Source: Taklimakanibacter lacteus (lineage in GTDB: Bacteria > Pseudomonadota > Alphaproteobacteria > Rhizobiales > Aestuariivirgaceae). From it: 64,000 nucleotides of DNA. The position numbers were made by a program, and so were the translations under genes. Positions 1 to 64,000 of this stretch are shown piece after piece. Numbering within the stretch: position 1 is the first letter of the stretch; every line of letters begins with the position of its first letter. Below the pieces are notes generated by a model. The model saw only the letters and a program-made list of their open reading frames with translations. It did not search any database and was not told where the DNA came from. The DNA lies in assembly GCA_003576695.1 (NCBI GenBank), contig QOZQ01000017.1:1-64000 (forward strand), given 5' to 3'.

Positions 1-199
1 AGCTGATCAAGCTCGCCCGCAGGGCGGCTGAAATCGCTGAAATGCTCATAACGCGAGAAGCCCAAGACAGACCGACACTCCGTTTGGCAATATCCAATGG
101 CCGTGTGAGAAATCCGGGTTAGCTCTTTATTAACCACACCGGAGCGTAATGGCGAAGCCGGGTCGCGCTGCGAGCGCGCCGTGCTCGAAGGTGAAGGCT

Positions 200-400
200 A
201 TGGGGACGATATTGACATTTCCGCGCGACCGCCTGCGGCAGGGGACAGGGACTGCGCATGAAGGGCCGGCGGAGATCGTGATCTTTCCGGGTGTCCGGAT
301 CGAACGCTATGATTTCAGCCTGGCCGACCGTTTGCCGCCGCCGCGCCGCCGCGGCCGCCCGTCGCGCATGCAGGCGCTCGACTTCGAGCGCGGCGACTAG
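200..400 (+). CDS. Small conserved-looking hypothetical protein (66 aa)
   Basis: Encodes a 66-residue basic soluble protein with no signal peptide or membrane segment. It opens with MGTILTFPRDR, has a central hydrophobic stretch AEIVIFPGVRIER, and ends with a proline/arginine-rich tail (PPPRRRGRPSR). Short proteins with this 'ILTFP ... IVIFPGVR ... RRRGRP' arrangement are, from memory, common in rhizobia without assigned function. An in-frame upstream ATG at 149 exists, but the added residues look non-coding, so the ATG at 200 is preferred. It stands alone, convergent with the SDR gene that ends at 423. Moderate confidence that it is a gene; function unknown. Confidence 0.55.
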   Translation: MGTILTFPRDRLRQGTGTAHEGPAEIVIFPGVRIERYDFSLADRLPPPRRRGRPSRMQALDFERGD

Positions 401-422
401 CTCGCCACCTGCCTTCTGCTCT

Positions 423-1148
423 TCAGTATTCCTGCCGTGTCGGGGTGATCGTCAGCTCCTGCAGGATCACGTTCTGCGGCATCTGATAGGCGAAGAGGAT
501 CGTGTCGGCGACATCCTTGGCTGCGATGGCGCCAACCGCTTCCTTGCCCTTGCTCCAGAATTCCCGCGCCGCCTCGTTCAGCATGGTCTTGTCGATCTCC
601 GATTCGGTGAGCCCGGGCGACACGACGATCACCCGCACGTCGAAGGGAGCCATGTTGCGGCGCGCGCCCTCGCTCACCGCATGGACGAAATACTTGGTGC
701 CGCAATAGACATCGTGGCTCGGATAGGATTTTCGCCCCGCGATCGAGGAAATATTGATGATGGTGCCGTGCCGGCGCGCCTGCATGGCCGGCATCACCGC
801 ATGCATGCAGTTGAGGACGCCGGTGCAGTTGATGTCGATGAGATCGCGCCATTCCTCGGGGTTCTGTTCCTCCAGCCTGGCGAGGCGCGCGATCCCGGCA
901 TTGTTGACCAGACAATCCACCGGGCCATGCCGGGCCTCGCCCTCCGCGATGGCCGCGATGACGGCAGCGCGGTCACGCACATCGGCCGAAAGGCAGACGG
1001 ACTTGCCGAGCCCCAGCTCGTGCAGCGGTTCGATCCGGCGTCCGATCAGGAGGAGCGGATATCCCGCTTGCGCGAAGGCCAGCGCTGTGGCCTTGCCGAT
1101 ACCGGTGCCCGCACCCGTGATCATGACCAGCGGCTTGTCGGCCATCAT
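423..1148 (-). CDS. SDR family NAD(P)-dependent oxidoreductase, YdfG-like
   Basis: A classical short-chain dehydrogenase of 241 residues, the usual length. The N-terminus carries the Rossmann glycine motif TGAGTGIG (residues about 11-18), followed by the NNAG motif, the catalytic serine in NISSIAG, and the catalytic pair in YCGTK. The spacing and the late 'SPGLTESEID' element resemble YdfG-type enzymes that oxidise 3-hydroxy acids or serine, but the substrate cannot be read from sequence. It is the last gene of a minus-strand run that begins with the penicillin-binding protein, about 85 bp after the DUF1254 gene, so co-transcription is possible but not shown. Confidence 0.88.
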   Translation of the reverse strand: MMADKPLVMITGAGTGIGKATALAFAQAGYPLLLIGRRIEPLHELGLGKSVCLSADVRDRAAVIAAIAEGEARHGPVDCLVNNAGIARLARLEEQNPEEWRDLIDINCTGVLNCMHAVMPAMQARRHGTIINISSIAGRKSYPSHDVYCGTKYFVHAVSEGARRNMAPFDVRVIVVSPGLTESEIDKTMLNEAAREFWSKGKEAVGAIAAKDVADTILFAYQMPQNVILQELTITPTRQEY

Positions 1149-1233
1149 TGTTCTCCCCCGATAGTTGGACGACTGTCCGCTGATGAGAGCGTGGCTGCGG
1201 CGGGCCTGTCAATGGCGACGAATCGCCGAAGCT

Positions 1234-1806
1234 TCACGGAAGCGCGTTCTGGCTCGCGGTAAAGGTGCAGGCCGAGCGCGACAGGATGTCCGTGAAGAGC
1301 TTGCGCTGCTCGGGATAGTCGAGCGCCATCCAGAACACCGCGATGCCGCGCGGCTCGGGCACCTCGACCGACCACCCATCGCTCAGTGCCCGGGCATTTT
1401 CCGACTGCTCGCTGCTGAGGATGTCCGAGAGATCGGGGGCGCGTTTCACCGTCAGCTTGAACCTGTCGATGCCGGCCTGGCGGTCGTTGATCGTGTAGAG
1501 GTCAGCGCCCTTGTTGGAATAAAGAGTGAGCGACCAGAAAGTATCGGGCATCTCCGCGGCGATCGACAATTCGCCGTCGCCGATATCGAAGACACATTTG
1601 GCTGAAACCGCCTCATTCTCCGTCTCGCCGAGCAGGCGCATCTGCGCAGCGGCGTCGAGCAGCACGAAGCGGTTGACCGGGGCATCCTCGCTCTCGCCGA
1701 CCATGAGGCGCTGCATGGCGAAGGATGGCGCGATGAGAACATAGCTCAGATGCGTCACGGCACCGATGACGAGGGCGACGGCGAGCCAGAACAGCCAGGC
1801 TCTCAT
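1234..1806 (-). CDS. DUF1254-type membrane-anchored protein
   Basis: A 190-residue protein with one N-terminal membrane segment (residues about 4-26) and an exported domain. The pattern RFVLLDAAAQMRLLG, then FWSLTLYSNKGADLYTIND, then a C-terminal region ending RSACTF, resembles the short rhizobial DUF1254 proteins that sit next to a DUF1214 partner. Elsewhere DUF1254 and DUF1214 occur as two domains of one longer protein, so this locus looks like the split form. Its start overlaps the stop of the upstream DUF1214 gene by 4 bp, which implies translational coupling. The biochemical role of the family is not established. Confidence 0.72.
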   Translation of the reverse strand: MRAWLFWLAVALVIGAVTHLSYVLIAPSFAMQRLMVGESEDAPVNRFVLLDAAAQMRLLGETENEAVSAKCVFDIGDGELSIAAEMPDTFWSLTLYSNKGADLYTINDRQAGIDRFKLTVKRAPDLSDILSSEQSENARALSDGWSVEVPEPRGIAVFWMALDYPEQRKLFTDILSRSACTFTASQNALP

Positions 1807-2369
1807 GTGCAGGCCTCGCGCCGGATATGCGGCAGCGTCACCACGGCGGCGCCGGCATTGAGGCCCGACCCCGGGCGCAGCTTGAGCACCAGTTCGAAGC
1901 GCGAGAGGTCACGCGGATTGATCCAGTTGCCGGCCTTGGGCTGGCGCGAGATGGTTATGCGCATGCTCCCGTCAGGTTCGCCGATGAGCTGCGATGAGGT
2001 GAGGGAAATGGCGGCCGGCTGGCTGTTGTCCTCGTCGGCCAGCGCCAGATGCCACCAGCGTGCCGTGAGGCGGGGGCCTTCGATGACATAGTCGCAGGAC
2101 GCATCGAGCGCGGCGCCTTCGTCATCGTAGCGGGCCTCGAACAACAGTTCCTGGCCGAGTGTCGGCGGCAGGCGGCCGAACATTAGATAATGCGCGTTCA
2201 CATAGGGATTGCGGATCGAGGTGGTGCCCGAGAACCATGACTTCCACGGCCCCCCGCCTGCCGTCATCGCCGTCGCCGTCTTCTCGACCGACCATTGCGC
2301 GCTGACAATGCCGATGATACCGCCGAGGAAAAGGACGCCGACGCCCTTGATTAAGGATCCGAGCCTCAT
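1803..2369 (-). CDS. DUF1214-type membrane-anchored protein
   Basis: A 188-residue protein with an N-terminal hydrophobic segment (residues about 7-24, GVGVLFLGGIIGIVSAQ) followed by a beta-rich exported domain. The features 'NPYVNAHYLMFGRLPP', 'GPRLTARWWHLALADED' and 'SRFELVLKLRPG' fit the DUF1214 family. It lies 29 bp downstream of the penicillin-binding protein gene and overlaps the following DUF1254 gene, so the pair probably works together. The association with a peptidoglycan synthase hints at an envelope role, but that is only context. Confidence 0.72.
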   Translation of the reverse strand: MRLGSLIKGVGVLFLGGIIGIVSAQWSVEKTATAMTAGGGPWKSWFSGTTSIRNPYVNAHYLMFGRLPPTLGQELLFEARYDDEGAALDASCDYVIEGPRLTARWWHLALADEDNSQPAAISLTSSQLIGEPDGSMRITISRQPKAGNWINPRDLSRFELVLKLRPGSGLNAGAAVVTLPHIRREACT

Positions 2370-2398
2370 ATGCGATGCCGTCCGGTGGTCATTTGAGG

Positions 2399-4777
2399 TC
2401 AGCGGTCACGCGGCTTGATCTTCATGAACTTCACGTTGGAGCCGCGCTTCTTCTTGCCGGTATTGGCATCGGGCAGCACCAGCACGGCATCCTTCTTCTT
2501 GCGCTTGGCCTTACGGTTGCCGTCATCATCATTGCCGAAGATGCTGAACATGTCCTTCAGCACGTTGACCACAGGGTCGTCCGATTCGCGCGGCCTGACG
2601 ATGGCGACATCTTCATCGGGCGGCGGAGCGGCCTTCTGGCGCTTGGCCGGCTTGGTCACTTTCACGGCGGGATCGGACTTGGTCTCGGGCGTCACGACCG
2701 CCACCTGGTCCGTTCCGTCATCCGGCGGGGTTTCGGTATCGGCGATCGTATCGTCGGCACTCATGTCCGGAACATCGTCGAGTGGCGGCGCCGGATTCTC
2801 CAGCGCATATTGGGCATAGCGCGACTCCATCGGGACGCCCGGCAAGGCGGCGCCGACTTGCTGCTGCTCGGCCCTGAGCATGACTTCCTTCCACGCGGCG
2901 GCGGGCAGGAGGCCACCGGTCACGTTCTTCATCGGCGTGAAGTCGTCATTGCCGAACCAAACACCCGTCACGTAATGGGCGGTGTAACCGATGAACCATG
3001 CATCGCGGTAGCTCTGATTGGTGCCGGTCTTGCCGGCCTGAGGGGTGAAGCCGAGAAGGGCGCGCCGGCCGGTGCCGCTTTCGACGACGGCATTCATCAT
3101 GTGATTGAGCTCGGCGATCTTCTCTTCCGGCACCGCATGGACGGGCTCTTCCTTCGGCTCCTTGCTGCGGCTGTAGATAACATCGCCATTCGGCCGTCTG
3201 ATTTCGAGGACCGTATAGGGCTTGGGCACGATACCGCCGGTGGCGAAAGTGCCATAGGCGGTGGTGAGATCGAAAAGCGTCATGGCGCTGGTGCCGAGCA
3301 CCATGGGCGGCCAGGTCTCGAGCTCGGCCTTGAGGCCGACCTTATGCGCCGTTTCGATGATGGCAGGCCGGCCGAAATCCATCGACAGGCGGACCGGGAC
3401 TGAATTGTAGGATTTCGCCAGCGCGGTGGTCAGCGAAACACGTCCGCCATACTTGCCTGTATAGTTGCGCGGCGCCCAGCCGCCGACCGAGACCGGGCCG
3501 TCGAGCACGACCGTGTCCGGTGTGTAGCCATTGAGCAGGGCGGCCAGATAGACGAAGGGTTTGAAGGACGAGCCTGGCTGGCGCATCGCGTCGGTGGCGC
3601 GGTTGAACTGACTGTTCTCGTAGTCGCGTCCGCCGACGATGGCCCTGACCGCGCCGTCGGTCGCCATCGTCACCACCGCCGCCTGGGTCGCGTGATATTG
3701 CGGGCCTTCGGTGTCGAGCACCTTGTTGATGATGCGCTGGGAGGTTTCCTGCAGCTTCGCATTGATGGTGGTCTTGACCTCGATCACATAGTCGCCGGTG
3801 ATGTGCTTGGCATCGATGACGGCAAGCGTGTCCGCATAGGCCTTGTCGAGGAACCAGTCGGGGCTGGCGATCGCCGGCGAATTGACGAGGTCTGCGGGTT
3901 CACGCCGCGCCTGCACCAGCTGGCCCTGGGTGATGAAACCCGCATCGAGCATGCGGTAGAGCACGACATTGGCGCGGGCGCGGGCCTGTTCCATGCTGAC
4001 ATGCGGCGCATATTTGGACGGCGCCTTGAACAGACCGGCCAGCATCGCCGCTTCCGCCAGGTTGACGTCGCGGATCGACTTGCCGAAGTAATATTGCGCC
4101 GCCGCCTCGACACCGTAATTGCCGCCGCCGAGATAGGAGCGGTCGAGATAGAGCTTGAGGATCTGGTCCTTCGACAGCCTGGCCTCGATCCACATGCTGA
4201 GGAACGCTTCGTGGACTTTGCGCTGGATCGTGCGCTCGGGGCTCAGGAACAGGTTCTTGGCCACCTGCTGGGTGATCGACGAGCCACCCTGCACCACGTC
4301 ATTGGCACGTGCATTCTGGATGATGGCGCGGAAGGTGCCGAGCACGTCGACGCCGAAATGCTGGTAGAAGCGCGCATCCTCGGTGGCGAGCACCGCCTTG
4401 ATCACATGCGGCGGGATATCCTCGAGCGGGATGGCGTCGTCCTGGCGGATGCCGCGCCGGCCGATGATCTCGCCATTGTCGTCGGTGAAGGTGATGGCGA
4501 AGTCGCGCCCCTTGTTCCAGACATCGCCGGTGCCGGAGAAGGGCGGCAGCGCGAAAGCGAGAAGCCCGAAGGCGGCGACGGTGCCGAAAGTCGCCATGTC
4601 GTCGGTGAGGTCGATGACGACGCGCTTGATGCCGGAGAGCCGGAAGCGATAGACGAAGGAGGAATAGGCCGACACGCTGCGGCGCAGCCAGTCGAATGTT
4701 TCGTAGACGGCCGAACTCACATAGGAGTCTAGCCACATCATCGTCTGGTAGGAACCTTTTTTGGGAGCTTTGGCCAA
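2399..4777 (-). CDS. PBP1A-family bifunctional peptidoglycan glycosyltransferase/transpeptidase
   Basis: A 792-residue class A penicillin-binding protein that polymerises and cross-links peptidoglycan in the periplasm. After a 60-residue cytoplasmic part comes a membrane segment (about 63-82). The GT51 domain follows, with catalytic glutamate in ATEDARFYQHFG, then GGSSITQQVAKN and RKVHEAFLSMWIE. The transpeptidase domain has all three motifs: SSFK in RQPGSSFKPF, SYN in KSYNSVP, and KTG in QAGKTGTNQS. The last 130 residues are a charged, Lys/Pro-rich tail not needed for catalysis. The unusually long N-terminus and this tail are the only odd points. It is divergent from the CofD-like gene. Confidence 0.93.
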   Translation of the reverse strand: MAKAPKKGSYQTMMWLDSYVSSAVYETFDWLRRSVSAYSSFVYRFRLSGIKRVVIDLTDDMATFGTVAAFGLLAFALPPFSGTGDVWNKGRDFAITFTDDNGEIIGRRGIRQDDAIPLEDIPPHVIKAVLATEDARFYQHFGVDVLGTFRAIIQNARANDVVQGGSSITQQVAKNLFLSPERTIQRKVHEAFLSMWIEARLSKDQILKLYLDRSYLGGGNYGVEAAAQYYFGKSIRDVNLAEAAMLAGLFKAPSKYAPHVSMEQARARANVVLYRMLDAGFITQGQLVQARREPADLVNSPAIASPDWFLDKAYADTLAVIDAKHITGDYVIEVKTTINAKLQETSQRIINKVLDTEGPQYHATQAAVVTMATDGAVRAIVGGRDYENSQFNRATDAMRQPGSSFKPFVYLAALLNGYTPDTVVLDGPVSVGGWAPRNYTGKYGGRVSLTTALAKSYNSVPVRLSMDFGRPAIIETAHKVGLKAELETWPPMVLGTSAMTLFDLTTAYGTFATGGIVPKPYTVLEIRRPNGDVIYSRSKEPKEEPVHAVPEEKIAELNHMMNAVVESGTGRRALLGFTPQAGKTGTNQSYRDAWFIGYTAHYVTGVWFGNDDFTPMKNVTGGLLPAAAWKEVMLRAEQQQVGAALPGVPMESRYAQYALENPAPPLDDVPDMSADDTIADTETPPDDGTDQVAVVTPETKSDPAVKVTKPAKRQKAAPPPDEDVAIVRPRESDDPVVNVLKDMFSIFGNDDDGNRKAKRKKKDAVLVLPDANTGKKKRGSNVKFMKIKPRDR

Positions 4778-4894
4778 GATCGACGTCCGTTGTCCTGTGC
4801 CAGGCTTTTATCACTGGTCGCCGGGCGGTTTCCACCTACTTCAAAATTATGACGGAATGGGGCCGGAAAGTCTGGTGGTCGCCCCCCGATTTCC

Positions 4895-6037
4895 ATGGCA
4901 AAACCGGCCGCCATGAACACAAAGCGGTTACCGGCCGGAGGGCCCGGGCCTCATATCGTCATCCTTGCCGGCGGCACTGCCTCGCGCAATGTCACCATCG
5001 CGCTGACCCGCCAGGGGGCGCGAGTGACGCGAATCGTGCCCGCCTGGGATTCGGGCGGCTCCTCCAAGCTCATCCGCGAGCGCCTGGGCATATTGCCGGT
5101 CGGCGACATCCGCCAGGCCCTGATGACCATGGCCTATGCCGAAGGCCATTCCGGCGATGTCGTGCGCATATGCAACGCCAGGCTTTCCGAGACGGGATCG
5201 CAGGCCGAGCTTGTGCGCGAGCTGGCGTTCTATTCGCAAGGCACCCATCCGGCCCTCAAGGCGATGAAACCGGGCCTTGCCGAGGCCATCCTGCGCTATC
5301 TCGGCATCTTCATGGCCGCTGCCGGCAAGGATTTCGACCTGAGGCGCGGCAGCATCGGCAATTTCATCCTGTCGGGGGCGCTGCTTGCTGCGGAGGGTGA
5401 CATCAATGCCGCCATTCGCGCTTTCCGGTCGCTATGCGGCATCTCGGGTCACGTATGGCCGGTGTCGCGCGACCCTGATCTGCTGCTCGTGGCCGAACTC
5501 AAAGACATGCGGCGCATCGAAGGCCAGCACCGGATCACCGGCATGGCGCCGGCCGACGCCGCCGTCGGTATCGCCTCTGTGGCACTCACTGAAGCCCATC
5601 CCAATCCCGAGGCGCTCGTGGCGATCCGCGCCGCCGATGGCGTGATTTACGGGCCGGGGAGCTTCTATACCAGCATCCTGCCGCATCTGCTTGTCGGCGA
5701 CATCGCCACGACGATTGCCAAGGCACAGGTGCCGAAGATACTCATCGGCAACATGCTGGAAGATAGTGAGACCCGTGGGCTTGCGCTCGATGACATGGCG
5801 CGCCGCCTGTTCGGCATCGCCGACGGGGCGCCCGTCCTGACCCACATCCTCGCCCATGAAGGGGCGGTGCCGGTCGCCCGGGTCGTTGGGGCCTCGCGCT
5901 TCGTGGCGCGTGCGCCTGTGCCCGCGACTGGTGCCGATATCATCGCCCGCGACTTCGAAGACCCCTGGCATCGCGGCCAGCACGATGCCGGGCTCTTGAC
6001 CGCGACGATTTTGCATCTCCTGCGGAAGGGCTTATGA
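4895..6037 (+). CDS. CofD/YvcK-like family protein
   Basis: A 380-residue cytoplasmic protein of the CofD/YvcK superfamily. Matching elements are the N-terminal nucleotide-binding loop ([11 protein letters not shown]), [35 protein letters not shown] and the later [17 protein letters not shown]. CofD transfers lactyl-phosphate in F420 synthesis; YvcK binds UDP-GlcNAc and affects cell-wall metabolism. The glycine loop reads GGTASRN instead of the usual GGGTGLS, so this is a divergent subgroup and neither function should be assumed. An alternative start is at 4913. Its stop overlaps the next start (ATGA), and it is divergent from a peptidoglycan synthase, which slightly favours a YvcK-like envelope role. 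Confidence 0.8.
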
Positions 6038-6507
6038 CACAGCCGATGAGCGCGCCCTTCTGGAAGACAAAGACGCTGGCCGAAATGAGCCCCGAGGAGT
6101 GGGAAAGCCTGTGCGACGGCTGCGGGCGCTGCTGTCTCGTCAAGCTCGAGGACGAAGATACCGGCAAGATTCACTTCACCAATCTCGCCTGCAAGCTGCT
6201 CGACCGGCAGACCTGCCGATGCAGCGACTACGCCAACCGCAGCGCGCGCGTGCCTGACTGCGTGCGCCTGACGCCTGAGAATGTCAGCGAGCTCAACTGG
6301 CTGCCCGATAGTTGCGCCTATCGCCGACTGGCGCGGGGCCAGACGCTCGCCTGGTGGCATCCGTTGGTTTCGGGCCGCAAGGCGAGCGTGGCCGAGGCCG
6401 GTATTTCAGTCCGGGGCCAGGTTCGCTCCGAGGAAGGCGTCGGCGAGAGCGAGTACGAGGATCATCTGTGGAAATTGCCGCGGGCGCGCAAGCCGGTCTC
6501 CTCCTGA
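6034..6507 (+). CDS. YcgN-type cysteine-cluster protein (UPF0260)
   Basis: A 157-residue cytoplasmic protein of the YcgN/UPF0260 family. The diagnostic cysteines are present: CDGCGRCC (residues about 28-35), then ACKLLD, TCRCSDY and VPDCVRL, as in the wider YkgJ cysteine-cluster superfamily that is thought to bind metal. The reaction is unknown. It starts inside the stop codon of the CofD-like gene, so the two are translationally coupled. A strong terminator-like hairpin follows about 230 bp downstream. Confidence 0.88.
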
Positions 6508-6737
6508 TCCCATGGCTCGGCGTGGGCGGCGGCGATCAGTTTTTCCGCGCCTGTTGCGCCAAGGTCACAGTGTCCCTTCTTCTGTGATGGTGAGAATCAA
6601 GCAAATTCAGTCATTTGCTGAATGTGTGCCGGGATAGTGCAAATACCAGCGCCGCATCAAGCGGCTGGCCCGACCCGGCTTTATGACTTAACCTTCATCC
6701 CCGACTCACGTGATTGCGCAATAACAGCAGGGGACTG
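6508..6737 (+). other. Gene-free stretch after ycgN; long 3' UTR or possible small RNA
   Basis: No convincing reading frame. It holds a small stem-loop at 6605-6623 (ATTCAG/CTGAAT) and then runs into the strong hairpin at 6738-6764, whose T-run is on the plus strand. Because the ycgN stop lies 230 bp earlier, either the mRNA has a long 3' UTR or a separate transcript ends here. Confidence 0.35.
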
Positions 6738-6764
6738 AAGGCGGCCGGCGGCGGCCGCCTTTTT
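6738..6764 (+). terminator. Rho-independent terminator
   Basis: Perfect 10-bp inverted repeat AAGGCGGCCG / CGGCCGCCTT with a 4-nt loop, followed by T residues on the plus strand. It would end the ycgN transcript and lies just beyond the stop of the convergent GNAT gene. Confidence 0.8.
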
Positions 6765-6767
6765 CTG

Positions 6768-7217
6768 TCACAGGATCATCTCGTGGGTGACCGTGTCGAT
6801 GCCCATGACAGGTCTGAAACCCAGATGCTCGTAGAAGCCGAAGGCGTCTGCCGGCGCCCGCACATGCAGGCGCCTGAAATAGGCGCCGGCATCGGCAAGA
6901 ATGCCGTCCACCAGCAAGCGGCCGATGCCCGCCCTGCGAAACGCTTCCGCTACATAGAGATGACGGACGCGGCCGGTCTCGCGATCGCCTGCGAAAGGAT
7001 CGATCGTCCGCCCACCGGCGCCGATGAGCCTGGTGCCGGTAAAGGCGCCGAGCAGGATCTCGCCGCGCTGCTCGAAACGGTTGCTGCCGCTTGCCCATCC
7101 GTCCCTGAGGCGCTCCAGCATCCGGAACCCGCCGCGCCGGCTTTCCGCGAGCAGATCGCCAAATCCCGGCGCCGCGGGCGTAAGGGGCATCAGGAGGTAG
7201 GGCGATGACGGGGGCAT
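6768..7217 (-). CDS. GNAT family N-acetyltransferase
   Basis: A 149-residue single-domain acetyltransferase. The acetyl-CoA-binding motif A is clear: RHLYVAEAFRRAGIGRLLVD contains the R-x-x-G-I-G pyrophosphate loop at residues about 91-96. The following FYEHLGFRPV is the usual motif B that caps the fold. Substrate is unknown; small GNATs acetylate amines on antibiotics, polyamines or protein N-termini. It is a single gene, convergent with ycgN and divergent from the small PepSY-like gene at 7533. Confidence 0.88.
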   Translation of the reverse strand: MPPSSPYLLMPLTPAAPGFGDLLAESRRGGFRMLERLRDGWASGSNRFEQRGEILLGAFTGTRLIGAGGRTIDPFAGDRETGRVRHLYVAEAFRRAGIGRLLVDGILADAGAYFRRLHVRAPADAFGFYEHLGFRPVMGIDTVTHEMIL

Positions 7218-7532
7218 GCTCCCTCATAGCACGAACGCAGAGCGGCATTGCGCTCTTCGGATAGCGACCGGACGTCCGGGAAGGAGCTTTTCGCCACGCT
7301 GTTTCGCGCTTCGGCAGGTTCAGTCGAATTTGCCTGGATTTACCGCAGCGGATACCGTTTTGCGGTGCCCGGAGCGGCTTATCTGCGGGCTGCGAACTGC
7401 TTCACGCAAGCGTGAGAAAATCTCGAAAAACCCCCTATTTTGCGCGGGTTTACGGGCGGCTGACCAGACAGCTCAACTATTCATGCGAGGTTCATGTTGC
7501 AGCGCGTAGTTTCGGCGCAGGAAGGATCGAGG
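7218..7532. promoter_or_regulatory. Divergent intergenic region upstream of the PepSY-like/feuPQ operon
   Basis: A 315-bp stretch without a convincing gene. Near its right end is a direct repeat described separately (7480-7496). A short A/C-rich tract AAAAACCCCC lies around 7427-7437. No clean sigma-70 promoter was identified. Confidence 0.4.
7480..7496 (+). promoter_or_regulatory. Direct repeat TTCATG-N5-TTCATG, likely response-regulator box
   Basis: Two identical TTCATG hexamers start 11 bp apart (7480 and 7491), one helical turn, which is the geometry of tandem sites for OmpR/PhoP-class regulators. It ends 36 bp before the ATG of the small secreted gene that heads the feuP/feuQ-like operon, so FeuP autoregulation is a reasonable inference. 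Confidence 0.5.
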
Positions 7533-7853
7533 ATGCGTCGGAAACTCACCATAGTCGCCCTTGCGGTGATGATGCTGGCTGGCGGAGAGCCTGCGTTCGC
7601 GCAGTCTCCGAACCTCCAGATTCAGGTGAAGCCGCCGCAGCTCCGCATCCAGCCCAAGGTCAACAAGGCGCCGATCATTCGCCCGACCGTCCCGCCCTCC
7701 ATCATAACCAGGAATATCATGGCAGTAATGCCGACCGCCAAGGTTCTCAAGCTGGTGACTTTGCCGAGCGGAGACTTCGTTGCCACGATCAGGGTCGAGG
7801 ACAGGGTCAGGAAGATTCGAGTTGATGGCGAGACGGGCGCGGTGCAGAACTGA
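7533..7853 (+). CDS. Small secreted PepSY-like protein upstream of feuPQ
   Basis: A 106-residue exported protein: signal peptide (residues about 1-23, ending PAFAQ), a basic proline-rich linker, and a short C-terminal module VRKIRVDGETGAVQ that looks like the last strand of a PepSY domain ('rV dg.TGaV'). The start is chosen at 7533 because a purine-rich ribosome site (AGGAAGGATCGAGG) lies just upstream; an in-frame ATG at 7494 lacks one. PepSY proteins often precede PhoPQ-type operons in alphaproteobacteria and may modulate the sensor's periplasmic part; that role is inferred. The response regulator gene begins 36 bp downstream. Confidence 0.65.
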   Translation: MRRKLTIVALAVMMLAGGEPAFAQSPNLQIQVKPPQLRIQPKVNKAPIIRPTVPPSIITRNIMAVMPTAKVLKLVTLPSGDFVATIRVEDRVRKIRVDGETGAVQN

Positions 7854-7889
7854 GCCCGGATTCGAGCCTGGTGTGAGCAGGGGATAACC

Positions 7890-8561
7890 ATGAGGCTACT
7901 CGTCGTTGAAGACGATCCTGATCTGAACCGTCAGCTTGTGACGGCGCTCACCGATGCGGGCTATGTCGTCGATACCGCCAAGGATGGCGAGGAAGGCCAT
8001 TATCTGGGCGAGACCGAGCCCTATGACGCCGTCATCCTCGACTTGGGCCTCCCCGTCCTCGACGGGGTGAGCGTGCTCGAGAAATGGCGCCGCAACGACA
8101 AGAAGATGCCGGTGCTGATCCTGACCGCCCGCGACCGCTGGAGCGACAAGGTGCAGGGCTTCGATGCCGGCGCCGATGATTACGTCGCCAAGCCCTTCCA
8201 CATGGAAGAAGTGCTGGCGCGGGTGCGTGCTTTGCTGCGCCGCTCTGCCGGCCATGCCTCGAGCGAGATTGCCTGCGGTCCGCTGCTCCTCGACACCAAG
8301 AGTGCCCGCGTCACCGTCGACGGCAACGCCATCAAGCTCACCTCGCTTGAATTCCGGCTGCTCGCCTATCTCATGCACCACAAGGGCAAGGTGGTGTCAC
8401 GCACCGAGCTCGTCGAGCATCTCTATGATCAGGACTTCGATCGTGATTCGAACACCATCGAGGTGTTCGTCGGCCGTCTGCGCAAGAAGCTCGGCGTCGA
8501 CGTGTTGAGGACCATCCGCGGCATGGGATATTGCGTGTCCGAGCCGGATGATGCGGCGTAA
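7890..8561 (+). CDS. feuP: OmpR/PhoP-family response regulator, FeuP-like
   Basis: A 223-residue DNA-binding response regulator. The receiver domain (1-115) has the acidic pair VEDD, phospho-accepting Asp51 in VILDLGLP, Thr in LTARDRWSDK and Lys in VAKPFHMEE. The C-terminal winged helix (about 125-215) carries 'RTELVEHLYDQDFDRDSNT' and 'RTIRGMGY'. The wording 'EEGHYLGETEPYDAVILDLGLP' and 'YLMHHKGKVVSRTELVEH' is close to rhizobial FeuP, as I recall it. FeuP/FeuQ control osmoadaptation and cyclic glucan export in Sinorhizobium. It overlaps the kinase gene by 14 bp, so the pair is co-translated. Confidence 0.88.
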   Translation: MRLLVVEDDPDLNRQLVTALTDAGYVVDTAKDGEEGHYLGETEPYDAVILDLGLPVLDGVSVLEKWRRNDKKMPVLILTARDRWSDKVQGFDAGADDYVAKPFHMEEVLARVRALLRRSAGHASSEIACGPLLLDTKSARVTVDGNAIKLTSLEFRLLAYLMHHKGKVVSRTELVEHLYDQDFDRDSNTIEVFVGRLRKKLGVDVLRTIRGMGYCVSEPDDAA

Positions 8562-9927
8562 CTCACTCGCCTTCCGGCTCGTCGTCTCTTCCGCCATCGT
8601 CGCCATCATCCTGCTGGTCAGCGCCGCCGTGCTGCTGGCGAGCCTGTTTCAGGCAGCGCTCGAGCGCAATTTCGACGCAAGGCTGCGCGCCGTGATGGAT
8701 GGCCTTCTCGCCAATGTCGAGGTCAAGCGCGACGGCTCGCCCGGCATCCAGAGCGAGCTTGCCGACACGCGCTTCACGCTGCCGCTGTCCGGCTGGTACT
8801 GGCAGGTGACGCCGCCCAAGCGGGGCATGGCCGATCTGGCCTCGCCTTCGCTTCTGGAGAAGCGTCTGGTGCCGAGCGCTGAAAACCTGGCCATGCGGGA
8901 CTCCGATGGTATCGCGCATTTCTATCTGGATGACGTGAATGGCACGCGGCTGCGCGTCATGGAGCAGCGCTACAAGCTGTTCGACAAGGCCGATCAATAT
9001 TCCTTTCTGGTCGCCGGCAATTTCGACGAGCTGAAGGCCGAGGCCACCGCCTTCCGCCAGACGCTGGTCGCCATGCTGACGCTGCTGGGGCTTGGCCTTC
9101 TGGTGGCCATCCTTGTCCAGGTCCGTTTCGGCCTGCGGCCGCTGCGCACCCTGCAGGCCAAGCTGACGGCGATTCGCGAGGGCCGGGCGGAAAGGCTGGA
9201 AGGCTCCTACCCCGAAGAGATCCAGCCGGTTTCGGACGAGCTCAATCTTCTCATCCAGGCCAATTCCGAGATCGTCGAGCGCGCCCGCACCCAGGTCGGC
9301 AATCTGGCCCATGCGCTGAAGACGCCGCTCAGCGTTCTCAACAACGAGGCGAAACTGCAGCCGGGCGCCCTCGCCGACAAGGTGTCGGAGCAGGCCAGTG
9401 TGATGCGTGACCAGGTCAGCATGTATCTCGATCGTGCGAGGCGCGCCGCGCGCGCCCAGACGCTCGGATCGATTACCGAGGTGGAGCCGGTGCTGGCCGC
9501 ACTGGCGCGCACGCTGGAACGCATCCATCTCGACAAGCGCGTCAAGATCACGGTGGAGGTTCCGCGCGGCACCAAATTCCGCGGTGAAAAGCAAGATCTC
9601 GAAGAGATGGCGGGCAATCTGCTCGACAATGCCTGCAAATGGGCAATCCGACAGGTGAATGTCGCGGTCGGGCCCAGCATGGATGCGCCACCCGATGGCC
9701 GTTTGTGGATCGATGTGGTGGTGGGCGATGACGGTCCGGGCCTGCCGCCGGAGAAGCTGAAAGAGCCGCCGGTGCGGGGCCGGCGCCTTGACGAGACAAA
9801 GCCGGGTTCCGGACTGGGGCTCTCCATCGTGGCCGAGACGGCTGCAATGTACGGTGGCGGCATAAGATTAGATAAGTCAAACTTGGGTGGTCTTGCAGTC
9901 AAGCTGCGACTTCCGGCTGTGGTTTAG
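8548..9927 (+). CDS. feuQ: PhoQ/FeuQ-type sensor histidine kinase
   Basis: A 459-residue membrane sensor kinase: first membrane segment (about 12-34), a periplasmic domain of roughly 140 residues, a second segment (about 172-192), then HAMP-like, dimerisation and ATPase domains. The phospho-accepting histidine lies in NLAHALKTPLSVLNNEAK, a wording typical of the PhoQ/FeuQ branch. The N box is DNACKWA, with GDDGPGLP and GSGLGLSIV as glycine boxes. The partner is the overlapping FeuP-like regulator. The start could be 8548 or 8551, as two ATGs are adjacent. Signal sensed is unknown here. Confidence 0.85.
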   Translation: MMRRNSLAFRLVVSSAIVAIILLVSAAVLLASLFQAALERNFDARLRAVMDGLLANVEVKRDGSPGIQSELADTRFTLPLSGWYWQVTPPKRGMADLASPSLLEKRLVPSAENLAMRDSDGIAHFYLDDVNGTRLRVMEQRYKLFDKADQYSFLVAGNFDELKAEATAFRQTLVAMLTLLGLGLLVAILVQVRFGLRPLRTLQAKLTAIREGRAERLEGSYPEEIQPVSDELNLLIQANSEIVERARTQVGNLAHALKTPLSVLNNEAKLQPGALADKVSEQASVMRDQVSMYLDRARRAARAQTLGSITEVEPVLAALARTLERIHLDKRVKITVEVPRGTKFRGEKQDLEEMAGNLLDNACKWAIRQVNVAVGPSMDAPPDGRLWIDVVVGDDGPGLPPEKLKEPPVRGRRLDETKPGSGLGLSIVAETAAMYGGGIRLDKSNLGGLAVKLRLPAVV

Positions 9928-10090
9928 CTTGCGACTAAAGTCTACATTTGCCCCTGCGCAAATTTCTATTGTCATAAGTGCCTGAACTGCGCGCCGAAAA
10001 CAGGGCAAGGTCAGGCGCTGGAGGGGGAGCCATTGGCGTAAAATGCTGAAAATTATTTGATTTTGGGAATATGTATTATATTTTCGTTGG

Positions 10091-10253
10091 ACCCCTATCC
10101 AGAGAGCAGCAGATGCACAAAATTCAGGACAGGGACGGACGTTTCAATTTTTGGTCGCACAGACAAGTTCGGTAGGGTGCTGTCTGCAAATTGCCCCCGG
10201 TCGCGGGCGCACCCCTATCGGGGGAGCGGGTTCTAAGGGACCCGCTCCCTTTT
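10091..10253 (+). ncRNA. Candidate small RNA with three stem-loops
   Basis: Between two copies of the 9-mer ACCCCTATC (10091-10099 and 10211-10219) the sequence can fold: CAGACA (10160-10165) pairs with TGTCTG (10181-10186), CCCC (10212-10215) with GGGG, and the 3' end is a textbook terminator. An AT-rich stretch just upstream could hold a promoter, but no clean -35/-10 pair was found. It could instead be the 3' UTR of feuQ. Confidence 0.35.
10222..10253 (+). terminator. Strong Rho-independent terminator
   Basis: Perfect 10-bp stem GGGAGCGGGT / ACCCGCTCCC (10222-10231 and 10240-10249), 8-nt loop, then TTTT. It ends a plus-strand transcript 326 bp after feuQ and insulates the pilus operon. 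Confidence 0.85.
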
Positions 10254-10314
10254 GAATTTGGCATGACCGGTCAGCCTAGGCCTTTCCACATTCCGGGCGC
10301 GATTCATCCAGCGT

Positions 10315-10402
10315 GAAGTATTTCTCATTGCTGTTGGTGATTCTGTATTCTGAAATACTTCGGTGAGAGAAGGTTAGATTGCTGTTTCTTGCAGAAATAC
10401 TT
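10315..10402. promoter_or_regulatory. Three-copy operator-like motif GAAATACTT
   Basis: GAAGTATTTC (10315-10324) is the exact inverse of GAAATACTTC (10352-10361), and a third copy GAAATACTT lies at 10394-10402. The second and third copies are in the same orientation with starts 42 bp apart, four helical turns. The cluster ends 60 bp before the first pilus gene, so it is well placed to bind a regulator of that operon. Confidence 0.55.
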
Positions 10403-10461
10403 TGATAACAAAGCTGATTCATATTTCGCCCTAAGGAAATCCAATTTCCCGGGAGGGTGTC

Positions 10462-10956
10462 ATGTGGAAAGCATCACGGTGCCTGGCATATCTGGTTTCT
10501 CTTGCCGGTTTTGCGACGGCGATTCAGGCCGCTGAAGTGACCAGCAATCTGAGCGTCACGATCACCATCACGAATGAATGCACCGCCGGGGCGACATCGC
10601 CGGTCAATTTCGGCAGCCATGGCGTGTTGAACGCCAATTTCGATGCCACCGGCAACATCTCGGTCACCTGCACCACCAGTGCACCCTATACGATAGGCCT
10701 GGGCGCTGGCACCGGCTCGGGCGCCACTCTTGCCGCCCGCAAGATGACGGGGCCGGGCAGCGCCACGGTCACCTATCAGCTCTACCGAGATTCCGGTCGA
10801 TCCTTGAACTGGGGCGACCTCGCCAGCGGCGATACCCTGACCGGCACGGGCACGGGCAGCGCCCAGACCATCGACGTCTATGGCCGCGTCGCCAGCCAGA
10901 CGACGCCTCCGGCCGGAACCTATGACGATACCGTGCTGGTCACGGTCAGCTATTGA
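10462..10956 (+). CDS. Spore coat U domain pilin (major subunit, Csu-type)
   Basis: A 164-residue secreted pilin with signal peptide (residues about 1-23, ending IQAAEV) and one spore-coat-U (SCPU) domain. Two cysteines in NECTAG and VTCTTS can form the disulfide of the Ig-like pilin fold, and the domain ends with the family motif GTYDDTVLVTVSY. Family knowledge: archaic chaperone-usher (Csu) pili are polymers of SCPU subunits that build adhesive, biofilm-promoting fibres. A ribosome site GGGAGGG lies 7-13 bases upstream of the ATG. First gene of a four-gene operon; it strongly resembles the C-terminal domain of the fourth gene, supporting donor-strand assembly between them. Confidence 0.88.
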   Translation: MWKASRCLAYLVSLAGFATAIQAAEVTSNLSVTITITNECTAGATSPVNFGSHGVLNANFDATGNISVTCTTSAPYTIGLGAGTGSGATLAARKMTGPGSATVTYQLYRDSGRSLNWGDLASGDTLTGTGTGSAQTIDVYGRVASQTTPPAGTYDDTVLVTVSY

Positions 10957-10965
10957 TCCTTGCTC

Positions 10966-11691
10966 ATGTTGCGCCATTTCGGGGTATTCGTCCTTTTCGC
11001 CACGGCGTGCCTTGCCGGCCGGCCGGATGCAGATGCCGCGTCGATCAGCGTGTCGCCCATCCTGATCGACAGGGCGGCCTCCGGCAACACCGCCGCGGTG
11101 ACCTTGCAGACGCCGGGCAGCGAGCCGGTGCGGGTCCAGCTGCGGGTTTTCCGCTGGACCCAGGTTGACGGCAAGGATCAGCTGGAGCCGACGCGCGATG
11201 TGGTGGCAAGTCCGCCCATGCTCAGAATTGCTCCGGGTACGGATTATACCGTGCGTGTCGTGCGCTTGCTGAAGCGCCCGGCGGCGGGCGAGGAAAGCTA
11301 CCGGCTCCTGATAGATCAGCTGCCGGAGCCCAGGGCCAGGAAGGCCAACCAGGTCAATCTCGTCATCCGGCATTCGATCCCGGTGTTCTTCCGGATGGGC
11401 GATGAACGCCCGCCGGTGATCGGGTGGACGGCGGCGCGAACGAAGCGTGGGCTGGTGATCACCGCCCGCAATGACGGCGACCGCCGCTTCAAGCTGGCCA
11501 ATCTCGTCGTCAAGACGACATCAGGCAAGGTGCTTCGCCGCATCAACGGCCTGGCCGGTTACGTGCTTGGCCATTCGGCCATGAGCTGGACGATCCCCGG
11601 CAACGTGGCGGCGGGCAGCGGACTTGAGATCGCAGGACTGGGAGAGGGTGGACCCTTCCATGGAACGAGCTTGGTCAAGCCGTCTCCATAA
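10966..11691 (+). CDS. Periplasmic fimbrial chaperone, Csu-type
   Basis: A 241-residue PapD-like chaperone that would hold pilin subunits in the periplasm and deliver them to the usher. Signal peptide at residues 1-24, then an N-terminal Ig-like domain beginning ISVSPILIDRAASGNTAAV, with RVQLRVFRW and the IAPGTDYTVRVVRL strand that normally donates to the subunit. The C-terminal domain follows from about residue 130. The ATG at 10966 is chosen; TTG at 10960 would add two residues, and no clear ribosome site is visible, so the start is uncertain. It overlaps the usher start by 32 bp. Confidence 0.85.
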   Translation: MLRHFGVFVLFATACLAGRPDADAASISVSPILIDRAASGNTAAVTLQTPGSEPVRVQLRVFRWTQVDGKDQLEPTRDVVASPPMLRIAPGTDYTVRVVRLLKRPAAGEESYRLLIDQLPEPRARKANQVNLVIRHSIPVFFRMGDERPPVIGWTAARTKRGLVITARNDGDRRFKLANLVVKTTSGKVLRRINGLAGYVLGHSAMSWTIPGNVAAGSGLEIAGLGEGGPFHGTSLVKPSP

Positions 11692-14128
11692 AGCTCTTGC
11701 CGTCGGACTTGCAGTTCTGGGCCTGTCGACGACCGCCGCTCAATCGAACGAGCTGGCGAAGGCCGATCGATTGGCGCCGGCCGATGTGCAGGAGAGCTCA
11801 TGGACGAAGGCCGCCGAAATGCAGCCTCTCGCAGCGTCTCCTGTTGTGGAAGGACCTGTCTTGCTGCAGCTTGAAACCTTCATCAATGGTGTCTCGACGG
11901 GCCTGATCGGGTCGTTCCGGCGCGCACCGGACGGCGCGCTCAGCGCGACTGCAGACGAGCTGAGCGAGCTGGGACTCGTGCCGGTGGATGCCGCGCGTGC
12001 GGCGGATGGCATGATCGAGCTTGGCCGGCTTCCGGGCGTTAGCCATGAATATGACGAGGCCGCCCAGGCGATCAGGTTCACGGCGGGCGACAGGCAGCGC
12101 ATTCCCCGCCGGCTCGGGGCGGAAAGCCGCGATGAAACACGCCCCGCGGCCGAGCGCGGTTTTGGCGCGCTGGTGAACTATGCGCTGACGGCCAATTTCG
12201 ACACCACCGACTATACGCATCTGCCGGACTATAGTGGCGCCTTCGGATATTTCGATGGCCGCGTCTTCACGCCCTGGGGAACGCTCGACAGCTCCTTTTC
12301 GGCGCGCAGTACCCGCGAGCCCGGTGAATATGTGACCCGGCTGGACACGGCCTGGGTCTATTCCGACCCCGGCAGCCTCAGGACCTATGTCGCGGGCGAC
12401 TTCATTTCGAGCGGCCTTGCCTGGACGCGGCCGATCCGCATGGGCGGCCTGCAGGTCCGCCGCAATTTCGCCCTGCGGCCCGACCTGGTGACGCTGCCGA
12501 TACCGGAGCTCTCCGGATCCGCGGCCGTGCCTTCCGCGCTCGAGATCTATGTCAATGGTGTCAGGAGCTATGCAAATGACATACCCGGCGGTCCCTTCGT
12601 GGTCGACAATCTTCCCGCCGTCACCGGTCCCGGCCTTGCGCGCGTCGTCGTGCGCGACACAGCCACGGGCCAGGAGACAGAGACCGAGGTTGCATTCTAC
12701 GCCTCCGCGCGGCTGCTGCGGCCGGGGCTTGCCGACTATGCCGTCGAAGCGGGCTTTGCGCGCACTGACTACGGCATCTCGTCCGACTCCTACGACGGTG
12801 ATGCGATCGCCAGCGCCAGCTGGCGTTATGGCTTGAGCGACCGTTTGACGCTCGAGGCCCATGGCGAAGGTGGCGCCGGTCTTTTGAACGGCGGCGCTGG
12901 CATCGTCCTTGGCCTCGGCGGCTGGGGCGTCGGCAGCATCGCCGGCGCCTGGAGTGGCGTCGATGGCGAGCAGGGCTTCCTCATCGCCGGCTCGCTCGAA
13001 ACCGCCTTTGGCGATTGGCGGCTCTTCCTGCGCAGCCAGCGCAGCTTCGAGGACTATAATGACCTCGCGTCGGTGACTGCCGACGGCTTCAAGGAGGACC
13101 TGCATTTCTTCTCGGCCACCCCGCCCCGCGCGCTCGACCAGATCTCCCTCTCGATCCCGCTTTTTGTCGATGCATCCTCGCTCAATCTGAGCTTTACCCA
13201 CATCAAGAACGCTGCCGATGAATCCGAGATTGTCGGCCTGTCCTATGATCGGCCGTTCTTCGCCGACTCCACGCTCTTCGCCACCGCCTATGCCGATCTC
13301 GGCGACAGTGATGAGGTCGGCGTCTATGCCGGCATCTCGATGCAATTGGGTGGCAATATCAGTGCCGGCGCCGGTCTCGAATATGCAGGTGGCCACACCA
13401 ATGCTTTTGTCGATGCGGTTAAGCCCGACCAGGATATCGAGGGGAGCGTCGGTTGGCGCATCCACGCGGGCCTTGGCGAGGAAGTGAATTCACGCGCCGC
13501 GGCAAGCTATGTGGGCCGCCATGCGCGGCTGGAGGCCGGCGCCCGGCAATATGGCAGGAGCGTGAACCTGGCCGCCCAGCTGCGCGGCTCCGTCATCGCC
13601 GCCGGCGGCGACGTCTTCTTCGCGCGCGAGATCGATGATTCTTTTGCCGTTGTCGATGTCGGCGCGCCGGATGTGGAGGTCAGCGCCGCCAATCGGCCCG
13701 TCGGCCGGTCGGGCCGTTCGGGCAAGGTGATTGTTCCGCGTCTCAGCGCCTATGAAAGGAACCGGATCGCCATCGATCCCGCGAATCTTCCGGTCGACGC
13801 CGACATTCCGGAAACCAGCCGGATCGTCGTGCCGGCCGACAAGACCGGCATCGTCGTGTCCTTCAGGGCCAAGGCGGATGGCCGTGCCGCCCTCGTCCGG
13901 TTCATCGATGCCGGCGGTCGTCCTCTCGATGCCGGGCTGGCGGGCCGCAGCGCCGAGGGCGGCGAGGAGTTCATCGTCGGCTATGACGGCGAGGCCTATC
14001 TCACCGGCCTCTCACCCTCGAACGCCGTCACCATCGATCTCATGGATGGGAGCACGTGTCATGCGCGCTTCGATTTCTACAAAGCCGCAGGCGAGCAGAA
14101 GCTGATATCGGGAGTCCTCTGCCAATGA
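11660..14128 (+). CDS. Outer membrane usher, FimD/PapC-type (Csu branch)
   Basis: An 822-residue outer membrane usher that secretes and polymerises pilin. After the signal peptide (residues about 1-34) comes the N-terminal chaperone-binding domain (LQLETFINGVSTGLIGSFRR), a long beta-barrel with 'FSARSTREPGEYVTRLDTAW', a plug-like section (SALEIYVNGVRSYANDIPGGPF), and C-terminal domains ending in YGEAYL-like and 'CHARFDF' elements. Length matches the family. Start 11660 is favoured by GGAGAGGG at 11641-11648 and the signal peptide; it lies inside the end of the chaperone gene. Stop overlaps the adhesin start (ATGA). Confidence 0.9.
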   Translation: MERAWSSRLHKALAVGLAVLGLSTTAAQSNELAKADRLAPADVQESSWTKAAEMQPLAASPVVEGPVLLQLETFINGVSTGLIGSFRRAPDGALSATADELSELGLVPVDAARAADGMIELGRLPGVSHEYDEAAQAIRFTAGDRQRIPRRLGAESRDETRPAAERGFGALVNYALTANFDTTDYTHLPDYSGAFGYFDGRVFTPWGTLDSSFSARSTREPGEYVTRLDTAWVYSDPGSLRTYVAGDFISSGLAWTRPIRMGGLQVRRNFALRPDLVTLPIPELSGSAAVPSALEIYVNGVRSYANDIPGGPFVVDNLPAVTGPGLARVVVRDTATGQETETEVAFYASARLLRPGLADYAVEAGFARTDYGISSDSYDGDAIASASWRYGLSDRLTLEAHGEGGAGLLNGGAGIVLGLGGWGVGSIAGAWSGVDGEQGFLIAGSLETAFGDWRLFLRSQRSFEDYNDLASVTADGFKEDLHFFSATPPRALDQISLSIPLFVDASSLNLSFTHIKNAADESEIVGLSYDRPFFADSTLFATAYADLGDSDEVGVYAGISMQLGGNISAGAGLEYAGGHTNAFVDAVKPDQDIEGSVGWRIHAGLGEEVNSRAAASYVGRHARLEAGARQYGRSVNLAAQLRGSVIAAGGDVFFAREIDDSFAVVDVGAPDVEVSAANRPVGRSGRSGKVIVPRLSAYERNRIAIDPANLPVDADIPETSRIVVPADKTGIVVSFRAKADGRAALVRFIDAGGRPLDAGLAGRSAEGGEEFIVGYDGEAYLTGLSPSNAVTIDLMDGSTCHARFDFYKAAGEQKLISGVLCQ

Positions 14129-15108
14129 GGTGCACAGGCATGTGGCTCATACTGCTGGCCCTGATGACGGTTCTCACCGCCGGGCGGGCGGACGCCATGA
14201 CCTGCACCGCCAGCATCGGTTCGCCGGTGGTATTTTCCGGCATCGACATTCTCTCGGGCGGCCCCGTCGACGCGTCATCGACGCTCGATGTCACTTGTAC
14301 CGTCAACACGCTCGACGGCGCGGTCGGGGCGCTGCTCAACATCACGGTATGCCCCAATATCGGCGAGGGCAGCGGCGGATCGGTGTCGGGCACCCGCCAG
14401 CTTGTGCGCAGCGGTGGCGGTACGCTCAACTACAACATCTATCAGGACGCGGCGCGTACCGTTCCGTGGGGCCATGTGTCCTTCCCGGCACTGGGCACGG
14501 TTCCGCCACTGACCATGAGTGTCACGGTCCCGCTGCTTGGCACAGCGTCGACGTCGACATCGCAACCGGTCTATTTCCGTCTCTTCGGATCGCAGCAGGC
14601 CTCGCCGCCCGGTACTTACACGTCGAGCTTTGCCGGATCCCATACGCTGATCCGGGCCGGTATCGGCCTGCTCGGCTGTCCGGGACTCTATCTGATCACA
14701 TCTTCCCCGCAGGCGCCCTTCACCGTCGAGGCGACCTTTGCCAAGAACTGCACGGTGACGACTCAGAGCGTCAATTTCGGCACCGTCGGAGTGCTCGGCG
14801 CCAATGTCGATGCAACGGGGCAGGTGAGCGTGACCTGCACCCAGTCGACCGACTACAGCGCCGGCCTTTCGGTAGGAAGCTTCACCCCGACCACCCGGCG
14901 CATGGTGAAAAGCGGGGAATTCATCACCTATGGCCTTTATCGCGATGTCGGCAGGACGCAAGGCTGGGGCGACACGGCAGGCACGATGCCGACCGGGACG
15001 GGCTCGGGCGTCACACAGAGCTATACCGTCTATGGCCGCGTCGCGCCGCAAGCCACGCCGTCAGCCGGCACCTATAGCGACACGGTTGTCGTCACGATCA
15101 CCTACTGA
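14125..15108 (+). CDS. Two-domain spore coat U protein, likely tip adhesin (CsuE-like)
   Basis: A 327-residue secreted protein with signal peptide (residues about 1-24, ending GRADAMTC) and two SCPU-type domains. The first (about 25-190) contains CTASIGSPVVFSG and VTCTVNT; the second (about 205-327) is a near copy of the major pilin, with SVNFGTVGVLGANVDATG, VTCTQST and the C-terminal GTYSDTVVVTITY. In Csu pili the tip subunit has an adhesive N-terminal domain plus a pilin domain, so this layout fits CsuE. It is the last gene of the operon; its stop is two bases from an argE-like remnant. Confidence 0.85.
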   Translation: MRCTGMWLILLALMTVLTAGRADAMTCTASIGSPVVFSGIDILSGGPVDASSTLDVTCTVNTLDGAVGALLNITVCPNIGEGSGGSVSGTRQLVRSGGGTLNYNIYQDAARTVPWGHVSFPALGTVPPLTMSVTVPLLGTASTSTSQPVYFRLFGSQQASPPGTYTSSFAGSHTLIRAGIGLLGCPGLYLITSSPQAPFTVEATFAKNCTVTTQSVNFGTVGVLGANVDATGQVSVTCTQSTDYSAGLSVGSFTPTTRRMVKSGEFITYGLYRDVGRTQGWGDTAGTMPTGTGSGVTQSYTVYGRVAPQATPSAGTYSDTVVVTITY

Positions 15109-15110
15109 GC

Positions 15111-15218
15111 ATCTGCGGTCCGGGCGACATCGCGGTCGCGCACAAGCCGGACGAGTTCGTGACCGAAGAGCAACTGCGCCGCTGCGAGGACCTGCTCAGG
15201 CGACTATGCGCTGAGTAA
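15111..15218 (+). pseudogene. C-terminal remnant of an ArgE-like acetylornithine deacetylase
   Basis: An open frame of 35 codons plus TAA encodes ICGPGDIAVAHKPDEF followed by VTEEQLRRCEDLLRRLCAE. This matches the C-terminus of the M20 peptidase/ArgE family, where 'CGPG-I--AHKPDE(Y/F)V---QL--C---L-RL' is conserved. There is no start codon, and the frame begins two bases after the pilus operon stop. The rest of the gene is not seen in the window. The likely reading is that insertion or deletion next to the pilus operon removed the upstream part. Confidence 0.7.
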
Positions 15219-15226
15219 CGGCGCGG

Positions 15227-16276
15227 TCAGCTTCCGGTCGCGACGAGGACCGGCACGCCACGCTCGCGATAGGGTGTGCGGCCATAGAAGGCGCGATAGC
15301 ATTTGGAGAAATGCGACGGCGAGGAGAAGCCGCAGGCCAGCGCCACGTTGATCACCGACATATCGGTCTGCAGGAGAAGCGAGCGCGCCTTCTTGAGCCG
15401 CAATTCCAGATAGTAGCGCTTGGGCGAGCGGTCGAGATAGCGCCGGAACAGGCGCTCGAGCTGGCGTGCCGACAGGCCGGCCTGGCGCGCGAGCACGCTG
15501 GGCGACAAGGGCTCTTCGAGATTGCTCTCCATTTCCTCGATGATGCCGACGAGCTTGGGATGGCGCGCCCCGATGCGCGCCGGCAGCGACATGCGCTGAT
15601 GCTCGCTGTGGTGGCGGATGGGCGAATGCAGCACCAGCTCGGCGACGTTGGCCGCGAGGTCGGGGCCATGCTGGCTCGCGATGAGCGCCAGCATCATGTC
15701 GAGCGCCGAGGTGCCGCCCGCACTGGTGAAGCGATCGCGGTCGATCTCGAATAACCCGCCGGTCGCCTCGATCTCCGGGAAGGCTTCCGAGAAGCCGGGG
15801 AGGTTCTCCCAGTGGATGGTGCAGCGGTAGCCGTCGAGTATGTGCGCCTCGGCGAGGATATGGGCGCCGGTGCAGACGGCGCCGATGTCCATGCCGCGCC
15901 GCGCCGCCTTGCGCAGCCAGTTGACGAGGCGCTTGTCGACATGGTGCTGGATGTTGAGCCCGCCGCAGACGATGACTGTGTCATGCTCGTTGATCTGGTC
16001 GAGGTCGCCGTCGACCATGGCGAGGATGCCATTGGATGCGGCGACCGGCTTGCCGTCGACCGAATGCATCGCCCATTTGTACAGGGGCTTCTCGGCGCAG
16101 CGATTGGCGAGCCGGAGTGGCTCGATGGCCGCGGTCGCCGGCATCATGGTGAACTCCGGCACCATGATGAAGGCAAATTTCTGCGGCCATTCCTGGGGCT
16201 TGTCGCCAAACATGGGGATCCGTACCTTGGTTCTGGCCCCATAGTACCAATCTACGCCTTTGTCCATCAGCGTCAT
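15227..16276 (-). CDS. GlxA-family AraC-type transcriptional regulator, GbdR-like candidate
   Basis: A 349-residue regulator with an N-terminal DJ-1/PfpI-like domain (FAFIMVPEFTMMPATAAIEP, VIVCGGLN, GAVCTGAHILAEA) and a C-terminal AraC DNA-binding domain of two helix-turn-helix motifs (SARQLERLFRRYLDRSPKRY and FSSPSHFSKCYRAFYG). GlxA-family proteins include GbdR, which activates glycine betaine, dimethylglycine and sarcosine genes; the sarcosine oxidase operon and a methylenetetrahydrofolate reductase nearby make that role likely, though not proven. Starts at 16276, 16267 or 16213 are all possible, with no decisive ribosome site. It is divergent from the reductase gene. Confidence 0.85.
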   Translation of the reverse strand: MTLMDKGVDWYYGARTKVRIPMFGDKPQEWPQKFAFIMVPEFTMMPATAAIEPLRLANRCAEKPLYKWAMHSVDGKPVAASNGILAMVDGDLDQINEHDTVIVCGGLNIQHHVDKRLVNWLRKAARRGMDIGAVCTGAHILAEAHILDGYRCTIHWENLPGFSEAFPEIEATGGLFEIDRDRFTSAGGTSALDMMLALIASQHGPDLAANVAELVLHSPIRHHSEHQRMSLPARIGARHPKLVGIIEEMESNLEEPLSPSVLARQAGLSARQLERLFRRYLDRSPKRYYLELRLKKARSLLLQTDMSVINVALACGFSSPSHFSKCYRAFYGRTPYRERGVPVLVATGS

Positions 16277-16418
16277 CGCGAGGCACGAATACGACAAGGG
16301 CGGGGATGGTCGGTCGCAACCGAGATTGCCCGTGTCGCAAATTCTCATGCGCCGGGCCGCAGGGCGGTTAATGCTTGGCCAGTCCCGTTCCCGCCCATCC
16401 GGAGTTAAAGCTTTGAAC

Positions 16419-17306
16419 ATGTTCTCGAAGCTCAAGGTTGAAGAGAGCAGCATGCCGGCCCTCGTTGCGGCTTTTCTGGCGCGGCTCTCGATCGAGATCA
16501 CCCCCAAGCAGGTTGAAAGGATTGGCCTGCTTAGGGACAGGCTGCCGCAGGGCACCTGCGTCTATGTGGCTTTGATCGACCCGGCGGACATCGCCTTGCA
16601 GATCGACGCGGTGGCCGCCATCCGCGCCGCCGGTCTCGAGCCCGTGCCGCATATCCCCGCCCGCTTCGTGCGTGACCGGGATGATCTCGACAGCCGTCTC
16701 GCGGCGCTGGCCGAGCGCGGCCAGGTTCGCCAAGCCCTTGTCCTTGGCGGCGGCGCCCCGCAGCCGCTCGGCATCTATGATGCGGCGATCCAGTTGCTCG
16801 AGACCGGCCTCTTCCAGGCACATGGCATCCGCAGGATCGGCATGGCCGGCCATCCGGAAGGCAATCCCGATATCATCAAGGCGAAGGGCGAGGCGACGCT
16901 CATCGAGGCGCTCCAGGCGAAGCAGTCCTATCTCGCCGCCCACAATATCGATGGCTATATCGCCACCCAGTTTCTGTTCGAGGCGGGGCCGGTGGCCTAT
17001 TGGGCCAAGGGCCTGCGTGATGCCGGCATCACCCTGCCGGTCCATGTCGGCGTGCCGGGGCCGGCGACCATCAAGACCCTGGTCAAATATGCCGCCATGT
17101 GCGGCGTCGGCAATTCGGCCCGCTTCATCCGCAAGCAGGCGCTGAATGTGACCAAGCTGCTGACGGTTTCAAGCCCGGATACCTTTGTCGAGAATCTGGC
17201 GAAGCTCCATTTTGAAAAGCCGGAGCTCGGCATTGCCGCACCCCATCTCTATCCGTTCGGCGGCTTCGACAAGCTTCTCGACTGGGTTTCGTCGCGCTCT
17301 GCCTGA
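16419..17306 (+). CDS. Methylenetetrahydrofolate reductase family protein
   Basis: A 295-residue MetF-like TIM-barrel flavoprotein that would reduce 5,10-methylene-THF to 5-methyl-THF. Seen: SIEITPKQ near the N-terminus, VPHIPARFVRD, ALVLGGGAPQPLG, GMAGHPEGNPDI, and a 'FDAxxxFxQ'-equivalent region YIATQFLFEAG, then PVHVGVPGPATIKTL. Start 16419 gives the normal family length; upstream in-frame residues look non-coding. Demethylation of dimethylglycine and sarcosine yields methylene-THF, so its place beside a GbdR-like regulator and close to soxBDAG is sensible. It is probably an accessory one-carbon enzyme rather than the biosynthetic MetF. Confidence 0.85.
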   Translation: MFSKLKVEESSMPALVAAFLARLSIEITPKQVERIGLLRDRLPQGTCVYVALIDPADIALQIDAVAAIRAAGLEPVPHIPARFVRDRDDLDSRLAALAERGQVRQALVLGGGAPQPLGIYDAAIQLLETGLFQAHGIRRIGMAGHPEGNPDIIKAKGEATLIEALQAKQSYLAAHNIDGYIATQFLFEAGPVAYWAKGLRDAGITLPVHVGVPGPATIKTLVKYAAMCGVGNSARFIRKQALNVTKLLTVSSPDTFVENLAKLHFEKPELGIAAPHLYPFGGFDKLLDWVSSRSA

Positions 17307-17843
17307 AAATGGCTCTCGTGCCGTGACTGTTTAACGCCTCAGTTAAAATTCTCTGCAATCCGGTGTCCCGGAAGTGTTTCGATTCCCGAGGATTTAATTC
17401 AATTCCTCCTGTCGGCGTGAACCTATTCGATATGAATCTCTGATTCGCGGGGTCGGTAAGCACCCGGTAATCGGGGGACTCCGGCCATTTCCCTGCCCGC
17501 CTAAAATATTTTCCACGTTCCGGCCCTGAATCAGGCCTGGATTTCTTGGACAGTTTTCCGGTCTCCGCAAAGCATTCCTCGTTCTTTCCTGACGAAGAGG
17601 CCTTTTGTTGCGATTTCGCGACAATGTTTTCCGCAATAGGGAATGTCATCGCGGTAAGGGAATATTAACTACAATAAAACGCAAATAAAATTCTAATATA
17701 CTCAAATATAGATTTGTTAATAGTAAGTTAACCTAAGTATAGTTTTCGCCTCAGATGCGCATATAGTCTCGATCACGCGTCTGAAACTGAAGATGAGAGT
17801 GGACGTAGCAAAAAGTTAATCTCTCAAAACGGCGAGGTGAAAT
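17307..17843. promoter_or_regulatory. AT-rich intergenic region upstream of the glycine-rich protein
   Basis: A 537-bp stretch with no convincing gene. The last 180 bp are strikingly AT-rich for this genome (17660-17760) and include a CtrA-type site at 17717-17733. An inverted repeat TTTAAC/GTTAAA lies at 17330-17347, just after the reductase stop; it is TTAA-N8-TTAA, one base too long for a CtrA box. The base composition shift suggests a strong promoter or acquired DNA. Confidence 0.5.
17717..17733 (+). promoter_or_regulatory. CtrA-type binding site TTAA-N7-TTAACC
   Basis: TTAA TAGTAAG TTAACC matches the CtrA full-site consensus of alphaproteobacteria (TTAA-N7-TTAA, often followed by CC). 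It lies 111 bp before the ATG of the secreted glycine-rich protein, within the AT-rich promoter region, and suggests cell-cycle control of that gene. Confidence 0.6.
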
Positions 17844-18644
17844 ATGAATACGGCAGGAAGAATTAAGATATTGGCGGCGACTGCTTCAATCATTGTGCTG
17901 GCCAGCATGGCTGTCCCGGCTCAGGCCGGCAACAGTGACGGCGGACTTAGTGGCGGCGGCGGGCTCGGCGGGCTCGGTGGCGCGGTCGGCGGCGTGGTCG
18001 GCGGCGTTACCGGAGCCGTCGGGGGCGTCGTGGGCGGCGTGACCGGTGCGGTTGGCGGCGTGGTCGGCGGCGTTACCGGCGGCGGCCTGACTGGCGGTCA
18101 AACGGCCAGCGGCGGTGGCGGCCTTCTGGGCGGCAGCGGTGGCGGCCTTATCAACAACAACAATGGCAAGGGCATTGGCGTGAATGCCGGTGTCGCCAAA
18201 GTGGGCGTCGGCCTCTCCACCAAGAAGGGCCTCAAGATCAAGGTGAAGGCCAATGTGCTCAACGCGGTGAAGGCCAAGGCCGGCGTCGGTTTGCTGAACA
18301 AGAATGGCCAGCTCGTCGGCGTGAAGGCCAAGGCGAATGCTCTTGGACTTAACGTCAAGACGAAGGCCAAGGTTGGCACCAGCGGCGTCAATGTCGGCCT
18401 GTGCGTCGGTAGCTGCAGCAATGGCGGCAGCAATGGCGGCGGTGGCGGTGGCGGTGGCGGCGGTGGCGGCGGCGGCAATGGCGGCGGCAGCAACGGTGGC
18501 ATCGGCAACGAGATTGCCAGCCTGTCGTCCTACGAGCGGCGCCAGCTCAAGAAGAAGTGTGGCTCTGTCCTGAGTTCGCCGGCCAGCTACAGCCGTGACG
18601 CGGTGCAAGTCTGCCGTGTCCTCGCTCAGCTCGCGGGTCTCTAA
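17844..18644 (+). CDS. Secreted glycine-rich repeat protein with conserved C-terminal cysteine module
   Basis: A 266-residue exported protein. Signal peptide (residues 1-28, ending PAQAG) is followed by a Gly/Val repeat region with three exact 11-residue copies of AVGGVVGGVTG (about residues 47-79), a basic Lys/Val/Ala region (about 110-180), a poly-glycine run (about 200-215), and a distinct C-terminal module SSYERRQLKKKCGSVLSSP ending with a second cysteine. The C-terminal module looks structured and could form a disulfide. Function unknown; surface or matrix protein is a guess. A GGCGAGGTG ribosome site lies before the ATG. The gene is monocistronic with its own terminator and an AT-rich, CtrA-box promoter. 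Confidence 0.75.
   Translation: MNTAGRIKILAATASIIVLASMAVPAQAGNSDGGLSGGGGLGGLGGAVGGVVGGVTGAVGGVVGGVTGAVGGVVGGVTGGGLTGGQTASGGGGLLGGSGGGLINNNNGKGIGVNAGVAKVGVGLSTKKGLKIKVKANVLNAVKAKAGVGLLNKNGQLVGVKAKANALGLNVKTKAKVGTSGVNVGLCVGSCSNGGSNGGGGGGGGGGGGGGNGGGSNGGIGNEIASLSSYERRQLKKKCGSVLSSPASYSRDAVQVCRVLAQLAGL
17982..18080 (+). repeat. Three tandem 33-bp coding repeats
   Basis: Three consecutive 33-bp units inside the glycine-rich gene encode the 11-residue unit AVGGVVGGVTG each time. The units differ at synonymous positions, so the protein repeat is being kept while the DNA drifts. Confidence 0.8.
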
Positions 18645-18718
18645 GCGCTTTCCGCTCGGGTCTTCGGACCCTGGCGACACGGAAAACGCTCCGATTTGGA
18701 TCTGAGGTGTGACGCAAG

Positions 18719-18752
18719 CTGCGCGGTTCTTCGGAACCGTGCAGTTTTTTTT
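18719..18752 (+). terminator. Rho-independent terminator after the glycine-rich gene
   Basis: An 11-bp stem CTGCGCGGTTC / GAACCGTGCAG (one G-T pair) closed by the stable tetraloop TTCG and followed by eight T residues. It lies 75 bp after the stop codon. Confidence 0.92.
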
Positions 18753-18940
18753 GGCGGTGCCGCCGGCCTTTGTACTCGCGGTCAGCGTGCAATCGTGGCG
18801 TGCGCCGTCATAAAGGATACGCGCAGTATTAGACTATGGTTATCTTGACCTCGGTTATTGACCGCGGAATCAATAGCGCTCTTGGAAAGCGGCTGCCTGG
18901 GTGTATGCCGGAGCGCAGCCTGTATCACGGGGGAAGCGTG

Positions 18941-19303
18941 ATGCTTACGGTCGAGGTGGTGCTCTACGCCGAAGCGGCGGGGGGCAGGAAGGAGCCGATT
19001 ACCGATATCGGCTATGGCTGTGGCTGCAAGGTTAAGCCGGACGAAGCGTCTGCCTGCGAATGCCGCATCAATTTCTATAACAAATACCCCGTGCGGGCCG
19101 GTGAGACGCGCCGGGCCGATATCTTCTTCCTGACCGGGGAAGACGCCGAAGCCTTCTTCCAGGCCGCCGGCAAGTTCTATTTGTACGAGGCCGGCATTAT
19201 CGGCGAGGCGACGGCTCTCCCGATGCGTGGGCGAGGGCATTTCGGCAAGATCGAATTGGGAGGCAGGCTCCCACGCGAGGAGGCGCGAGCTTCCCGCAAA
19301 TGA
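18941..19303 (+). CDS. Small hypothetical protein with a cysteine-rich motif
   Basis: A 120-residue soluble protein starting MLTVEVVLYAEA; GGGGGAAG 5-12 bases upstream of the ATG at 18941 supports this start over an in-frame ATG at 18836. It contains a compact cysteine motif GYGCGCKVKPDEASACEC (residues about 24-41) and a beta-rich second half (ETRRADIFFLTGEDAEAFF, GKFYLYEAGIIGEA). The overall look recalls small rhizobial proteins distantly related to the third domain of EF-Tu, but this is a weak impression. It is convergent with soxG. Confidence 0.6.
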   Translation: MLTVEVVLYAEAAGGRKEPITDIGYGCGCKVKPDEASACECRINFYNKYPVRAGETRRADIFFLTGEDAEAFFQAAGKFYLYEAGIIGEATALPMRGRGHFGKIELGGRLPREEARASRK

Positions 19304-19342
19304 CAGCCCACCGCATCCGTGCGGCGGGCTTAAGGGAGGCGG

Positions 19343-19954
19343 CTAGACCGCTGGAACCGCTTGCTGCCCGAAAGGCTGGATGGCCGCCACCGCGCGGCCA
19401 TTGGCGAGGAACCATTCCCACGCATAATCCGCATAGGACCGGAACACATAGAGATCGAGGACGTCCGGCCTCTCGCTGACGATGTGGAGGAGGGCTGCGA
19501 TCTCGGCGAAGCGCAGCCGGCGCACCGTTCCGGCCGCATAATCCGGCGACAGGAGGTCGAGCGAGCATCCTTTCAGCAGGACCGAGCGGGCTGCATGGCC
19601 TTCCAGCCGGATGATCGTGCGCATGTCGGAGACATCGACGGCGAAGGAATGGATTTGGGCCAGGGCCTGGCGTAGCGCCGCCAGGAGTTCCTCCGTCCTG
19701 GCCCTGGGGCACAGGATGAGCCACTGGTCGGGCGAGAGCCACAAAGCCTGCACCTCGCCCCAGGCGGCGCTGGTGCGCGGTGCCGTCGGCAGATCGAGGC
19801 CTAGCACATCCTTGGCCGCGGCCATGAACTTGCCGTCGCCGGCATCGCCCCTGAGATCGATCATGCCGCGCGTGGTGAGCTCGCGGATCTCGATCGCGAG
19901 GTCGCCCGGAGCCTCGCGCCCCGTGAGCGCCGTTTCGAGCTGGGCCTCAGACAT
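19343..19954 (-). CDS. soxG: Sarcosine oxidase subunit gamma
   Basis: A 203-residue gamma subunit of heterotetrameric sarcosine oxidase, which oxidatively demethylates sarcosine to glycine with transfer of the methyl carbon to tetrahydrofolate. Family features are WLSPDQWLILCPR, VDVSDMRTIIRLEGHAARSVLLKGCSLDL and the C-terminal 'LYVFRSYADYAWEWF'. The start at 19954 (MSEAQLE) overlaps the end of soxA by 8 bp; an ATG at 19978 would add eight residues. Last gene of soxBDAG. Confidence 0.92.
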   Translation of the reverse strand: MSEAQLETALTGREAPGDLAIEIRELTTRGMIDLRGDAGDGKFMAAAKDVLGLDLPTAPRTSAAWGEVQALWLSPDQWLILCPRARTEELLAALRQALAQIHSFAVDVSDMRTIIRLEGHAARSVLLKGCSLDLLSPDYAAGTVRRLRFAEIAALLHIVSERPDVLDLYVFRSYADYAWEWFLANGRAVAAIQPFGQQAVPAV

Positions 19955-22900
19955 TCTGACGGCTCCCTTCCTTGTCATAGAAGACCGGATCGGTGATCTT
20001 TGCCTTCACCACCTTGTCATCGAGCGGGAAGGAGAGCGTCTCGCCCATGCGGCTGCGGCCATTCTCGATCAGCGCCATGGCGATCGAGTGGTCGAGGGTG
20101 GGAGAGTAGTAGGTCGACGTCACCTGGCCGATCATCTCCATCGGTGGCTTGTCCTTGACGGCCCTCACCGCATAGGCCCCGTCGGGCAGCACGTCCTTCG
20201 GATCCTCGGTCAGGAGGCCGACCAGCTGCTTGCGGCCCGCACTTCTCAGGAAAGACTGCTCGAGCGAACGCTTGCCGATGAAATCCGCCTTCTTCTTCGA
20301 CACCAGCCCGTCGAGCCCGACATCGCCGGGCGTCACCGTGCCGTCGGTCTCATCGCCGATGACGATATAGCCCTTTTCGGCGCGCAGAACGTGCAAGGCT
20401 TCGGTGCCATAGGCCTCGATACCGAATTCAGCACCGGCGGAAAGGATCGCATCCCACAGGCCGCGTCCGAGATTGGCCGGCGTCGCCACTTCATAGGAAA
20501 GTTCGCCCGAGAAGCTGATGCGGTAGATGCGCACCGGATGGGAGCCGAGCTTGCCTTGCTTCATCGCCATATGCGCGAAGCCCTCGGCCGAGATATCGAA
20601 ATCGGGGCCGAGCTTGGACAGCACCTCGCGCGCCTTGGGTCCGGCAATGGCGAACTGCGCCCATTGCTCGGTGACCGGCGTCACGAACACTTTGTACTGC
20701 GTCCACTCCGTCTGCAGCCATTCTTCGAGCCAGGCCGCGATCCGGTCGGCGCCGCCCGATGTCGTATGCATCAGGAAGTGATCGTCGCCGAGGCGCACGG
20801 TGACGCCGTCATCGATGAGGAAGCCGAGCTCGTTCATCATGAGCCCATAGCGGCAGCGTCCGACCTTCAGCGTCGAGAACATGTTGGTATAGACGCGGTC
20901 GAGGAACTCCGCCGCATCCGGACCCTTGATCTCGATCTTGCCGAGCGTCGAGGCATCGAGCAGCCCGACCTTGTTGCGCACGGCGAGGATCTCACGGTTG
21001 ATCGACTGGTGCTTGTCTTCGCCGGCGCGCGGATAAGTGTAAGCGCGCCGCCACTGGCCGACTGGCTCGAAGACGGCGTTCTGCGCCTTGTGCCAGCGGA
21101 AGATCGGCGTGCGGCGCACGGGAAGGAACAGGTTCTTGGTGAGCGAGCCCGCGATCGAGCCGAAGGAGAAGGGCGTGTAAGGCGGCCGGAAGGTGGTGAT
21201 GCCGATTTCGGGGATCGTCTTGCCGGTCGCTTCGGCGAGCACGCCGAGCCCGTTGAGATTGGACGTCTTGCCCTGATCGGTCGCCATGCCGAAGGTCGTA
21301 TAGCGCTTGGTATGCTCGACCGATTCATAGCCCTCGCGCTGGGCGAGCTCGAGATCTGCAGCCGTCACATCGTTCTGGAAATCGATGAAGTGCTTGTTGC
21401 CTTCATTGTATTTGCCGGTGGCGGGCGAGAACCAGATCGGCTCCAGCGGCCTCTGCGGCGCGGACTCGGCCTTGGACCGGCCCGCTTTGGGCTCGCCATC
21501 CTTTACCGCCGCTTCGCCCGCGGCATAGCCCTCGGCAAGGGCGGCTGCGAGATCCATCGTGCCATTGGCGGCACCCACCGCCTGGATGCGGTCGTGATGC
21601 TTGCCGGGCCGGTAGCTCTGCAGCCCGCTGTCGAAAGTGAGTTTGCCGCCATTGTGGCACCACAGATTGACCACCGGATTGAAGCCGCCCGACATGGCGA
21701 TGAAATCGCACGCGAGCCGGCTTTCATTGACGACGCGGCCCTGGCCCTTGCGCCAGGGCGCGATCTTGACGCCGCTGAGGCTCAAGCCGCCATAGCCGCT
21801 CTCGACACCGGCGATCGCATGGCCCGGAATGATCTCGATGCCGGCATTGCGCGCATCGCGCGCCGCGGCGCTGTCGGTTCCCTGGCGCACATCGATGATG
21901 CCGGCGACGGCGACGCCCGCCCGCTTGAGCGAAAGGGCCGTCAGATAGGCATCGTCATTATTGGTGAAAACCACGCCCTTCATGCCGGGCGCCACGCCAT
22001 GGCGCTCGACGAGGCCGCGCGCCGCCGTGGCGAGCATGATGCCCGGCCGGTCATTATTGGCGAAGGCGATCGGCCGTTCCAGCGCTCCGGTGGCGAGGAT
22101 GACGTGCTTCGCGCGCACCTTCCACAAGCGATGCCGTGGCGTGCCCCTGGCGAGGCCCTCGGGGTCGTGGTCGCTCACCCGCTCGAACAGCATGAGGTGA
22201 TTGTGGTGCCAGTGGCCGACGGCCGTGGTGCGCGTCATCACATGGACATTGCCGGCTTCGGCGAGGAGTTTGGCGCGGGTGTGCACCCAGTCGAGCTGCG
22301 GCGCGCCATCGATCGTGCCGGCGGAAAGATCGGCGACGCCGCCGAAACGCGGGGTCTCATCGCAGATGATGACGCGGGCGCCGGCGGCCTGCGCCGCTTC
22401 GGCGGCGGCGAGCCCGGCAATGCCGGCGCCGATGACCAGCACGTCGCAATGCGCGTGCATATGCTCATAGGTGTCGGGATCGCTTCCGGCGGGCGCCTTG
22501 CCGAGACCGGCGGCGCGGCGGATCATCGGCTCATAGACATGCTTCCAGAAGGCCTGCGGCCACATGAAGGTCTTGTAGTAGAAGCCGCCGGGAATGAAGC
22601 GCGAGAGCTTGCTGTTGAGCGCGCCGATATCGAAATTGAGCGACGGCCAGCGGTTCTGGCTTTGGGCGATAAGCCCGTCATGCAGCTCGACCTGGGGGGC
22701 GCGCAGATTGGGCTCGTGGCGCGGACCTTCGCCGATGCCGACCAGCGCATTCATCTCTTCCGAGCCGAGGCCGACGACGCCGCGCGGGCGATGATACTTG
22801 AAGCTGCGGCCGAAGACGCGCTGGCCATTGGCGAGCACGGCCGAGGCGACCGTGTCGCCGGCAAAGCCCGTCATGCTTTGCCCATCGAAGGTAAAGCTCA

Positions 22901-22961
22901 CCTTCTTCGAACGGTCGATCAGGCGGCCACCTTGCGCCAGGCGATAGGGCTTGCCGCTCAT
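19947..22961 (-). CDS. soxA: Sarcosine oxidase subunit alpha
   Basis: A 1004-residue alpha subunit, the normal size. The N-terminus (1-100) is the 2Fe-2S-like fold seen in SoxA (FTFDGQSMTGFAGDTVASAVLANG). A FAD/NAD-binding domain follows with VIGAGIAGLAAAEAAQAAG at about residue 172. The C-terminal 380 residues form the folate-binding aminomethyltransferase (T-protein) domain, including REILAVRNKVGLLDASTLGK and SGELSYEVATP. This domain captures the demethylated carbon as methylene-THF. Start 22961 overlaps the soxD stop (ATGA); it is preferred over an upstream in-frame ATG at 23024 inside soxD. Confidence 0.95.
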   Translation of the reverse strand: MSGKPYRLAQGGRLIDRSKKVSFTFDGQSMTGFAGDTVASAVLANGQRVFGRSFKYHRPRGVVGLGSEEMNALVGIGEGPRHEPNLRAPQVELHDGLIAQSQNRWPSLNFDIGALNSKLSRFIPGGFYYKTFMWPQAFWKHVYEPMIRRAAGLGKAPAGSDPDTYEHMHAHCDVLVIGAGIAGLAAAEAAQAAGARVIICDETPRFGGVADLSAGTIDGAPQLDWVHTRAKLLAEAGNVHVMTRTTAVGHWHHNHLMLFERVSDHDPEGLARGTPRHRLWKVRAKHVILATGALERPIAFANNDRPGIMLATAARGLVERHGVAPGMKGVVFTNNDDAYLTALSLKRAGVAVAGIIDVRQGTDSAAARDARNAGIEIIPGHAIAGVESGYGGLSLSGVKIAPWRKGQGRVVNESRLACDFIAMSGGFNPVVNLWCHNGGKLTFDSGLQSYRPGKHHDRIQAVGAANGTMDLAAALAEGYAAGEAAVKDGEPKAGRSKAESAPQRPLEPIWFSPATGKYNEGNKHFIDFQNDVTAADLELAQREGYESVEHTKRYTTFGMATDQGKTSNLNGLGVLAEATGKTIPEIGITTFRPPYTPFSFGSIAGSLTKNLFLPVRRTPIFRWHKAQNAVFEPVGQWRRAYTYPRAGEDKHQSINREILAVRNKVGLLDASTLGKIEIKGPDAAEFLDRVYTNMFSTLKVGRCRYGLMMNELGFLIDDGVTVRLGDDHFLMHTTSGGADRIAAWLEEWLQTEWTQYKVFVTPVTEQWAQFAIAGPKAREVLSKLGPDFDISAEGFAHMAMKQGKLGSHPVRIYRISFSGELSYEVATPANLGRGLWDAILSAGAEFGIEAYGTEALHVLRAEKGYIVIGDETDGTVTPGDVGLDGLVSKKKADFIGKRSLEQSFLRSAGRKQLVGLLTEDPKDVLPDGAYAVRAVKDKPPMEMIGQVTSTYYSPTLDHSIAMALIENGRSRMGETLSFPLDDKVVKAKITDPVFYDKEGSRQNV

Positions 22962-23329
22962 GATGACTTTCCTTTGCGCGAGGGCTTCGCCGCGTCGAGC
23001 TTGTCCTTGAAGAACGCCGCCCATTCCCCGCTTGCCGCTTCCATCAATTCGCGCGGCGGCAGTTCGGTGATGCCGTAAGTGGCCTTGAAATCCATGGTCA
23101 CCGTATCACGCACCGCATGGAACCACTTGCCGCAGCCGCGGTCGCAGCGCCAGCGCTCGAAATGCAGCCCCTTGGGATTGCGGCGCATGAAGAGATAGTC
23201 GCGCTGCGCCGCATCGCTGACCGTCGTGGGATCCTGCGTGGCCGGGCGCCTGATATGCGCCTCGCCGCCATAATGGAAATCCGTCTCGTCGCCCTCGGCG
23301 CCGCAGACCGGGCAGTGAACGATCAGCAT
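22958..23329 (-). CDS. soxD: Sarcosine oxidase subunit delta
   Basis: A 123-residue delta subunit that binds zinc and bridges the large subunits. The metal-binding pattern is present: CPVCGAEGDETDFHYGGE near the N-terminus with two cysteines and a histidine, and CDRGCGKWFHAVRDT further on. The protein is slightly longer than average, with a charged C-terminal tail. It is translationally coupled to soxA and 28 bp downstream of soxB. Confidence 0.93.
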   Translation of the reverse strand: MLIVHCPVCGAEGDETDFHYGGEAHIRRPATQDPTTVSDAAQRDYLFMRRNPKGLHFERWRCDRGCGKWFHAVRDTVTMDFKATYGITELPPRELMEAASGEWAAFFKDKLDAAKPSRKGKSS

Positions 23330-23357
23330 GGGCGCTGGCTCCTCAGGGTTGTCGTCA

Positions 23358-24611
23358 TCAATGCGCCACCGCCGCCGCGACGCTTTCGTCGATCAGGCGG
23401 CCCTCGATGAAGCGGTTGAGGCCGAAGGGCTCGGCGATCGGATGCGGGCGGTCGTTGGCGATCGTATCGGCGAAGACGAAGCCCGAGCCCGGTATGGACT
23501 TGAAGCCGCCGGTGCCCCAGCCGCAATTGACATAAAGGCCTTCCACATCGGTCTTGCCGATGATCGGCGAGCGGTCGCCCGTCATGTCGACGATACCGCC
23601 CCACATGCGCAGCATCCGCAAGCGCGAGATGATCGGGAAGGTCTCGACCAGCGCCGTCACGGTGTGCTCGAGCGCCGGGAAAGAGCCGCGCTGCGAATAA
23701 TTGTTGTAGGGATCGGTGCCGCCGCCCACCACCAGCTCACCCTTGTCGGACTGGCTGAGATAGCCATGGACGGTATTGGCCATCACCACGCAGTCGAGCA
23801 CCGGCTTGATCGGCTCGGACACCAGCGCCTGCAGGCAGAGACTCTCGATCGGCAGCCGCAAGCCCGCCGTCTGCACGATGGTCGAGACATGGCCCGCGGT
23901 CACCACGCCGATCTTCTTCGTCTTGATGAAGCCCTTGGACGTCTCGATGCCGGCCACCTTGCCGCCATCGCGGCGGATGGAGAGGACTTCGCAATTCTGG
24001 ATGATGTCGACGCCGAGGCTGTCGGCGCCCCTGGCATAGCCCCAGGCAACCGCATCATGCCGGCCGGTGCCGCCCCGCGGCTGATAATAGGCGCCGAGGA
24101 TCGGGTAGCGGCAATTGGGGTCGTCATTGATGATGGGGGCGATCTTCTTCACTTCTTCGGCTGAGATCATCCGGCAATCGAGCCCGGCCAGCCGGTTGGC
24201 ATGGGCGGTGCGCTTGAAGGCGCGGAACTCATGCTCGGTCTGGCACAGCATCATCACGCCGCGCGGCGAGAACATCACATTGAAATTGAGGTCGCGCGAC
24301 AGGTCCTCATAGAGCGAGCGGGCGAGCTCGTAGATGGCGATCGAGGGATCCTGCAGATAGTTCGAGCGGATGATGGTGGTGTTGCGCCCGGTATTGCCGC
24401 CGCCGAGCCAGCCCTTCTCGACCACCGCGATATTGGCGAGCTTGTGGTTCTTGGCCAGGTAATAGGCGGTGGCGAGGCCGTGGCCGCCGGCGCCCACGAT
24501 CACCGCGTCATATTCGGATTTGGGCGCCGGGCTGCGCCAGGCGCGCTCCCAGTCCTTGTGGTAATTCATCGCGTTGCGCGCGAGGGAAAAGATCGAATAG
24601 CGGGACTTCAT
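23358..24611 (-). CDS. soxB: Sarcosine oxidase subunit beta
   Basis: A 417-residue flavoprotein subunit that carries out the amine oxidation. The FAD dinucleotide-binding motif is GAGGHGLATAYYLAK (residues about 41-55), followed by VVEKGWLGGGNTGRNTTIIRSNY, in which the family binds FAD and covalent FMN at the subunit interface. The C-terminal CGWGTGGFKSIPGSG is also conserved. First gene of the minus-strand operon soxBDAG, divergent from ccmI with 154 bp between. Heterotetrameric enzyme is clear from the full gene set. Confidence 0.95.
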   Translation of the reverse strand: MKSRYSIFSLARNAMNYHKDWERAWRSPAPKSEYDAVIVGAGGHGLATAYYLAKNHKLANIAVVEKGWLGGGNTGRNTTIIRSNYLQDPSIAIYELARSLYEDLSRDLNFNVMFSPRGVMMLCQTEHEFRAFKRTAHANRLAGLDCRMISAEEVKKIAPIINDDPNCRYPILGAYYQPRGGTGRHDAVAWGYARGADSLGVDIIQNCEVLSIRRDGGKVAGIETSKGFIKTKKIGVVTAGHVSTIVQTAGLRLPIESLCLQALVSEPIKPVLDCVVMANTVHGYLSQSDKGELVVGGGTDPYNNYSQRGSFPALEHTVTALVETFPIISRLRMLRMWGGIVDMTGDRSPIIGKTDVEGLYVNCGWGTGGFKSIPGSGFVFADTIANDRPHPIAEPFGLNRFIEGRLIDESVAAAVAH

Positions 24612-24765
24612 GCCACCCCTCTGAGTGATGCCCGCTCTTTATCAAATGGGACATGGGGGCTCCACCGGTTTCCGACGCCCCATTGCTGCCATGCGACAAT
24701 GCGACGGACCCTTTTGCGAGCCCGGGATATTAGTATCGAGGCGACCACCGGAACTCCCATTGAGC
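24612..24765. promoter_or_regulatory. Divergent promoter region soxB / ccmI
   Basis: A 154-bp region that must hold promoters for both the sarcosine oxidase operon (minus) and the cytochrome c maturation operon (plus). No clear operator or -35/-10 pair was identified by eye. Confidence 0.45.
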
Positions 24766-25860
24766 ATGTTGAATTTCCTGATTTTTGCGGTACTTGCGGC
24801 GGGCGTCGTGCTGGGCGTCTGCTGGCCCGTGCTGAAGGGCAGCACGGCGGGGCCGCGCCGTGCCGACTATGATGAGGTGGTGTTTCGCGACCAGTTGGCG
24901 GAGCTCGAGCGCGACCGCGCCCGCGGCCTGATCGCCGAGGCCGAGGCCAAGGCCGCCCGCAACGAGATCGCCCGCCGGCTCATCGCGGCGGATCGCGACA
25001 GTCCGGCGGCCGGGGCGCGGGCCTCCGGCAGATGGGCGGCCGTCGCGGCTGCTGCTTTCATTCCGATCTCTGCGCTGGCGCTTTATCTGGCGCTGGGCGC
25101 CCCGGGGCAGCCCGATATGCCGCTCCGGGAGCGGCTTGCCAATGCCGTCGCCAATAATGACGTCCAGGCCCTGATGGCCAGGGCCGAGGCGCATCTGGCC
25201 GAGAAGCCCGACGATCTGCGTGGCTGGGAGGTCGTGGCCCCCATTTACCGCAGCGCCGAACGTTACGCCGATGCGGCCAGGGCCTATCAAAATATCCTGC
25301 GTCTCAAGGGACCTGATGCCGGCACCTATGCCGACCTTGGCGAGATGCTGGTGATCGCCAATGCGGGCCTCGTCCCCAAGGAGGCGGCCCAGGCCTTCGC
25401 CGAGGCGCTGAGGCTCGACGCCCGCTCGCCCAAGGCCCGCTTCTATGCCGGCCTCGCCCTCAAGCAGGACGGCAAGCGGGCCGAGGCGCTGACACTCTGG
25501 CAAGGGCTGCTTGCCGATACCGGGCCCGATGATTCCTGGCGCGGCGTGCTCGAAGCGCAGATCGCGTCCTTGTCTCCGGGCGCCCCGGTATTGTCGGACG
25601 AGCAGGTCGCGGCGGCCCAGTCGATGACCGGCGAGGATCGCGAAAATATGATCCGCGGCATGGTTGACGGTCTGGAGGAGCGGCTTAAATCGGCCCCGGC
25701 CGATCTCGAAGGCTGGCAGCGCCTGATCAAGGCGCGCGCCGTCCTCGGGGAAATCGACAAGGCGCGCGCGGCCTATGGCCGGGCGAGAGAGCAGTTCAAG
25801 GCCGACACTGCGGCGATGGCCGCTCTCTCGCAAGCGGCGAAGGAGCTCGGTATCGAATAA
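24766..25860 (+). CDS. ccmI: c-type cytochrome biogenesis protein CcmI (CycH)
   Basis: A 364-residue apocytochrome c chaperone of the System I haem-attachment machinery. Two N-terminal membrane segments (about 3-20 and 86-106) flank a cytoplasmic coil ([28 protein letters not shown]), and the periplasmic part carries TPR repeats ([50 protein letters not shown]). This is the rhizobial CycH arrangement. Start 24766 begins directly with the first membrane segment. The stop codon overlaps the ccmE ATG by one base, so the operon is tightly packed. Confidence 0.92.
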
Positions 25861-26333
25861 TGGCGATGATGATGACCTCACGCACGACCCGAAAGCAGAA
25901 GCGCGCCGCGCTCATCCTGGCCGGCCTTGCTTTGCTCGGCATTGCCGCGGGGCTCGTGCTTTATGCGCTCAAGGACACGATCGTCTTCTTCTACACGCCG
26001 AGCGAACTCGCCGAAAAGAATGTGCAGGCCGGCCAGCGCTTTCGCTTGGGCGGACTGGTCGAGATCGGCAGCATCGTCAAGGGCGGGGGCATGGCCGTGC
26101 GTTTCGATGTCACCGATACGATCAAGACGATCACCGTGAGCTACCAGGGCCAGCTTCCCGATCTCTTCCGCGAAGGCCAGGGTGTCGTCGCCGAAGGCAA
26201 GCTCGACGCATCGGGCAACTTCATCGCCGATACCGTGCTCGCCAAGCATGACGAGACCTACATGCCGAAGGACGTCGCCGACCGTCTGAAGGAGAAGGGT
26301 GTGTGGAAGGAAGGCAAGGAGGCGAGCCCTTGA
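25860..26333 (+). CDS. ccmE: Cytochrome c maturation protein CcmE (haem chaperone)
   Basis: A 157-residue periplasmic haem chaperone anchored by one N-terminal membrane segment (about 19-37). The OB-fold domain has [23 protein letters not shown], and the covalent haem-binding histidine is in [10 protein letters not shown], the exact family motif. Several ATGs cluster at the start (25860, 25866, 25869, 25872), so the first residue is uncertain. Its stop codon is inside the ccmF start region. Confidence 0.95.
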
Positions 26334-28309
26334 TCGCCGAGACCGGCCATTTCGCGCTGATCCTGGCGCTGGTCACCGCGCTCGTGCAGTTCGCGCTGCC
26401 GCTCTATGGCGCGCATCGCGGCGAACGCGCTTTGATGGGCGCCGCAGCGCCTGCGGCACTGGCGCAATTTTCGCTGATCGTCATCGCCTTCCTCGCCTTG
26501 ATGCATGCCTATGTGACCACCGACTTCTCGCTGGCCAATGTGTGGGAGAACTCCCATTCGGCGAAGCCGCTGCTCTACAAGATCTCGGGCGTGTGGGGGA
26601 ACCACGAAGGCTCGATGGTTCTGTGGGTGCTGATCCTGGCGCTCTTCGGCTCGGGCGTGGCGCTGTTCGGCGGCAACCTGCCGCTCGAGCTCAAGTCGCG
26701 CGTGCTCGCCATCCAGGGTTCGATCGGTGCCGCTTTCCTGCTCTTCATCGTCGCCACCTCCAATCCGTTCCTCAGGCTCAACCCGCCGCCCATCGAGGGC
26801 AATGGCCTCAATCCCTTGCTGCAGGACCCGGCGCTGGCCTTCCATCCGCCCTTTCTCTATGCCGGCTATGTCGGCCTTTCGATCTCCTTCTCCTTCGCCA
26901 TCGCCGCCTTGATCGACGGCAAGGTCGATGCCGCCTGGGCACGCTGGGTGAGGCCGTGGACGCTTGCCGCCTGGATGTTCCTCACCATCGGTATCGCCAT
27001 GGGCTCCTGGTGGGCCTATTACGAATTGGGCTGGGGCGGCTTCTGGTTCTGGGATCCGGTCGAGAACGCTTCCTTCATGCCCTGGCTCGTCGCCGCGGCA
27101 CTGCTCCATTCGGCCATCGTCGTCGAGAAGCGCAATGCGCTCAAGATCTGGACCATCCTCCTCGCCATTCTCGCTTTCTCGCTGTCGCTGATCGGCACGT
27201 TCCTCGTGCGCTCGGGCGTGCTCACCTCGGTGCACGCTTTTGCCGTCGACCCGGCGCGCGGCGTCTTCATCCTGATGATCCTGTGCGTCTTCATCGGCGG
27301 CGCCCTGACGCTCTTCGCCTGGCGGGCACCCATGCTCAAGGCGGGTGGCCTCTTCGCGCCGATGAGCCGTGAGGGCGGGCTTGTCGTCAACAACCTGCTG
27401 CTGTGCACTGCCTGTGCGGCCGTCTTCATCGGCACGCTCTATCCGCTGGCGCTCGAGACGATCAATGGCGACAAGATCTCGGTTGGTCCGCCCTATTTCA
27501 ATTTCACTTTCGGCCTGATCATGCTGCCGCTTCTGCTGCTCGTCCCGGCGGGCCCGCTCCTCACCTGGAAGCGTGCCGAGGCCTGGCCGGTGATCCAGCG
27601 CCTGTGGATGGCGGCCCTTGCCACCTTCGCCATCGCCATGGTGATCCTGGTGGCGACGCGGCGCGGGCCATGGCTGGCGCCTTTCGGCATAGCGCTGGGC
27701 TTCTGGCTGGTGCTGGGTGCGCTCGCCGAGCTCGCCGAGCGCATCGCCTTGTTCAAATCCTCTTTCCCGGTCTCCTGGTCGCGGTTGAAAGGCCTGCCGC
27801 GTTCATCGCTCGGCATGACATTCGCCCATGCGGGGCTGGGCCTTGCGGTCATCGGCATATTCGCGGTGACCACCTGGCGCGAGGAGCACATCGTGGCGAT
27901 GAAGCCCGGCGACCATTTGAGCGTTGCGGGCTATGACGTGACCTTTCTCGGCGAGGCGCCGATGACGGGTCCCAATTACACCGGCGATGCAGGCCGCTTC
28001 CGCGTCATGGCGGGCAATCGGGAAGTCGCAACACTGGCCTCGGAGAAACGCCGCTTCCAGCCGGGCGGCCAGGAGACGACGGAAGTGGGTCTGCTGCAGG
28101 CCTGGTCGGGCGATCTCTATGCGGTGATGGGCGATCGCATGAACGACGGGACGCGTGCCATGCGCATCTATTTCAACCCGCTCATCTCGCTCATCTGGCT
28201 CGGCACCTTCATCATGTTCATGGGTGGTGTGATCTCGCTCACCGACCGGCGCTTCCGTGTCGGCGCTCCCAAGACCGCACGCCGATTGCAGCCCGCGGCG
28301 GCGGAATGA
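26330..28309 (+). CDS. ccmF: Haem lyase CcmF (CycK), TTG start
   Basis: A 659-residue polytopic inner membrane haem lyase with about 14 membrane segments and the tryptophan-rich WWD domain ([18 protein letters not shown], about residues 234-251). The start is read as TTG at 26330: it overlaps the ccmE stop, has AAGGAGG at 26316-26322 seven bases upstream, and yields (M)[13 protein letters not shown], which aligns with the usual CcmF N-terminus. A GTG at 26303 would add nine uncharacteristic residues and overlap ccmE by 31 bp. Acts with CcmH and CcmI to attach haem to apocytochrome c. Confidence 0.93.
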
Positions 28310-28310
28310 G

Positions 28311-28772
28311 ATGAGAAATCTCTTCACCGCTTTCATCCTGCTCGTGGCGCTGGCATCGCCGCTGCGCGCGGTGCAGCCGGATGAGATCTTGCCTGATCCG
28401 GCATTGGAGGAACGCGCCCGCGCTCTGTCGACGAATCTGCGCTGCCTCGTCTGCCAGAACCAGTCGATCGATGACTCGAATGCCCCGCTCGCTCGCGACC
28501 TGCGCATCCTCCTGCGTGAAAGGCTCAAGGCCGGCGACAGCGACGACCAGGCGGTCGACTTCATCGTCGCGCGCTATGGCGACTTCGTCCTGCTGCGCCC
28601 GCGCTTCACGCCTGAGACCTGGATATTGTGGATCGGACCTTTTGTTTTACTGCTTGGTGCGGGTGCCTTGCTGTATCTGCGGCGAAAGAGACCAGAAGAA
28701 ACAGCTGAAGGTGAGCTCAGCAATGAAGAGCGGGCAGCTCTGGCTCAGAGGCTTGGGACAGATCAGCCATGA
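28311..28772 (+). CDS. ccmH: Cytochrome c maturation protein CcmH (CycL)
   Basis: A 153-residue membrane-anchored thiol protein that keeps the CXXCH motif of apocytochrome c reduced. It has a signal peptide (1-19), the redox motif LRCLVCQNQS (Cys about 44 and 47), and a C-terminal membrane segment (about 103-122). It starts one base after the ccmF stop. Its last bases are less GC-rich than the rest and overlap the start of a foreign-looking small gene by four bases (ATGA). Confidence 0.94.
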   Translation: MRNLFTAFILLVALASPLRAVQPDEILPDPALEERARALSTNLRCLVCQNQSIDDSNAPLARDLRILLRERLKAGDSDDQAVDFIVARYGDFVLLRPRFTPETWILWIGPFVLLLGAGALLYLRRKRPEETAEGELSNEERAALAQRLGTDQP

Positions 28773-29245
28773 GGAAGCTGACGCCGAAACGTCAGAAGGA
28801 AGTCAATGACCTGGTCGATTGGTGCGAGTTTGTCTGTAACACAACGTATGATCTTTACGATGAGACGAGGTCCAACAAATCCCTCCGGCAGTTTCAGGAT
28901 ATGCAGCTGGATGTACTCAGAAAGGCACGAGAGCGTGGTGATCTGAGAGGACTCCGCATGGTCCATCGAGACTATGTTGAAGAAATCAGTGGCCTGGCTC
29001 CGCAGCATCTGGCGAGAATGGATCGCCTCTTGAGGGAGAAGTTTGGCCGCGGGCTTGATGCTGCAAAGGGCAAGATTGAGAAGAAGGTTCACAGCATCCT
29101 CAAACGTGGCAACATCAAGAAGGCCGACGAGTATCGCATTCTCGAAGCCTGGATCGGAATGATCCTTGATGATCCGGCAAAAGCGAGCGACATCGAACGG
29201 ATCAATGCGCTCCTCGCAACGGTCACGCAACCGTTACCGGAATAG
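28769..29245 (+). CDS. Hypothetical charged helical protein between ccmH and degP
   Basis: A 158-residue soluble, strongly charged, mostly helical protein of unknown family (MRKLTPKRQKEVNDLVDWCE ...). No signal peptide or membrane segment. It starts inside the ccmH stop codon and lies just before degP, interrupting an arrangement that in rhizobia normally runs ccmH directly to degP. Its base composition is visibly lower in GC, and AGA/AGG arginine codons are used (for example around 28925-28950), unlike its neighbours, so recent acquisition is likely. I do not recognise the family. Confidence 0.65.
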   Translation: MRKLTPKRQKEVNDLVDWCEFVCNTTYDLYDETRSNKSLRQFQDMQLDVLRKARERGDLRGLRMVHRDYVEEISGLAPQHLARMDRLLREKFGRGLDAAKGKIEKKVHSILKRGNIKKADEYRILEAWIGMILDDPAKASDIERINALLATVTQPLPE

Positions 29246-29348
29246 TCCGCACATTACGAAAGTTTCATCTTGCCGAAAGGTCGCCGTAAGCCGCGGACAC
29301 CTAGCTTCAGCATCACGTTATTCGCTTTGGGACACATAGGAGTTTTTC

Positions 29349-30845
29349 ATGACAACAAGCACAAAAGTGCGCAACCGCGTGTTGGGTCTGATGGCCTTCG
29401 GCCTCCTGGCCACGACCGCGCTCACCGCCAATTTCCTCGTTACCCCGACGCTGCCTGTCCACGCCGAAACCAACCAGCAGGTCGCGCCGCAGGCAGGCTT
29501 CGCCGATCTCGCCGCCAGGGTGATGCCGGCAGTGGTCAGCGTCGAGGTGAACTTCGCCAATGTCGCCGACAATTCGGATGACGGCGATGACGACGACATG
29601 GGGCAGGGCCAGGCCCAGCCGAACCTCCCGCCGGACAGCCCGTTCCGCGATTTCTTCAACCAGTTCCCGCAGTTCCGCGACCAGTTCCCGCAGTCGCCGC
29701 GCCAGCCGCATGGCGGCATTGCGCAAGGCTCGGGCTTCGTGATCTCGCCCGATGGCTATGCCGTGACCAATAATCACGTCGTCGGCAAGGCCGACAAGGT
29801 GCAGGTGACCTTCAGCGACGGCCAGCAGTATGGTGCCAAGGTGATCGGCACCGATCCGAAGACCGACCTGGCGCTGATCAAGATCGAAGGCGGCAAGACC
29901 TTCAACTATGTGAAATTCTCGGACAAGGAGCCGCGCGTCGGCGACTGGGTGATGGCGGTCGGCAATCCCTTCGGTCTCGGCGGCACGGTGACGAGCGGCA
30001 TCATTTCGGCGCGCGGCCGCGATATCGGCTCGGGCCCCTATGACGACTTCCTGCAGATCGACGCCTCGATCAACAAGGGCAATTCCGGCGGCCCGGCCTT
30101 CAATCTCGACGGCGACGTGGTCGGCATCAACACCGCCATCTACTCGCCCTCGGGCGGCAGTGTCGGCATCGGCTTCGCCATTCCGGCCTCGACCGCCAAG
30201 GAGGTGATCACCTCGCTCAAGGACAATGGCGCGGTGACGCGCGGCTGGCTGGGCGTCCAGATCCAGCCGGTGACCGATGACATCGCCGAAGGCCTCAACC
30301 TGAAGGACAAGAAAGGCGCCCTCGTAGCCGATGTGACCGAGAAGTCGCCCGCTCTGGCGGCCGGCATCAAGACCGGCGACACGATCACCAAGGTCGGTGA
30401 CGAGGATGTCAGCGACCCGCGCGATCTCGCCAAGAAGGTCGCACGCTATGCGCCGGGCAAGGCGGTCGATGTGACGCTGGTGCGCGGCGGCAAGACCATG
30501 GTCGTGCCCGTGGAGCTCGGCAAGATGCCGGGCGGCACCCAGGCGTCCAACACCAGGGCGACGCAGCCTGAGCGCTCCAGCCTGGCCGGGCTCGGCGTGC
30601 GGCTGGCGCCCGCCGAGGACGGCGCCGGCGTCAAGGTCATCGACGTGAAGCCGGGCAGCACCGCCGAAGAGCAGGGCATCCGCCCGGGCGATGTGATCCT
30701 CGAGGTCGCCGGCAAGGAAGTTCACGAGCCGAGCGACGTGAAATCCGCCCTGGCCACGGTCAAGGGCGCCGGCAAGCGGATCGTCATGCTGATCCGCTCC
30801 GGCGACAGCCAGCGCTTCGTCGCCCTGCCCGGCGGCGAAGGATGA
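29349..30845 (+). CDS. degP: Do-family periplasmic serine protease, DegP/HtrA-like
   Basis: A 498-residue periplasmic protease/chaperone. Signal sequence in residues 1-38. The trypsin-like domain has its catalytic triad: His in TNNHVVGKAD, Asp in KTDLALIKI, Ser in NKGNSGGPAF. Two PDZ domains follow (about 270-365 and 395-490, the second with GIRPGDVILEVAGKEV). An Asp/Gln/Pro-rich insert lies in the LA-loop region (about 75-120). It follows the ccm operon and precedes a two-component system, the order known in rhizobia, and the kinase may sense envelope stress that this protease relieves. Confidence 0.94.
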   Translation: MTTSTKVRNRVLGLMAFGLLATTALTANFLVTPTLPVHAETNQQVAPQAGFADLAARVMPAVVSVEVNFANVADNSDDGDDDDMGQGQAQPNLPPDSPFRDFFNQFPQFRDQFPQSPRQPHGGIAQGSGFVISPDGYAVTNNHVVGKADKVQVTFSDGQQYGAKVIGTDPKTDLALIKIEGGKTFNYVKFSDKEPRVGDWVMAVGNPFGLGGTVTSGIISARGRDIGSGPYDDFLQIDASINKGNSGGPAFNLDGDVVGINTAIYSPSGGSVGIGFAIPASTAKEVITSLKDNGAVTRGWLGVQIQPVTDDIAEGLNLKDKKGALVADVTEKSPALAAGIKTGDTITKVGDEDVSDPRDLAKKVARYAPGKAVDVTLVRGGKTMVVPVELGKMPGGTQASNTRATQPERSSLAGLGVRLAPAEDGAGVKVIDVKPGSTAEEQGIRPGDVILEVAGKEVHEPSDVKSALATVKGAGKRIVMLIRSGDSQRFVALPGGEG

Positions 30846-30911
30846 GTTAGCGTCTCGTGCGACGCTTGAGTGTCACACTCTCTCCCCCCGCTCCCGTGTG
30901 GCGCTCCAGGT

Positions 30912-30940
30912 GCGGAGGCAGGGTTACCCCCTGTCTCCGC
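30912..30940 (+). terminator. Hairpin between degP and the response regulator gene
   Basis: A 12-bp stem GCGGAGGCAGGG / CCCTGTCTCCGC (one G-T pair) with a 5-nt loop. It is followed by AACCTGACTTT and not by an immediate T-run, so it may be a weak terminator or an mRNA-stabilising 3' hairpin of degP. Confidence 0.5.
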
Positions 30941-30989
30941 AACCTGACTTTCGGGCGAATTTTTCAGGGCTTTTCCCGAGAACAGAGTC

Positions 30990-31724
30990 ATGCAACTTAT
31001 GACGAACGGAACAACTAAGCCGACGGCGCTTGCCAATGACTTGGAACATATGCGCATCCTGGTGATCGAGGATGATAAGGAAGCCGCCACCTGGCTGCTC
31101 AAGGGCCTGACCGAAAGCGGTCACGTGGCCGACCACGCCGCCGACGGCGAGGAGGGCCTGACGCTGGCGCGCGAAAAGGTCCATGACGTGCTGATCGTCG
31201 ACCGCATGCTGCCCAGGCTCGATGGCCTCACCATGATCCAGACGTTGCGCGCCGAGGGCGTGACGGCCCCGGTGCTGATCCTGAGCGCCCTCGGTGATGT
31301 CGATGAGCGCGTCAAGGGCCTGCGCGCCGGCGGTGACGACTATCTCGCCAAGCCCTACGCCTTTTCCGAGCTCCTGGCCCGTATCGAAGGCCTGTCGCGC
31401 CGCCGCCATCAGGGGCCGCAGCAGACCCGCCTCAAGGCTGTTGATCTTGAGATGGATCTCCTCACCCGCACCGTGACGCGCTCCGGCCGGCCGATCATCC
31501 TGCAGCCGCGTGAGTTCAAACTGCTCGAATATCTCATGCGCAATGCCGGCCATGTGGTGACGCGGACCATGCTTCTGGAGAATGTCTGGGACTATCACTT
31601 CGATCCGCAAACCAACGTGATCGACGTGCATGTCTCGCGCCTGCGCGCCAAGATCGACAAGGGATTCGACGAGCCGATCCTGCAAACGGTGCGCGGGGCT
31701 GGGTACCTGCTCCGTGCGGCATAG
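30990..31724 (+). CDS. OmpR-family response regulator
   Basis: A 244-residue winged-helix response regulator. The receiver domain begins MRILVIEDDKEAA and has the phospho-accepting aspartate in VLIVDRMLPRLDG, then LSALGDVDERVKG and LAKPYAFSELLARI. The DNA-binding domain ends with the usual RLRAKIDKGFDEPILQTVRGAGYLL. An N-terminal extension of 20 residues precedes the receiver; the start could instead be the ATG at 31050. Overlaps the kinase gene by 11 bp. In rhizobia this gene sits between degP and the kinase; its regulon is not evident here. Confidence 0.9.
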   Translation: MQLMTNGTTKPTALANDLEHMRILVIEDDKEAATWLLKGLTESGHVADHAADGEEGLTLAREKVHDVLIVDRMLPRLDGLTMIQTLRAEGVTAPVLILSALGDVDERVKGLRAGGDDYLAKPYAFSELLARIEGLSRRRHQGPQQTRLKAVDLEMDLLTRTVTRSGRPIILQPREFKLLEYLMRNAGHVVTRTMLLENVWDYHFDPQTNVIDVHVSRLRAKIDKGFDEPILQTVRGAGYLLRAA

Positions 31725-33147
31725 CTTCTGGAAGCTCTTCCGCACGTCGACCTTCAGGCTGTCCGCTCTCTATCTGTTTGTCTTCGTCCTGTCGGTAGGC
31801 GCCATCCTCGCTTACATCTACTGGAATACCGCCGGTCTGCTCGAACGGCAGACCGACGAGACCATCCGGGCCGAGGTGCAGGGCCTCGCCGACCAGTACC
31901 GCATCCGCGGGCTGACCGGCGTCCTCGACACGGTACGCCGCCGTTCCACCGATGATTCGGGCTCCATCTACCTGCTGACGACGCCCGATGGCGTGCGCGC
32001 CGCCGGCAACCTGGTGTCGGTGCCGGACGAGATCGCCATCGAGGATTCGGGGTGGACGGAGTTCGCCTTCAACGTAAAGACCTCGACCGGGATGGAGCCG
32101 CACCGGGCGCGCGTCTATTACACAGAGCTGCCGGGCGGCAATATCCTGGTCGTCGGCCGCGATATCGAGGATATGCGGCAATTCGCGACCATCATCCGCA
32201 ATACGCTGATCACCGGCACGCTGATCGCGCTGGCGCTTGGCATCGGCGGCGGGCTCCTCACCAGCCGCAACTTCCTGCGCCGTGTCGATTCCATCACCGA
32301 TGCCAGTCGCTCGATCATGCAGGGTGATCTGTCGGGACGCATGCCGGTCAAGGGCACCGGCGATGAGCTCGACCGCCTGGCGCAATCGCTGAACCAGATG
32401 CTCGACCAGATCGAGCGTTTGATGCGCGGCATGCAGGAAGTGTCGAGCAATGTCGCGCATGATCTGCGCACGCCTTTGACCCGCATCAAGGCACGCGCCG
32501 AATCGGCTCTGCGCTCGGGCGCCCAGGGCGACTTCAAGGCCGCCCTCGAGCAGACGATCGATGAATCCGACCGCCTGCTGCAGACTTTCAATGCGCTGCT
32601 GTCGATCGCCAAGGCCGAATCCGGCCAGCAGCGCGAAGGCCTGCAGCCGGTCGACGCCGCCGTCATCCTGAATGAGGTTGCCGAGCTCTATGAGCCCTTC
32701 GCCGAGGACCAGGGCGGCACCCTCAAGACCGAGATTTTCGGCGAGCTCGATGTTCGCGCCAATCGCCAGCTCCTGGCTCAGGCGATCAGCAATCTCGTCG
32801 ACAACGCGCTCAAATATGGCGAAACGCCGGTCACCGGCGCGCCCGAGATCGTGGTCACCGGCGGGATCGAGGGTGATGATGTGGTGATCACGGTGAGCGA
32901 CCGCGGCAGCGGAGTCGCCCCGGAGGATCGCGAGCATGTGCTGGAACGCTTCGTGCGTCTCGATGAAAGCCGCTCGAAGCCCGGCAACGGCCTGGGTCTC
33001 AGCCTCGTCGCCGGCGTCATGAAGCTCCATGACGGGCGCGTGGTGCTGGAGGACAATGAGCCGGGCCTCCGGGTTAAGCTGATCCTGCCCAGGCGGCAGG
33101 TGAGCGATGACGACCAAGGGGAACTGGCGGTCGCATCGCCGGTCTGA
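31714..33147 (+). CDS. Sensor histidine kinase with HAMP domain (GTG start)
   Basis: A 477-residue membrane sensor kinase. First membrane segment at about 14-36, a periplasmic domain of about 120 residues, second segment at about 164-183, then HAMP. The H box is NVAHDLRTPLTRIK, the N box DNALKYG, and the glycine boxes DRGSGV and NGLGLSLV. The start is GTG at 31714, giving VRHSFWKLFRTSTFRLSALY, inside the end of the response regulator gene; an ATG at 31630 lies in the regulator's coding frame region and gives non-coding-looking residues. It ends next to the convergent RpiR gene. Confidence 0.9.
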   Translation: MRHSFWKLFRTSTFRLSALYLFVFVLSVGAILAYIYWNTAGLLERQTDETIRAEVQGLADQYRIRGLTGVLDTVRRRSTDDSGSIYLLTTPDGVRAAGNLVSVPDEIAIEDSGWTEFAFNVKTSTGMEPHRARVYYTELPGGNILVVGRDIEDMRQFATIIRNTLITGTLIALALGIGGGLLTSRNFLRRVDSITDASRSIMQGDLSGRMPVKGTGDELDRLAQSLNQMLDQIERLMRGMQEVSSNVAHDLRTPLTRIKARAESALRSGAQGDFKAALEQTIDESDRLLQTFNALLSIAKAESGQQREGLQPVDAAVILNEVAELYEPFAEDQGGTLKTEIFGELDVRANRQLLAQAISNLVDNALKYGETPVTGAPEIVVTGGIEGDDVVITVSDRGSGVAPEDREHVLERFVRLDESRSKPGNGLGLSLVAGVMKLHDGRVVLEDNEPGLRVKLILPRRQVSDDDQGELAVASPV

Positions 33148-33149
33148 CT

Positions 33150-34055
33150 TCACTCCTTCTCGGTGAAACGCAGTTCGTTGAGGTGCTTCTTCATCATCTC
33201 GAAGCGCTGGAAATGCTCATCGGTGCGGCGCAGCGCCACCGCGGTCGACAATATGTCGATGACGACGAGGGCGGCGATGCGCGAGATAGTGGGTGTGTAG
33301 ATATTCGTGTTGTCGAGCGTTTCGGCGATGATCGCGACATCGCAATGGGCAACGAGGGGTGAATCCGAGCCGGTTATGCCGATGACCTTGGCGCCGCTTT
33401 CGCGGGCGGTCTGCGCGACATCGAGAATGGAGCGGGTGCGGCCGGTATTCGAGATGACGACGGCGACATTGCCGGGCCTCAGCATCGAAGCCGCCATGAC
33501 CTGCTGGTGCGAATCGAGCTGCGCCCCGCAGGGCACGCCGAACAGCGGGAATTTCTGTTGCGCGTCGCGCGCCACGATGCCCGAGGCGCCGAAGCCGAAG
33601 AACTCGATGGCCGTCGCGTTCTCGAGCAGAAGGATCGCCTGCCCGAGCGCTTCCTTGTCCATGTGATGCCGGGCCCAGTCGAGGCTGGTGATCGTGTAGT
33701 CGAAGATCTTCTCGAGCACGGCCTGCGGCGGATCGGTGGCCAGCAGCACCGAATGCGTGGCCGGGGTGCCGAGCGCCAGGCTGTGCGCCAGCCGCAGCCG
33801 GAAATCCTGGAAGCCCTCGCAGCCGACCGCGACGCAGAAGCGGATGACCGTCGGCTGGCTCACCGCCGCGATCTCGGCCGTCTCGGCGATGGTCGCGTTG
33901 AGGATGCGGCGCGGATCGGCAAGCACGAGATCGGCCACCTTGCGCTCGGACTTGCGCAGATCGGCGAGCCGGGTGCGCACCATTTCGAGGATGTTCTGCG
34001 TCGTCCCGCGGAGCGGACGGGCGGAAGAGGGCGGATCGGCTGCGATATCGGTCAA
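33150..34055 (-). CDS. MurR/RpiR family transcriptional regulator
   Basis: A 301-residue regulator with an N-terminal RpiR-type helix-turn-helix (RKSERKVADLVLADPRR ... AAVSQPTVIRFC, about residues 34-77) and a C-terminal SIS sugar-phosphate-binding domain (FFGFGASGIVARDA; VAVVISNTGRTRSILD, about 140-280). Such proteins sense phosphosugars. The start appears to be TTG at 34055. It is the last gene of a minus-strand operon and probably controls the divergent promoter region at 37478-37719, where a HexR-like palindrome is found. Whether it represses or activates is unknown. Confidence 0.9.
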   Translation of the reverse strand: MTDIAADPPSSARPLRGTTQNILEMVRTRLADLRKSERKVADLVLADPRRILNATIAETAEIAAVSQPTVIRFCVAVGCEGFQDFRLRLAHSLALGTPATHSVLLATDPPQAVLEKIFDYTITSLDWARHHMDKEALGQAILLLENATAIEFFGFGASGIVARDAQQKFPLFGVPCGAQLDSHQQVMAASMLRPGNVAVVISNTGRTRSILDVAQTARESGAKVIGITGSDSPLVAHCDVAIIAETLDNTNIYTPTISRIAALVVIDILSTAVALRRTDEHFQRFEMMKKHLNELRFTEKE

Positions 34056-34094
34056 GGAAGCGGTGACCCTTCGGAGTGGAACGATGTCGCCAGT

Positions 34095-34958
34095 CTATAC
34101 CGGGCTGAACGCGTATTCCATCTGGAGCTCGGCGCGCAGCACCTGCAGCGCGGCACGGCTTGCGGCGTGATCGATTTCCCGCGGATCGGCCGTATTGAAG
34201 GCGAACATGCCACAGTGATGCGCGATCATGGCCGGTATGGCACAGGCTTGGGCCAGCCCGATCGCCTCCGCGATGGTGAGATTGCCGGCGACCTCCAGCG
34301 CGCGCAGCCTCTCGGACCGGCCATTGGCGGGAAGCAGCGCCAGATCGGGAGCGATGGCTGCAACATCATCGGTCTGCCGGGGAAACGGTATAGTGTCGCC
34401 CGAATGGAAGATGCACCGGCCCTCCATCTCGATGCCGTAGCCCAGAAAGCGGTGATGCCCTTCGGCATCCTTTTCCAGCGTCTCATGCGCGGCCCGCAAC
34501 GCCCTAACGACGACACCCGGCAGGGGCTCGACGCGCTCGCCAGCATTCAGGGGCACAAGCCTTTCCACATCGACGCCGATGCGTTCGCGGCTGAGTGCCA
34601 ACGCGGCGCGGGGAACGACGAAGCGCAGTTGCGGATGGGCTTCGGCCAGGGGCTTCAGCGTTTCGCCATCCATGTGATCGGTGTGATGATGCGTGCACAG
34701 GACGAGATCGACCGGCCCAAGCTCCTGCGGGGTCGCCGGCGCTGCCATTATGCGCTCATGCGGTGTAGCGCTGCCGCGATATTTGCGCGCCAGCGAATCC
34801 GAAAGATAGGGATCGATGACGAGGCGGTAACGCGGCGTGGTCACGACAAAGCCGGCCTGGCCCAGCCAGTGGAGTATGATCCCGGGGGAGCGCGACGCAG
34901 CGAGCCTCTCAGCCAGCGAGTCGATGAAAGGCGTTACCGTGAGCGACGCCCGCGCCAT
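34095..34958 (-). CDS. Metallo-beta-lactamase-fold hydrolase, UlaG-like
   Basis: A 287-residue MBL-fold enzyme. Metal ligands are visible: HHHTDH in LVLCTHHHTDHMDG, Asp in IFHSGDTIPFP, and a late histidine pair in AMIAHHCGMFAFN. The start LHWLGQAGFVV and the spacing resemble the UlaG (L-ascorbate 6-phosphate lactonase) group, so it could be a sugar lactonase. This fits the surrounding dehydrogenase and isomerase genes, but the substrate is unknown. It begins two bases before the upstream dehydrogenase stop and is followed by the RpiR gene after 39 bp. Confidence 0.85.
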   Translation of the reverse strand: MARASLTVTPFIDSLAERLAASRSPGIILHWLGQAGFVVTTPRYRLVIDPYLSDSLARKYRGSATPHERIMAAPATPQELGPVDLVLCTHHHTDHMDGETLKPLAEAHPQLRFVVPRAALALSRERIGVDVERLVPLNAGERVEPLPGVVVRALRAAHETLEKDAEGHHRFLGYGIEMEGRCIFHSGDTIPFPRQTDDVAAIAPDLALLPANGRSERLRALEVAGNLTIAEAIGLAQACAIPAMIAHHCGMFAFNTADPREIDHAASRAALQVLRAELQMEYAFSPV

Positions 34959-34959
34959 T

Positions 34960-35889
34960 TCAGGACGCCTTCAGGCTTTCGATGAGATTCTTCACCGCGA
35001 TCTCGGTCGCCCGGTCGATGCTTTCCTCGGTGAAGCCGCCAATATGGCTGGTGGCGATGACGCGCGGATGCCGGGCAAGCGTCAATTGCTGCGGCGGCTC
35101 TTCGCTGAAGACATCGGTCGCATAGGCGGACAGCTCGCCGCTGTCGAGCGCCGCGATGACCGCGGTCTCGTCGATGAGGCTGGCGCGCGCCGTGTTGATG
35201 AGGATGGCGCCGTAGCGTCCCGAAGCCAGCACGCCCTGATCGATGAGTGGGCGGCCGTCAGCGGGTGCTGGGCAATGGAGCGTGATGATCTCGCTTTCGC
35301 CGAGCACGGTGGCAAGGTCGGCCCGGCGCAAGGCATCTTCAGGCACATCGACTTCGGGGTTCAGCGGATCATGGATGCTGATGTGGGCGCCGAGCGCCGC
35401 CGCGAGCCGCGCCACCTGTCGGCCGACCGCGCCGCAGCCGATGATGCCGACCTGCCGGCCCTTGATCTCGCGGCCGCGCCGGCGCGGCCATTCACCGGCC
35501 TTGATGCCGGCATCGCAGAACGGCACATGGCGCAGCGCCGTCAGCATCAGGCAGATGGTGAGCTCGGCCACGCCCGATGCATTGGCGCCATCGGCGGTGC
35601 ACAGGCGGATGCCGCGCTGGCTGAGATCGGCGAGCGGCAGGTTGTCGACGCCGGTGCCGTTGCGGCTGATGACCCGCAAGGCGGGTGCGGCGGCAATCAC
35701 TTTGGCCGAGACAGGCTCGACGCCGGCAAGCCAGCCGACGACCTCGGGCACCAGACGCAGGAGCTCGGTCTCGTCCGGCAGCTTGCCCGCTGTCGAATAG
35801 ACGATGTCGAAACCCTGGCGCCGCAACTCTTCCACCGCCGGGTGCGGCGCCTCGGTCAGCGAGCGTGGCGTGACGAGGATGCTGCTCAT
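34960..35889 (-). CDS. D-isomer-specific 2-hydroxyacid dehydrogenase
   Basis: A 309-residue NAD(P)-dependent dehydrogenase of the D-2-hydroxyacid/phosphoglycerate family. The substrate arginine is in SRNGTGVDNLP, the Rossmann motif GIIGCGAVGRQVARLAAALG (about 141-160), and the catalytic histidine in ATSHIGGFTEES. The family's glutamate is in 'TDVFSEEPP'. Likely reduces or oxidises a sugar-derived hydroxyacid in the pathway encoded here. Overlaps the upstream shikimate-dehydrogenase-like gene by 4 bp. Confidence 0.9.
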   Translation of the reverse strand: MSSILVTPRSLTEAPHPAVEELRRQGFDIVYSTAGKLPDETELLRLVPEVVGWLAGVEPVSAKVIAAAPALRVISRNGTGVDNLPLADLSQRGIRLCTADGANASGVAELTICLMLTALRHVPFCDAGIKAGEWPRRRGREIKGRQVGIIGCGAVGRQVARLAAALGAHISIHDPLNPEVDVPEDALRRADLATVLGESEIITLHCPAPADGRPLIDQGVLASGRYGAILINTARASLIDETAVIAALDSGELSAYATDVFSEEPPQQLTLARHPRVIATSHIGGFTEESIDRATEIAVKNLIESLKAS

Positions 35890-36860
35890 GCGGGCTTCGC
35901 CTTCGCCGCGACGGCCGCAATTGCCGAGATCGCATCGAATTCCGGTCCCTTGACTGGAATGTCGATATGGAAGACCTCGGCGATCACCTGGGTCCAGCCA
36001 TGGATGAAGTAAGTCCAGCCGTCCTCGATCTGGAGATCGCGCATCCGCTGCTGCGCCCGCGCCTGGTCGAGGAAGATGAGGTCGCCGCGGTAATTGAGGT
36101 CCCAGACGATGCCGCGCTGGGGGAACGTCACGCCATCGCTCAAGGGTGAGCCTGGCGCATCCTTGCCGAGGCCGGTGGCATTGATGACGAGCGCGCCGGG
36201 CTTGAGCCTGGCGACGACGGCGTCATTGTCGCGCGGATCGGGCGCCAGCACATAGTCCGTCGGGATGCCGCTCGCGAGCTCGGCATGGATGCGCCGGATC
36301 TCGTCGAGCCGCACCGGGCTGCGGTTGGAGACGATGATGCGCGACGGGCGGTCGGCGCCGCGTTGCGCCTGCATCATGTGCCAGGTGAGCGCGATGGTCG
36401 ACCCGCCGGCGCCGATCGAGAACAGTTCGGCTTGCGTCCGGGCGAAATGGCCGGGCGCGATGAAGCCGTCCATCGCCAGGCCGGATGAGATCGGATCCTT
36501 GGCATGGCAGATGAGCTGATTGCCGCGCTTCGACAGGCAGCTCGTCTCGCCCATGAACCGCGCATGCGGATCGATCTCGTCGAAGAGATCGCGGCAGGCC
36601 CTGTAGAGATCGATCTTATGGGTGGTGACGAGCGCGCCGAGCGACAAGGGGTCGTCCTTGATGAAGCTCACCGCGGCGCGATAGCGCTCAGGGTCGGCAT
36701 GGAGCGGGAAATCGATGCCCTTGATCCGGGCATCCGTCAGGCCGAGATGCGCCGCCCATGCCGGGAACACATTCATGATCGAGCTTTTGGCCGTCGTTAC
36801 GCCGATGAAATAGAGGGTAGGCTCGCTCGCCGGCTGGTAGGTCGTCGCCATGGCGCTCAC
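35886..36860 (-). CDS. Divergent shikimate dehydrogenase-like oxidoreductase
   Basis: A 324-residue AroE-fold protein. The N-terminal substrate domain has GALVTTHKIDLY, in which the lysine matches the catalytic Lys of AroE (NVTxPxK), and an Asp in HAKDPISSGLAMDG matching the catalytic NTD region. The nucleotide motif is SIGAGGSTIALTWHM. The usual shikimate-contacting 'HSxSPxxHN' is replaced by AKSSIMNVFPAW and NTD by AKD, so its natural substrate is probably not shikimate. The gene is longer than AroE (about 270). Start is GTG 36860, overlapping the upstream stop, or ATG 36851. It sits in a sugar operon, not with aro genes. Confidence 0.82.
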   Translation of the reverse strand: MSAMATTYQPASEPTLYFIGVTTAKSSIMNVFPAWAAHLGLTDARIKGIDFPLHADPERYRAAVSFIKDDPLSLGALVTTHKIDLYRACRDLFDEIDPHARFMGETSCLSKRGNQLICHAKDPISSGLAMDGFIAPGHFARTQAELFSIGAGGSTIALTWHMMQAQRGADRPSRIIVSNRSPVRLDEIRRIHAELASGIPTDYVLAPDPRDNDAVVARLKPGALVINATGLGKDAPGSPLSDGVTFPQRGIVWDLNYRGDLIFLDQARAQQRMRDLQIEDGWTYFIHGWTQVIAEVFHIDIPVKGPEFDAISAIAAVAAKAKPA

Positions 36861-37477
36861 GAAGCCTTGGCGAAGATGCTGTCGACAAGCTCGCGCGAAC
36901 GGTAGCGATAGCTCGCATTGTCGACCGCGATCCAGCCGCCGGCGCCGTTATCGACGATGCGGCTGCGCATGCCGCCGGCCTTGGCGATGATGTCATAGTC
37001 CTGGCCGGAATCGGCCGGATAGGCGAAGGTCATCACCAGCATGTCCGCTCCGGTATTGATCGAGCGGTGGATCCAGTAGGGCGGGACATAGCAGATCGTC
37101 CGCGGCGCGATCTCGACGGTGCGGATTTCTCCGGCGGGCGATTCCATGAGCATCAGGCCCCGCCCGCTCTCGCCATAATAGATTTCCGGCCGGTCGGCAT
37201 TGGCGTGGATATGGCCGCGGGTGAGGAAATATTCGCGGCCGACCTTGCCGGGCAGCATTTTCGTCACTCCGACGATCATGTCCCCGGCATCCTGCGACGG
37301 CTTGTAGTCGGTCACTTCATAGACGGCGGTCCCGCCCATTTTCCGCAAGAGCGCCTCGTAGGCGGCCGCGTCCTCATAGAGCCCGGCGAGATCGCCCAGG
37401 GTCTTGGTGTAGCGGTTGGTCGCCCCGACAAGTTCGCCTTTGGCGACATCCACGACACAGATTCCGGGTTCCCGCAT
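36857..37477 (-). CDS. Cupin-type glucose-6-phosphate isomerase family protein
   Basis: A 206-residue cupin of the archaeal-type phosphoglucose isomerase family. The metal-binding set is seen in TRGHIHANADRPEIYYGESG (His, His, Glu) plus a later His in YWIHRSINTG. Family members interconvert aldose and ketose phosphates, usually glucose-6-P and fructose-6-P. In this operon it may act on another sugar phosphate. First gene of the minus-strand operon, facing the sugar ABC importer. The start is the ATG at 37477 (MREPGICVVD), preceded by the purine-rich GAATTGGAGGCC. Confidence 0.85.
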   Translation of the reverse strand: MREPGICVVDVAKGELVGATNRYTKTLGDLAGLYEDAAAYEALLRKMGGTAVYEVTDYKPSQDAGDMIVGVTKMLPGKVGREYFLTRGHIHANADRPEIYYGESGRGLMLMESPAGEIRTVEIAPRTICYVPPYWIHRSINTGADMLVMTFAYPADSGQDYDIIAKAGGMRSRIVDNGAGGWIAVDNASYRYRSRELVDSIFAKAS

Positions 37478-37719
37478 TCAGGCCTCCAATTCGAGCAACT
37501 GTGTAATTATACTACATATCGACTTGTGAAGATGCAAGATGGCAAGGAAGTTGGCTGCGAACAGCCCTGAAAACCCTCAGTTTTTCCGGATTTTACGCAA
37601 TTATGTACAGTTGCTTCAACTTTGTGCGCTTGACCAAATTCCAAATATGTATCTATGCTACAAAAAGGGCAGACAGATAAAGCGCCCTCGTGAAACGTGA
37701 TCGCAAAGGAGGAACAGCG
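37478..37719. promoter_or_regulatory. Divergent promoter region of the sugar catabolic divergon
   Basis: A 242-bp AT-rich region between the cupin isomerase operon (minus) and the sugar ABC operon (plus). It holds a HexR-like palindrome at 37502-37516 and a plausible plus-strand sigma-70 promoter: TTGACC (37630-37635), 18-bp spacer, TATGCT (37654-37659). A ribosome site AAAGGAGGAA precedes the ATG at 37720. Confidence 0.6.
37502..37516. promoter_or_regulatory. RpiR/HexR-type operator candidate
   Basis: TGTAATTATACTACA agrees at 13 of 15 positions with the HexR consensus TGTAATTAAATTACA as I know it; HexR is an RpiR-family repressor. It lies 25-39 bp upstream of the minus-strand operon start that encodes an RpiR-family regulator, so that regulator is the obvious ligand. 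Confidence 0.55.
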
Positions 37720-38685
37720 ATGAAGACGGCCTTACTGGGAAGTGCGGTAGCGGTGACATTGATGCTTGGCGCGGCCGGCGCAGCCCAGGCCGAATGCAAG
37801 GTCGGCATTGCCATGTATACGCTGGGAGCGCCTTATTTCGCGGCCCAGGTGGCGGCCGCCGAGGACCAGGCCAAGAAAGCAGGCTGCACCGTCACCACCT
37901 CCGACGGGCAGAATGAAATGGGCAAGCAGATCGCCGATGTCGAGGACATGATCGCCAAGGGCGTCAATCTCCTCATCCTCAATCCGCGCGATCCCGAGGG
38001 CCTGATCCCGACCGCCAATGCGGCAACCGCCGCCGGCGCCAAGGTCATCGTGATGGATTCGAGCATCAGCACCAAGGCGAATGTCGTCACCCAGGTGCGC
38101 TCCTCCAATGATCAGAACGGCTATCTCGTCGGCCAGTGGCTGGCCCAGAAGATGAAGGGCACGCCGATGAAGATCATCCTGCTCTCGGGCGACAAGGGCA
38201 ACGAAGTCGGCCGTGACCGCCGTCTCGGCGTGTTCCGCGGCCTCGTCGAAGGCCAGCTCGTCAATGAGGGCAAGGCCAGCTTTGAAGTGGTGGGCCAGGG
38301 CTGGGGCGGCTGGTCGCATGAAGGCGGCCTGAAGGCGATGGAGGATCTCCTCACCGCGCATCCCGACGCCAATGTCGTGCTGGGCGAGAATGATTCGATG
38401 GTGCTCGGCGCCCTCAAGGCGCTCGAAGCCGCCGGCAAGACCGATGTGCTGGCGCTTGCCGCCGCCGATGGCCAGAAGGAGGCCCTGGCGCTCATCAAGG
38501 ACGGAAAATACGGCGCCACCGGCCTCAATGATCCTGATCTCGTCGCCCGCACCGCGGTCGATATCGGCCTCAAGGCCCTCGATGGCAGCCTGCCGGCTGA
38601 CTTCCCGAAGCTTGAGCTGACGACGCCCGCGGTGATCACGCAGGAGAATGTCGACAAGTTCTATCGTCCCGACGCTGTATTCTGA
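37720..38685 (+). CDS. Sugar ABC transporter periplasmic substrate-binding protein
   Basis: A 321-residue periplasmic binding protein of the ribose/galactose type (Peripla_BP_4). Signal peptide 1-24 (ending AQAECK), then the typical 'KVGIAMYTLGAPYFAAQVAAAEDQAKKAG' start and GKQIADVEDMIAKGVNLLILNPRD. Downstream are VMDSSISTKANVVTQVRSSND and VLGENDSMVLGALKALEA. First gene of the plus-strand operon; captures a monosaccharide or polyol for the ATPase and permease that follow. Start 37720 has a strong ribosome site (GGAGGAA); an in-frame ATG/GTG upstream at 37690 is less likely. A hairpin follows the stop. Confidence 0.92.
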   Translation: MKTALLGSAVAVTLMLGAAGAAQAECKVGIAMYTLGAPYFAAQVAAAEDQAKKAGCTVTTSDGQNEMGKQIADVEDMIAKGVNLLILNPRDPEGLIPTANAATAAGAKVIVMDSSISTKANVVTQVRSSNDQNGYLVGQWLAQKMKGTPMKIILLSGDKGNEVGRDRRLGVFRGLVEGQLVNEGKASFEVVGQGWGGWSHEGGLKAMEDLLTAHPDANVVLGENDSMVLGALKALEAAGKTDVLALAAADGQKEALALIKDGKYGATGLNDPDLVARTAVDIGLKALDGSLPADFPKLELTTPAVITQENVDKFYRPDAVF

Positions 38686-38719
38686 GACCGCGTTGGCCTT
38701 TAAGGTATAAGCGTGAGCT

Positions 38720-38743
38720 GACGGCGGGACCTCTCCCGCCGTC
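38720..38743 (+). promoter_or_regulatory. Intercistronic hairpin between binding protein and ATPase genes
   Basis: Perfect 10-bp stem GACGGCGGGA / TCCCGCCGTC with a CCTC loop and no clean T-run directly after it. Such hairpins after the binding-protein gene stabilise its mRNA and cause partial termination, giving excess binding protein. Confidence 0.6.
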
Positions 38744-38770
38744 GAGCCGTTTTCGCGGGGTCGGACTTCA

Positions 38771-40282
38771 GTGACAGAACTCGCAAAGCTCGTTGCGATC
38801 AGCAAGTCTTTCGGCGGCGTGCGCGCGCTGGTGGAGGCCGATTTCGACGTCAAAGCCGGCGAGGTGCACGCGCTCCTCGGCGAGAACGGCGCCGGCAAGT
38901 CGACGCTGATGCGTGTGCTCAGCGGCGAGATGATCCCCAATGACGGCGAGATCCATTTGGGCGGCGAGCGTGTCGAATTGCGCGATCCGCGCGATGCGAG
39001 AGCCCGCGGCATTGCGGTCATCCACCAGGAGCTGGCGCTGGCGCCCGATTTGTCGGTGGCCGAGAACATCTTTCTGGGCGAGCTGCCCGGCGTCATAGGC
39101 TGGAAGGATCTCAATCGCCGCGCCCGCCAGCTCATCGAGCGCTTGGGCTTCGACATCGATCCGAAGCGCATCGTCGGCTCTCTGGCCGTCGCCCATCAGC
39201 AGATCGTCGAGATCGCCAAGGCCCTGTCGCGCGATGTCAGGATCATCGTGTTCGACGAGCCGACGGCGGTTCTCTCCACCCAGGATGCCGAACGGCTGCA
39301 CGAGATCATCAAGGGCCTGCGCGCCAACGGTGTCGGCGTCGTCTACATATCCCACCGCCTGGAAGAGGTCTTCCGCATCTCCGATCGCGTGACGGTAATG
39401 AAGGATGGCCAGGTCGTGGGCACTGTTGCCACGCGCGACGTTACCATCGACAAGGTCATCCGCATGATGGTGGGGCGCTCGCTGGCCGCCATGTTCCCGG
39501 ACAAGGGTGAGCGCAAGATCGGCGCGGTCAGGCTGGAAGCCAGCAAGCTCAATGCCGGCCGCATGGTGCGCGATGTCAGCTTCTCGTTGCGTGCCGGTGA
39601 AGTCGTCGGTCTTGGTGGCCTGGTGGGCTCCGGCCGCACCGAGGTGGCGCGCGCGATCTTCGGCGCCGATCCGCTCGACAGCGGCACCATCCTTCTCGAC
39701 GGCAAGCCATTGCATGCGCGCTCGCCGCGCGATGCGGTGAAAGCCGGCATCGGTCTCGTTCCCGAGGACCGCAAGCAGCATGGCGTCGTGCTCGACAAGC
39801 CGATCCGCATCAACGTGACCATGGCGCGCCTGGCCGAGGTGGTGAACGGCCTGGGCTTCCTCAAATCCGCGAAAGAGAGCGGGCTTGTCGGCGACCTCGC
39901 CAGGAGCCTCAAGCTCAAGGCCGAGAGCATCGATGCCCCGGTATCGAGCCTTTCGGGCGGCAACCAGCAGAAGGTGGTTCTCGCCAAATGGTTTCATGCC
40001 GGCGGCGATGTGATCATCCTCGATGAGCCGACGCGCGGCGTCGATGTCGGCGCCAAGTCCGAGATCTACGGCCTGGTCAACAAGCTTGCCGAGGCGAACA
40101 AGGCGGTGCTGGTGATCTCCTCCGAGCACCAGGAGCTCTTCGGCCTGTGCGATCGCGTCCTGGTCATGGGCGAGGGCGAATTGCGCGGTGAGCTGAGACC
40201 TGAGAGCTACAGCGAGGAAAACCTGTTGTCGATGGCAATGACCGGCCGTCTGACCGAAACGCACGAGGGCATGCCGTCATGA
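38771..40282 (+). CDS. Sugar ABC transporter ATP-binding protein (two NBDs)
   Basis: A 503-residue double ATPase of the RbsA/MglA type. The first domain has Walker A GENGAGKST (about 38-46) and Walker B VIVFDEPTA-like 'IIVFDEPTAVLS'. The second has a degenerate Walker A (GGLVGSGRTE), an intact signature LSGGNQQKVVLAKWF and Walker B VIILDEPTRGVDVG. This asymmetry is normal for the family. GTG start at 38771. Its stop overlaps the permease ATG by 4 bp. Confidence 0.93.
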   Translation: MTELAKLVAISKSFGGVRALVEADFDVKAGEVHALLGENGAGKSTLMRVLSGEMIPNDGEIHLGGERVELRDPRDARARGIAVIHQELALAPDLSVAENIFLGELPGVIGWKDLNRRARQLIERLGFDIDPKRIVGSLAVAHQQIVEIAKALSRDVRIIVFDEPTAVLSTQDAERLHEIIKGLRANGVGVVYISHRLEEVFRISDRVTVMKDGQVVGTVATRDVTIDKVIRMMVGRSLAAMFPDKGERKIGAVRLEASKLNAGRMVRDVSFSLRAGEVVGLGGLVGSGRTEVARAIFGADPLDSGTILLDGKPLHARSPRDAVKAGIGLVPEDRKQHGVVLDKPIRINVTMARLAEVVNGLGFLKSAKESGLVGDLARSLKLKAESIDAPVSSLSGGNQQKVVLAKWFHAGGDVIILDEPTRGVDVGAKSEIYGLVNKLAEANKAVLVISSEHQELFGLCDRVLVMGEGELRGELRPESYSEENLLSMAMTGRLTETHEGMPS

Positions 40283-41289
40283 CATTTCTCACCAGCAAGG
40301 CCGAGTCGAATGCGAAACCCGCGTCCGAAACGGCCGGTGGCTTCAGGTTTGCCGACTATCTGCAGCGCTTCGGCACGCTCGGCATTTTCCTCGTCCTGGT
40401 CGTCGTCGCCTCGCTGTGGTCCGACGCCTTCCTCACCAAGATCAATATCCTCAATGTGCTGCGCCAGGTCGCTTCCGGCGCCGGCATCATGGCGGTGGGC
40501 ATGCTGTTCGTGATCCTGACGCGCGGCATCGATCTGTCGGTCGGTTCGATCGCCGCCTTGGGCAGCGTGCTGACCGGCTATTTCTGCACGATTTCCGGCT
40601 TCGGCATCGCCATGACGACGTTCCTCGTCATCCTGTCGGGCGCCGCCTGCGGCCTGGTGACCGGCGCCTTCGTCGCCTATCTGCGCCTGCCGTCTTTCGT
40701 GATGTCGCTCGCCATGATGGCGGTGGCGCGCGGCCTTTCACTGATCATCTCGGACGGCCGCCCCATCACTCTGGGCGATCAGGGCGCGGCCTTCACCAAT
40801 TTCGGCTCGGGCCACTGGTTCGGCATGCCGCAGCCGGTGATCCTGATGTTCGCCGTCTTCATCGTCGGCGGCATCGTGCTCAACTTCACCCGCTTCGGCC
40901 GTGTCATCACCGCCATCGGCTCCAATGAAGAAGCCGTTCGTCTCTCCGGCATCGCTGTGCCGCGCTATGTGCTGGCGGTCTATGTGATCTCGGGCGCGCT
41001 TGCTGCCGTTGCCGGCATCATCTCCTCGAGCCGCACCGGCGTCGGCTCCTCGCAAGTGGGCGTCGCGGCCGAGCTCAATGTCATCGCCGCCGTGGTGATC
41101 GGCGGCGCCAGCCTGATGGGCGGGCGTGGCGGCGTCATCAACACGCTGCTCGGCGCTCTGGTCATGGGCATCATTGCCAATATCATGAATCTTGCCGGCG
41201 TTCCGGGCTACCACCAGCAGGTCTATATGGGCGCCATCATCGTCGTTGCCATGCTGCTGCAATATGGTTCGGGCTCGCTCAAGACCTGA
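40279..41289 (+). CDS. Sugar ABC transporter permease (RbsC-type)
   Basis: A 336-residue inner membrane permease with about 8-10 membrane segments. The family loop ILTRGIDLSVGSIAALGSVLTG is present, as is the EAA-like stretch AIGSNEEAVRLSGIAVPRY and VVIGGASLMGGRGGVINTLLGAL. It would form the channel with the preceding ATPase and binding protein. Next gene, an FGGY kinase, starts 20 bp downstream. Confidence 0.93.
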   Translation: MTFLTSKAESNAKPASETAGGFRFADYLQRFGTLGIFLVLVVVASLWSDAFLTKINILNVLRQVASGAGIMAVGMLFVILTRGIDLSVGSIAALGSVLTGYFCTISGFGIAMTTFLVILSGAACGLVTGAFVAYLRLPSFVMSLAMMAVARGLSLIISDGRPITLGDQGAAFTNFGSGHWFGMPQPVILMFAVFIVGGIVLNFTRFGRVITAIGSNEEAVRLSGIAVPRYVLAVYVISGALAAVAGIISSSRTGVGSSQVGVAAELNVIAAVVIGGASLMGGRGGVINTLLGALVMGIIANIMNLAGVPGYHQQVYMGAIIVVAMLLQYGSGSLKT

Positions 41290-41309
41290 CGCCCACGGGA
41301 AGCCTCTCC

Positions 41310-42815
41310 ATGCTCCGCGACCTCTCTCTCTCGATCGATGTCGGCACGGGCAGCGCCCGGGCGGCGCTGGTCGATGGGGCAGGCGCCATCCTGCATATCG
41401 CGGCACGCGAATATGACCAGATCGTCCCGGCCTTCGGCTGGGCCGAGCAGCGACCTGGCGACTGGTGGGCGGGTGTCGTCCACGCCGTGCGCGCCGCACT
41501 TGCCGCGGTCGAGAACGGGCCTGAGCGCATCGCCGCCATCTGCGCCTGCGGTCAGATGCATGGGACCGTGCTGGTGGACGAGGCGGGCGAGCCGACCCGC
41601 GCCACGGTGCCCTTGTGGAACGACAAGCGCACCATCGACCTGGTGGCCGGCTTCGAGCGGGCCAATGCGCCGGAAACTTATCTCCCGCTGAGCGGCAACC
41701 CGCCGACGCCGGCTTGGCCCGGCTTCAAGCTCGCCTGGCTGCGCGACAATGATCCGCAAGCCTACCGCAAGGCGCATGCCGTCATCATGCCGAAGGATTA
41801 CATCAATCTTCGCCTGACCGGCGCCATCGCGATGGATTCAGGCGATGCCTCCTGCAGCTTCCTTATGGATCCCGGGCAGCGCACCTGGTCGCAGCCGATG
41901 ATCGACCGGCTCGGCCTCGACAAGGCGAAGCTGCCGCCGATACGCGAACCACTCGAGATCCTGGGGCATGTCACGCCGGAAGCGGCGCGCGAGACCGGCT
42001 TGCGCGCGGGAACGCCGGTTCTCGTCGGCGGCGCCGACTACCCGGTCGCCGTCTTGGGATCAGGCGCCCTTCGTCCGGGTCTCGCTTCCGATGTCACCGG
42101 CACATCCTGCATCCTGACGCTGATCGCCGACAAGCCATTGCTCGATCCCGAGATCTGCAATGTCGCGACTGTCGAAGGCCATTGGGGGCCCTTTGTACTG
42201 CTCGAGACCGGCGGCGATGCGATGCGTTGGGCAAGGCGCGCCTTCCACGAGAAGTCGTTGAGCTATCAGGAGATCGCGGCCAAGGCCGGGGAGGCGAGAG
42301 CCGGCGCCGATGGCCTGATCTTCATGCCCTATCTCGCCGGCGAGCGCCTCGGTGCCCATCGCAATGCCCGCGCCCAGTTTTTCGGCATCGGCGCCGCCCA
42401 TGGCCTGGCGGAGTTGCACCGCGCCGTGATGGAGGGCGTGGCTTTCGCGGCCGCGCGTCATCTGAGGATCATGGAGCGGGCCGCGGGCAACCGGCTGGAG
42501 CGGGTCATCGCTTCGGGCGGCGGCGCCAAGTCGCCGCTCTGGCTCAAGATCAAGGCCAGCCTCTATGGCATTCCGATCGTCGTGCCGCGCGAGGCCGAAT
42601 GCGGTGTCATCGGCTGCGCCGCCATGGCCGCCACCGCGACCGGGCGCTACTCGCGGATCGAGGATGCCGTCTCAGCTTACGTGAAATATGCCGATGAGGT
42701 TCTCCCCGACCCAGCCTGGCGCGAGACCTATGCGCGCATGCAGCCGCTGTTCGACCGGCTCTATGCGCACAGCCAGGCCCTCTATGATGATCTCGACAAG
42801 CTTACCCAGCCATGA
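41310..42815 (+). CDS. FGGY-family carbohydrate kinase, xylulokinase-like
   Basis: A 501-residue sugar kinase. It has the phosphate-1 motif LSIDVGTGSARAALVD, a xylulokinase-style AICACGQMHGTVLVDE and PLWNDKRT, FKLAWLRDNDPQAYRKAH, an Asp base near GGADYPVAVLGSGAL, and the FGGY signature region VIASGGGAKSPLWLKIKA. Phosphorylates a ketose or polyol taken up by the importer encoded just upstream; xylulose-like substrates are most consistent, but specificity is not readable. Followed by an SDR gene. Confidence 0.88.
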   Translation: MLRDLSLSIDVGTGSARAALVDGAGAILHIAAREYDQIVPAFGWAEQRPGDWWAGVVHAVRAALAAVENGPERIAAICACGQMHGTVLVDEAGEPTRATVPLWNDKRTIDLVAGFERANAPETYLPLSGNPPTPAWPGFKLAWLRDNDPQAYRKAHAVIMPKDYINLRLTGAIAMDSGDASCSFLMDPGQRTWSQPMIDRLGLDKAKLPPIREPLEILGHVTPEAARETGLRAGTPVLVGGADYPVAVLGSGALRPGLASDVTGTSCILTLIADKPLLDPEICNVATVEGHWGPFVLLETGGDAMRWARRAFHEKSLSYQEIAAKAGEARAGADGLIFMPYLAGERLGAHRNARAQFFGIGAAHGLAELHRAVMEGVAFAAARHLRIMERAAGNRLERVIASGGGAKSPLWLKIKASLYGIPIVVPREAECGVIGCAAMAATATGRYSRIEDAVSAYVKYADEVLPDPAWRETYARMQPLFDRLYAHSQALYDDLDKLTQP

Positions 42816-42837
42816 TGCACGCGAAAGGACCCTGCCG

Positions 42838-43596
42838 ATGGAAGAGATAATCGCAACCTTCAGGCCCGATCTGTTCGCCGGCAAGCGCGTGCTGGTGTCG
42901 GGCGCCTCGAGCGGCATTGGCCTCGCCATGGCGCAGGGCTTCGCCAGGCTCGGAGCGGATGTCATCGCGACCGGAACATCCGAGGCGAAGCTTGCGGGAG
43001 CGAAGGCCGATCCGGCCAACAAGGGAATCAGGTTTGCCGTGCTCGATGTGCGCGACCGCAAGGCGATCGACACTTTCATCTCAGCCCTTCCCGGGCTCGA
43101 CGTGCTCGTCAACGCCGCCGGCATCGTGAAGCCGGAAGACGAGTTCGGCGAAGAAGGCTATCTTGATGTCATCGACGTCAATCTCAACAGCGTGATGCGC
43201 CTGTCGATGGCGGCCCGGCCGCTGCTCACCCGCTCGAAGGGCGTCATCATCAACACCGCCTCGATGCTGAGCTATGTGGTCGACGATTCGGTCCCGGCCT
43301 ATTGCGCCAGCAAGACCGGCATTCTCGGACTGACCCGGGCGCTGGCGCACCGCTTCGGCCCTGACGGCATACGCGTCAACGCCATAGCGCCCGGCTATCA
43401 CAAGACCAATATGACCAAGCCCCTCTGGTCCGATCCCGGGCCGGCGGCGACCATTGCCCGCAAGGCGGCGCTGAAACGCTGGGGAACGGTCGATGACCTC
43501 GTCGGCGCTGCGATCTTCTATGCCTCGCCCGCTTCCGCCTTCGTGACCGCGACGACCTTGCCGGTCGATGGCGGCTATGTCGTGAGCGGGTTCTGA
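42838..43596 (+). CDS. SDR family oxidoreductase (polyol dehydrogenase-like)
   Basis: A 252-residue short-chain dehydrogenase: VLVSGASSGIGLAMAQGFAR, NAAG in LVNAAGIVKPED, catalytic Ser in INTASMLSY, YCASKTG, and the C-terminal LPVDGGYVVSG. It begins with the short leader MEEIIATFRPDLFAGKRV typical of arabinitol/xylitol-type SDRs linked to FGGY kinases. Likely oxidises a polyol to the ketose that one of the kinases phosphorylates. Start 42838 follows GAAAGGAC. It ends two bases before the next gene. Confidence 0.9.
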   Translation: MEEIIATFRPDLFAGKRVLVSGASSGIGLAMAQGFARLGADVIATGTSEAKLAGAKADPANKGIRFAVLDVRDRKAIDTFISALPGLDVLVNAAGIVKPEDEFGEEGYLDVIDVNLNSVMRLSMAARPLLTRSKGVIINTASMLSYVVDDSVPAYCASKTGILGLTRALAHRFGPDGIRVNAIAPGYHKTNMTKPLWSDPGPAATIARKAALKRWGTVDDLVGAAIFYASPASAFVTATTLPVDGGYVVSGF

Positions 43597-43598
43597 CC

Positions 43599-44744
43599 AT
43601 GCCGGAATCCTCACACGCCCAGCGCTTCCTGTCCGGCCGTTCCTTCGGCGGACCCGGCAAATATATCCAGCGTGCCGGCGAGATGGGCCGTCTCGCGCAT
43701 CACCTGCAGCCCTTGGGCAAGACCGCCTTCCTGCTCGTCGACGGCTGCGTGATCGAGAAAATGGGGCAGGCGATCGAGCGGTCCTTTGCCGGCTCCGGCA
43801 TTTCAATCCGCCTGGAGCGTTTCGGCGGCGAGTGTTGCACCGAGGAAATCGAGCGCGTGACGGCTTTGGTCAGGGCGGCCAAGGCCGATATCGTCGTCGG
43901 CATCGGCGGCGGCAAGACCGCCGATACCGCGAAGCTCGCGGCAATCGCCAATGACGCACGCATCGTGATCGCGCCGACCATCGCCTCGACCGACGCGCCC
44001 TGCAGCGCTGTCGCGGTGCGCTACACGGCGCAGGGCATATGCGAGGAGGCGCTGTTCCTGTCGCGCAATCCCGATCTGGTGATCGTGGACAGCGCGGTGA
44101 TCGCCAAGGCACCGGTCCGCTTTCTCGTCGCCGGCATCGGCGATGCGCTCTCGACCTGGTATGAGGCGCGCTCCAATCTCGACTCGCGCTCTGCCAATCT
44201 GGTGCAGCCGAACCTGCCGGCGCCCGCCGCCGCCATCGCCATCGCCCGCGCCTGTCATGACGTGCTGATGCGCGATGCGCTCGCCGCGAAGATCGCGGTG
44301 GAGAAAGGTCTGCTCACACAAGCGGTCGAGAACATCATCGAGGCGAACACGCTGCTGAGCGGTCTTGGCTTCGAGAACTGCGGCGTTTCGGCGGCGCATG
44401 GCATTCATGACGGCCTGACCGTGCTGCACGGGACGCACGGCTTCCTGCACGGCGAGAAAGTGGCCTTCGGCGTCCTTTGCCTGCTCATGCTGGAGGGCCG
44501 TCCGCTGATCGAGATCGAGGAGACGGCGCGTTTCTGCGCGGCGCTCGGCCTGCCGACGCGGCTCGCCGATCTGGGGCTCGCCGATGCAAGTCCGGCCGAT
44601 ATCGGGCGGGTCGCCGAGGCCTCCCTCAAGCCGGGTTCGTCGATCTACAAGGTCGCCGTGCCGCTTTCGCCCGAGATCGTTCGCGACGCGATCCTGTCGC
44701 TCGATGCCTTCACCCGTGAGTTGACCAGCCATGCCCGCGCCTGA
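43599..44744 (+). CDS. Iron-type alcohol dehydrogenase, GldA-like
   Basis: A 381-residue group III dehydrogenase of the glycerol dehydrogenase type. N-terminal GPGKYIQRAGEMGRLAHHL, NAD motif VGIGGGKTADTAKLAA, APTIASTDAPCSAVAV, and metal ligands in GIGDALSTWYEAR (Asp), SAAHGIHDGLTVLHGTHGFLHGEKV (two His). Acts on glycerol or related polyols. It is read directly after the SDR and 40 bp before the zinc dehydrogenase, giving three dehydrogenases of different folds in one operon. Confidence 0.92.
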   Translation: MPESSHAQRFLSGRSFGGPGKYIQRAGEMGRLAHHLQPLGKTAFLLVDGCVIEKMGQAIERSFAGSGISIRLERFGGECCTEEIERVTALVRAAKADIVVGIGGGKTADTAKLAAIANDARIVIAPTIASTDAPCSAVAVRYTAQGICEEALFLSRNPDLVIVDSAVIAKAPVRFLVAGIGDALSTWYEARSNLDSRSANLVQPNLPAPAAAIAIARACHDVLMRDALAAKIAVEKGLLTQAVENIIEANTLLSGLGFENCGVSAAHGIHDGLTVLHGTHGFLHGEKVAFGVLCLLMLEGRPLIEIEETARFCAALGLPTRLADLGLADASPADIGRVAEASLKPGSSIYKVAVPLSPEIVRDAILSLDAFTRELTSHARA

Positions 44745-44784
44745 TCTCGCCATTCGCCCCGCGGCCCACCAAGAGGACAAGAAA

Positions 44785-45801
44785 ATGCAAGCAGCCGTCA
44801 TGTATTCGCCGGGCGACATCCGCCTCGAGGAGGTCGCCAAGCCCCGCGCCGATGCGGGTGAGGTGCTCCTGCGCGTCGCCGCCGTCGGCGTGTGCGGCTC
44901 CGACATACCGCGCATGCTGACCAAGGGCGCCCACAACATGCCGATCATCTGCGGTCATGAATTCTCCGGTCATATCGAGGAGGTCGGCAGGGGGGTCGAG
45001 GATTTCAGCGAAGGCGATCTCGTCGGCGTGGCGCCGCTGATACCCTGCCGCGTCTGCGACCAGTGCGTCACCGGCAACTTCTCGCGCTGCCGCGACTATG
45101 ATTATTTCGGCAGCCGCCGCGACGGCGCCTATGCCGAATATGTCGCCGTGCCCCAGCGCAACCTGCTCAAGGCGCCGAAGGGCACCGATCCGCGCGCCGT
45201 CGCCATGACCGATCCGGCCTCGATTGCGCTTCATGCCATCTGGAAGGCAGCGCCGACGATGGGCGATCGCGGCGGCGTCATCGGCTGCGGACCCATCGGC
45301 CTGTTCGCCATCCAGTGGATGAAGCTCATGGGCTGCCGCGAAATCGTGGCGGTCGACATTTCCGGGCAGAAGCTCGATCAGGCGCGCGAAGCCGGCGCCA
45401 CCCATGCCTTCCTGGTGAGCGATGAGATACCCGCAGCTTTGAAATGCGACATCATCGTCGAAGCGGCTGGCCATCCGTCCTCGATCAACCTCGCCGCCCG
45501 CCTCGCGGCGCCCGGCGGCCATGTCTCTTTCATCGGCATTCCGGTTGGCGATGTGACGCTTGAGAACAAGACCTTCCATCACTTCCTGCGCCAGGAGATC
45601 TCGCTCCATGGCGCGTGGAATTCCTTCGGCGCGCCCTTTCCCGGCAAGCAATGGCAGGTGGCGCTCGAGAACCTGAGCTCCGGCGCCTTGCGCTGGGAGT
45701 TCATGATCACCCATGAGCTGGGTCTCGCCGAGCTTCCGGCGATGTTCCAGAAGCTACGCCAGAAGAACGAGTTCTTCGCCAAGATCATGTTCAGGCCCTA
45801 G
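44785..45801 (+). CDS. Zinc-dependent alcohol dehydrogenase, sorbitol/galactitol-phosphate DH-like
   Basis: A 338-residue MDR enzyme. Catalytic zinc ligands in VGVCGSDIPRM (Cys) and CGHEFSGHIEEVG (His-Glu). The structural zinc site is present in PCRVCDQCVTGNFSRC (four Cys). NAD motif GVIGCGPIGLFAIQW. The wording is closest to galactitol-1-phosphate 5-dehydrogenase and sorbitol dehydrogenases. Start 44785 has AGAGGACAAG upstream. Likely oxidises a polyol or polyol phosphate in this pathway. Confidence 0.9.
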   Translation: MQAAVMYSPGDIRLEEVAKPRADAGEVLLRVAAVGVCGSDIPRMLTKGAHNMPIICGHEFSGHIEEVGRGVEDFSEGDLVGVAPLIPCRVCDQCVTGNFSRCRDYDYFGSRRDGAYAEYVAVPQRNLLKAPKGTDPRAVAMTDPASIALHAIWKAAPTMGDRGGVIGCGPIGLFAIQWMKLMGCREIVAVDISGQKLDQAREAGATHAFLVSDEIPAALKCDIIVEAAGHPSSINLAARLAAPGGHVSFIGIPVGDVTLENKTFHHFLRQEISLHGAWNSFGAPFPGKQWQVALENLSSGALRWEFMITHELGLAELPAMFQKLRQKNEFFAKIMFRP

Positions 45802-45837
45802 GAAATGTGGAATGATTTCCGCCCGGGGAGCTAGGTG

Positions 45838-47364
45838 ATGGGACTTCTTCTCGGACTCGATTTCGGCACCGGGGGCGTCAGGGTCGGGGTCTTCGACCTC
45901 GCGCGCCGCGCCTTGCTGGGCGAGAGCGAGGCGCGCTATCCGACGCATTACCCGCGGCCGGGCTGGGCCGAGCAATCGGCCATCGACTGGTGGGAAGCGC
46001 TGGGCGTGGCGACGCGCGATCTGATGGCGAAGCTCGGATCGCCCCGGATCGACGGCATCTGCACGGCGACGACCGCTTCCACCGTCGTCGCCTGCAAGCG
46101 CGACGGCACTCCGCTGCGCCCGGCGCTGCTGTGGATGGATTGCCGCGCGGCGGCGGAAGCCGACCGGACCGCCAAATCCAGCCACCCGGTTCTTGCCTTT
46201 GCGGGCGGCAGCGATGCCGCCGAATGGCTTGTTCCCAAGGCCATGTGGATGGCCCACAATGAGCCCGATACCTATGCCGAGGCCGATATCATCTGCGAAT
46301 GCCTCGATTATGTGAATTTCAAGCTGGCCGGCCGATGGGTCGGGTCGCGCATGAACGCCACCTGCAAGTGGAACTATGATTCGGTCGCCGGGAAATTTCA
46401 TCCCGAGCTCTATGCCGAGCTGGGCGTGCCCGACCTTGCCGGCAAGCTGCCTTCCGAAATCATCGCGGTCGGTGCGCCGATTGGTCCGATCACCGCCGCC
46501 GCCGCCAACCATCTCGGCCTCACCGGCCGTCCCATGCTGGCGCAGGGCGGCATCGACGCTCATATCGGCATATTGGGGGCGGGAACGCTGGCACCCGGCG
46601 AATTGCTGATGATCGGCGGCACCTCGGTCGTCCATCTGTTCCAGTTGGCGGGCGAAAAGAAGGTCGATGGATTCTGGGGACCTTATCCGCACGCGCTGGT
46701 CGATGATTTCTGGCTGGTGGAAGCGGGACAGGTTTCGGCGGGCTCGGTCCTCTCATGGTTCGCCCAGGACATGTTCGCTCTCGATGCCGCCGCGGCGGCG
46801 AAGCTGCAGGCAGAGGCCGCATCTCTCCCCGTGGGCGAAACCGGCCTTCTGACCCTCGATTATTTCATGGGCAACCGTACGCCCTATCGCGACCCGTTGC
46901 GCCGCGGCGCGGTATTGGGACTGTCGCTGGGCCATGATCGCGCCGCCCTTTACCGCTCGGCGATCGAAAGCGTGGCGCTCGCTTCCGCCAATGTGATCCG
47001 GCGCATGGCCGAGCTCGCCATTCCGTGCCGGCGCATCGTGAGCGCCGGCGGCTATGCCAAGAACAGCCTGTGGCTCAAGGCGACGGTCGATGCCATCGGC
47101 CTGCCGGTCGAGCTCCAGCCCGATGTCAATCTGTCGATCATCGGCGCTGCGGCCTCGGCGGCGACGGGCGCCGGGCTGGTCCCGGATCTTTTCGCGGCCG
47201 CCGCCGCCGTGACGGGGCCTGCCGTCACCATCGAGCCGGATCCCGCGGCGCATGCCAGATACCGCGACCTGCTGGAGGACTATCTGGAAGCGAGCGAGCT
47301 TCTGGCGCCGCTGTCGCGCCGTCTCGCCGAGCGCCAGCTGCGGAGCGGCCAACATGCCCACTGA
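45838..47364 (+). CDS. FGGY-family pentulose kinase, ribulokinase-like
   Basis: A 508-residue second FGGY kinase, clearly different from the one at 41310. Phosphate-1 motif LGLDFGTGGVRVGVFD; GWAEQSAIDWWEAL; ALLWMDCRAAAEAD; the late YFMGNRTPYRDPLRRGAVLGLSLGH block typical of the ribulokinase/pentulose kinase branch; SAGGYAKNSLWLKATV near the end. It likely phosphorylates a pentulose made by the upstream dehydrogenases. GTG-ATG at 45835/45838 gives two near-equal starts; GGGGAGC lies upstream. Overlaps the SorC regulator by 11 bp. Confidence 0.88.
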   Translation: MGLLLGLDFGTGGVRVGVFDLARRALLGESEARYPTHYPRPGWAEQSAIDWWEALGVATRDLMAKLGSPRIDGICTATTASTVVACKRDGTPLRPALLWMDCRAAAEADRTAKSSHPVLAFAGGSDAAEWLVPKAMWMAHNEPDTYAEADIICECLDYVNFKLAGRWVGSRMNATCKWNYDSVAGKFHPELYAELGVPDLAGKLPSEIIAVGAPIGPITAAAANHLGLTGRPMLAQGGIDAHIGILGAGTLAPGELLMIGGTSVVHLFQLAGEKKVDGFWGPYPHALVDDFWLVEAGQVSAGSVLSWFAQDMFALDAAAAAKLQAEAASLPVGETGLLTLDYFMGNRTPYRDPLRRGAVLGLSLGHDRAALYRSAIESVALASANVIRRMAELAIPCRRIVSAGGYAKNSLWLKATVDAIGLPVELQPDVNLSIIGAAASAATGAGLVPDLFAAAAAVTGPAVTIEPDPAAHARYRDLLEDYLEASELLAPLSRRLAERQLRSGQHAH

Positions 47365-48361
47365 CACGCGCGAACGCGACACGCAATTGCGCGGCCTGTC
47401 GAGCGAGCAGCGCGAGCAGCTGATGATCCAGGTGGCCAAGCGCTATTACGAGCTCGACATGACGATGGGCGATCTGGCCCAGGAGCTCGGGCTCACCCGC
47501 TGGCAGGCCAGCCGCCTGTTGAGCGAAGCGCGCGAAACCGGACTGGTGCGCATCGAGATCGTGCCGCGCGCCCCCCGCCGGCCGGATATCGAAAGCCGCC
47601 TGCAGCGCCGCTATGGCTTGCGCGATGCCATCGTCGTTCCCGTCACCGCCGAAGGCGACGGGGAGTTGCTGCTCGACGCAGTGGCCCTGGCTGCCGGGCG
47701 CCTCCTTGCCGGGCTCGGCAAGTTTCCGCTGATCGGCGTGTCCTGGGGCCGTACCATGAGCGCCGTTGCGCATCGCCTGCCGCCCTTCTGGAATGACGGC
47801 GTCGAGGTCGTGCTGCTGAACGGCGCCATGAATATCCGCTCACCCTCGGTGCGCACCAACAATGTGGCCGAGCTCTTTGCCCGCTCCGCCAATGGCACGG
47901 CGACCCTGCTGCCGGTCCCCGCCATATTGGGCCACGCGGCGACGCGCGTCGCGCTCGAGGAGGATCCGACCATTGCCAGCGTGCTGGCATTGGGACGCCG
48001 GGCGCCGGTGATCTGCTTCGGCATGGGTTCGCTTGCCGCGGATTCGGTTCTCCTGCAATCGGGCTTCGTCTCCGAGGCCGAGGTCGCCGCCCTGAAGGCA
48101 AAGGGCGCGGTCGGCGACATATTGAGCCGCTATGTCGACGCCCATGGCAATATCGTCGATCAAGATCTCGATGCCCGCACCATCGGCCTCGAGCTGCGCT
48201 TCTGCCGGCAGCGCGAATTCTCGATCGGCATCGCCGCGGGCGAGGGCAAGCGCGCCATCATCCTGGCCTGCCTCAGGGCAGGCTATATCAATGTGCTTGT
48301 GACCGATCAGGACACGGCAGTCTGGCTGCTCAATGACGATCAGCGCGATCCGCCTGAGTGA
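47354..48361 (+). CDS. SorC-family sugar-binding transcriptional regulator
   Basis: A 335-residue SorC/DeoR-type regulator: N-terminal helix-turn-helix (MTMGDLAQELGLTRWQASRLLSEARETG, about 37-64) and a C-terminal phosphosugar-binding domain (LIGVSWGRTMSAVA; VRTNNVAELFA; ICFGMGSLAADSVL). Same family as EryD, DalR and SorC, which control polyol operons. Last gene of the plus-strand operon, translationally coupled to the second kinase, and convergent with the GntR gene. The divergon thus has two regulators, RpiR and SorC. Confidence 0.92.
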   Translation: MPTDTRERDTQLRGLSSEQREQLMIQVAKRYYELDMTMGDLAQELGLTRWQASRLLSEARETGLVRIEIVPRAPRRPDIESRLQRRYGLRDAIVVPVTAEGDGELLLDAVALAAGRLLAGLGKFPLIGVSWGRTMSAVAHRLPPFWNDGVEVVLLNGAMNIRSPSVRTNNVAELFARSANGTATLLPVPAILGHAATRVALEEDPTIASVLALGRRAPVICFGMGSLAADSVLLQSGFVSEAEVAALKAKGAVGDILSRYVDAHGNIVDQDLDARTIGLELRFCRQREFSIGIAAGEGKRAIILACLRAGYINVLVTDQDTAVWLLNDDQRDPPE

Positions 48362-48376
48362 TCCCGCCCGGCAGCC

Positions 48377-49174
48377 TCAACGCGGCCTGCGCGGCAGGTG
48401 CTCGCCGATGAAATCGTCCGAATGCTGGAGGAGCTTGCGCACCGCCTTGCGCGCGCCTTCCACCTTGCGCAGGCGTATGTTGCGCTCGATGTTGTTGTGC
48501 AGGTCCTGCGCGAAACGCAGGTCGTTCGCCTCGCGGGTGATGAAGACGAAGAGATTGTCGAGCGCCGAATTGATGATCACGCCCATGGGCACGAGCAGCT
48601 CGTTGTTCGACGCCTTGAGGATGGCGAGATGGAAGCGGACATCGGCCTGGGTGCGATCGGATAAAGTCGGCGCCGTCGCCATGCCGTGGCAGGCCGCGGT
48701 GATCTCCTCCATCTGCTCTTCGGTACGGTACTCCGCCGCAAGCGCCGCTGCTTCCGGCTCGATGATGTGACGGAACTGCTGCAGCGATTTCAGGAAGCCG
48801 GCACGGTCGGGCGCCGTCGCATACCAGGACAGGACGTCATGGTCGAGCAGGCTCCATTTGTCCTTGGCCTCGACGCGGCTGCCGATCTTGGGCCGCGAGA
48901 CGATAAGGTTCTTCGCCATGAGGATCTTGATCGCCTCGCGCACCGCCGAGCGGCTCACCTTGAACTCGGAAGCCCATCTCGCTTCATTCGGCAGGATCGT
49001 GCCGGGCGGGATGTCGCCACGCACGATGCTCCGGCCGATCGCTTCGGCGATATTTGTATGGATATTGCCGCGCCCGCGCGGCAGGACGGGTATGGCCGTA
49101 TGCCGCCTCGCGGCGGCATTTCCGGAATCGGAGGTCGTCTCTTTCTTCGGTCCGTTCGGCGTCTTGGCGCGCAT
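48377..49174 (-). CDS. FadR/GntR-family transcriptional regulator
   Basis: A 265-residue regulator with an N-terminal basic extension, a winged helix-turn-helix (ILPNEARWASEFKVSRSAVREAIKILMAKNLI, about 59-90) and a C-terminal helical FCD sensor domain (IEPEAAALAA ... FHLAILKASNNELL ... with His residues that bind metal). Members recognise TTGTCnGACAA-type sites; one such palindrome is at 51023-51037 in the promoter of the neighbouring importer. It starts one base after the permease stop and closes that operon. Sugar acid or uronate ligands are common in this family. Confidence 0.92.
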   Translation of the reverse strand: MRAKTPNGPKKETTSDSGNAAARRHTAIPVLPRGRGNIHTNIAEAIGRSIVRGDIPPGTILPNEARWASEFKVSRSAVREAIKILMAKNLIVSRPKIGSRVEAKDKWSLLDHDVLSWYATAPDRAGFLKSLQQFRHIIEPEAAALAAEYRTEEQMEEITAACHGMATAPTLSDRTQADVRFHLAILKASNNELLVPMGVIINSALDNLFVFITREANDLRFAQDLHNNIERNIRLRKVEGARKAVRKLLQHSDDFIGEHLPRRPR

Positions 49175-49175
49175 T

Positions 49176-50174
49176 TCAGTCTTCCAGTTCGGGGTCTGCG
49201 CGCAGCCTGTCGAAGGCGACGGCCAGTATGATGAAGCTCCCCACGAATGCCCCTTGCCAGAAACTGCTGATTCCGAGAAGGGTCAGGCTGTTGCGGATGA
49301 CCTCGATGAGGGCGGCGCCGATCACCGCCCCGAACACCGTGCCGGCCCCGCCCATGAGATTGGCGCCGCCGATGACGGTGGCGGCGATGACGCTGAGCTC
49401 CATCGATTGGCCGAGATTGGTGGTAACGCCCCCGAGCCAGCCGGCTTCGAGGACGCCGGCGATGCCGGCCATCAGCGACGAAAACATATAGACGCTGACT
49501 TTCAGGCGGCGCACCGGGATGCCGGTGAGGAGGGCCGCATGCTGGTTGCTGCCGATCGCGAAGACCCAGGTGCCCCAGCGCGTCCACTTGAGGATCAGGC
49601 CGGTGATGATCGCCAGGATGACGAGCGCGATGACCGGGTTGGCGATGCCGAGCGTCGAGCCGCCGCCCAGCCAGAACAGCGCTTTCTCGTCCGGCCCGAA
49701 CTGATAGATCATGCGGTTGTTGGAGAGCACCATCGCGATGCTGCGCGCCAGCGACAGCATGCCCAGCGTCACGACGAAGGCGGGGATCCTTATATAGGCG
49801 ATGAGAAAGCCGTTGATGGCGCCGACCAGCAGGGAAGCCGCGAGCGCCGCCACGGTTCCCGTGGCGAGGCCGAAGCCGGCATTCATGACGATGGCGAGCA
49901 CCATGGCGGACAGGCAGAGCGTCGAGCCAACCGAGAGATCGATGCCGCCCGAGATGATGACCACCGTCATGCCGAGCGCGATGATGGCGACGAAGGCAAA
50001 ATTGCGCGTGACGTTGAACAGGTTCTGCGGCGTCGCGAAGGTGTCGGTGAGGGCGGTCAGCACCAGGCAGGCGATCACCGCGGCAAGGAATACCCAGAAG
50101 GCCGGCCGCGACATGATCCAGCTCGAGAGGCTGTGGGTCTCCTGCTTTATGGCGTCATCGAGTGCGGCATTCAT
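49176..50174 (-). CDS. Sugar ABC transporter permease (second importer)
   Basis: A 332-residue RbsC-type permease with about 9 membrane segments; conserved parts are GMTVVIISGGIDLSVGSTLCLSAM, AIGSNQHAALLTGIPVRRLK and VIGGANLMGGAGTVFGAVIGAAL. The ATG at 50174 has GGAAG eight bases upstream; a TTG at 50213 would overlap the ATPase gene. Middle gene of a minus-strand operon ATPase-permease-GntR; its binding protein is encoded divergently at 51189. Confidence 0.92.
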   Translation of the reverse strand: MNAALDDAIKQETHSLSSWIMSRPAFWVFLAAVIACLVLTALTDTFATPQNLFNVTRNFAFVAIIALGMTVVIISGGIDLSVGSTLCLSAMVLAIVMNAGFGLATGTVAALAASLLVGAINGFLIAYIRIPAFVVTLGMLSLARSIAMVLSNNRMIYQFGPDEKALFWLGGGSTLGIANPVIALVILAIITGLILKWTRWGTWVFAIGSNQHAALLTGIPVRRLKVSVYMFSSLMAGIAGVLEAGWLGGVTTNLGQSMELSVIAATVIGGANLMGGAGTVFGAVIGAALIEVIRNSLTLLGISSFWQGAFVGSFIILAVAFDRLRADPELED

Positions 50175-50199
50175 GTCGGGGCTTCCATGTCCGGGATGG

Positions 50200-50940
50200 T
50201 CAAAGTGATTCAATGGCGCCGGTGATCAGGCCGGTGATCTCCTCGGGCGACGTGCTCGCCGTCGGCCGGTCGGCGACCTTGCGTCCGCGCCGCAGCACCG
50301 CGATGCGGTCGGCGACGGCGAAGACATCGGGCATGCGGTGGCTGATGAGGATGACGGCGAGATTCTGCCGCTTGAGCTCGCGGATGAGGTTCAGCACTTC
50401 CGCCACCTGGCGCACCGAGATCGCCGCGGTCGGCTCGTCCATCAGGAGGATCTTGGCTTGCGCCAGCCGGGTCCTGGCGATGGCCACCGCCTGGCGCTGC
50501 CCGCCCGACATGGCGCGCACCATATCGCGCGGGCGCGTTTCCGAGCGCAGATCCCTGAACAATTCGCCGGCCCTGGCATTCATGGCGGCATAGTCCATCA
50601 CCTTGAAGGGGCCGACCCCCTTCGTCAGCTCGCGGCCGAGGAACACATTGACGGCAGCCGAGAGATTGTCGCACAGCGCGAGATCCTGATAGACGATCTC
50701 GACGCCCTGGTTGCGCGCATCGACCGGGCGATGGAGTTCCACCTCCTGGCCGTCGATCGTGATCGTGCCCCTGGTCGGCTTGAAATTGCCGGCGATGATC
50801 TTCACCAGGGTGGATTTGCCGGCGCCATTGTCGCCCATCAGGCCGAGAACCTCGCCGCTGTTCAGTTCCAGCGACACGCCGTCCAGCGCCTGGATGGCGC
50901 CGAAATTCTTGGAAATTCCGCTCAAGCTCAGGATCGCCAT
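50200..50940 (-). CDS. Sugar ABC transporter ATP-binding protein (single NBD)
   Basis: A 246-residue ATPase with one nucleotide-binding domain: Walker A MGDNGAGKSTLVK, signature MSGGQRQAVAIART, Walker B ILLMDEPTAAIS. Unlike the importer at 38771 it is half-size and must act as a homodimer, as FrcA-type ATPases do. Start 50940 (MAILSLSG) is preferred over an in-frame ATG at 50973. First gene of the minus-strand operon. Confidence 0.92.
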   Translation of the reverse strand: MAILSLSGISKNFGAIQALDGVSLELNSGEVLGLMGDNGAGKSTLVKIIAGNFKPTRGTITIDGQEVELHRPVDARNQGVEIVYQDLALCDNLSAAVNVFLGRELTKGVGPFKVMDYAAMNARAGELFRDLRSETRPRDMVRAMSGGQRQAVAIARTRLAQAKILLMDEPTAAISVRQVAEVLNLIRELKRQNLAVILISHRMPDVFAVADRIAVLRRGRKVADRPTASTSPEEITGLITGAIESL

Positions 50941-51188
50941 GGCAACTCCGTGGGGACGTATCGAGAATTCCACTACCGCCGCCTTTAGGCAATGTCCATC
51001 GCTCTTTAATCAGTATTATCATATTTGTCCGACAAATAGATTGACGGCAACCGGACGATGGGCTTAGCTGTGCCGGCTTAAGCGACGGGTGCCAGGCCCT
51101 GCGGCGAAGGCCGCGAGGCGCGGCAGGGCGCGAGCGCTGCACCGGCTCCGTCGCCCCGGACACAAGTAAAATCGCAAGGGAGGATGAC
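50941..51188. promoter_or_regulatory. Divergent promoter region of the second ABC importer
   Basis: A 248-bp region between the ATPase operon (minus) and the binding protein gene (plus). It holds a FadR-type palindrome at 51023-51037 in an AT-rich core, and a GC-rich inverted repeat GCCCTGC / GCAGGGC around 51096-51129 that may form a 5'-UTR hairpin. GGGAGGA precedes the ATG at 51189. Confidence 0.55.
51023..51037. promoter_or_regulatory. FadR/GntR-type operator ATTTGTC-C-GACAAAT
   Basis: A perfect 7-bp inverted repeat around a central C. The core TTGTCCGACAA fits the FadR-subfamily pattern TnGTnnnACnA. It sits midway between the divergent ATPase and binding protein genes and is best explained as the site of the GntR regulator encoded at 48377-49174. 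Confidence 0.7.
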
Positions 51189-52181
51189 ATGGTGACATTG
51201 ATGCGCGGACTGCTGGCCGCCGCCGCGATCGGACTGATGAGCGCACCTTCGCTGGCCGCCGACAAGATTCTGGCGATCGTGGTCAAGGGCCTCGACAATC
51301 CGTTCTTCGAGCAGATCCATCTGGGCTGCGAGAAATGGAACGCCGAGAATGCCGGCAAGGGCTATAGCTGCTTCTATACGGGACCTGCCTCGAGCGCAGA
51401 TGAGGCGGGCGAGATTCAGATCGTCGACGATCTTCTGAACAAGCCCGATATCGCGGCGATCGCCATATCGCCGTCCAATGCGCCGCTGATGGCGAAGCTT
51501 CTGCGTGAGCGCAAGCCCGCGATCCCGGTCATGACCATCGATGCCGATCTCGGCAAGGACGATGCATCGCTGCGCAAGACCTATCTCGGCACCGACAACT
51601 ATCTGATGGGCGTCAAATTCGCCGAGCATCTGCAGAAGCTGAAGCCCAAGGGTGGCTCGATCTGCCTGCAGCTCGGCAATGTCGCGGCCGACAACATCAA
51701 TGCGCGCGCCGCCGGTACCCGCGACACGCTGGCGGGTGCGAAGGGCACCGAGCGCCTTACCGGTCAGAATAGCTGGACCGAGATCAATGGCTGCCCGGTC
51801 TTCACCAACGACCAGGCCGATCTCGCCAACCAGCAGATGGCCGACACCTTCACCGCCAATCCCGATCTCGATGCCTTCGTGCTTGAGGGCGGCTGGGCGC
51901 AATTCGCGCCGCAGGCCTATGCCCAGGTGACCGGGCAAGTGAAGGATAAGATGGCATCGATGAAGCTCGTCATCGTCGCCGGCGACACGCTGCCGCCGCA
52001 GATGGAAGCGCTGAAGGCCGGGCAAAGCCATGTCCAGGTCGGCCAGCGGCCCTTCGAGATGGGATATCGCGCCCCCAGCGTGATGCTCGATCTCATCGCC
52101 GGCAAGGCGCTCGATCCCGTGATCTATACTGGCCTCGATGAATGCACCCAGGAGACGGCGGCGACTTGCATCGGCAAGTAG
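51189..52181 (+). CDS. Sugar ABC transporter substrate-binding protein (second importer)
   Basis: A 330-residue periplasmic binding protein. Signal peptide 1-24 (ending SLAADK), then ILAIVVKGLDNPFFEQIHLGCEKW, IQIVDDLLNKPDIAAIAISP and PVMTIDADLGKDD, the family's sugar-binding core; four cysteines could form disulfides. It faces the ATPase-permease-GntR operon and completes that importer. A strong terminator follows. Confidence 0.92.
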   Translation: MVTLMRGLLAAAAIGLMSAPSLAADKILAIVVKGLDNPFFEQIHLGCEKWNAENAGKGYSCFYTGPASSADEAGEIQIVDDLLNKPDIAAIAISPSNAPLMAKLLRERKPAIPVMTIDADLGKDDASLRKTYLGTDNYLMGVKFAEHLQKLKPKGGSICLQLGNVAADNINARAAGTRDTLAGAKGTERLTGQNSWTEINGCPVFTNDQADLANQQMADTFTANPDLDAFVLEGGWAQFAPQAYAQVTGQVKDKMASMKLVIVAGDTLPPQMEALKAGQSHVQVGQRPFEMGYRAPSVMLDLIAGKALDPVIYTGLDECTQETAATCIGK

Positions 52182-52252
52182 GCTACTCCCGGACTTGAAC
52201 GCCCGTCACCCGGAGCTGCCGCGTCGCAAGCGCGGCGGCGCTGATCGGGGCG

Positions 52253-52299
52253 GAGAGAGCCAGTATCTCCTCCAGTTATTTGGCTCTCTCTTTCTTTTT
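52253..52299 (+). terminator. Rho-independent terminator after the binding protein gene
   Basis: Perfect 10-bp stem GAGAGAGCCA / TGGCTCTCTC (52253-52262 and 52281-52290) with an 18-nt loop and the T-rich tail TTTCTTTTT. Confidence 0.85.
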
Positions 52300-52362
52300 G
52301 CGCCCCCTTTACTTCCGCTCGAATCCGCGTAGAAAGCGCGCCCCCAGCCGATGGAGGCGCCG

Positions 52363-53157
52363 ATGAGCCAACGAACCGAGGTCGCCAGGCACTGGGAAGC
52401 CAATGCCGAGACCTGGACCAGACATGCCCGCGCCGGTTACGACGTCTATCGCGACGCGCTGAACACGCCGGCTTTTCTCGCGATGCTGCCGCCCATTCGA
52501 GGTCTTGTCGGTCTCGATGTCGCCTGCGGCGAGGGATCGAACACGCGCAACCTTGCGAAGCTCGGTGCGAAGATGCAGGCGATCGACATCGCGCCGACCT
52601 TCATCCGCCATGCCGAGGCCGAGGAGGCGGCTCGTCCGCTCGGGATCACCTATCGGGTCGGCGACGGCATGGACCTGCCCTATGACGCCTCGTCATTCGA
52701 TTTCGCCACATCCTTCATGGCCCTTATGGACATGCCGGACCAGGACAAGGCGCTGGGCGAGATCGCCCGGGTGCTGAAGCCCGGCGGCTTCCTGCAGTTT
52801 TCGATCCTCCATCCCTGTTTCGTGCCGCCCTACCGCAAGACATTGCGGGAGCCGGATGGAACTGTGCGGGCGATCGAGGTCGGCCGTTATTTCGACGCTG
52901 TCGACGGCGAGGTCGAGCGCTGGCGGTTTTCGAACGCCCCGGCCGAAGAGCGCGAAAGCGTCGAGCCCTTCGCGGTGCCGCGCTTCCACCGGACCTTGAG
53001 CCAGTGGGTGGCGTTCATCTGCGGCGCGGGCCTCGCGATCGAGGCGCTGGGCGAACCTTGCGCCGATCCGGCCGTCGCCGAGGCCTGGCCCACCGTGGCC
53101 GACACCCGCGTCGCGCCGATCTTCCTGCATTTCCGGGTAAGGAAACCAATTCCATAA
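52363..53157 (+). CDS. Class I SAM-dependent methyltransferase
   Basis: A 264-residue Methyltransf_11-type enzyme. Motif I is GLDVACGEGSNTRNLAKLG (about 49-67), followed by IDIAPTFIRHAEAE, YRVGDGMDLPYDASSFD and LKPGGFLQFSILHPC. Substrate unknown; possibly a small molecule. The start at 52363 has GGAGG six bases upstream; ATG 52351 is also in frame. It lies between the sugar region and glnE, likely transcribed alone. Confidence 0.87.
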   Translation: MSQRTEVARHWEANAETWTRHARAGYDVYRDALNTPAFLAMLPPIRGLVGLDVACGEGSNTRNLAKLGAKMQAIDIAPTFIRHAEAEEAARPLGITYRVGDGMDLPYDASSFDFATSFMALMDMPDQDKALGEIARVLKPGGFLQFSILHPCFVPPYRKTLREPDGTVRAIEVGRYFDAVDGEVERWRFSNAPAEERESVEPFAVPRFHRTLSQWVAFICGAGLAIEALGEPCADPAVAEAWPTVADTRVAPIFLHFRVRKPIP

Positions 53158-53187
53158 GGGGCTTCGGCGCTTTAGAACTAGCGCCGC

Positions 53188-56064
53188 ATGACCACGGCCT
53201 CCCCGAATCTGCCGCCGCCCGCCGATCCTGAAGCGGCGGCTCGCGCCTGGGTGGAATTGCGCGGCGCCGGCGCGGATCTCGTGGCCTTTGAGGCGAAGCG
53301 GCCGCTGGTCGAGGCGGTCTTCGGCGGTTCGCCCTTTCTGCGCGATCTCATGCTGCGCGATTCCGCCTTCGCCGCGCGAATCCTTTCAGCCGATCCGAAG
53401 CCATTGCTGGACGAGGTGATTGCCGGTCTTTCAGCGGAGGCGGACGATGAGCAGGAATTGCGCCGCCTGTTGCGGCGCAGCCGCAACCGCGCCGCCCTCA
53501 TCATAGCGCTTGCCGACATTGGCGGCGCCTGGTCGCTCGATGAGGTGACGGACGCGCTGACGCGCTTTGCTGAGGCCGCCCTCAATGCGGCGCTCAACTG
53601 GCTGCTCCGCGATGCGCTACGCACCGGCAAGCTCACCACGCTCGACGAGGCCGATCCGGGCTACACCATCCTCGGCATGGGCAAGTTCGGCGCCCATGAG
53701 CTCAATTACTCGAGCGATATCGATCTCATCGTTCTCTATGACCCGCAAACCGCGAGACTGGCGGAGGGCGTCGATCCCTCGACCTTCTTCGTCCGCCTCA
53801 CCAAGCGGTTGGTGGTCCTTTTGCAGGACGTGACCGAGGACGGCTATGTGTTCCGCGTCGATCTCAGGCTCAGGCCCGATCCGCGCGCCACCCAGATCGC
53901 CATCTCGATCGAGGCGGCGGCGATCTATTACGAGAACCAGGGCCAGAACTGGGAGCGCGCCGCCATGATCAAGGCGCGCGCGGTGGCCGGCGACCTGGCG
54001 CTGGGGACAGAATTCCTCGATCGTCTCACGCCCTATATCTGGCGCAAATATCTCGACTTCGCGGCCATCGCCGATGTGCAGTCGCTGAAGCGCCAGATCC
54101 ACGCGGTCAAGGGCCATGGCACGATCGCGATCCTCGGCCACAATATCAAGCTCGGCCGCGGCGGCATCCGCGAGATCGAGTTCTTCGTGCAGACGCAGCA
54201 GCTCATTGCCGGCGGCCGCAACCCGAAGCTCAGAGGCAGGCGCACCGTCGACATGCTGGCAGCGCTCGCCGAGGCGAAATGGATAACGCCTGAGGCGTCG
54301 GCGGAGCTCACCCAGGCCTATCGCTTCCTGCGCGAGATCGAGCACCGCATCCAGATGGTGGCGGATGAGCAGACCCAGACGCTGCCCGAGGACGAAGCGG
54401 CATTCGCCAGCCTGGCGCGCTTCGCGGGCTTCGCCGACGCGGCCTCCTTCGAGCAGCGCCTGCGTGCCACCTTCGAGCTGGTGCAGGGCCATTATGCGGC
54501 GCTGTTCAAGGATGCCGAAGAGCTCGGCACCGAATCCGGCAGCCTCGTCTTCACCGGCGGCGAGGACGATCCCGAGACACTCGAAACCCTGACGCGCATG
54601 GGCTTCAAGCGGGCGAGCGAGATCGCCGCGATGGTGCGCAGCTGGCATTTCGGCCGCTATGCGGCGACACGCAGCGCCAAGGCGCGCGAGCTCCTGACCG
54701 AGATCATGCCGGCGCTCCTGACCTCGCTGGCGCGCAGCGGTGATGCCGACCAGGCCTTCATCGCCTTCGACCGCTTCCTGGCCGGTCTTCCCGCCGGCGT
54801 GCAGCTCTTCTCGCTGCTCAAGACCAGATCCGCCTTGCTCGACCTCATCGGCATCATCCTTGGCACCGCACCGCGCCTGGCCCAGGAGTTGAGCCAGCGC
54901 CCGAAGGTTCTCGATGCGGTGCTCGATCCGGGCTTCTTCGGATCGCTGCCCAAAGCGGCGGAGATCACCCATCTCGTCAACGCCGCCACCCCGCCCGAGA
55001 CGATCATCGACGAAGTGGTGGACCGGGTGCGCGTGGTGGCCAAGGAACAGGCCTTCCGCATCGGCGTGCGCATCCTGTCGGCAACGGTGGGGGCGGCCGA
55101 AGCGGGCGGGGCCTTCTCCGATCTTGCCGATGTCGTGCTCTCCCGCCTTCATGAGGCGGTGATCCGCGAGATGGTCGAGCGCCATGGCAAGGTCGAAGGC
55201 GGGCGCAGCGCCATCGTCGCCATGGGCAAGCTCGGCGGGCGTGAGATGACGGCCGGCTCCGATCTCGATCTGATCCTGATCTTCGATCATGACGAGGATG
55301 CCGAGCCCTCCGACGGCAAGCGCCCGCTGGCGGCGGGGCAATATTTCACCCGCCTGACCCAGCGCCTGATCTCGGCCGTGACGGCGCCGACCGCCGAAGG
55401 CGTGCTCTATGAAGTCGACATGCGCTTGCGGCCTTCCGGCAACAAGGGACCGGTGGCGACGAGCCTGGTGAGCTTCACCGATTATCACCGCGACCAGGCC
55501 TGGACCTGGGAAAGCCTGGCGTTGACCAGGGCGCGTGTCGTCGCCGGCGATCCCGCTCTGGCGGAGAAGATCGGCGGCGTCATCCGCGAAGCTCTGTGCC
55601 GGTCCCGCGACACGCCGAAGATCACCGCCGACGTCATCGACATGCGCCGGCTGATGCTCAGGGAGAACGCCCCCTATGGCGTGTGGGACATCAAGCGCGC
55701 GCAGGGCGGGCTCGTCGATATCGAGTTCATCGCCCAGTATCTGCAGATCACCCATGCCCAAAGGCTGCCCGACATCCTGAATGTGACGACGTTCCGGGCT
55801 CTCGAGCGCCTGCAAGGCGCTGGGCTTTTGCCCGAGGAGGACGGGCGGATCCTGAGGGAGGCCTGTCTTCTCTATCAGCGCCTGACCCAAGTGCTGCGCC
55901 TTTGCGTCAGCGGTCCCTATGACCCCCGATCCGTGCCCTCGGGGCTGAACCGCATCGTGGCGAGCGCCTCCGCCATGCCCGATATCGGCTCGGCCGAGGC
56001 GCTGCTGGGCGAGACCCAGGGCCGGGTGGCCGGTCTGTTTGCCCGGCTCGTCGGACCGCTCTAA
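53188..56064 (+). CDS. glnE: Bifunctional glutamine synthetase adenylyltransferase/deadenylase GlnE
   Basis: A 958-residue nitrogen-control enzyme that adenylylates and deadenylylates glutamine synthetase in response to PII and glutamine. Two nucleotidyltransferase domains are visible: the N-terminal one with LNYSSDIDLIVLYDP and the C-terminal one with TAGSDLDLILIFDHD. Further family markers are GRGGIREIEFFVQTQQLI, YEVDMRLRPSGNKGPVATSL and the closing ARLVGPL region. Length matches GlnE. In rhizobia glnE follows the degP-linked kinase gene; here 20 kb of sugar genes separate them. Confidence 0.96.
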   Translation: MTTASPNLPPPADPEAAARAWVELRGAGADLVAFEAKRPLVEAVFGGSPFLRDLMLRDSAFAARILSADPKPLLDEVIAGLSAEADDEQELRRLLRRSRNRAALIIALADIGGAWSLDEVTDALTRFAEAALNAALNWLLRDALRTGKLTTLDEADPGYTILGMGKFGAHELNYSSDIDLIVLYDPQTARLAEGVDPSTFFVRLTKRLVVLLQDVTEDGYVFRVDLRLRPDPRATQIAISIEAAAIYYENQGQNWERAAMIKARAVAGDLALGTEFLDRLTPYIWRKYLDFAAIADVQSLKRQIHAVKGHGTIAILGHNIKLGRGGIREIEFFVQTQQLIAGGRNPKLRGRRTVDMLAALAEAKWITPEASAELTQAYRFLREIEHRIQMVADEQTQTLPEDEAAFASLARFAGFADAASFEQRLRATFELVQGHYAALFKDAEELGTESGSLVFTGGEDDPETLETLTRMGFKRASEIAAMVRSWHFGRYAATRSAKARELLTEIMPALLTSLARSGDADQAFIAFDRFLAGLPAGVQLFSLLKTRSALLDLIGIILGTAPRLAQELSQRPKVLDAVLDPGFFGSLPKAAEITHLVNAATPPETIIDEVVDRVRVVAKEQAFRIGVRILSATVGAAEAGGAFSDLADVVLSRLHEAVIREMVERHGKVEGGRSAIVAMGKLGGREMTAGSDLDLILIFDHDEDAEPSDGKRPLAAGQYFTRLTQRLISAVTAPTAEGVLYEVDMRLRPSGNKGPVATSLVSFTDYHRDQAWTWESLALTRARVVAGDPALAEKIGGVIREALCRSRDTPKITADVIDMRRLMLRENAPYGVWDIKRAQGGLVDIEFIAQYLQITHAQRLPDILNVTTFRALERLQGAGLLPEEDGRILREACLLYQRLTQVLRLCVSGPYDPRSVPSGLNRIVASASAMPDIGSAEALLGETQGRVAGLFARLVGPL

Positions 56065-56256
56065 CCCTCGCCCTGCAAGCGAAGCACAGCGGGGAGAGGG
56101 GAGGGACCCGACGCGAAGCGGCGGGAGGGGTGAGGGGCAACCGGCGGTGAAGTCTGTCGTGATTTCGAAGTCCCTGCGAACTCCCCCGCAAGCCCCTCAT
56201 CCTCCCATTGCTTCGCAATGGGCCCCTCCTTCTCCCCGCTGAAGCGGGGTGAAGGG
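56065..56256. repeat. Intergenic repeat-like element with inverted ends
   Basis: A 190-bp element that starts CCCTCGCCCTGC and ends GCGGGGTGAAGGG, with matching inverted blocks such as GGAGGGGTGAGGGGC against GCCCCTCATCCTCCC. It contains compact hairpins, CCCATTGC / GCAATGGG (56204-56222) and CCCCGCT / AGCGGGG (56234-56249). This composition is typical of dispersed non-coding intergenic repeats in rhizobia. Copies elsewhere could not be checked; none was noticed in this window. Confidence 0.6.
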
Positions 56257-56352
56257 ATGCCTCTGAATTTTTCGTGAGAATCCCGCGACGGAAACCCCAG
56301 TCCGTTCCGTCTTTGTTTCAGGGAGCTGGTTCCCAGGAAAATGGAGACGACC

Positions 56353-56802
56353 ATGAGACGTGACACAATCCGTGTTGCGGCGGCAGCCGCTTTGCTTACG
56401 CTCGCGACCACCCATCTCGCTTTCGCCCAGGAGGCGACCCTGCCGAGGAGCGAGCGCTCCTTTGCGCGCCTCGACGCCGACAGCGACGGCAAGGTGACGA
56501 TCAATGAATGGAAGCCCAAGGCGGTCAAACGGTTCATGCGTCTTGACGATGACCAGAACGGCACCGTCACCACGGCCGAGATCGACACCTGGCTCAAGAA
56601 GGGCATCGAGCGGCGCAAGGAGCGCATTCTGAGCCGCCTTGACCAGAACAAGGACGGCGATGTAACCCGCGCCGAGGTTGACGCCTATATCGATGCTCTG
56701 TTCAATGGCGCCGATGGCGACAAGGATGGCGGCCTGACGCTGGCGGAAGTGCGCGAAAGCGCGCCGAGACGCGGCAGGCAAGGCGACGCCAAGGCAAATT
56801 GA
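56353..56802 (+). CDS. Secreted EF-hand calcium-binding protein
   Basis: A 149-residue exported protein with signal peptide (1-25, ending LAFAQ) and four EF-hand loops: DADSDGKVTINE, DDDQNGTVTTAE, DQNKDGDVTRAE and DGDKDGGLTLAE. Each has Asp/Asn at positions 1, 3, 5 and Glu at 12, so all should bind calcium. Role could be calcium buffering or sensing in the periplasm. ATG 56353 is favoured by GGAG seven bases upstream over ATG 56341. It precedes the ECF sigma gene by 22 bp. Confidence 0.88.
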   Translation: MRRDTIRVAAAAALLTLATTHLAFAQEATLPRSERSFARLDADSDGKVTINEWKPKAVKRFMRLDDDQNGTVTTAEIDTWLKKGIERRKERILSRLDQNKDGDVTRAEVDAYIDALFNGADGDKDGGLTLAEVRESAPRRGRQGDAKAN

Positions 56803-56824
56803 CGACGAGCCGGCATGAGCGCGG

Positions 56825-57460
56825 ATGTTCATGCCGGGCGAAAGGAAGCGACCGGGAGACGTGTCGGCACGCAACACTGAGACTGGCCCGTCCAATGACC
56901 CGGACAGTGCCCTCCTTGCTGCCGTCGCCGCTGGCGATGAGAAGGCGTTCGCCGGGCTTGTCGAACGGCATTACGACATCGTTTACCGCGTGGTCTGGCG
57001 GGTCACGTCAGGCCACGCGGATACCGAGGATATCGTTCAGGAAGCCTTTCTGAAGCTGTGGAACAACCCGTCCCAGCTGCGCCAGGGGGCGGCGTTGAGG
57101 GGCTGGCTGATGCGGGTGGCGACCAATCTCGCCATCGACCGGGCCCGGCGCAAGCAGGCCTCCAACCTCGACGACCAGCCGGAAATCGCCGATTCCGGCC
57201 CCGATGCGCTCGACCAGGTCCTGGGCGACCGGTCGGCCACAGATATTAATTCCGCTCTGGCACGTTTGCCGGAGCGACAGCGTTTGGCCCTCTCACTCGT
57301 CTATTTCGAGAATATGAGCAATATCGAGGCCGCCGCCGCCATGGAGATCAGCGTCGAGGCCATCGAATCGCTCCTGGCGAGGGGCCGCCGGGCGCTCAAG
57401 GCCGATCTTAAAGATCGCTGGCGCGACCTCCTTGCCGATATCGGCGGGATGAGCCAATGA
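56825..57460 (+). CDS. ECF-type RNA polymerase sigma factor
   Basis: A 211-residue sigma-70 family factor. Region 2 (about 35-100) has YDIVYRVVWRVTSGHADTEDIVQEAFLKLW; region 4 (about 140-195) has LPERQRLALSLVYFENMSNIEAAAAMEISVEAIESLLARGR. Directs RNA polymerase to a dedicated set of stress promoters. Followed after 10 bp by a one-pass membrane protein and a CpxP-like periplasmic protein, which are good candidates for its anti-sigma control. The start could be 56825 or the ATG six bases on. Confidence 0.92.
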   Translation: MFMPGERKRPGDVSARNTETGPSNDPDSALLAAVAAGDEKAFAGLVERHYDIVYRVVWRVTSGHADTEDIVQEAFLKLWNNPSQLRQGAALRGWLMRVATNLAIDRARRKQASNLDDQPEIADSGPDALDQVLGDRSATDINSALARLPERQRLALSLVYFENMSNIEAAAAMEISVEAIESLLARGRRALKADLKDRWRDLLADIGGMSQ

Positions 57461-57470
57461 GGATGAGGTA

Positions 57471-57932
57471 ATGGACGCGCTGAAGACAAGACTGGCAGAA
57501 GTTCTGGCCGCCTATGGGGCGGACCCGGCCCGCTGGCCCGCGGCCGAACGTGCCCGCCTTCAGGCTGCGATCCAGAGCGAGCCGCAACTCCTTGCCGAAG
57601 CTCGGGAAATCGACTTGGTGCTGGCCAAGGCCGCAGCCCCTGTGATCCCGGCAGGCGCCGCCAGCCGCCTTCTGGCGCGGGCAGGGCAGGCGCGGCCGGC
57701 CCTCAATGTCGTTCCCTTCGACCCCGCCCGCCGGGGCCAAGGCCAGCGCCAGCGCTCGATCTGGTCCTGGGGGGCTGCGGCGGCCCTCGCCGCCTCTTTC
57801 GCCTGCGGCATCTTCCTCGGCACCACGAATTTCGCCGCCAGGCTCGGCGACAGCGAGGTGGTCGAGATCGATGACCCGATCGTCCTCACCGGCATCGATG
57901 ATGCGACCGTTCTCCTGGAGGGCGAAAGCTGA
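57471..57932 (+). CDS. Single-pass membrane protein, candidate anti-sigma factor
   Basis: A 153-residue protein with a cytoplasmic N-terminus (LAAYGADPARWPAAERARLQ, a motif common in such rhizobial genes), one membrane segment (about 101-121) and a short periplasmic tail. It has no clear ZAS zinc motif (H-x3-C-x2-C), so it is not a classical zinc anti-sigma factor. Its place between an ECF sigma gene and a CpxP-like gene, overlapping the latter by one base, suggests it regulates the sigma factor. Confidence 0.7.
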   Translation: MDALKTRLAEVLAAYGADPARWPAAERARLQAAIQSEPQLLAEAREIDLVLAKAAAPVIPAGAASRLLARAGQARPALNVVPFDPARRGQGQRQRSIWSWGAAAALAASFACGIFLGTTNFAARLGDSEVVEIDDPIVLTGIDDATVLLEGES

Positions 57933-58474
57933 TGGCGGATCAGCCTGCGCCTCCGCCGCCTGCCGGCCGCTTCGCCAACTGGCCGCATTGGACCATGTTC
58001 CTGCTGGTGGCCTCGCTCGCCGCCAATCTGCTGATCGCGGGCGCCGCCGGCATGCGTTATTTCTACCCCGAGCGGCTCGCGCGCTGGTCAGGCGCGAGCT
58101 TCACCCAGCTCCTGCCGCGCCGCTTCCTGTCCGATCTGCCTGAGGAGCGCCGCCGCGAGTTCCTCGATCTGCTGAAGAGCCGGCGCGAGGTCTTCCGTGA
58201 ATCGCGCGGCCAGATGCGCGCGGCGGCGCTGCGCTTCGCCGAGGCGCTCGAGCGCAATCCCTATGACGAGGCCCTGGCGACGAGCGCCATCGCGGACTTC
58301 ACCAGGCTCAGCACCGACATGGTCGACAGCGGCACGCTCGTCACCTTGCAGATCGTGCAGAAGCTGAAGCCCGAGGAGCGCCTGCTCCTCGCCCAGCATG
58401 TGCGCGAGCGCCTCGAGCGCATGCAGCAGCGCCGCAACCGGAAGAAGGACAACCCGCCGCCTGATGGCGGGTGA
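57932..58474 (+). CDS. Periplasmic Spy/CpxP-like sensor protein, membrane anchored
   Basis: A 180-residue protein with a Pro-rich N-terminus, a membrane segment (about 22-42) and a helical periplasmic domain with LSDLPEERRREFLDLLKSRRE and KLKPEERLLLAQHVRERLERM, the two LTxxQ-like motifs of the heavy-metal-resistance/CpxP family. Such proteins sense metals or misfolded proteins. It overlaps the preceding membrane protein start-stop by one base and closes the sigma operon. Confidence 0.75.
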   Translation: MADQPAPPPPAGRFANWPHWTMFLLVASLAANLLIAGAAGMRYFYPERLARWSGASFTQLLPRRFLSDLPEERRREFLDLLKSRREVFRESRGQMRAAALRFAEALERNPYDEALATSAIADFTRLSTDMVDSGTLVTLQIVQKLKPEERLLLAQHVRERLERMQQRRNRKKDNPPPDGG

Positions 58475-58807
58475 GCCGTGTTCGTTAGAGAATCGGACCG
58501 ACGCTCTGGAATGCTTCCCCTTTCCTCCGCCACCTGCTAATGCGGCCAGCGAAGAGCTTGGCATATCGAGGTTCCGTTTTGCCGACGTAAAGACCGGTCT
58601 CGCCTGTATTCACCCGCCCGAGGGAGGGATGGCTGCGCGCTGTCCCATCTCGGGCATTTGTTCATCGGGTGGTGGTCTGAGACCGGTCCGGCATTGTGAC
58701 ATGCGCCTCAGCTCTTCCATCATCCGAAATCACCGCCTGACCTGCGCCCGCAAAGGGTTTCTCCTGCCGCCGCCTTGTGAACTTCCAGATCGGAAGTCCA
58801 AGCCGGC
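58475..58807. promoter_or_regulatory. 333-bp gap with two AGACCGGTC palindromes
   Basis: No gene supported. It contains the perfect 10-bp palindrome AGACCGGTCT (58591-58600) and a near copy AGACCGGTCC (58680-58689) that sits within GGTCTGAGACC (58674-58684). The two are 89 bp apart and 119-218 bp before the DUF1062 gene, so they may be operator sites. Confidence 0.45.
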
Positions 58808-59413
58808 ATGTGCGCATTTCTTCGGGTCCGTTGGACCATCACGCCCCTTATTCCCCCGCAGCCCTGGATCGCCTGCAGCAGCTGCGGCGGTCCGAGGCCT
58901 TTCCAGTCGAGCGGCCGGATCCGCCTCAACGCCAATGGCAAAAGGCTCGATGCCTGGCTGATCTATAAATGTCTTTCCTGCGACAAGACCTGGAACCGCC
59001 CGCTCTTCGAGCGCCGCAATCGCGGCGACATCGATGCCGCCACGCTGGACGCGCTGCATTTCAGCGAGCCCGGTTGGGTCAGAATGCGCGAATTCGATGT
59101 CGATGATCTGCGCCGCCGGGCGCAGCGGATCGAGGAATTCGCCGATATGGAAATAAGCAAGGAGGTGCTCGAAAGGGTGGAGGATCGGGCCGCCGGAATG
59201 GAGATCGAGCTGCGCGTGGTGTTGCCGGCCAGCTTGCGCTTGGACCGTCTGCTCGCAACCGAGCTCGGCCTGTCACGGTCGCGGCTCGATGTTCTTCAGG
59301 CGGCGGGCCGGCTGCGGATCGATCCTGAGCGCAAGGACGGCCTGCGCCGGCGCGTGCGCGACCGGATGCGCATCGCCCTCGACGACCCGCACATCATGGA
59401 TACTCGACCGTGA
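58808..59413 (+). CDS. DUF1062 family protein
   Basis: A 201-residue cytoplasmic protein. It matches the DUF1062 pattern: an early CSSCGG and a second cysteine pair in YKCLSCDKTWN that together form a zinc-ribbon-like site, IRLNANGKRLDAWLIYKC, and a C-terminal S4-like segment RLDRLLATELGLSRSRL. The S4-like part hints at RNA binding. Function is not established. Its 3' end overlaps the convergent nucleotidyltransferase gene by 20 bp. Confidence 0.82.
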   Translation: MCAFLRVRWTITPLIPPQPWIACSSCGGPRPFQSSGRIRLNANGKRLDAWLIYKCLSCDKTWNRPLFERRNRGDIDAATLDALHFSEPGWVRMREFDVDDLRRRAQRIEEFADMEISKEVLERVEDRAAGMEIELRVVLPASLRLDRLLATELGLSRSRLDVLQAAGRLRIDPERKDGLRRRVRDRMRIALDDPHIMDTRP

Positions 59414-59957
59414 CATTCGGCCAGCTTTCATGCCATCTCTTATGCTCGATGCGTGCTGTGTAATCCGCCTTGCGCCGGTGCCCGCTGGGCGTCGGCCGGA
59501 TGGTCATGGCGAAGAGGTCCGCAAGCCCATAGGGTGCGATGACGTCGAGCTGGCCGGCCTGGCCGAGACGCACGGCAATGCAGGTCGGCGTCTCCAGCCA
59601 GAACCGCAAGGCATCCGCCGTCGAGCCATAGGGAGGATCGCCGTTGCGGATATGCATGCGCGCCTGGTTGCGCACGCTCCAGGGCAAAGCCGGCGCCAGG
59701 TCCCGGAGTTTGCTTTCCTGGGCTTCATCGTCGCGCGCGTCGCAATGCTCCGGGTCGAAATACAGGACGTCGATGTCGTCGACGGGCGAGGCGATCCGGT
59801 AGCCGCAAAGCTCGTCCCATACCGCCGCCCTGATGAAACCTGCGCCCACCGCCCAGTCCGGCAGAGCCAGGGATCGCACCATCTCCAGCACCTGCATGCG
59901 AAGCGGCGCCCGTCGCAGGATGGCGTCCAGGTGCTGCTCGAGATCGGCATTGCGCAT
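59394..59957 (-). CDS. Nucleotidyltransferase-fold family protein
   Basis: A 187-residue protein of the NTP_transf_6 (DUF925) kind. The active-site-like region is GAGFIRAAVWDELCGY followed by SPVDDIDVLYFDPEH, in which DDIDV supplies the paired acidic residues of the polymerase-beta fold. PPYGSTADALRFWLETPTCIAVRL and ADLFAMTIRPTP are further conserved parts. Substrate unknown. It overlaps the DUF1062 gene tail to tail by 20 bp and lies 12 bp from the kinase gene start direction (kinase is upstream on the same strand). Confidence 0.85.
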   Translation of the reverse strand: MRNADLEQHLDAILRRAPLRMQVLEMVRSLALPDWAVGAGFIRAAVWDELCGYRIASPVDDIDVLYFDPEHCDARDDEAQESKLRDLAPALPWSVRNQARMHIRNGDPPYGSTADALRFWLETPTCIAVRLGQAGQLDVIAPYGLADLFAMTIRPTPSGHRRKADYTARIEHKRWHESWPNVTVEYP

Positions 59958-59968
59958 GAGAGGAGATA

Positions 59969-62287
59969 TTAAGCCGCCGCCGAATGCGCGGGCTTTGCCG
60001 CGACCGCCGGCAGTCTGACGGTGACGGTGGTGCCCTTGCCGGCCTCGCTGGCGATGGTGAGCTCGCCGCCGTGGAGTTCCACCAGCGATTTCGAGATGGC
60101 GAGGCCTAGCCCTGAGCCGCCCTTGGTCTTGGTGAACTGGTTCTCGACCTGCTCGAAGGGCCGGCCCAGCTTCTCGATATCCTTGGGCGGAATGCCGATG
60201 CCTGTATCGGCGATGGTGATCAGCGCATTGTCGCCATCGAGCCTGACCGACAGCGTGACGCGCCCGCCTTCCGGCGTGAACTTCACCGCATTGGAGGTGA
60301 GATTGATCAGGATCTGCTTGACGGCGCGGGTATCGACATCGGCCTTGAGCTTCTTGGGCGCATGGCAGACAAGCTCGACCTTGCCCTCCTGGGCGCGCGC
60401 CTCGACCAGGCGCAGCGTCTCCTTCACGATCTCGGAGAGATCGGCCTTCTGCAATTCGAGCTTGAGGCGGCCGGCCTCGATCTTCGACATGTCGAGGATG
60501 TCCGAGATGACATCGAGCAGGAACTGGCCGCTCGAATGGATGTCCCGGGCATATTCGATATATTTGCCCGCACCCACGGGACCGAACATCTGGTTCTCCA
60601 TCACCTGGCTGAAGCCGATGATGGCGTTGAGCGGGGTTCTGAGCTCATGGCTCATATTGGCGAGGAATTCCGACTTCGACCGGCTCGCGGCCTCGGCCCT
60701 GGTCTTCTCGCGCGAATATTTGTCGGCGAGGTCGGCGAGGCGCTGCGACTGCTGCTCGGCGAGGAGGCGCTCTTTCTGCAGGTCGCGCACCGTCATCATC
60801 AATTCGCGCTCGGACAACAACAGGCGCTCTTCCTGCTGCTTGAGCGGCGTGATGTCGGTGCCGACCGAGACGAAGCCGCCATCCTTGGTGCGCCGCTCAT
60901 TGATCTGCAGCCAGCGCCCGTCGCCCAACTGCACCTCGAAAGTGTTGCCTTCGCCGGCGATGCGGCTGTGGATCGGCATGCGCTGGCGCACCGCCGGCTC
61001 CTTGGCCGTCTTGGCGACAAGCTCGTAAGGCGTGCCCGGCGTGCACACGCTGGCGGGCAGCGAATGGAACTGCTGGTACTTGGTGTTGCACAGAACGAGG
61101 CGGTTCTCGGCATCCCACAGAACGAAGGCTTCCGAGATATTCTCGATCGCATCCTTGAGGCGCAATTCCGCTTCCTGGTTGAGCCGGTCGGCGAGCTTCT
61201 GCGCGGTGATGTCGATGACGATGCCGACGAGATGCGGCTCGACCTCTTCCGGCGCGTTGGAGAGCTCGGCGCGCGCCCTGAGCCACACCCAGTTGCCGTC
61301 GACATGGCGCATGCGGAATTCGTGGTCGAAGACCGATTTCTGGCCGGTCAGCAGCGCCTCGACCACTTCCTCGAGTTGCGCGTCCTCGGGATGGATGCGA
61401 TCGGCGACATCGCCGAAATTGAGGAACTCGCCGGTCTCCTCAAGGCCCAAGATGTCATACATGGATTTCGACCAGAAGATCCGGCCGCGCGATATGTCCC
61501 AGTCCCACAGGCCGCAATGGCCGCGGTCGAGCGCCTTGTCGAGCCGCTCGGTGGCGACGGTCAGCGTGCGGTCGGCTTCCGACGCTTTGGCGGCCTGCCA
61601 GTGGAAAGCGCCGCCCAGCATCATGAGGACGAGGAAGGTGACGCCGAACAGCACGCTCACCTGCATGACGCTGTCCTTCCAGGCGCGCATGACATCGGCG
61701 CGCTTCTGGATGACGAGGAGGCTGCCGGGCAGCGGCGAGAGATCGCTCATGCCGACATAGGCTTCCTCGCCGGAGGTCAGCGTGATGCGCGCCATCTCGG
61801 TGTCGTTGATGTTGATTTCGGTGATGAAACGATTGCTGAGCACATCGCCGATGGTCTGGCCGGCGATGGAGCCGTCGGCTTTCGAGGCGACCGTGATCAC
61901 GCCCGAGGCATTGACGAATGCGAAGATGCGGCCTTCACGCTGCGCTTCGGGCAGCAGCGCCGCGTCGAGATCGTCCTGGGTGAAGGGCTTCGGCGTGAAG
62001 CCCGACTGGATCTGGGTGCGCGCCGCCTGCTTGATGTGCTGGGCCGCCGCCGTCGCATAGAGCAGCGTCTGGCGGTTCTGTTCGGTCAGATGCGTCATCC
62101 GGCTTTGCGCCAGCTGCAGGATGAGCGCCAGAGCAAGAGTCACGAGGAAGAGCGAGACGAGGATGGTGATGAGGATGCGAAGCGAGCGCTCACCTATGGT
62201 AATCCGGGCCCAGCCGGGCAAGGGGAGCGGCAAGCGGAGCACCCGCTCCTTGAAGTAAAGTCCGCCCAACTGTGCTTTGCTGCCCAA
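59969..62287 (-). CDS. pleC: PAS-domain sensor histidine kinase, probably PleC
   Basis: A 772-residue hybrid-free sensor kinase. Two membrane segments (about 36-57 and 203-224) flank a periplasmic domain; two PAS domains follow (about 245-365 and 385-490), then a coiled coil. The H box is SEFLANMSHELRTPLNAIIG and the region after it reads IHSSGQFLLDVISDILDMSK; ATPase motifs are NLTSNAVKFT, IADTGIGIPP and GGSGLGLAISKS. Domain plan, H box and position near glnE fit rhizobial PleC, the DivK phosphatase/kinase of the cell-cycle circuit. DivJ-like kinases are the alternative. Confidence 0.8.
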   Translation of the reverse strand: MGSKAQLGGLYFKERVLRLPLPLPGWARITIGERSLRILITILVSLFLVTLALALILQLAQSRMTHLTEQNRQTLLYATAAAQHIKQAARTQIQSGFTPKPFTQDDLDAALLPEAQREGRIFAFVNASGVITVASKADGSIAGQTIGDVLSNRFITEININDTEMARITLTSGEEAYVGMSDLSPLPGSLLVIQKRADVMRAWKDSVMQVSVLFGVTFLVLMMLGGAFHWQAAKASEADRTLTVATERLDKALDRGHCGLWDWDISRGRIFWSKSMYDILGLEETGEFLNFGDVADRIHPEDAQLEEVVEALLTGQKSVFDHEFRMRHVDGNWVWLRARAELSNAPEEVEPHLVGIVIDITAQKLADRLNQEAELRLKDAIENISEAFVLWDAENRLVLCNTKYQQFHSLPASVCTPGTPYELVAKTAKEPAVRQRMPIHSRIAGEGNTFEVQLGDGRWLQINERRTKDGGFVSVGTDITPLKQQEERLLLSERELMMTVRDLQKERLLAEQQSQRLADLADKYSREKTRAEAASRSKSEFLANMSHELRTPLNAIIGFSQVMENQMFGPVGAGKYIEYARDIHSSGQFLLDVISDILDMSKIEAGRLKLELQKADLSEIVKETLRLVEARAQEGKVELVCHAPKKLKADVDTRAVKQILINLTSNAVKFTPEGGRVTLSVRLDGDNALITIADTGIGIPPKDIEKLGRPFEQVENQFTKTKGGSGLGLAISKSLVELHGGELTIASEAGKGTTVTVRLPAVAAKPAHSAAA

Positions 62288-62460
62288 GTACCGCCCCCTG
62301 CGTGGCGCTCATTCAACGGGAATCCGCACCCCCAAACCAACCCACCTCACGAATCACCGCCTATTGATTCGTAAGTGGAATGATTTGTCCAGCCGGAAAC
62401 AGGTGGCAGCTATTCTATTGAAAGAACGAGCAATTTTAAGGCGGATGGGCGGTGGTTGGG

Positions 62461-63204
62461 TCAGTCGCCGCAAGGCATATCGAACACCAGCAGTCCAGCT
62501 TTTCCGAGTGGGAGCTGAGCCACGACCTGGCCCTGCGGATTGATGACGGCGGTCGGGCCCAAGGCAACGCTTCCATCCCGTTCGCCGGTCACATCGGCGG
62601 AGAGGAGCCAGAGTCCAGTTTCCCGGCAGCGTTCGCCCCTGACGAGATTGTGCAGGGTCTTGAAGGCTTCGGCTCTTTGCCGCTGCATCATGTTGTTGGA
62701 GGGACAGACGACGAGCGATGCGCCGAGCTCGGCGATCCTGCGCGGCGCCTCGGGGAAGTTCGTGTCGTAGCAGATATTGATGCCGAAACGCAGGCCCTCG
62801 ACTTCGAAGATGGGGCTTCCGTCTCCGGCGGAGAATGCCCGTTCGCCATCCAAGAGATGCGCTTTCCGGTATCGGCCGACCAGATGGCCGTGCGCGACGA
62901 CGACGGCGGTGTTGAAGAGGCGTCCACCGTCGCTCTCGATCATGCCGATGACCAGCATCGGTCCGGCTTTCGGCAGCCGGTCGAGAATGCGGTTGAAGTC
63001 GGGCGAGCCGAGATCGAGCGCATGCCGCCGCGCCGAAGTCTCATCGGTCAGGTAGCCCTGCAGGAAGCCTTCCGGGAAGCACAGTAAGGCAGCCCCTTCC
63101 GCATCGGCACGACGGGCGAGGTCGCTGATGCACCGCAAGGCGGCGTCGACATTCTCGCGATATTCGACGGTCTGCGCCGCAGCGATGCGTATGATGGGCA
63201 TCAT
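62461..63204 (-). CDS. Nitrilase-superfamily carbon-nitrogen hydrolase
   Basis: A 247-residue hydrolase with the Glu-Lys-Cys triad: Glu in LCFPEGFLQGY, Lys in YRKAHLLDGE, Cys in GINICYDTNFPE. Cleaves a carbon-nitrogen bond in an amide or nitrile; the substrate is unknown. The ATG at 63204 overlaps the stop of the upstream YhaV-type toxin gene (ATGA), an unusual partnership. A longer reading frame upstream (to 63282) runs within the toxin gene and is discounted. The C-terminus ends shortly after the active-site half; length is near the lower family limit. Confidence 0.88.
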   Translation of the reverse strand: MMPIIRIAAAQTVEYRENVDAALRCISDLARRADAEGAALLCFPEGFLQGYLTDETSARRHALDLGSPDFNRILDRLPKAGPMLVIGMIESDGGRLFNTAVVVAHGHLVGRYRKAHLLDGERAFSAGDGSPIFEVEGLRFGINICYDTNFPEAPRRIAELGASLVVCPSNNMMQRQRAEAFKTLHNLVRGERCRETGLWLLSADVTGERDGSVALGPTAVINPQGQVVAQLPLGKAGLLVFDMPCGD

Positions 63205-63710
63205 TTTCCCGTCTTCACCTGCAGCCGCTTTAGTCTTGCTCCAGCTTCGGCGCTTGATGCAGCTCGGAGCAGTGATGGCCAATTGTCGGGCGGGTTGCCG
63301 CGCTGAAGCATCTTGCGGAAGACGGCATAGGCGTCCGCATCGCTCTCATATGCGCGCAATGAATTGTCGTCATTGACCCATGCGAGGACAATCGTGTTGC
63401 TTTCAGCAGAACGCTGGTAGCGGAAGAAGAGGCGGAACTGCTGCAGGAACTTCGCTCGGAACCAATGCTTGTAGTCATTCCCGAGCGTATCGCCTTGACG
63501 ATAGATGTCGCGTGTTGGATCACTGGGAATGTCTTCGAAGGCAACCTTAATCACAGCCGCGAGCAATTTCGCTGCCCGCTTTTTCCTGTAGCCCCTGGCA
63601 TCCTTCGCGCGCGCTTTTTCAACTTTCGCAATCAATGTTTCCAGCTGGTCGAGAAACAGTGGATGCGCATAGATGGTCCATCCATTGATCTTGACAGGCG
63701 CGTCAGTCAC
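63201..63710 (-). CDS. yhaV: YhaV-family type II toxin (RelE-like ribonuclease)
   Basis: A 169-residue toxin. YhaV markers are INGWTIYAHPLFLDQLETLI at the N-terminus, FEDIPSDPTRDIYRQGDTLG, HWFRAKFLQQFRLFFRYQR and VLAWVNDDNSLRAYESDADAYAVF. YhaV cleaves RNA and is neutralised by PrlF, whose gene lies directly upstream and overlaps by 4 bp (GTG start within the PrlF stop). Moderately lower GC than neighbours. The downstream nitrilase gene is translationally coupled. Confidence 0.9.
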   Translation of the reverse strand: MTDAPVKINGWTIYAHPLFLDQLETLIAKVEKARAKDARGYRKKRAAKLLAAVIKVAFEDIPSDPTRDIYRQGDTLGNDYKHWFRAKFLQQFRLFFRYQRSAESNTIVLAWVNDDNSLRAYESDADAYAVFRKMLQRGNPPDNWPSLLRAASSAEAGARLKRLQVKTGK

Positions 63711-64000
63711 GCCTCGTCGTCCGGCAGCGCCTCGTCGAGATCGACAGTCACACCGCGGACCAGCTTCCTGCCGCGCTCCAGGAGATCGCGCGAAACCGGC
63801 TTTATCCGCGCGGGCTCAGCCGCCATGTCCTTGGCCAGAAATGCCAGGAACTTTCCGATTACCGGATCGGGCTTTTCAGCACTCTCCTGTTTGGCGAGGA
63901 CGACGGTACCATCGGCGAGACCGCGAAACACGACGCGATCGCGCTTGCCGAGCGCCAGCATCTTGCGAATTGCCGCCGGAACGGTCGTTTGGCCGCGATC
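63707..64000 (-). CDS. prlF: PrlF-family antitoxin (5' end outside the window)
   Basis: The visible 97 residues begin with DRGQTTVPAAIRKMLALGKR, which is the swapped-hairpin AbrB-like DNA-binding fold of PrlF/SohA, and end with a helical, acidic C-terminus that would bind the toxin (DLLERGRKLVRGVTVDLDEA). The start codon lies beyond position 64000; an internal ATG at 63961 would cut the DNA-binding domain and is rejected. Autoregulates the operon with YhaV in the known system. Confidence 0.85.
   Translation of the reverse strand, partial: DRGQTTVPAAIRKMLALGKRDRVVFRGLADGTVVLAKQESAEKPDPVIGKFLAFLAKDMAAEPARIKPVSRDLLERGRKLVRGVTVDLDEALPDDEA

Follow-up and report, generated by a model that had tools for sequence, protein, structure and literature searches.

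The erythritol and threitol loci, and the D-altritol and galactitol pathways of Agrobacterium, each combine an ABC importer with polyol dehydrogenases and an FGGY kinase. A cluster that may follow the same plan of import, oxidation to a ketose and phosphorylation lies in Taklimakanibacter lacteus, within the 64,000-nucleotide stretch of contig QOZQ01000017.1 analysed here (the window), but it adds a cupin-type phosphoglucose isomerase (cPGI), a shikimate-dehydrogenase-family protein (AroEL), a metallo-beta-lactamase-fold (MBL) hydrolase, a 2-hydroxyacid dehydrogenase (2HADH) and, often in its relatives, a KDPG-type aldolase. The cPGI resembles described cupin-type phosphoglucose isomerases (PF06560; PDB 1j3p and 1qxj) in its metal ligands and phosphate contacts, and differs from them in being tied to AroEL. 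AroEL has the fold, the catalytic Lys/Asp pair and the NADP-type motif of the shikimate dehydrogenase family (AroE, YdiB, Ael1 and 5-ketofructose reductase), but it is only 14–20% identical to the solved members (best 50 of 1663 Foldseek matches), has lost most of the shikimate contacts, and is linked to a sugar-polyol regulon. There is also a likeness to the HexR/Entner-Doudoroff regulon in the HexR-like RpiR protein, in a palindrome of the form TGTAR...YTACA, the HexR-type consensus, and in the KDPG-type aldolase of many clusters; unlike that regulon, the cluster has an RpiR scoring below the HexR cut-off, a single exact operator in the genome, and no dehydratase gene. Literature searches, with most subscription papers outside their reach, found neither a description of this cluster nor a substrate assignment for this catabolic regulon, which is widespread though scattered; the D-altritol 5-dehydrogenase of the Agrobacterium D-altritol pathway is treated in one report (PMC12193009). 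Assigning the cluster would give a role to the linked cupin isomerases, would reveal if the AroE fold has been taken over for the chemistry of sugar phosphates, and would correct the database records in which AroEL, which belongs to a so far uncharacterised lineage of a classic enzyme family, is annotated as 'shikimate dehydrogenase'.

The locus spans positions 33150–48361 and contains 14 genes (Table 1), and the 11 enzymes and regulators that the earlier note had described as packed head-to-head are all found, together with a three-gene importer. One operon runs from cPGI to RpiR and the other from the binding protein (SBP) to SorC, with a gap of about 0.21–0.24 kb between them. Gene ends overlap or almost touch, with 4-nt overlaps at the 2HADH/AroEL and AroEL/cPGI junctions.

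Table 1. Genes and putative regulatory sites of the cluster, in window coordinates.
Feature	Coordinates	Strand	Basis or remark
RpiR-type regulator, HexR-like	33150..34055	-	PF01418 + PF01380
MBL-fold hydrolase (UlaG-like), probable lactonase	34095..34958	-	PF12706
2HADH, D-isomer 2-hydroxyacid dehydrogenase, NAD-type	34960..35889	-	PF02826/PF00389
AroEL, shikimate-dehydrogenase-family protein, altered active site	35886..36860	-	fold, profile comparison
cPGI, cupin phosphoglucose-isomerase family protein	36857..37477	-	PF06560, PDB 1j3p
Palindromic operator TGTAATTATACTACA, putative RpiR site	37502..37516		genome uniqueness, conservation
Second, weaker operator-like site	37648..37662		3 mismatches; overlaps promoter-like -10, SBP side
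SBP, periplasmic sugar/polyol-binding protein	37690..38685	+	PF13407; start perhaps 37720
Sugar ABC transporter ATPase	38771..40282	+	
Sugar ABC transporter permease	40279..41289	+	
FGGY1, xylulokinase-like ketose kinase	41310..42815	+	TIGR01312
SDR oxidoreductase, putatively polyol-dehydrogenase-like	42838..43596	+	
GldA-like Fe-ADH	43599..44744	+	NF006941 451.4 bits, cut-off 336
ZnDH, Zn-dependent dehydrogenase, galactitol-1-phosphate dehydrogenase-like	44731..45801	+	start perhaps 44785
FGGY2 kinase, second module	45835..47364	+	
SorC/DeoR-type sugar-phosphate regulator, second module	47354..48361	+	PF04198

The neighbourhood of AroEL is conserved across families and in Burkholderiales. The cluster has a patchy distribution among soil and plant bacteria. 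We kept 80 GTDB loci for comparison, and in the 62 with at least 9 kb on each side (well-flanked) the genes close to AroEL are those for cPGI (62), RpiR (60), the MBL hydrolase (59), FGGY1 (57) and 2HADH (50); at least one further core cluster gene stands beside AroEL in 87 of 87 loci. The Inquilinus loci contain only the importer, FGGY1, cPGI, AroEL and RpiR (e.g. L025). In the reverse direction, AroEL is present in all five genomes with this cPGI in a class sample of 385, which represents few independent events because four of the five belong to one genus; one genome (G692) carries AroEL with no detectable cPGI. A 609-aa open reading frame that had raised suspicion of a cPGI-AroEL fusion is in fact an open upstream frame. 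These comparisons show that linkage is conserved among FGGY1, cPGI, AroEL, the MBL hydrolase, 2HADH and RpiR, and that an importer usually accompanies them.

Between the two operons is the palindrome TGTARTNNNAYTACA, probably the operator of the RpiR regulator, which scores 271.6 bits against the HexR subfamily model NF008451 (cut-off 296). It occurs with at most two mismatches in 60 of 84 relatives versus 0.9% of control windows, counts that are partly circular because the motif was discovered and counted in overlapping promoter sets of related genomes; the copies before re-arranged genes in four loci (L009, L012, L032 and L083) are outside the discovery set. The only exact match in the 5.78-Mb genome is at this cluster, one-mismatch matches are not enriched genome-wide (7 versus 21 for the reversed pattern), and a good copy before cPGI is missing from 24 of the 84 loci, Paraburkholderia loci among them. 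The weaker site overlaps a promoter-like sequence on the SBP side (37630–37659). Gene linkage and the shared palindrome bear out the earlier proposal of a single divergon for an unassigned polyol or sugar pathway, and the cluster is almost certainly one regulon. The counter-reading named with that proposal, that two unrelated operons merely adjoin, would fit the divergent transcription and the variation of the plus-side importer and dehydrogenases between loci; however, SBP and cPGI are divergent, 141–328 nt apart, in 40 of the 80 GTDB loci, with FGGY1 divergent from cPGI in 11 more, the operator is shared, and the neighbourhood recurs across families and in Burkholderiales, all of which make that reading highly improbable.

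AroEL has no Pfam match at E 0.001, and scores just 20.9 bits against the aroE model TIGR00507 (cut-off 200.2) and 37.9 against the best NCBIfam shikimate model (cut-off 413). Profile comparison with AroE nonetheless gives 97.9%, and the AlphaFold2 model (pLDDT 91.6) has 2hk9 as its best Foldseek match (E 3.9e-17, TMt 0.81), showing that the shikimate dehydrogenase superfamily fold is present. The catalytic Lys and Asp correspond to K82 and D122, which do not vary across the 47 rows of the alignment (A1). If we take the E. coli AroE contacts to be Ser14, Ser16, Asn59, Thr61, Asn86, Thr101 and Gln244, then Ser14 is kept as the invariant S26, Ser16 has become I28, Asn59 is lost, and Asn86, Thr101 and Gln244 are replaced by S107, K121 and G288, respectively; the equivalent of Thr61 is ambiguous, as two alignments disagree. 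Lys121 is invariant, as are the basic residues H81, K111, H119, K233 and R258. The description of an AroE-family enzyme with an altered active site is therefore upheld, but the claim that it keeps the Lys and Asp and not the shikimate-contacting serines is right for the pair and for Ser16, and wrong for Ser14. The fold, the Lys/Asp pair and the NADP motif would suit an ordinary shikimate or quinate dehydrogenase, the outcome that the earlier note had set against its own idea; the aroE score and the changed contacts argue against it, as do the separate AroE of this genome (225 bits) and the constant company of cluster genes, and it is scarcely credible.

The cPGI matches PF06560 at 199.6 bits (gathering score 20.7) and 1j3p at 141.9 bits, and all 86 aligned rows have the His/His/Glu/His metal ligands; of the five positions presumed to contact phosphate, four are kept in all rows and the remaining Thr in 83 of 86. 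The MBL protein, a probable lactonase, has the HxHxDH motif and the later ligands in all 70 aligned rows (8 of 78 dropped for length), and all 65 aligned rows of 2HADH (2 of 67 dropped for length) show the Arg/Glu/His triad and Asp174. FGGY1 falls short of the xylulokinase XylB model TIGR01312 (350.9 bits, cut-off 380.25); of its 75 aligned rows, 73–75 show GQMH and every one the Asp. ZnDH scores 263.9 bits against NF007642 (cut-off 550). Relatives encode a second SDR whose best PDB matches are 3awd, a 'putative polyol dehydrogenase', and 2wdz, galactitol dehydrogenase. A KDPG-aldolase gene lies between those for cPGI and AroEL in 37 of the 62 well-flanked loci (a tested member scores 208.6 against TIGR01182, above the cut-off of 156.05), and 2HADH is present in all 37; the 12 well-flanked loci without 2HADH, among which are all five Burkholderiales loci, also have no aldolase gene. 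The window contains no aldolase gene, and the best match of its own in this genome is a 41% copy in an adjacent edd and eda pair on another contig (C12). Edd/IlvD-like dehydratase genes are near only two of the 87 loci (L079 and L086, both Marinovum algicola).

PDB 4RY9, with which the SBP shares 60% identity, falls within the clade of cluster SBPs and groups with six of them at 74–77%. With D-talitol as the probable ligand of 4RY9, a linear hexitol is favored over a cyclitol; we propose that the cluster very probably takes up a rare sugar alcohol and channels it into sugar-phosphate metabolism, that catabolism of a linear polyol is a well-supported reading, and that a hexitol of the D-talitol (= D-altritol) class is the most likely substrate. 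In some loci a CUT1 importer replaces the cluster's importer type; its binding protein has no solved relative at E 1e-10.

In the pathway that we favor, the ABC importer would take up the polyol, the SDR and GldA-like dehydrogenases (and the further SDR in relatives) would oxidize it to a ketose, FGGY1 would phosphorylate the ketose, and cPGI would convert the ketose-phosphate to an aldose-phosphate. AroEL would then oxidize the sugar-phosphate, and not shikimate, as an NADP-dependent dehydrogenase, the MBL protein would open the resulting lactone, 2HADH would act at C2 of the phospho-sugar acid, and a KDPG-type aldolase would cleave the product, encoded within the cluster in many relatives and here only by the edd-eda pair. 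As a whole, this scheme of RpiR/HexR-type-controlled hexitol catabolism through ketose, ketose-phosphate and aldose-phosphate to Entner-Doudoroff-type products comes close to an even chance; oxidation of a phospho-sugar feeding Entner-Doudoroff-type cleavage is put forward tentatively, and the exact reaction assigned to AroEL is doubtful. The scheme is supported by the gene linkage, the operator, the kinship of the SBP to 4RY9, the second SDR of relatives, the conserved cPGI site, the aldolase genes and the changed contacts of AroEL; against it count the scarcity of dehydratase genes, the 12 loci with neither 2HADH nor aldolase, the reduced Inquilinus loci, the AroEL genome with no detectable cPGI, the missing aldolase gene of the window, the 24 loci with no good operator copy and the sub-threshold HexR score. 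We know of no AroE-family enzyme that acts on a sugar phosphate, and AroEL would be the first. Rather doubtful, too, is the wider speculation that the cupin isomerase, the AroE-fold dehydrogenase, the metallo-beta-lactamase lactonase and 2HADH together duplicate the entire Pgi-Zwf-Pgl-Eda route with unrelated folds, serving rare hexitols and leading into Entner-Doudoroff-type cleavage with no dehydratase of their own.

Other orders of reaction need to be weighed against this scheme. AroEL could act before phosphorylation on a free keto- or diketo-sugar, as 5-ketofructose reductase does, with the kinase and cPGI following; that enzyme, whose substrate is a keto-sugar, ranks third by Foldseek (7col), and apart from 7cok/7col no enzyme among the best 50 of 1663 matches is named after a substrate that is neither shikimate nor quinate (one row is Ael1); it is also the second PDB match by profile (0.0027). 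A DkgA-like AKR near some of the CUT1-importer loci points the same way, but the low identity of AroEL to all of these structures does not, and its invariant basic residues would suit a charged substrate, so that we regard this order as unlikely. Quite unlikely is a route in which the aldolase splits a non-deoxy 2-keto-phosphohexonate into hydroxypyruvate and triose phosphate and 2HADH makes glycerate. It would render a dehydratase unnecessary, in keeping with the rarity of such genes, and it is consistent with the presence of 2HADH at every aldolase locus, with the PGDH-like character of 2HADH (TIGR01327 204.3 bits, below the cut-off of 454) and with a glycerate kinase gene near one Rhizobium leguminosarum locus; against it, the aldolase gene is missing from 13 of the 50 2HADH loci, and the usual substrates of KDPG/KHG-type aldolases are 3-deoxy compounds.

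The earlier note had also suggested a cyclic polyol, in which case AroEL would oxidize the ring and the UlaG-like hydrolase would open a cyclic diketone, for which Thermotoga IolN offers a comparison. Most known AroE-family enzymes have ring substrates, ZnDH matches IolM below threshold (172.6, cut-off 450), and one relative (L085) encodes two epimerase-like proteins related to IolO and psicose 3-epimerase. The suggestion is nevertheless very unlikely given the orthology of the SBP to 4RY9, the intact phosphosugar site of cPGI and the xylulokinase-like main kinase; moreover, the cluster genes scanned do not encode an inositol dehydrogenase, an inosose dehydratase or IolD.

Under the favored scheme of linear hexitol catabolism, FGGY2, ZnDH and SorC may provide a second entry, comprising a polyol kinase and a polyol-phosphate dehydrogenase. 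The three genes form a second module common to a window-like subset of relatives, which makes plausible the suggestion of more than one route. FGGY2 is seen in at least 8 and SorC in at least 3 of the 62 well-flanked loci, an apparent rarity that is an artefact because the 10-kb flanks end about there; in six of eight window-like relatives a SorC copy, 63–73% identical, lies 0.4–1.4 kb beyond the 10-kb flank.

All of the genes named in the earlier note were found in the cluster, and their family assignments stand (see the table). Adjacent cluster genes have ends that overlap or almost touch, and the window contains neither tRNA genes nor Rfam matches at gathering score.

Features of the cluster, its flanks and related loci
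Feature	Position	Strand	Remarks
RpiR regulator, UlaG-like metallo-beta-lactamase-fold (MBL) hydrolase, 2-hydroxyacid dehydrogenase (2HADH), AroE-like protein (AroEL), cupin phosphoglucose isomerase (cPGI)	within 33150-48361	-	5 genes
Solute-binding protein (SBP), ATPase and permease, FGGY1 kinase, SDR, GldA-like and Zn-dependent (ZnDH) dehydrogenases, FGGY2 kinase, SorC regulator	within 33150-48361	+	9 genes
Palindrome, exact copy	37502-37516		24 nt before cPGI start codon
Palindrome, weak copy	37648		3 mismatches; overlaps promoter-like -10, importer side
GntR/FCD regulator, second sugar ABC permease and ATPase	48377-50973	-	beside SorC; past the end of most relatives' flanks
HtrA-like protease, response regulator, histidine kinase	29349-33147		other flank; names from translations; histidine kinase and RpiR tail to tail
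Other RpiR-type regulator, window's own genome	C20:307657 and C20:307757		33% identical to window's; one-mismatch palindrome ~100 bp before regulator
Variant cluster with added DeoC aldolase and third FGGY kinase	L083:15645-17943		also L009, L012, L032; DeoC of L083 173.9 bits, cut-off 117.3
Distant AroEL-like protein	L144:6610-7536		28% identity, 80.7 bits
Distant AroEL-like protein	L145, about 8983-9846		22% identity, 51.4 bits

As judged from the sequences, the cluster is one unit and not the two unrelated operons that the earlier note had allowed for. AroEL was used to scan GTDB genomes, and the best 80 of the 158 resulting loci were kept. Linkage was counted in the 62 with at least 9 kb either side of AroEL (the other 18, on contigs ending nearby, were excluded), using tblastn matches to the window's genes that covered half of the query at 40% identity or more. 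The cPGI gene is near AroEL in all 62 loci, RpiR in 60, MBL in 59, FGGY1 in 57, 2HADH in 50, and an SBP of the window's type in 36. In half of the loci kept (40 of 80), the SBP and cPGI genes diverge across 141–328 nt in the window's arrangement, and 11 of 87 loci have FGGY1 divergent from cPGI. Because the loci were picked by AroEL, a reverse test started from the window's cPGI and covered 385 genomes of a class sample; five of them encode this cPGI, all within the eight with an AroEL-profile match, although four of the five are from one genus and the test therefore represents few independent events. Judged by their coordinates, AroEL and cPGI are immediate neighbours in the window's genome and three others (G008, G706 and G776), and ~0.7 kb apart in G616. 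A sixth genome with a strong AroEL (G692) has no cPGI match, and the remaining two of the eight genomes match the profile only weakly, at 80.7 and 51.4 bits.

A dyad search of the divergent intergenic regions yielded the palindrome TGTAGT-N3-ACTACA, copies of which (≤2 mismatches) occur in 41 of 55 such regions, the window's included, versus 1.45% of base shuffles. Its degenerate form, TGTARTNNNAYTACA, is found upstream of cPGI with ≤2 mismatches at 60 of 84 loci, versus a rate of 0.9% in 2104 control windows drawn from these loci; the 24 loci without such a copy include Paraburkholderia loci. Apart from the copy before the window's cPGI, the 5.78-Mb genome has no exact match. The palindrome travels with the genes in re-arranged loci, being located before a separate SBP gene (L049, L050 and L069), also before RpiR in L049, and upstream of the first gene in a DeoC/FGGY3-type operon in L009, L012, L032 and L083. 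We infer that the RpiR regulator binds the palindrome as its operator; the regulator is HexR-like, scoring 271.6 bits and below the cut-off of 296, and the palindrome resembles the HexR consensus.

The distal end of the plus strand consists of ZnDH, FGGY2 and SorC, which were detected in at least 11, 8 and 3 of the 62 well-flanked loci, respectively, these counts being lower bounds because the 10-kb flanks of window-like loci stop short of the end of FGGY2. With sameness of contigs judged from coordinates, six of eight window-like genomes (L001, L007, L018, L036, L038 and L046) have a SorC 63–73% identical to the window's, 0.4–1.4 kb beyond the flank edge; the best matches in L003 and L056 are only 36% and 30% identical. 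In L068, L075 and L080 the ZnDH/FGGY2/SorC module lies beyond RpiR, on the far side.

AroEL matched no Pfam family. Its model (43 sequences; pLDDT 91.6) has the shikimate dehydrogenase fold, with AroE of Aquifex among the top structural matches and a 5-ketofructose reductase with NADPH at rank 3. K82 and D122 occupy the positions of the catalytic pair both when aligned with the relatives' AroE-family proteins, of which 19 of 22 were extractable, and in a profile comparison (probability 97.9). The NADP-type NRS..R motif is kept, except that the plasmid rows L085 and L087, the two most distant, have it altered. Of what we take to be the shikimate contacts of E. coli AroE, Ser14 is kept (S26), and Ser16, Asn86, Thr101 and Gln244 are replaced by I28, S107, K121 and G288. 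These comparisons of fold, motif and residues place AroEL in the shikimate dehydrogenase superfamily but outside AroE proper. Two further family members are encoded in the window's genome, an AroE that exceeds the cut-off at 225 bits and a protein that falls short of it at 165 bits.

The SBP is 60% identical to PDB 4RY9, a binding protein of Verminephrobacter eiseniae presumably solved with D-talitol. In a tree that includes long branches from paralogues, flagged by the tool, 4RY9 joins six Paraburkholderia cluster SBPs inside the cluster clade (support 100/99, 74–77% identity). D-talitol and D-altritol are one compound, which alditol dehydrogenases convert to D-psicose and D-tagatose (PMC12193009). 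A second SDR, absent from the window's cluster, is encoded in 35 of the 62 loci at ≥40% identity; its closest solved structures are a polyol dehydrogenase and galactitol dehydrogenase, and its best copy in the window's genome (61% identical) is on another contig. Proteins related to ketose 3-epimerases are encoded in a few loci. The suggestion that the polyol might be cyclic is not supported.

FGGY1 is xylulokinase-like, scoring below the cut-off of the xylulokinase model. The metal ligands of cupin phosphoglucose isomerases are kept in all 86 aligned cPGI rows (the window counted twice), as are four of the five residues that we take to be phosphate contacts, the fifth being kept in 83. With rows of unusual length dropped, the MBL metal ligands are kept in 70/70 aligned rows (of 78) and the 2HADH triad in 65/65 (of 67). 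Of the 62 well-flanked loci, 37 have a KDPG-aldolase gene between cPGI and AroEL, and all 37 also carry 2HADH; the aldolase gene is missing from 13 of the 50 2HADH loci and from the window, whose genome has edd and eda adjacent on another contig. The one aldolase tested passes TIGR01182, and all 47 aligned rows retain the catalytic Glu and Lys.

The most likely reading of this gene content, linkage, putative operator and residue conservation is a pathway in which each reaction is a prediction. A linear hexitol would be imported and oxidised to a ketohexose, which would be phosphorylated by FGGY1, isomerised by cPGI and oxidised with NADP by AroEL; the MBL hydrolase would open the lactone, 2HADH would carry out chemistry at C2, and a KDPG-type aldolase would perform the final aldol cleavage. 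Against this pathway, only 2 of 87 loci have a dehydratase nearby, 12 of the 62 loci lack both 2HADH and the aldolase, and minimal Inquilinus loci lack both MBL and 2HADH. The finding itself is real: the cluster is very probably a variant form of a known type of polyol-catabolic regulon, with an uncharacterised AroE-fold branch, and it merits follow-up.

The set is present in Rhizobiaceae, Brucellaceae, Aurantimonadaceae, Rhodobacterales, Acetobacteraceae-like, Inquilinus and Burkholderiales loci. Its distribution is patchy, with the cluster in 3 of 398 genomes of a phylum sample and 4 of 69 in the family (the window's own included in each), and in none of the four other genomes of the genus; it has likely spread horizontally. 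We also note that the genes for the distant AroEL-like proteins of L144 and L145 each adjoin a thiamine-pyrophosphate enzyme gene in opposite orientation, and that these proteins are possibly a sister family with another function.
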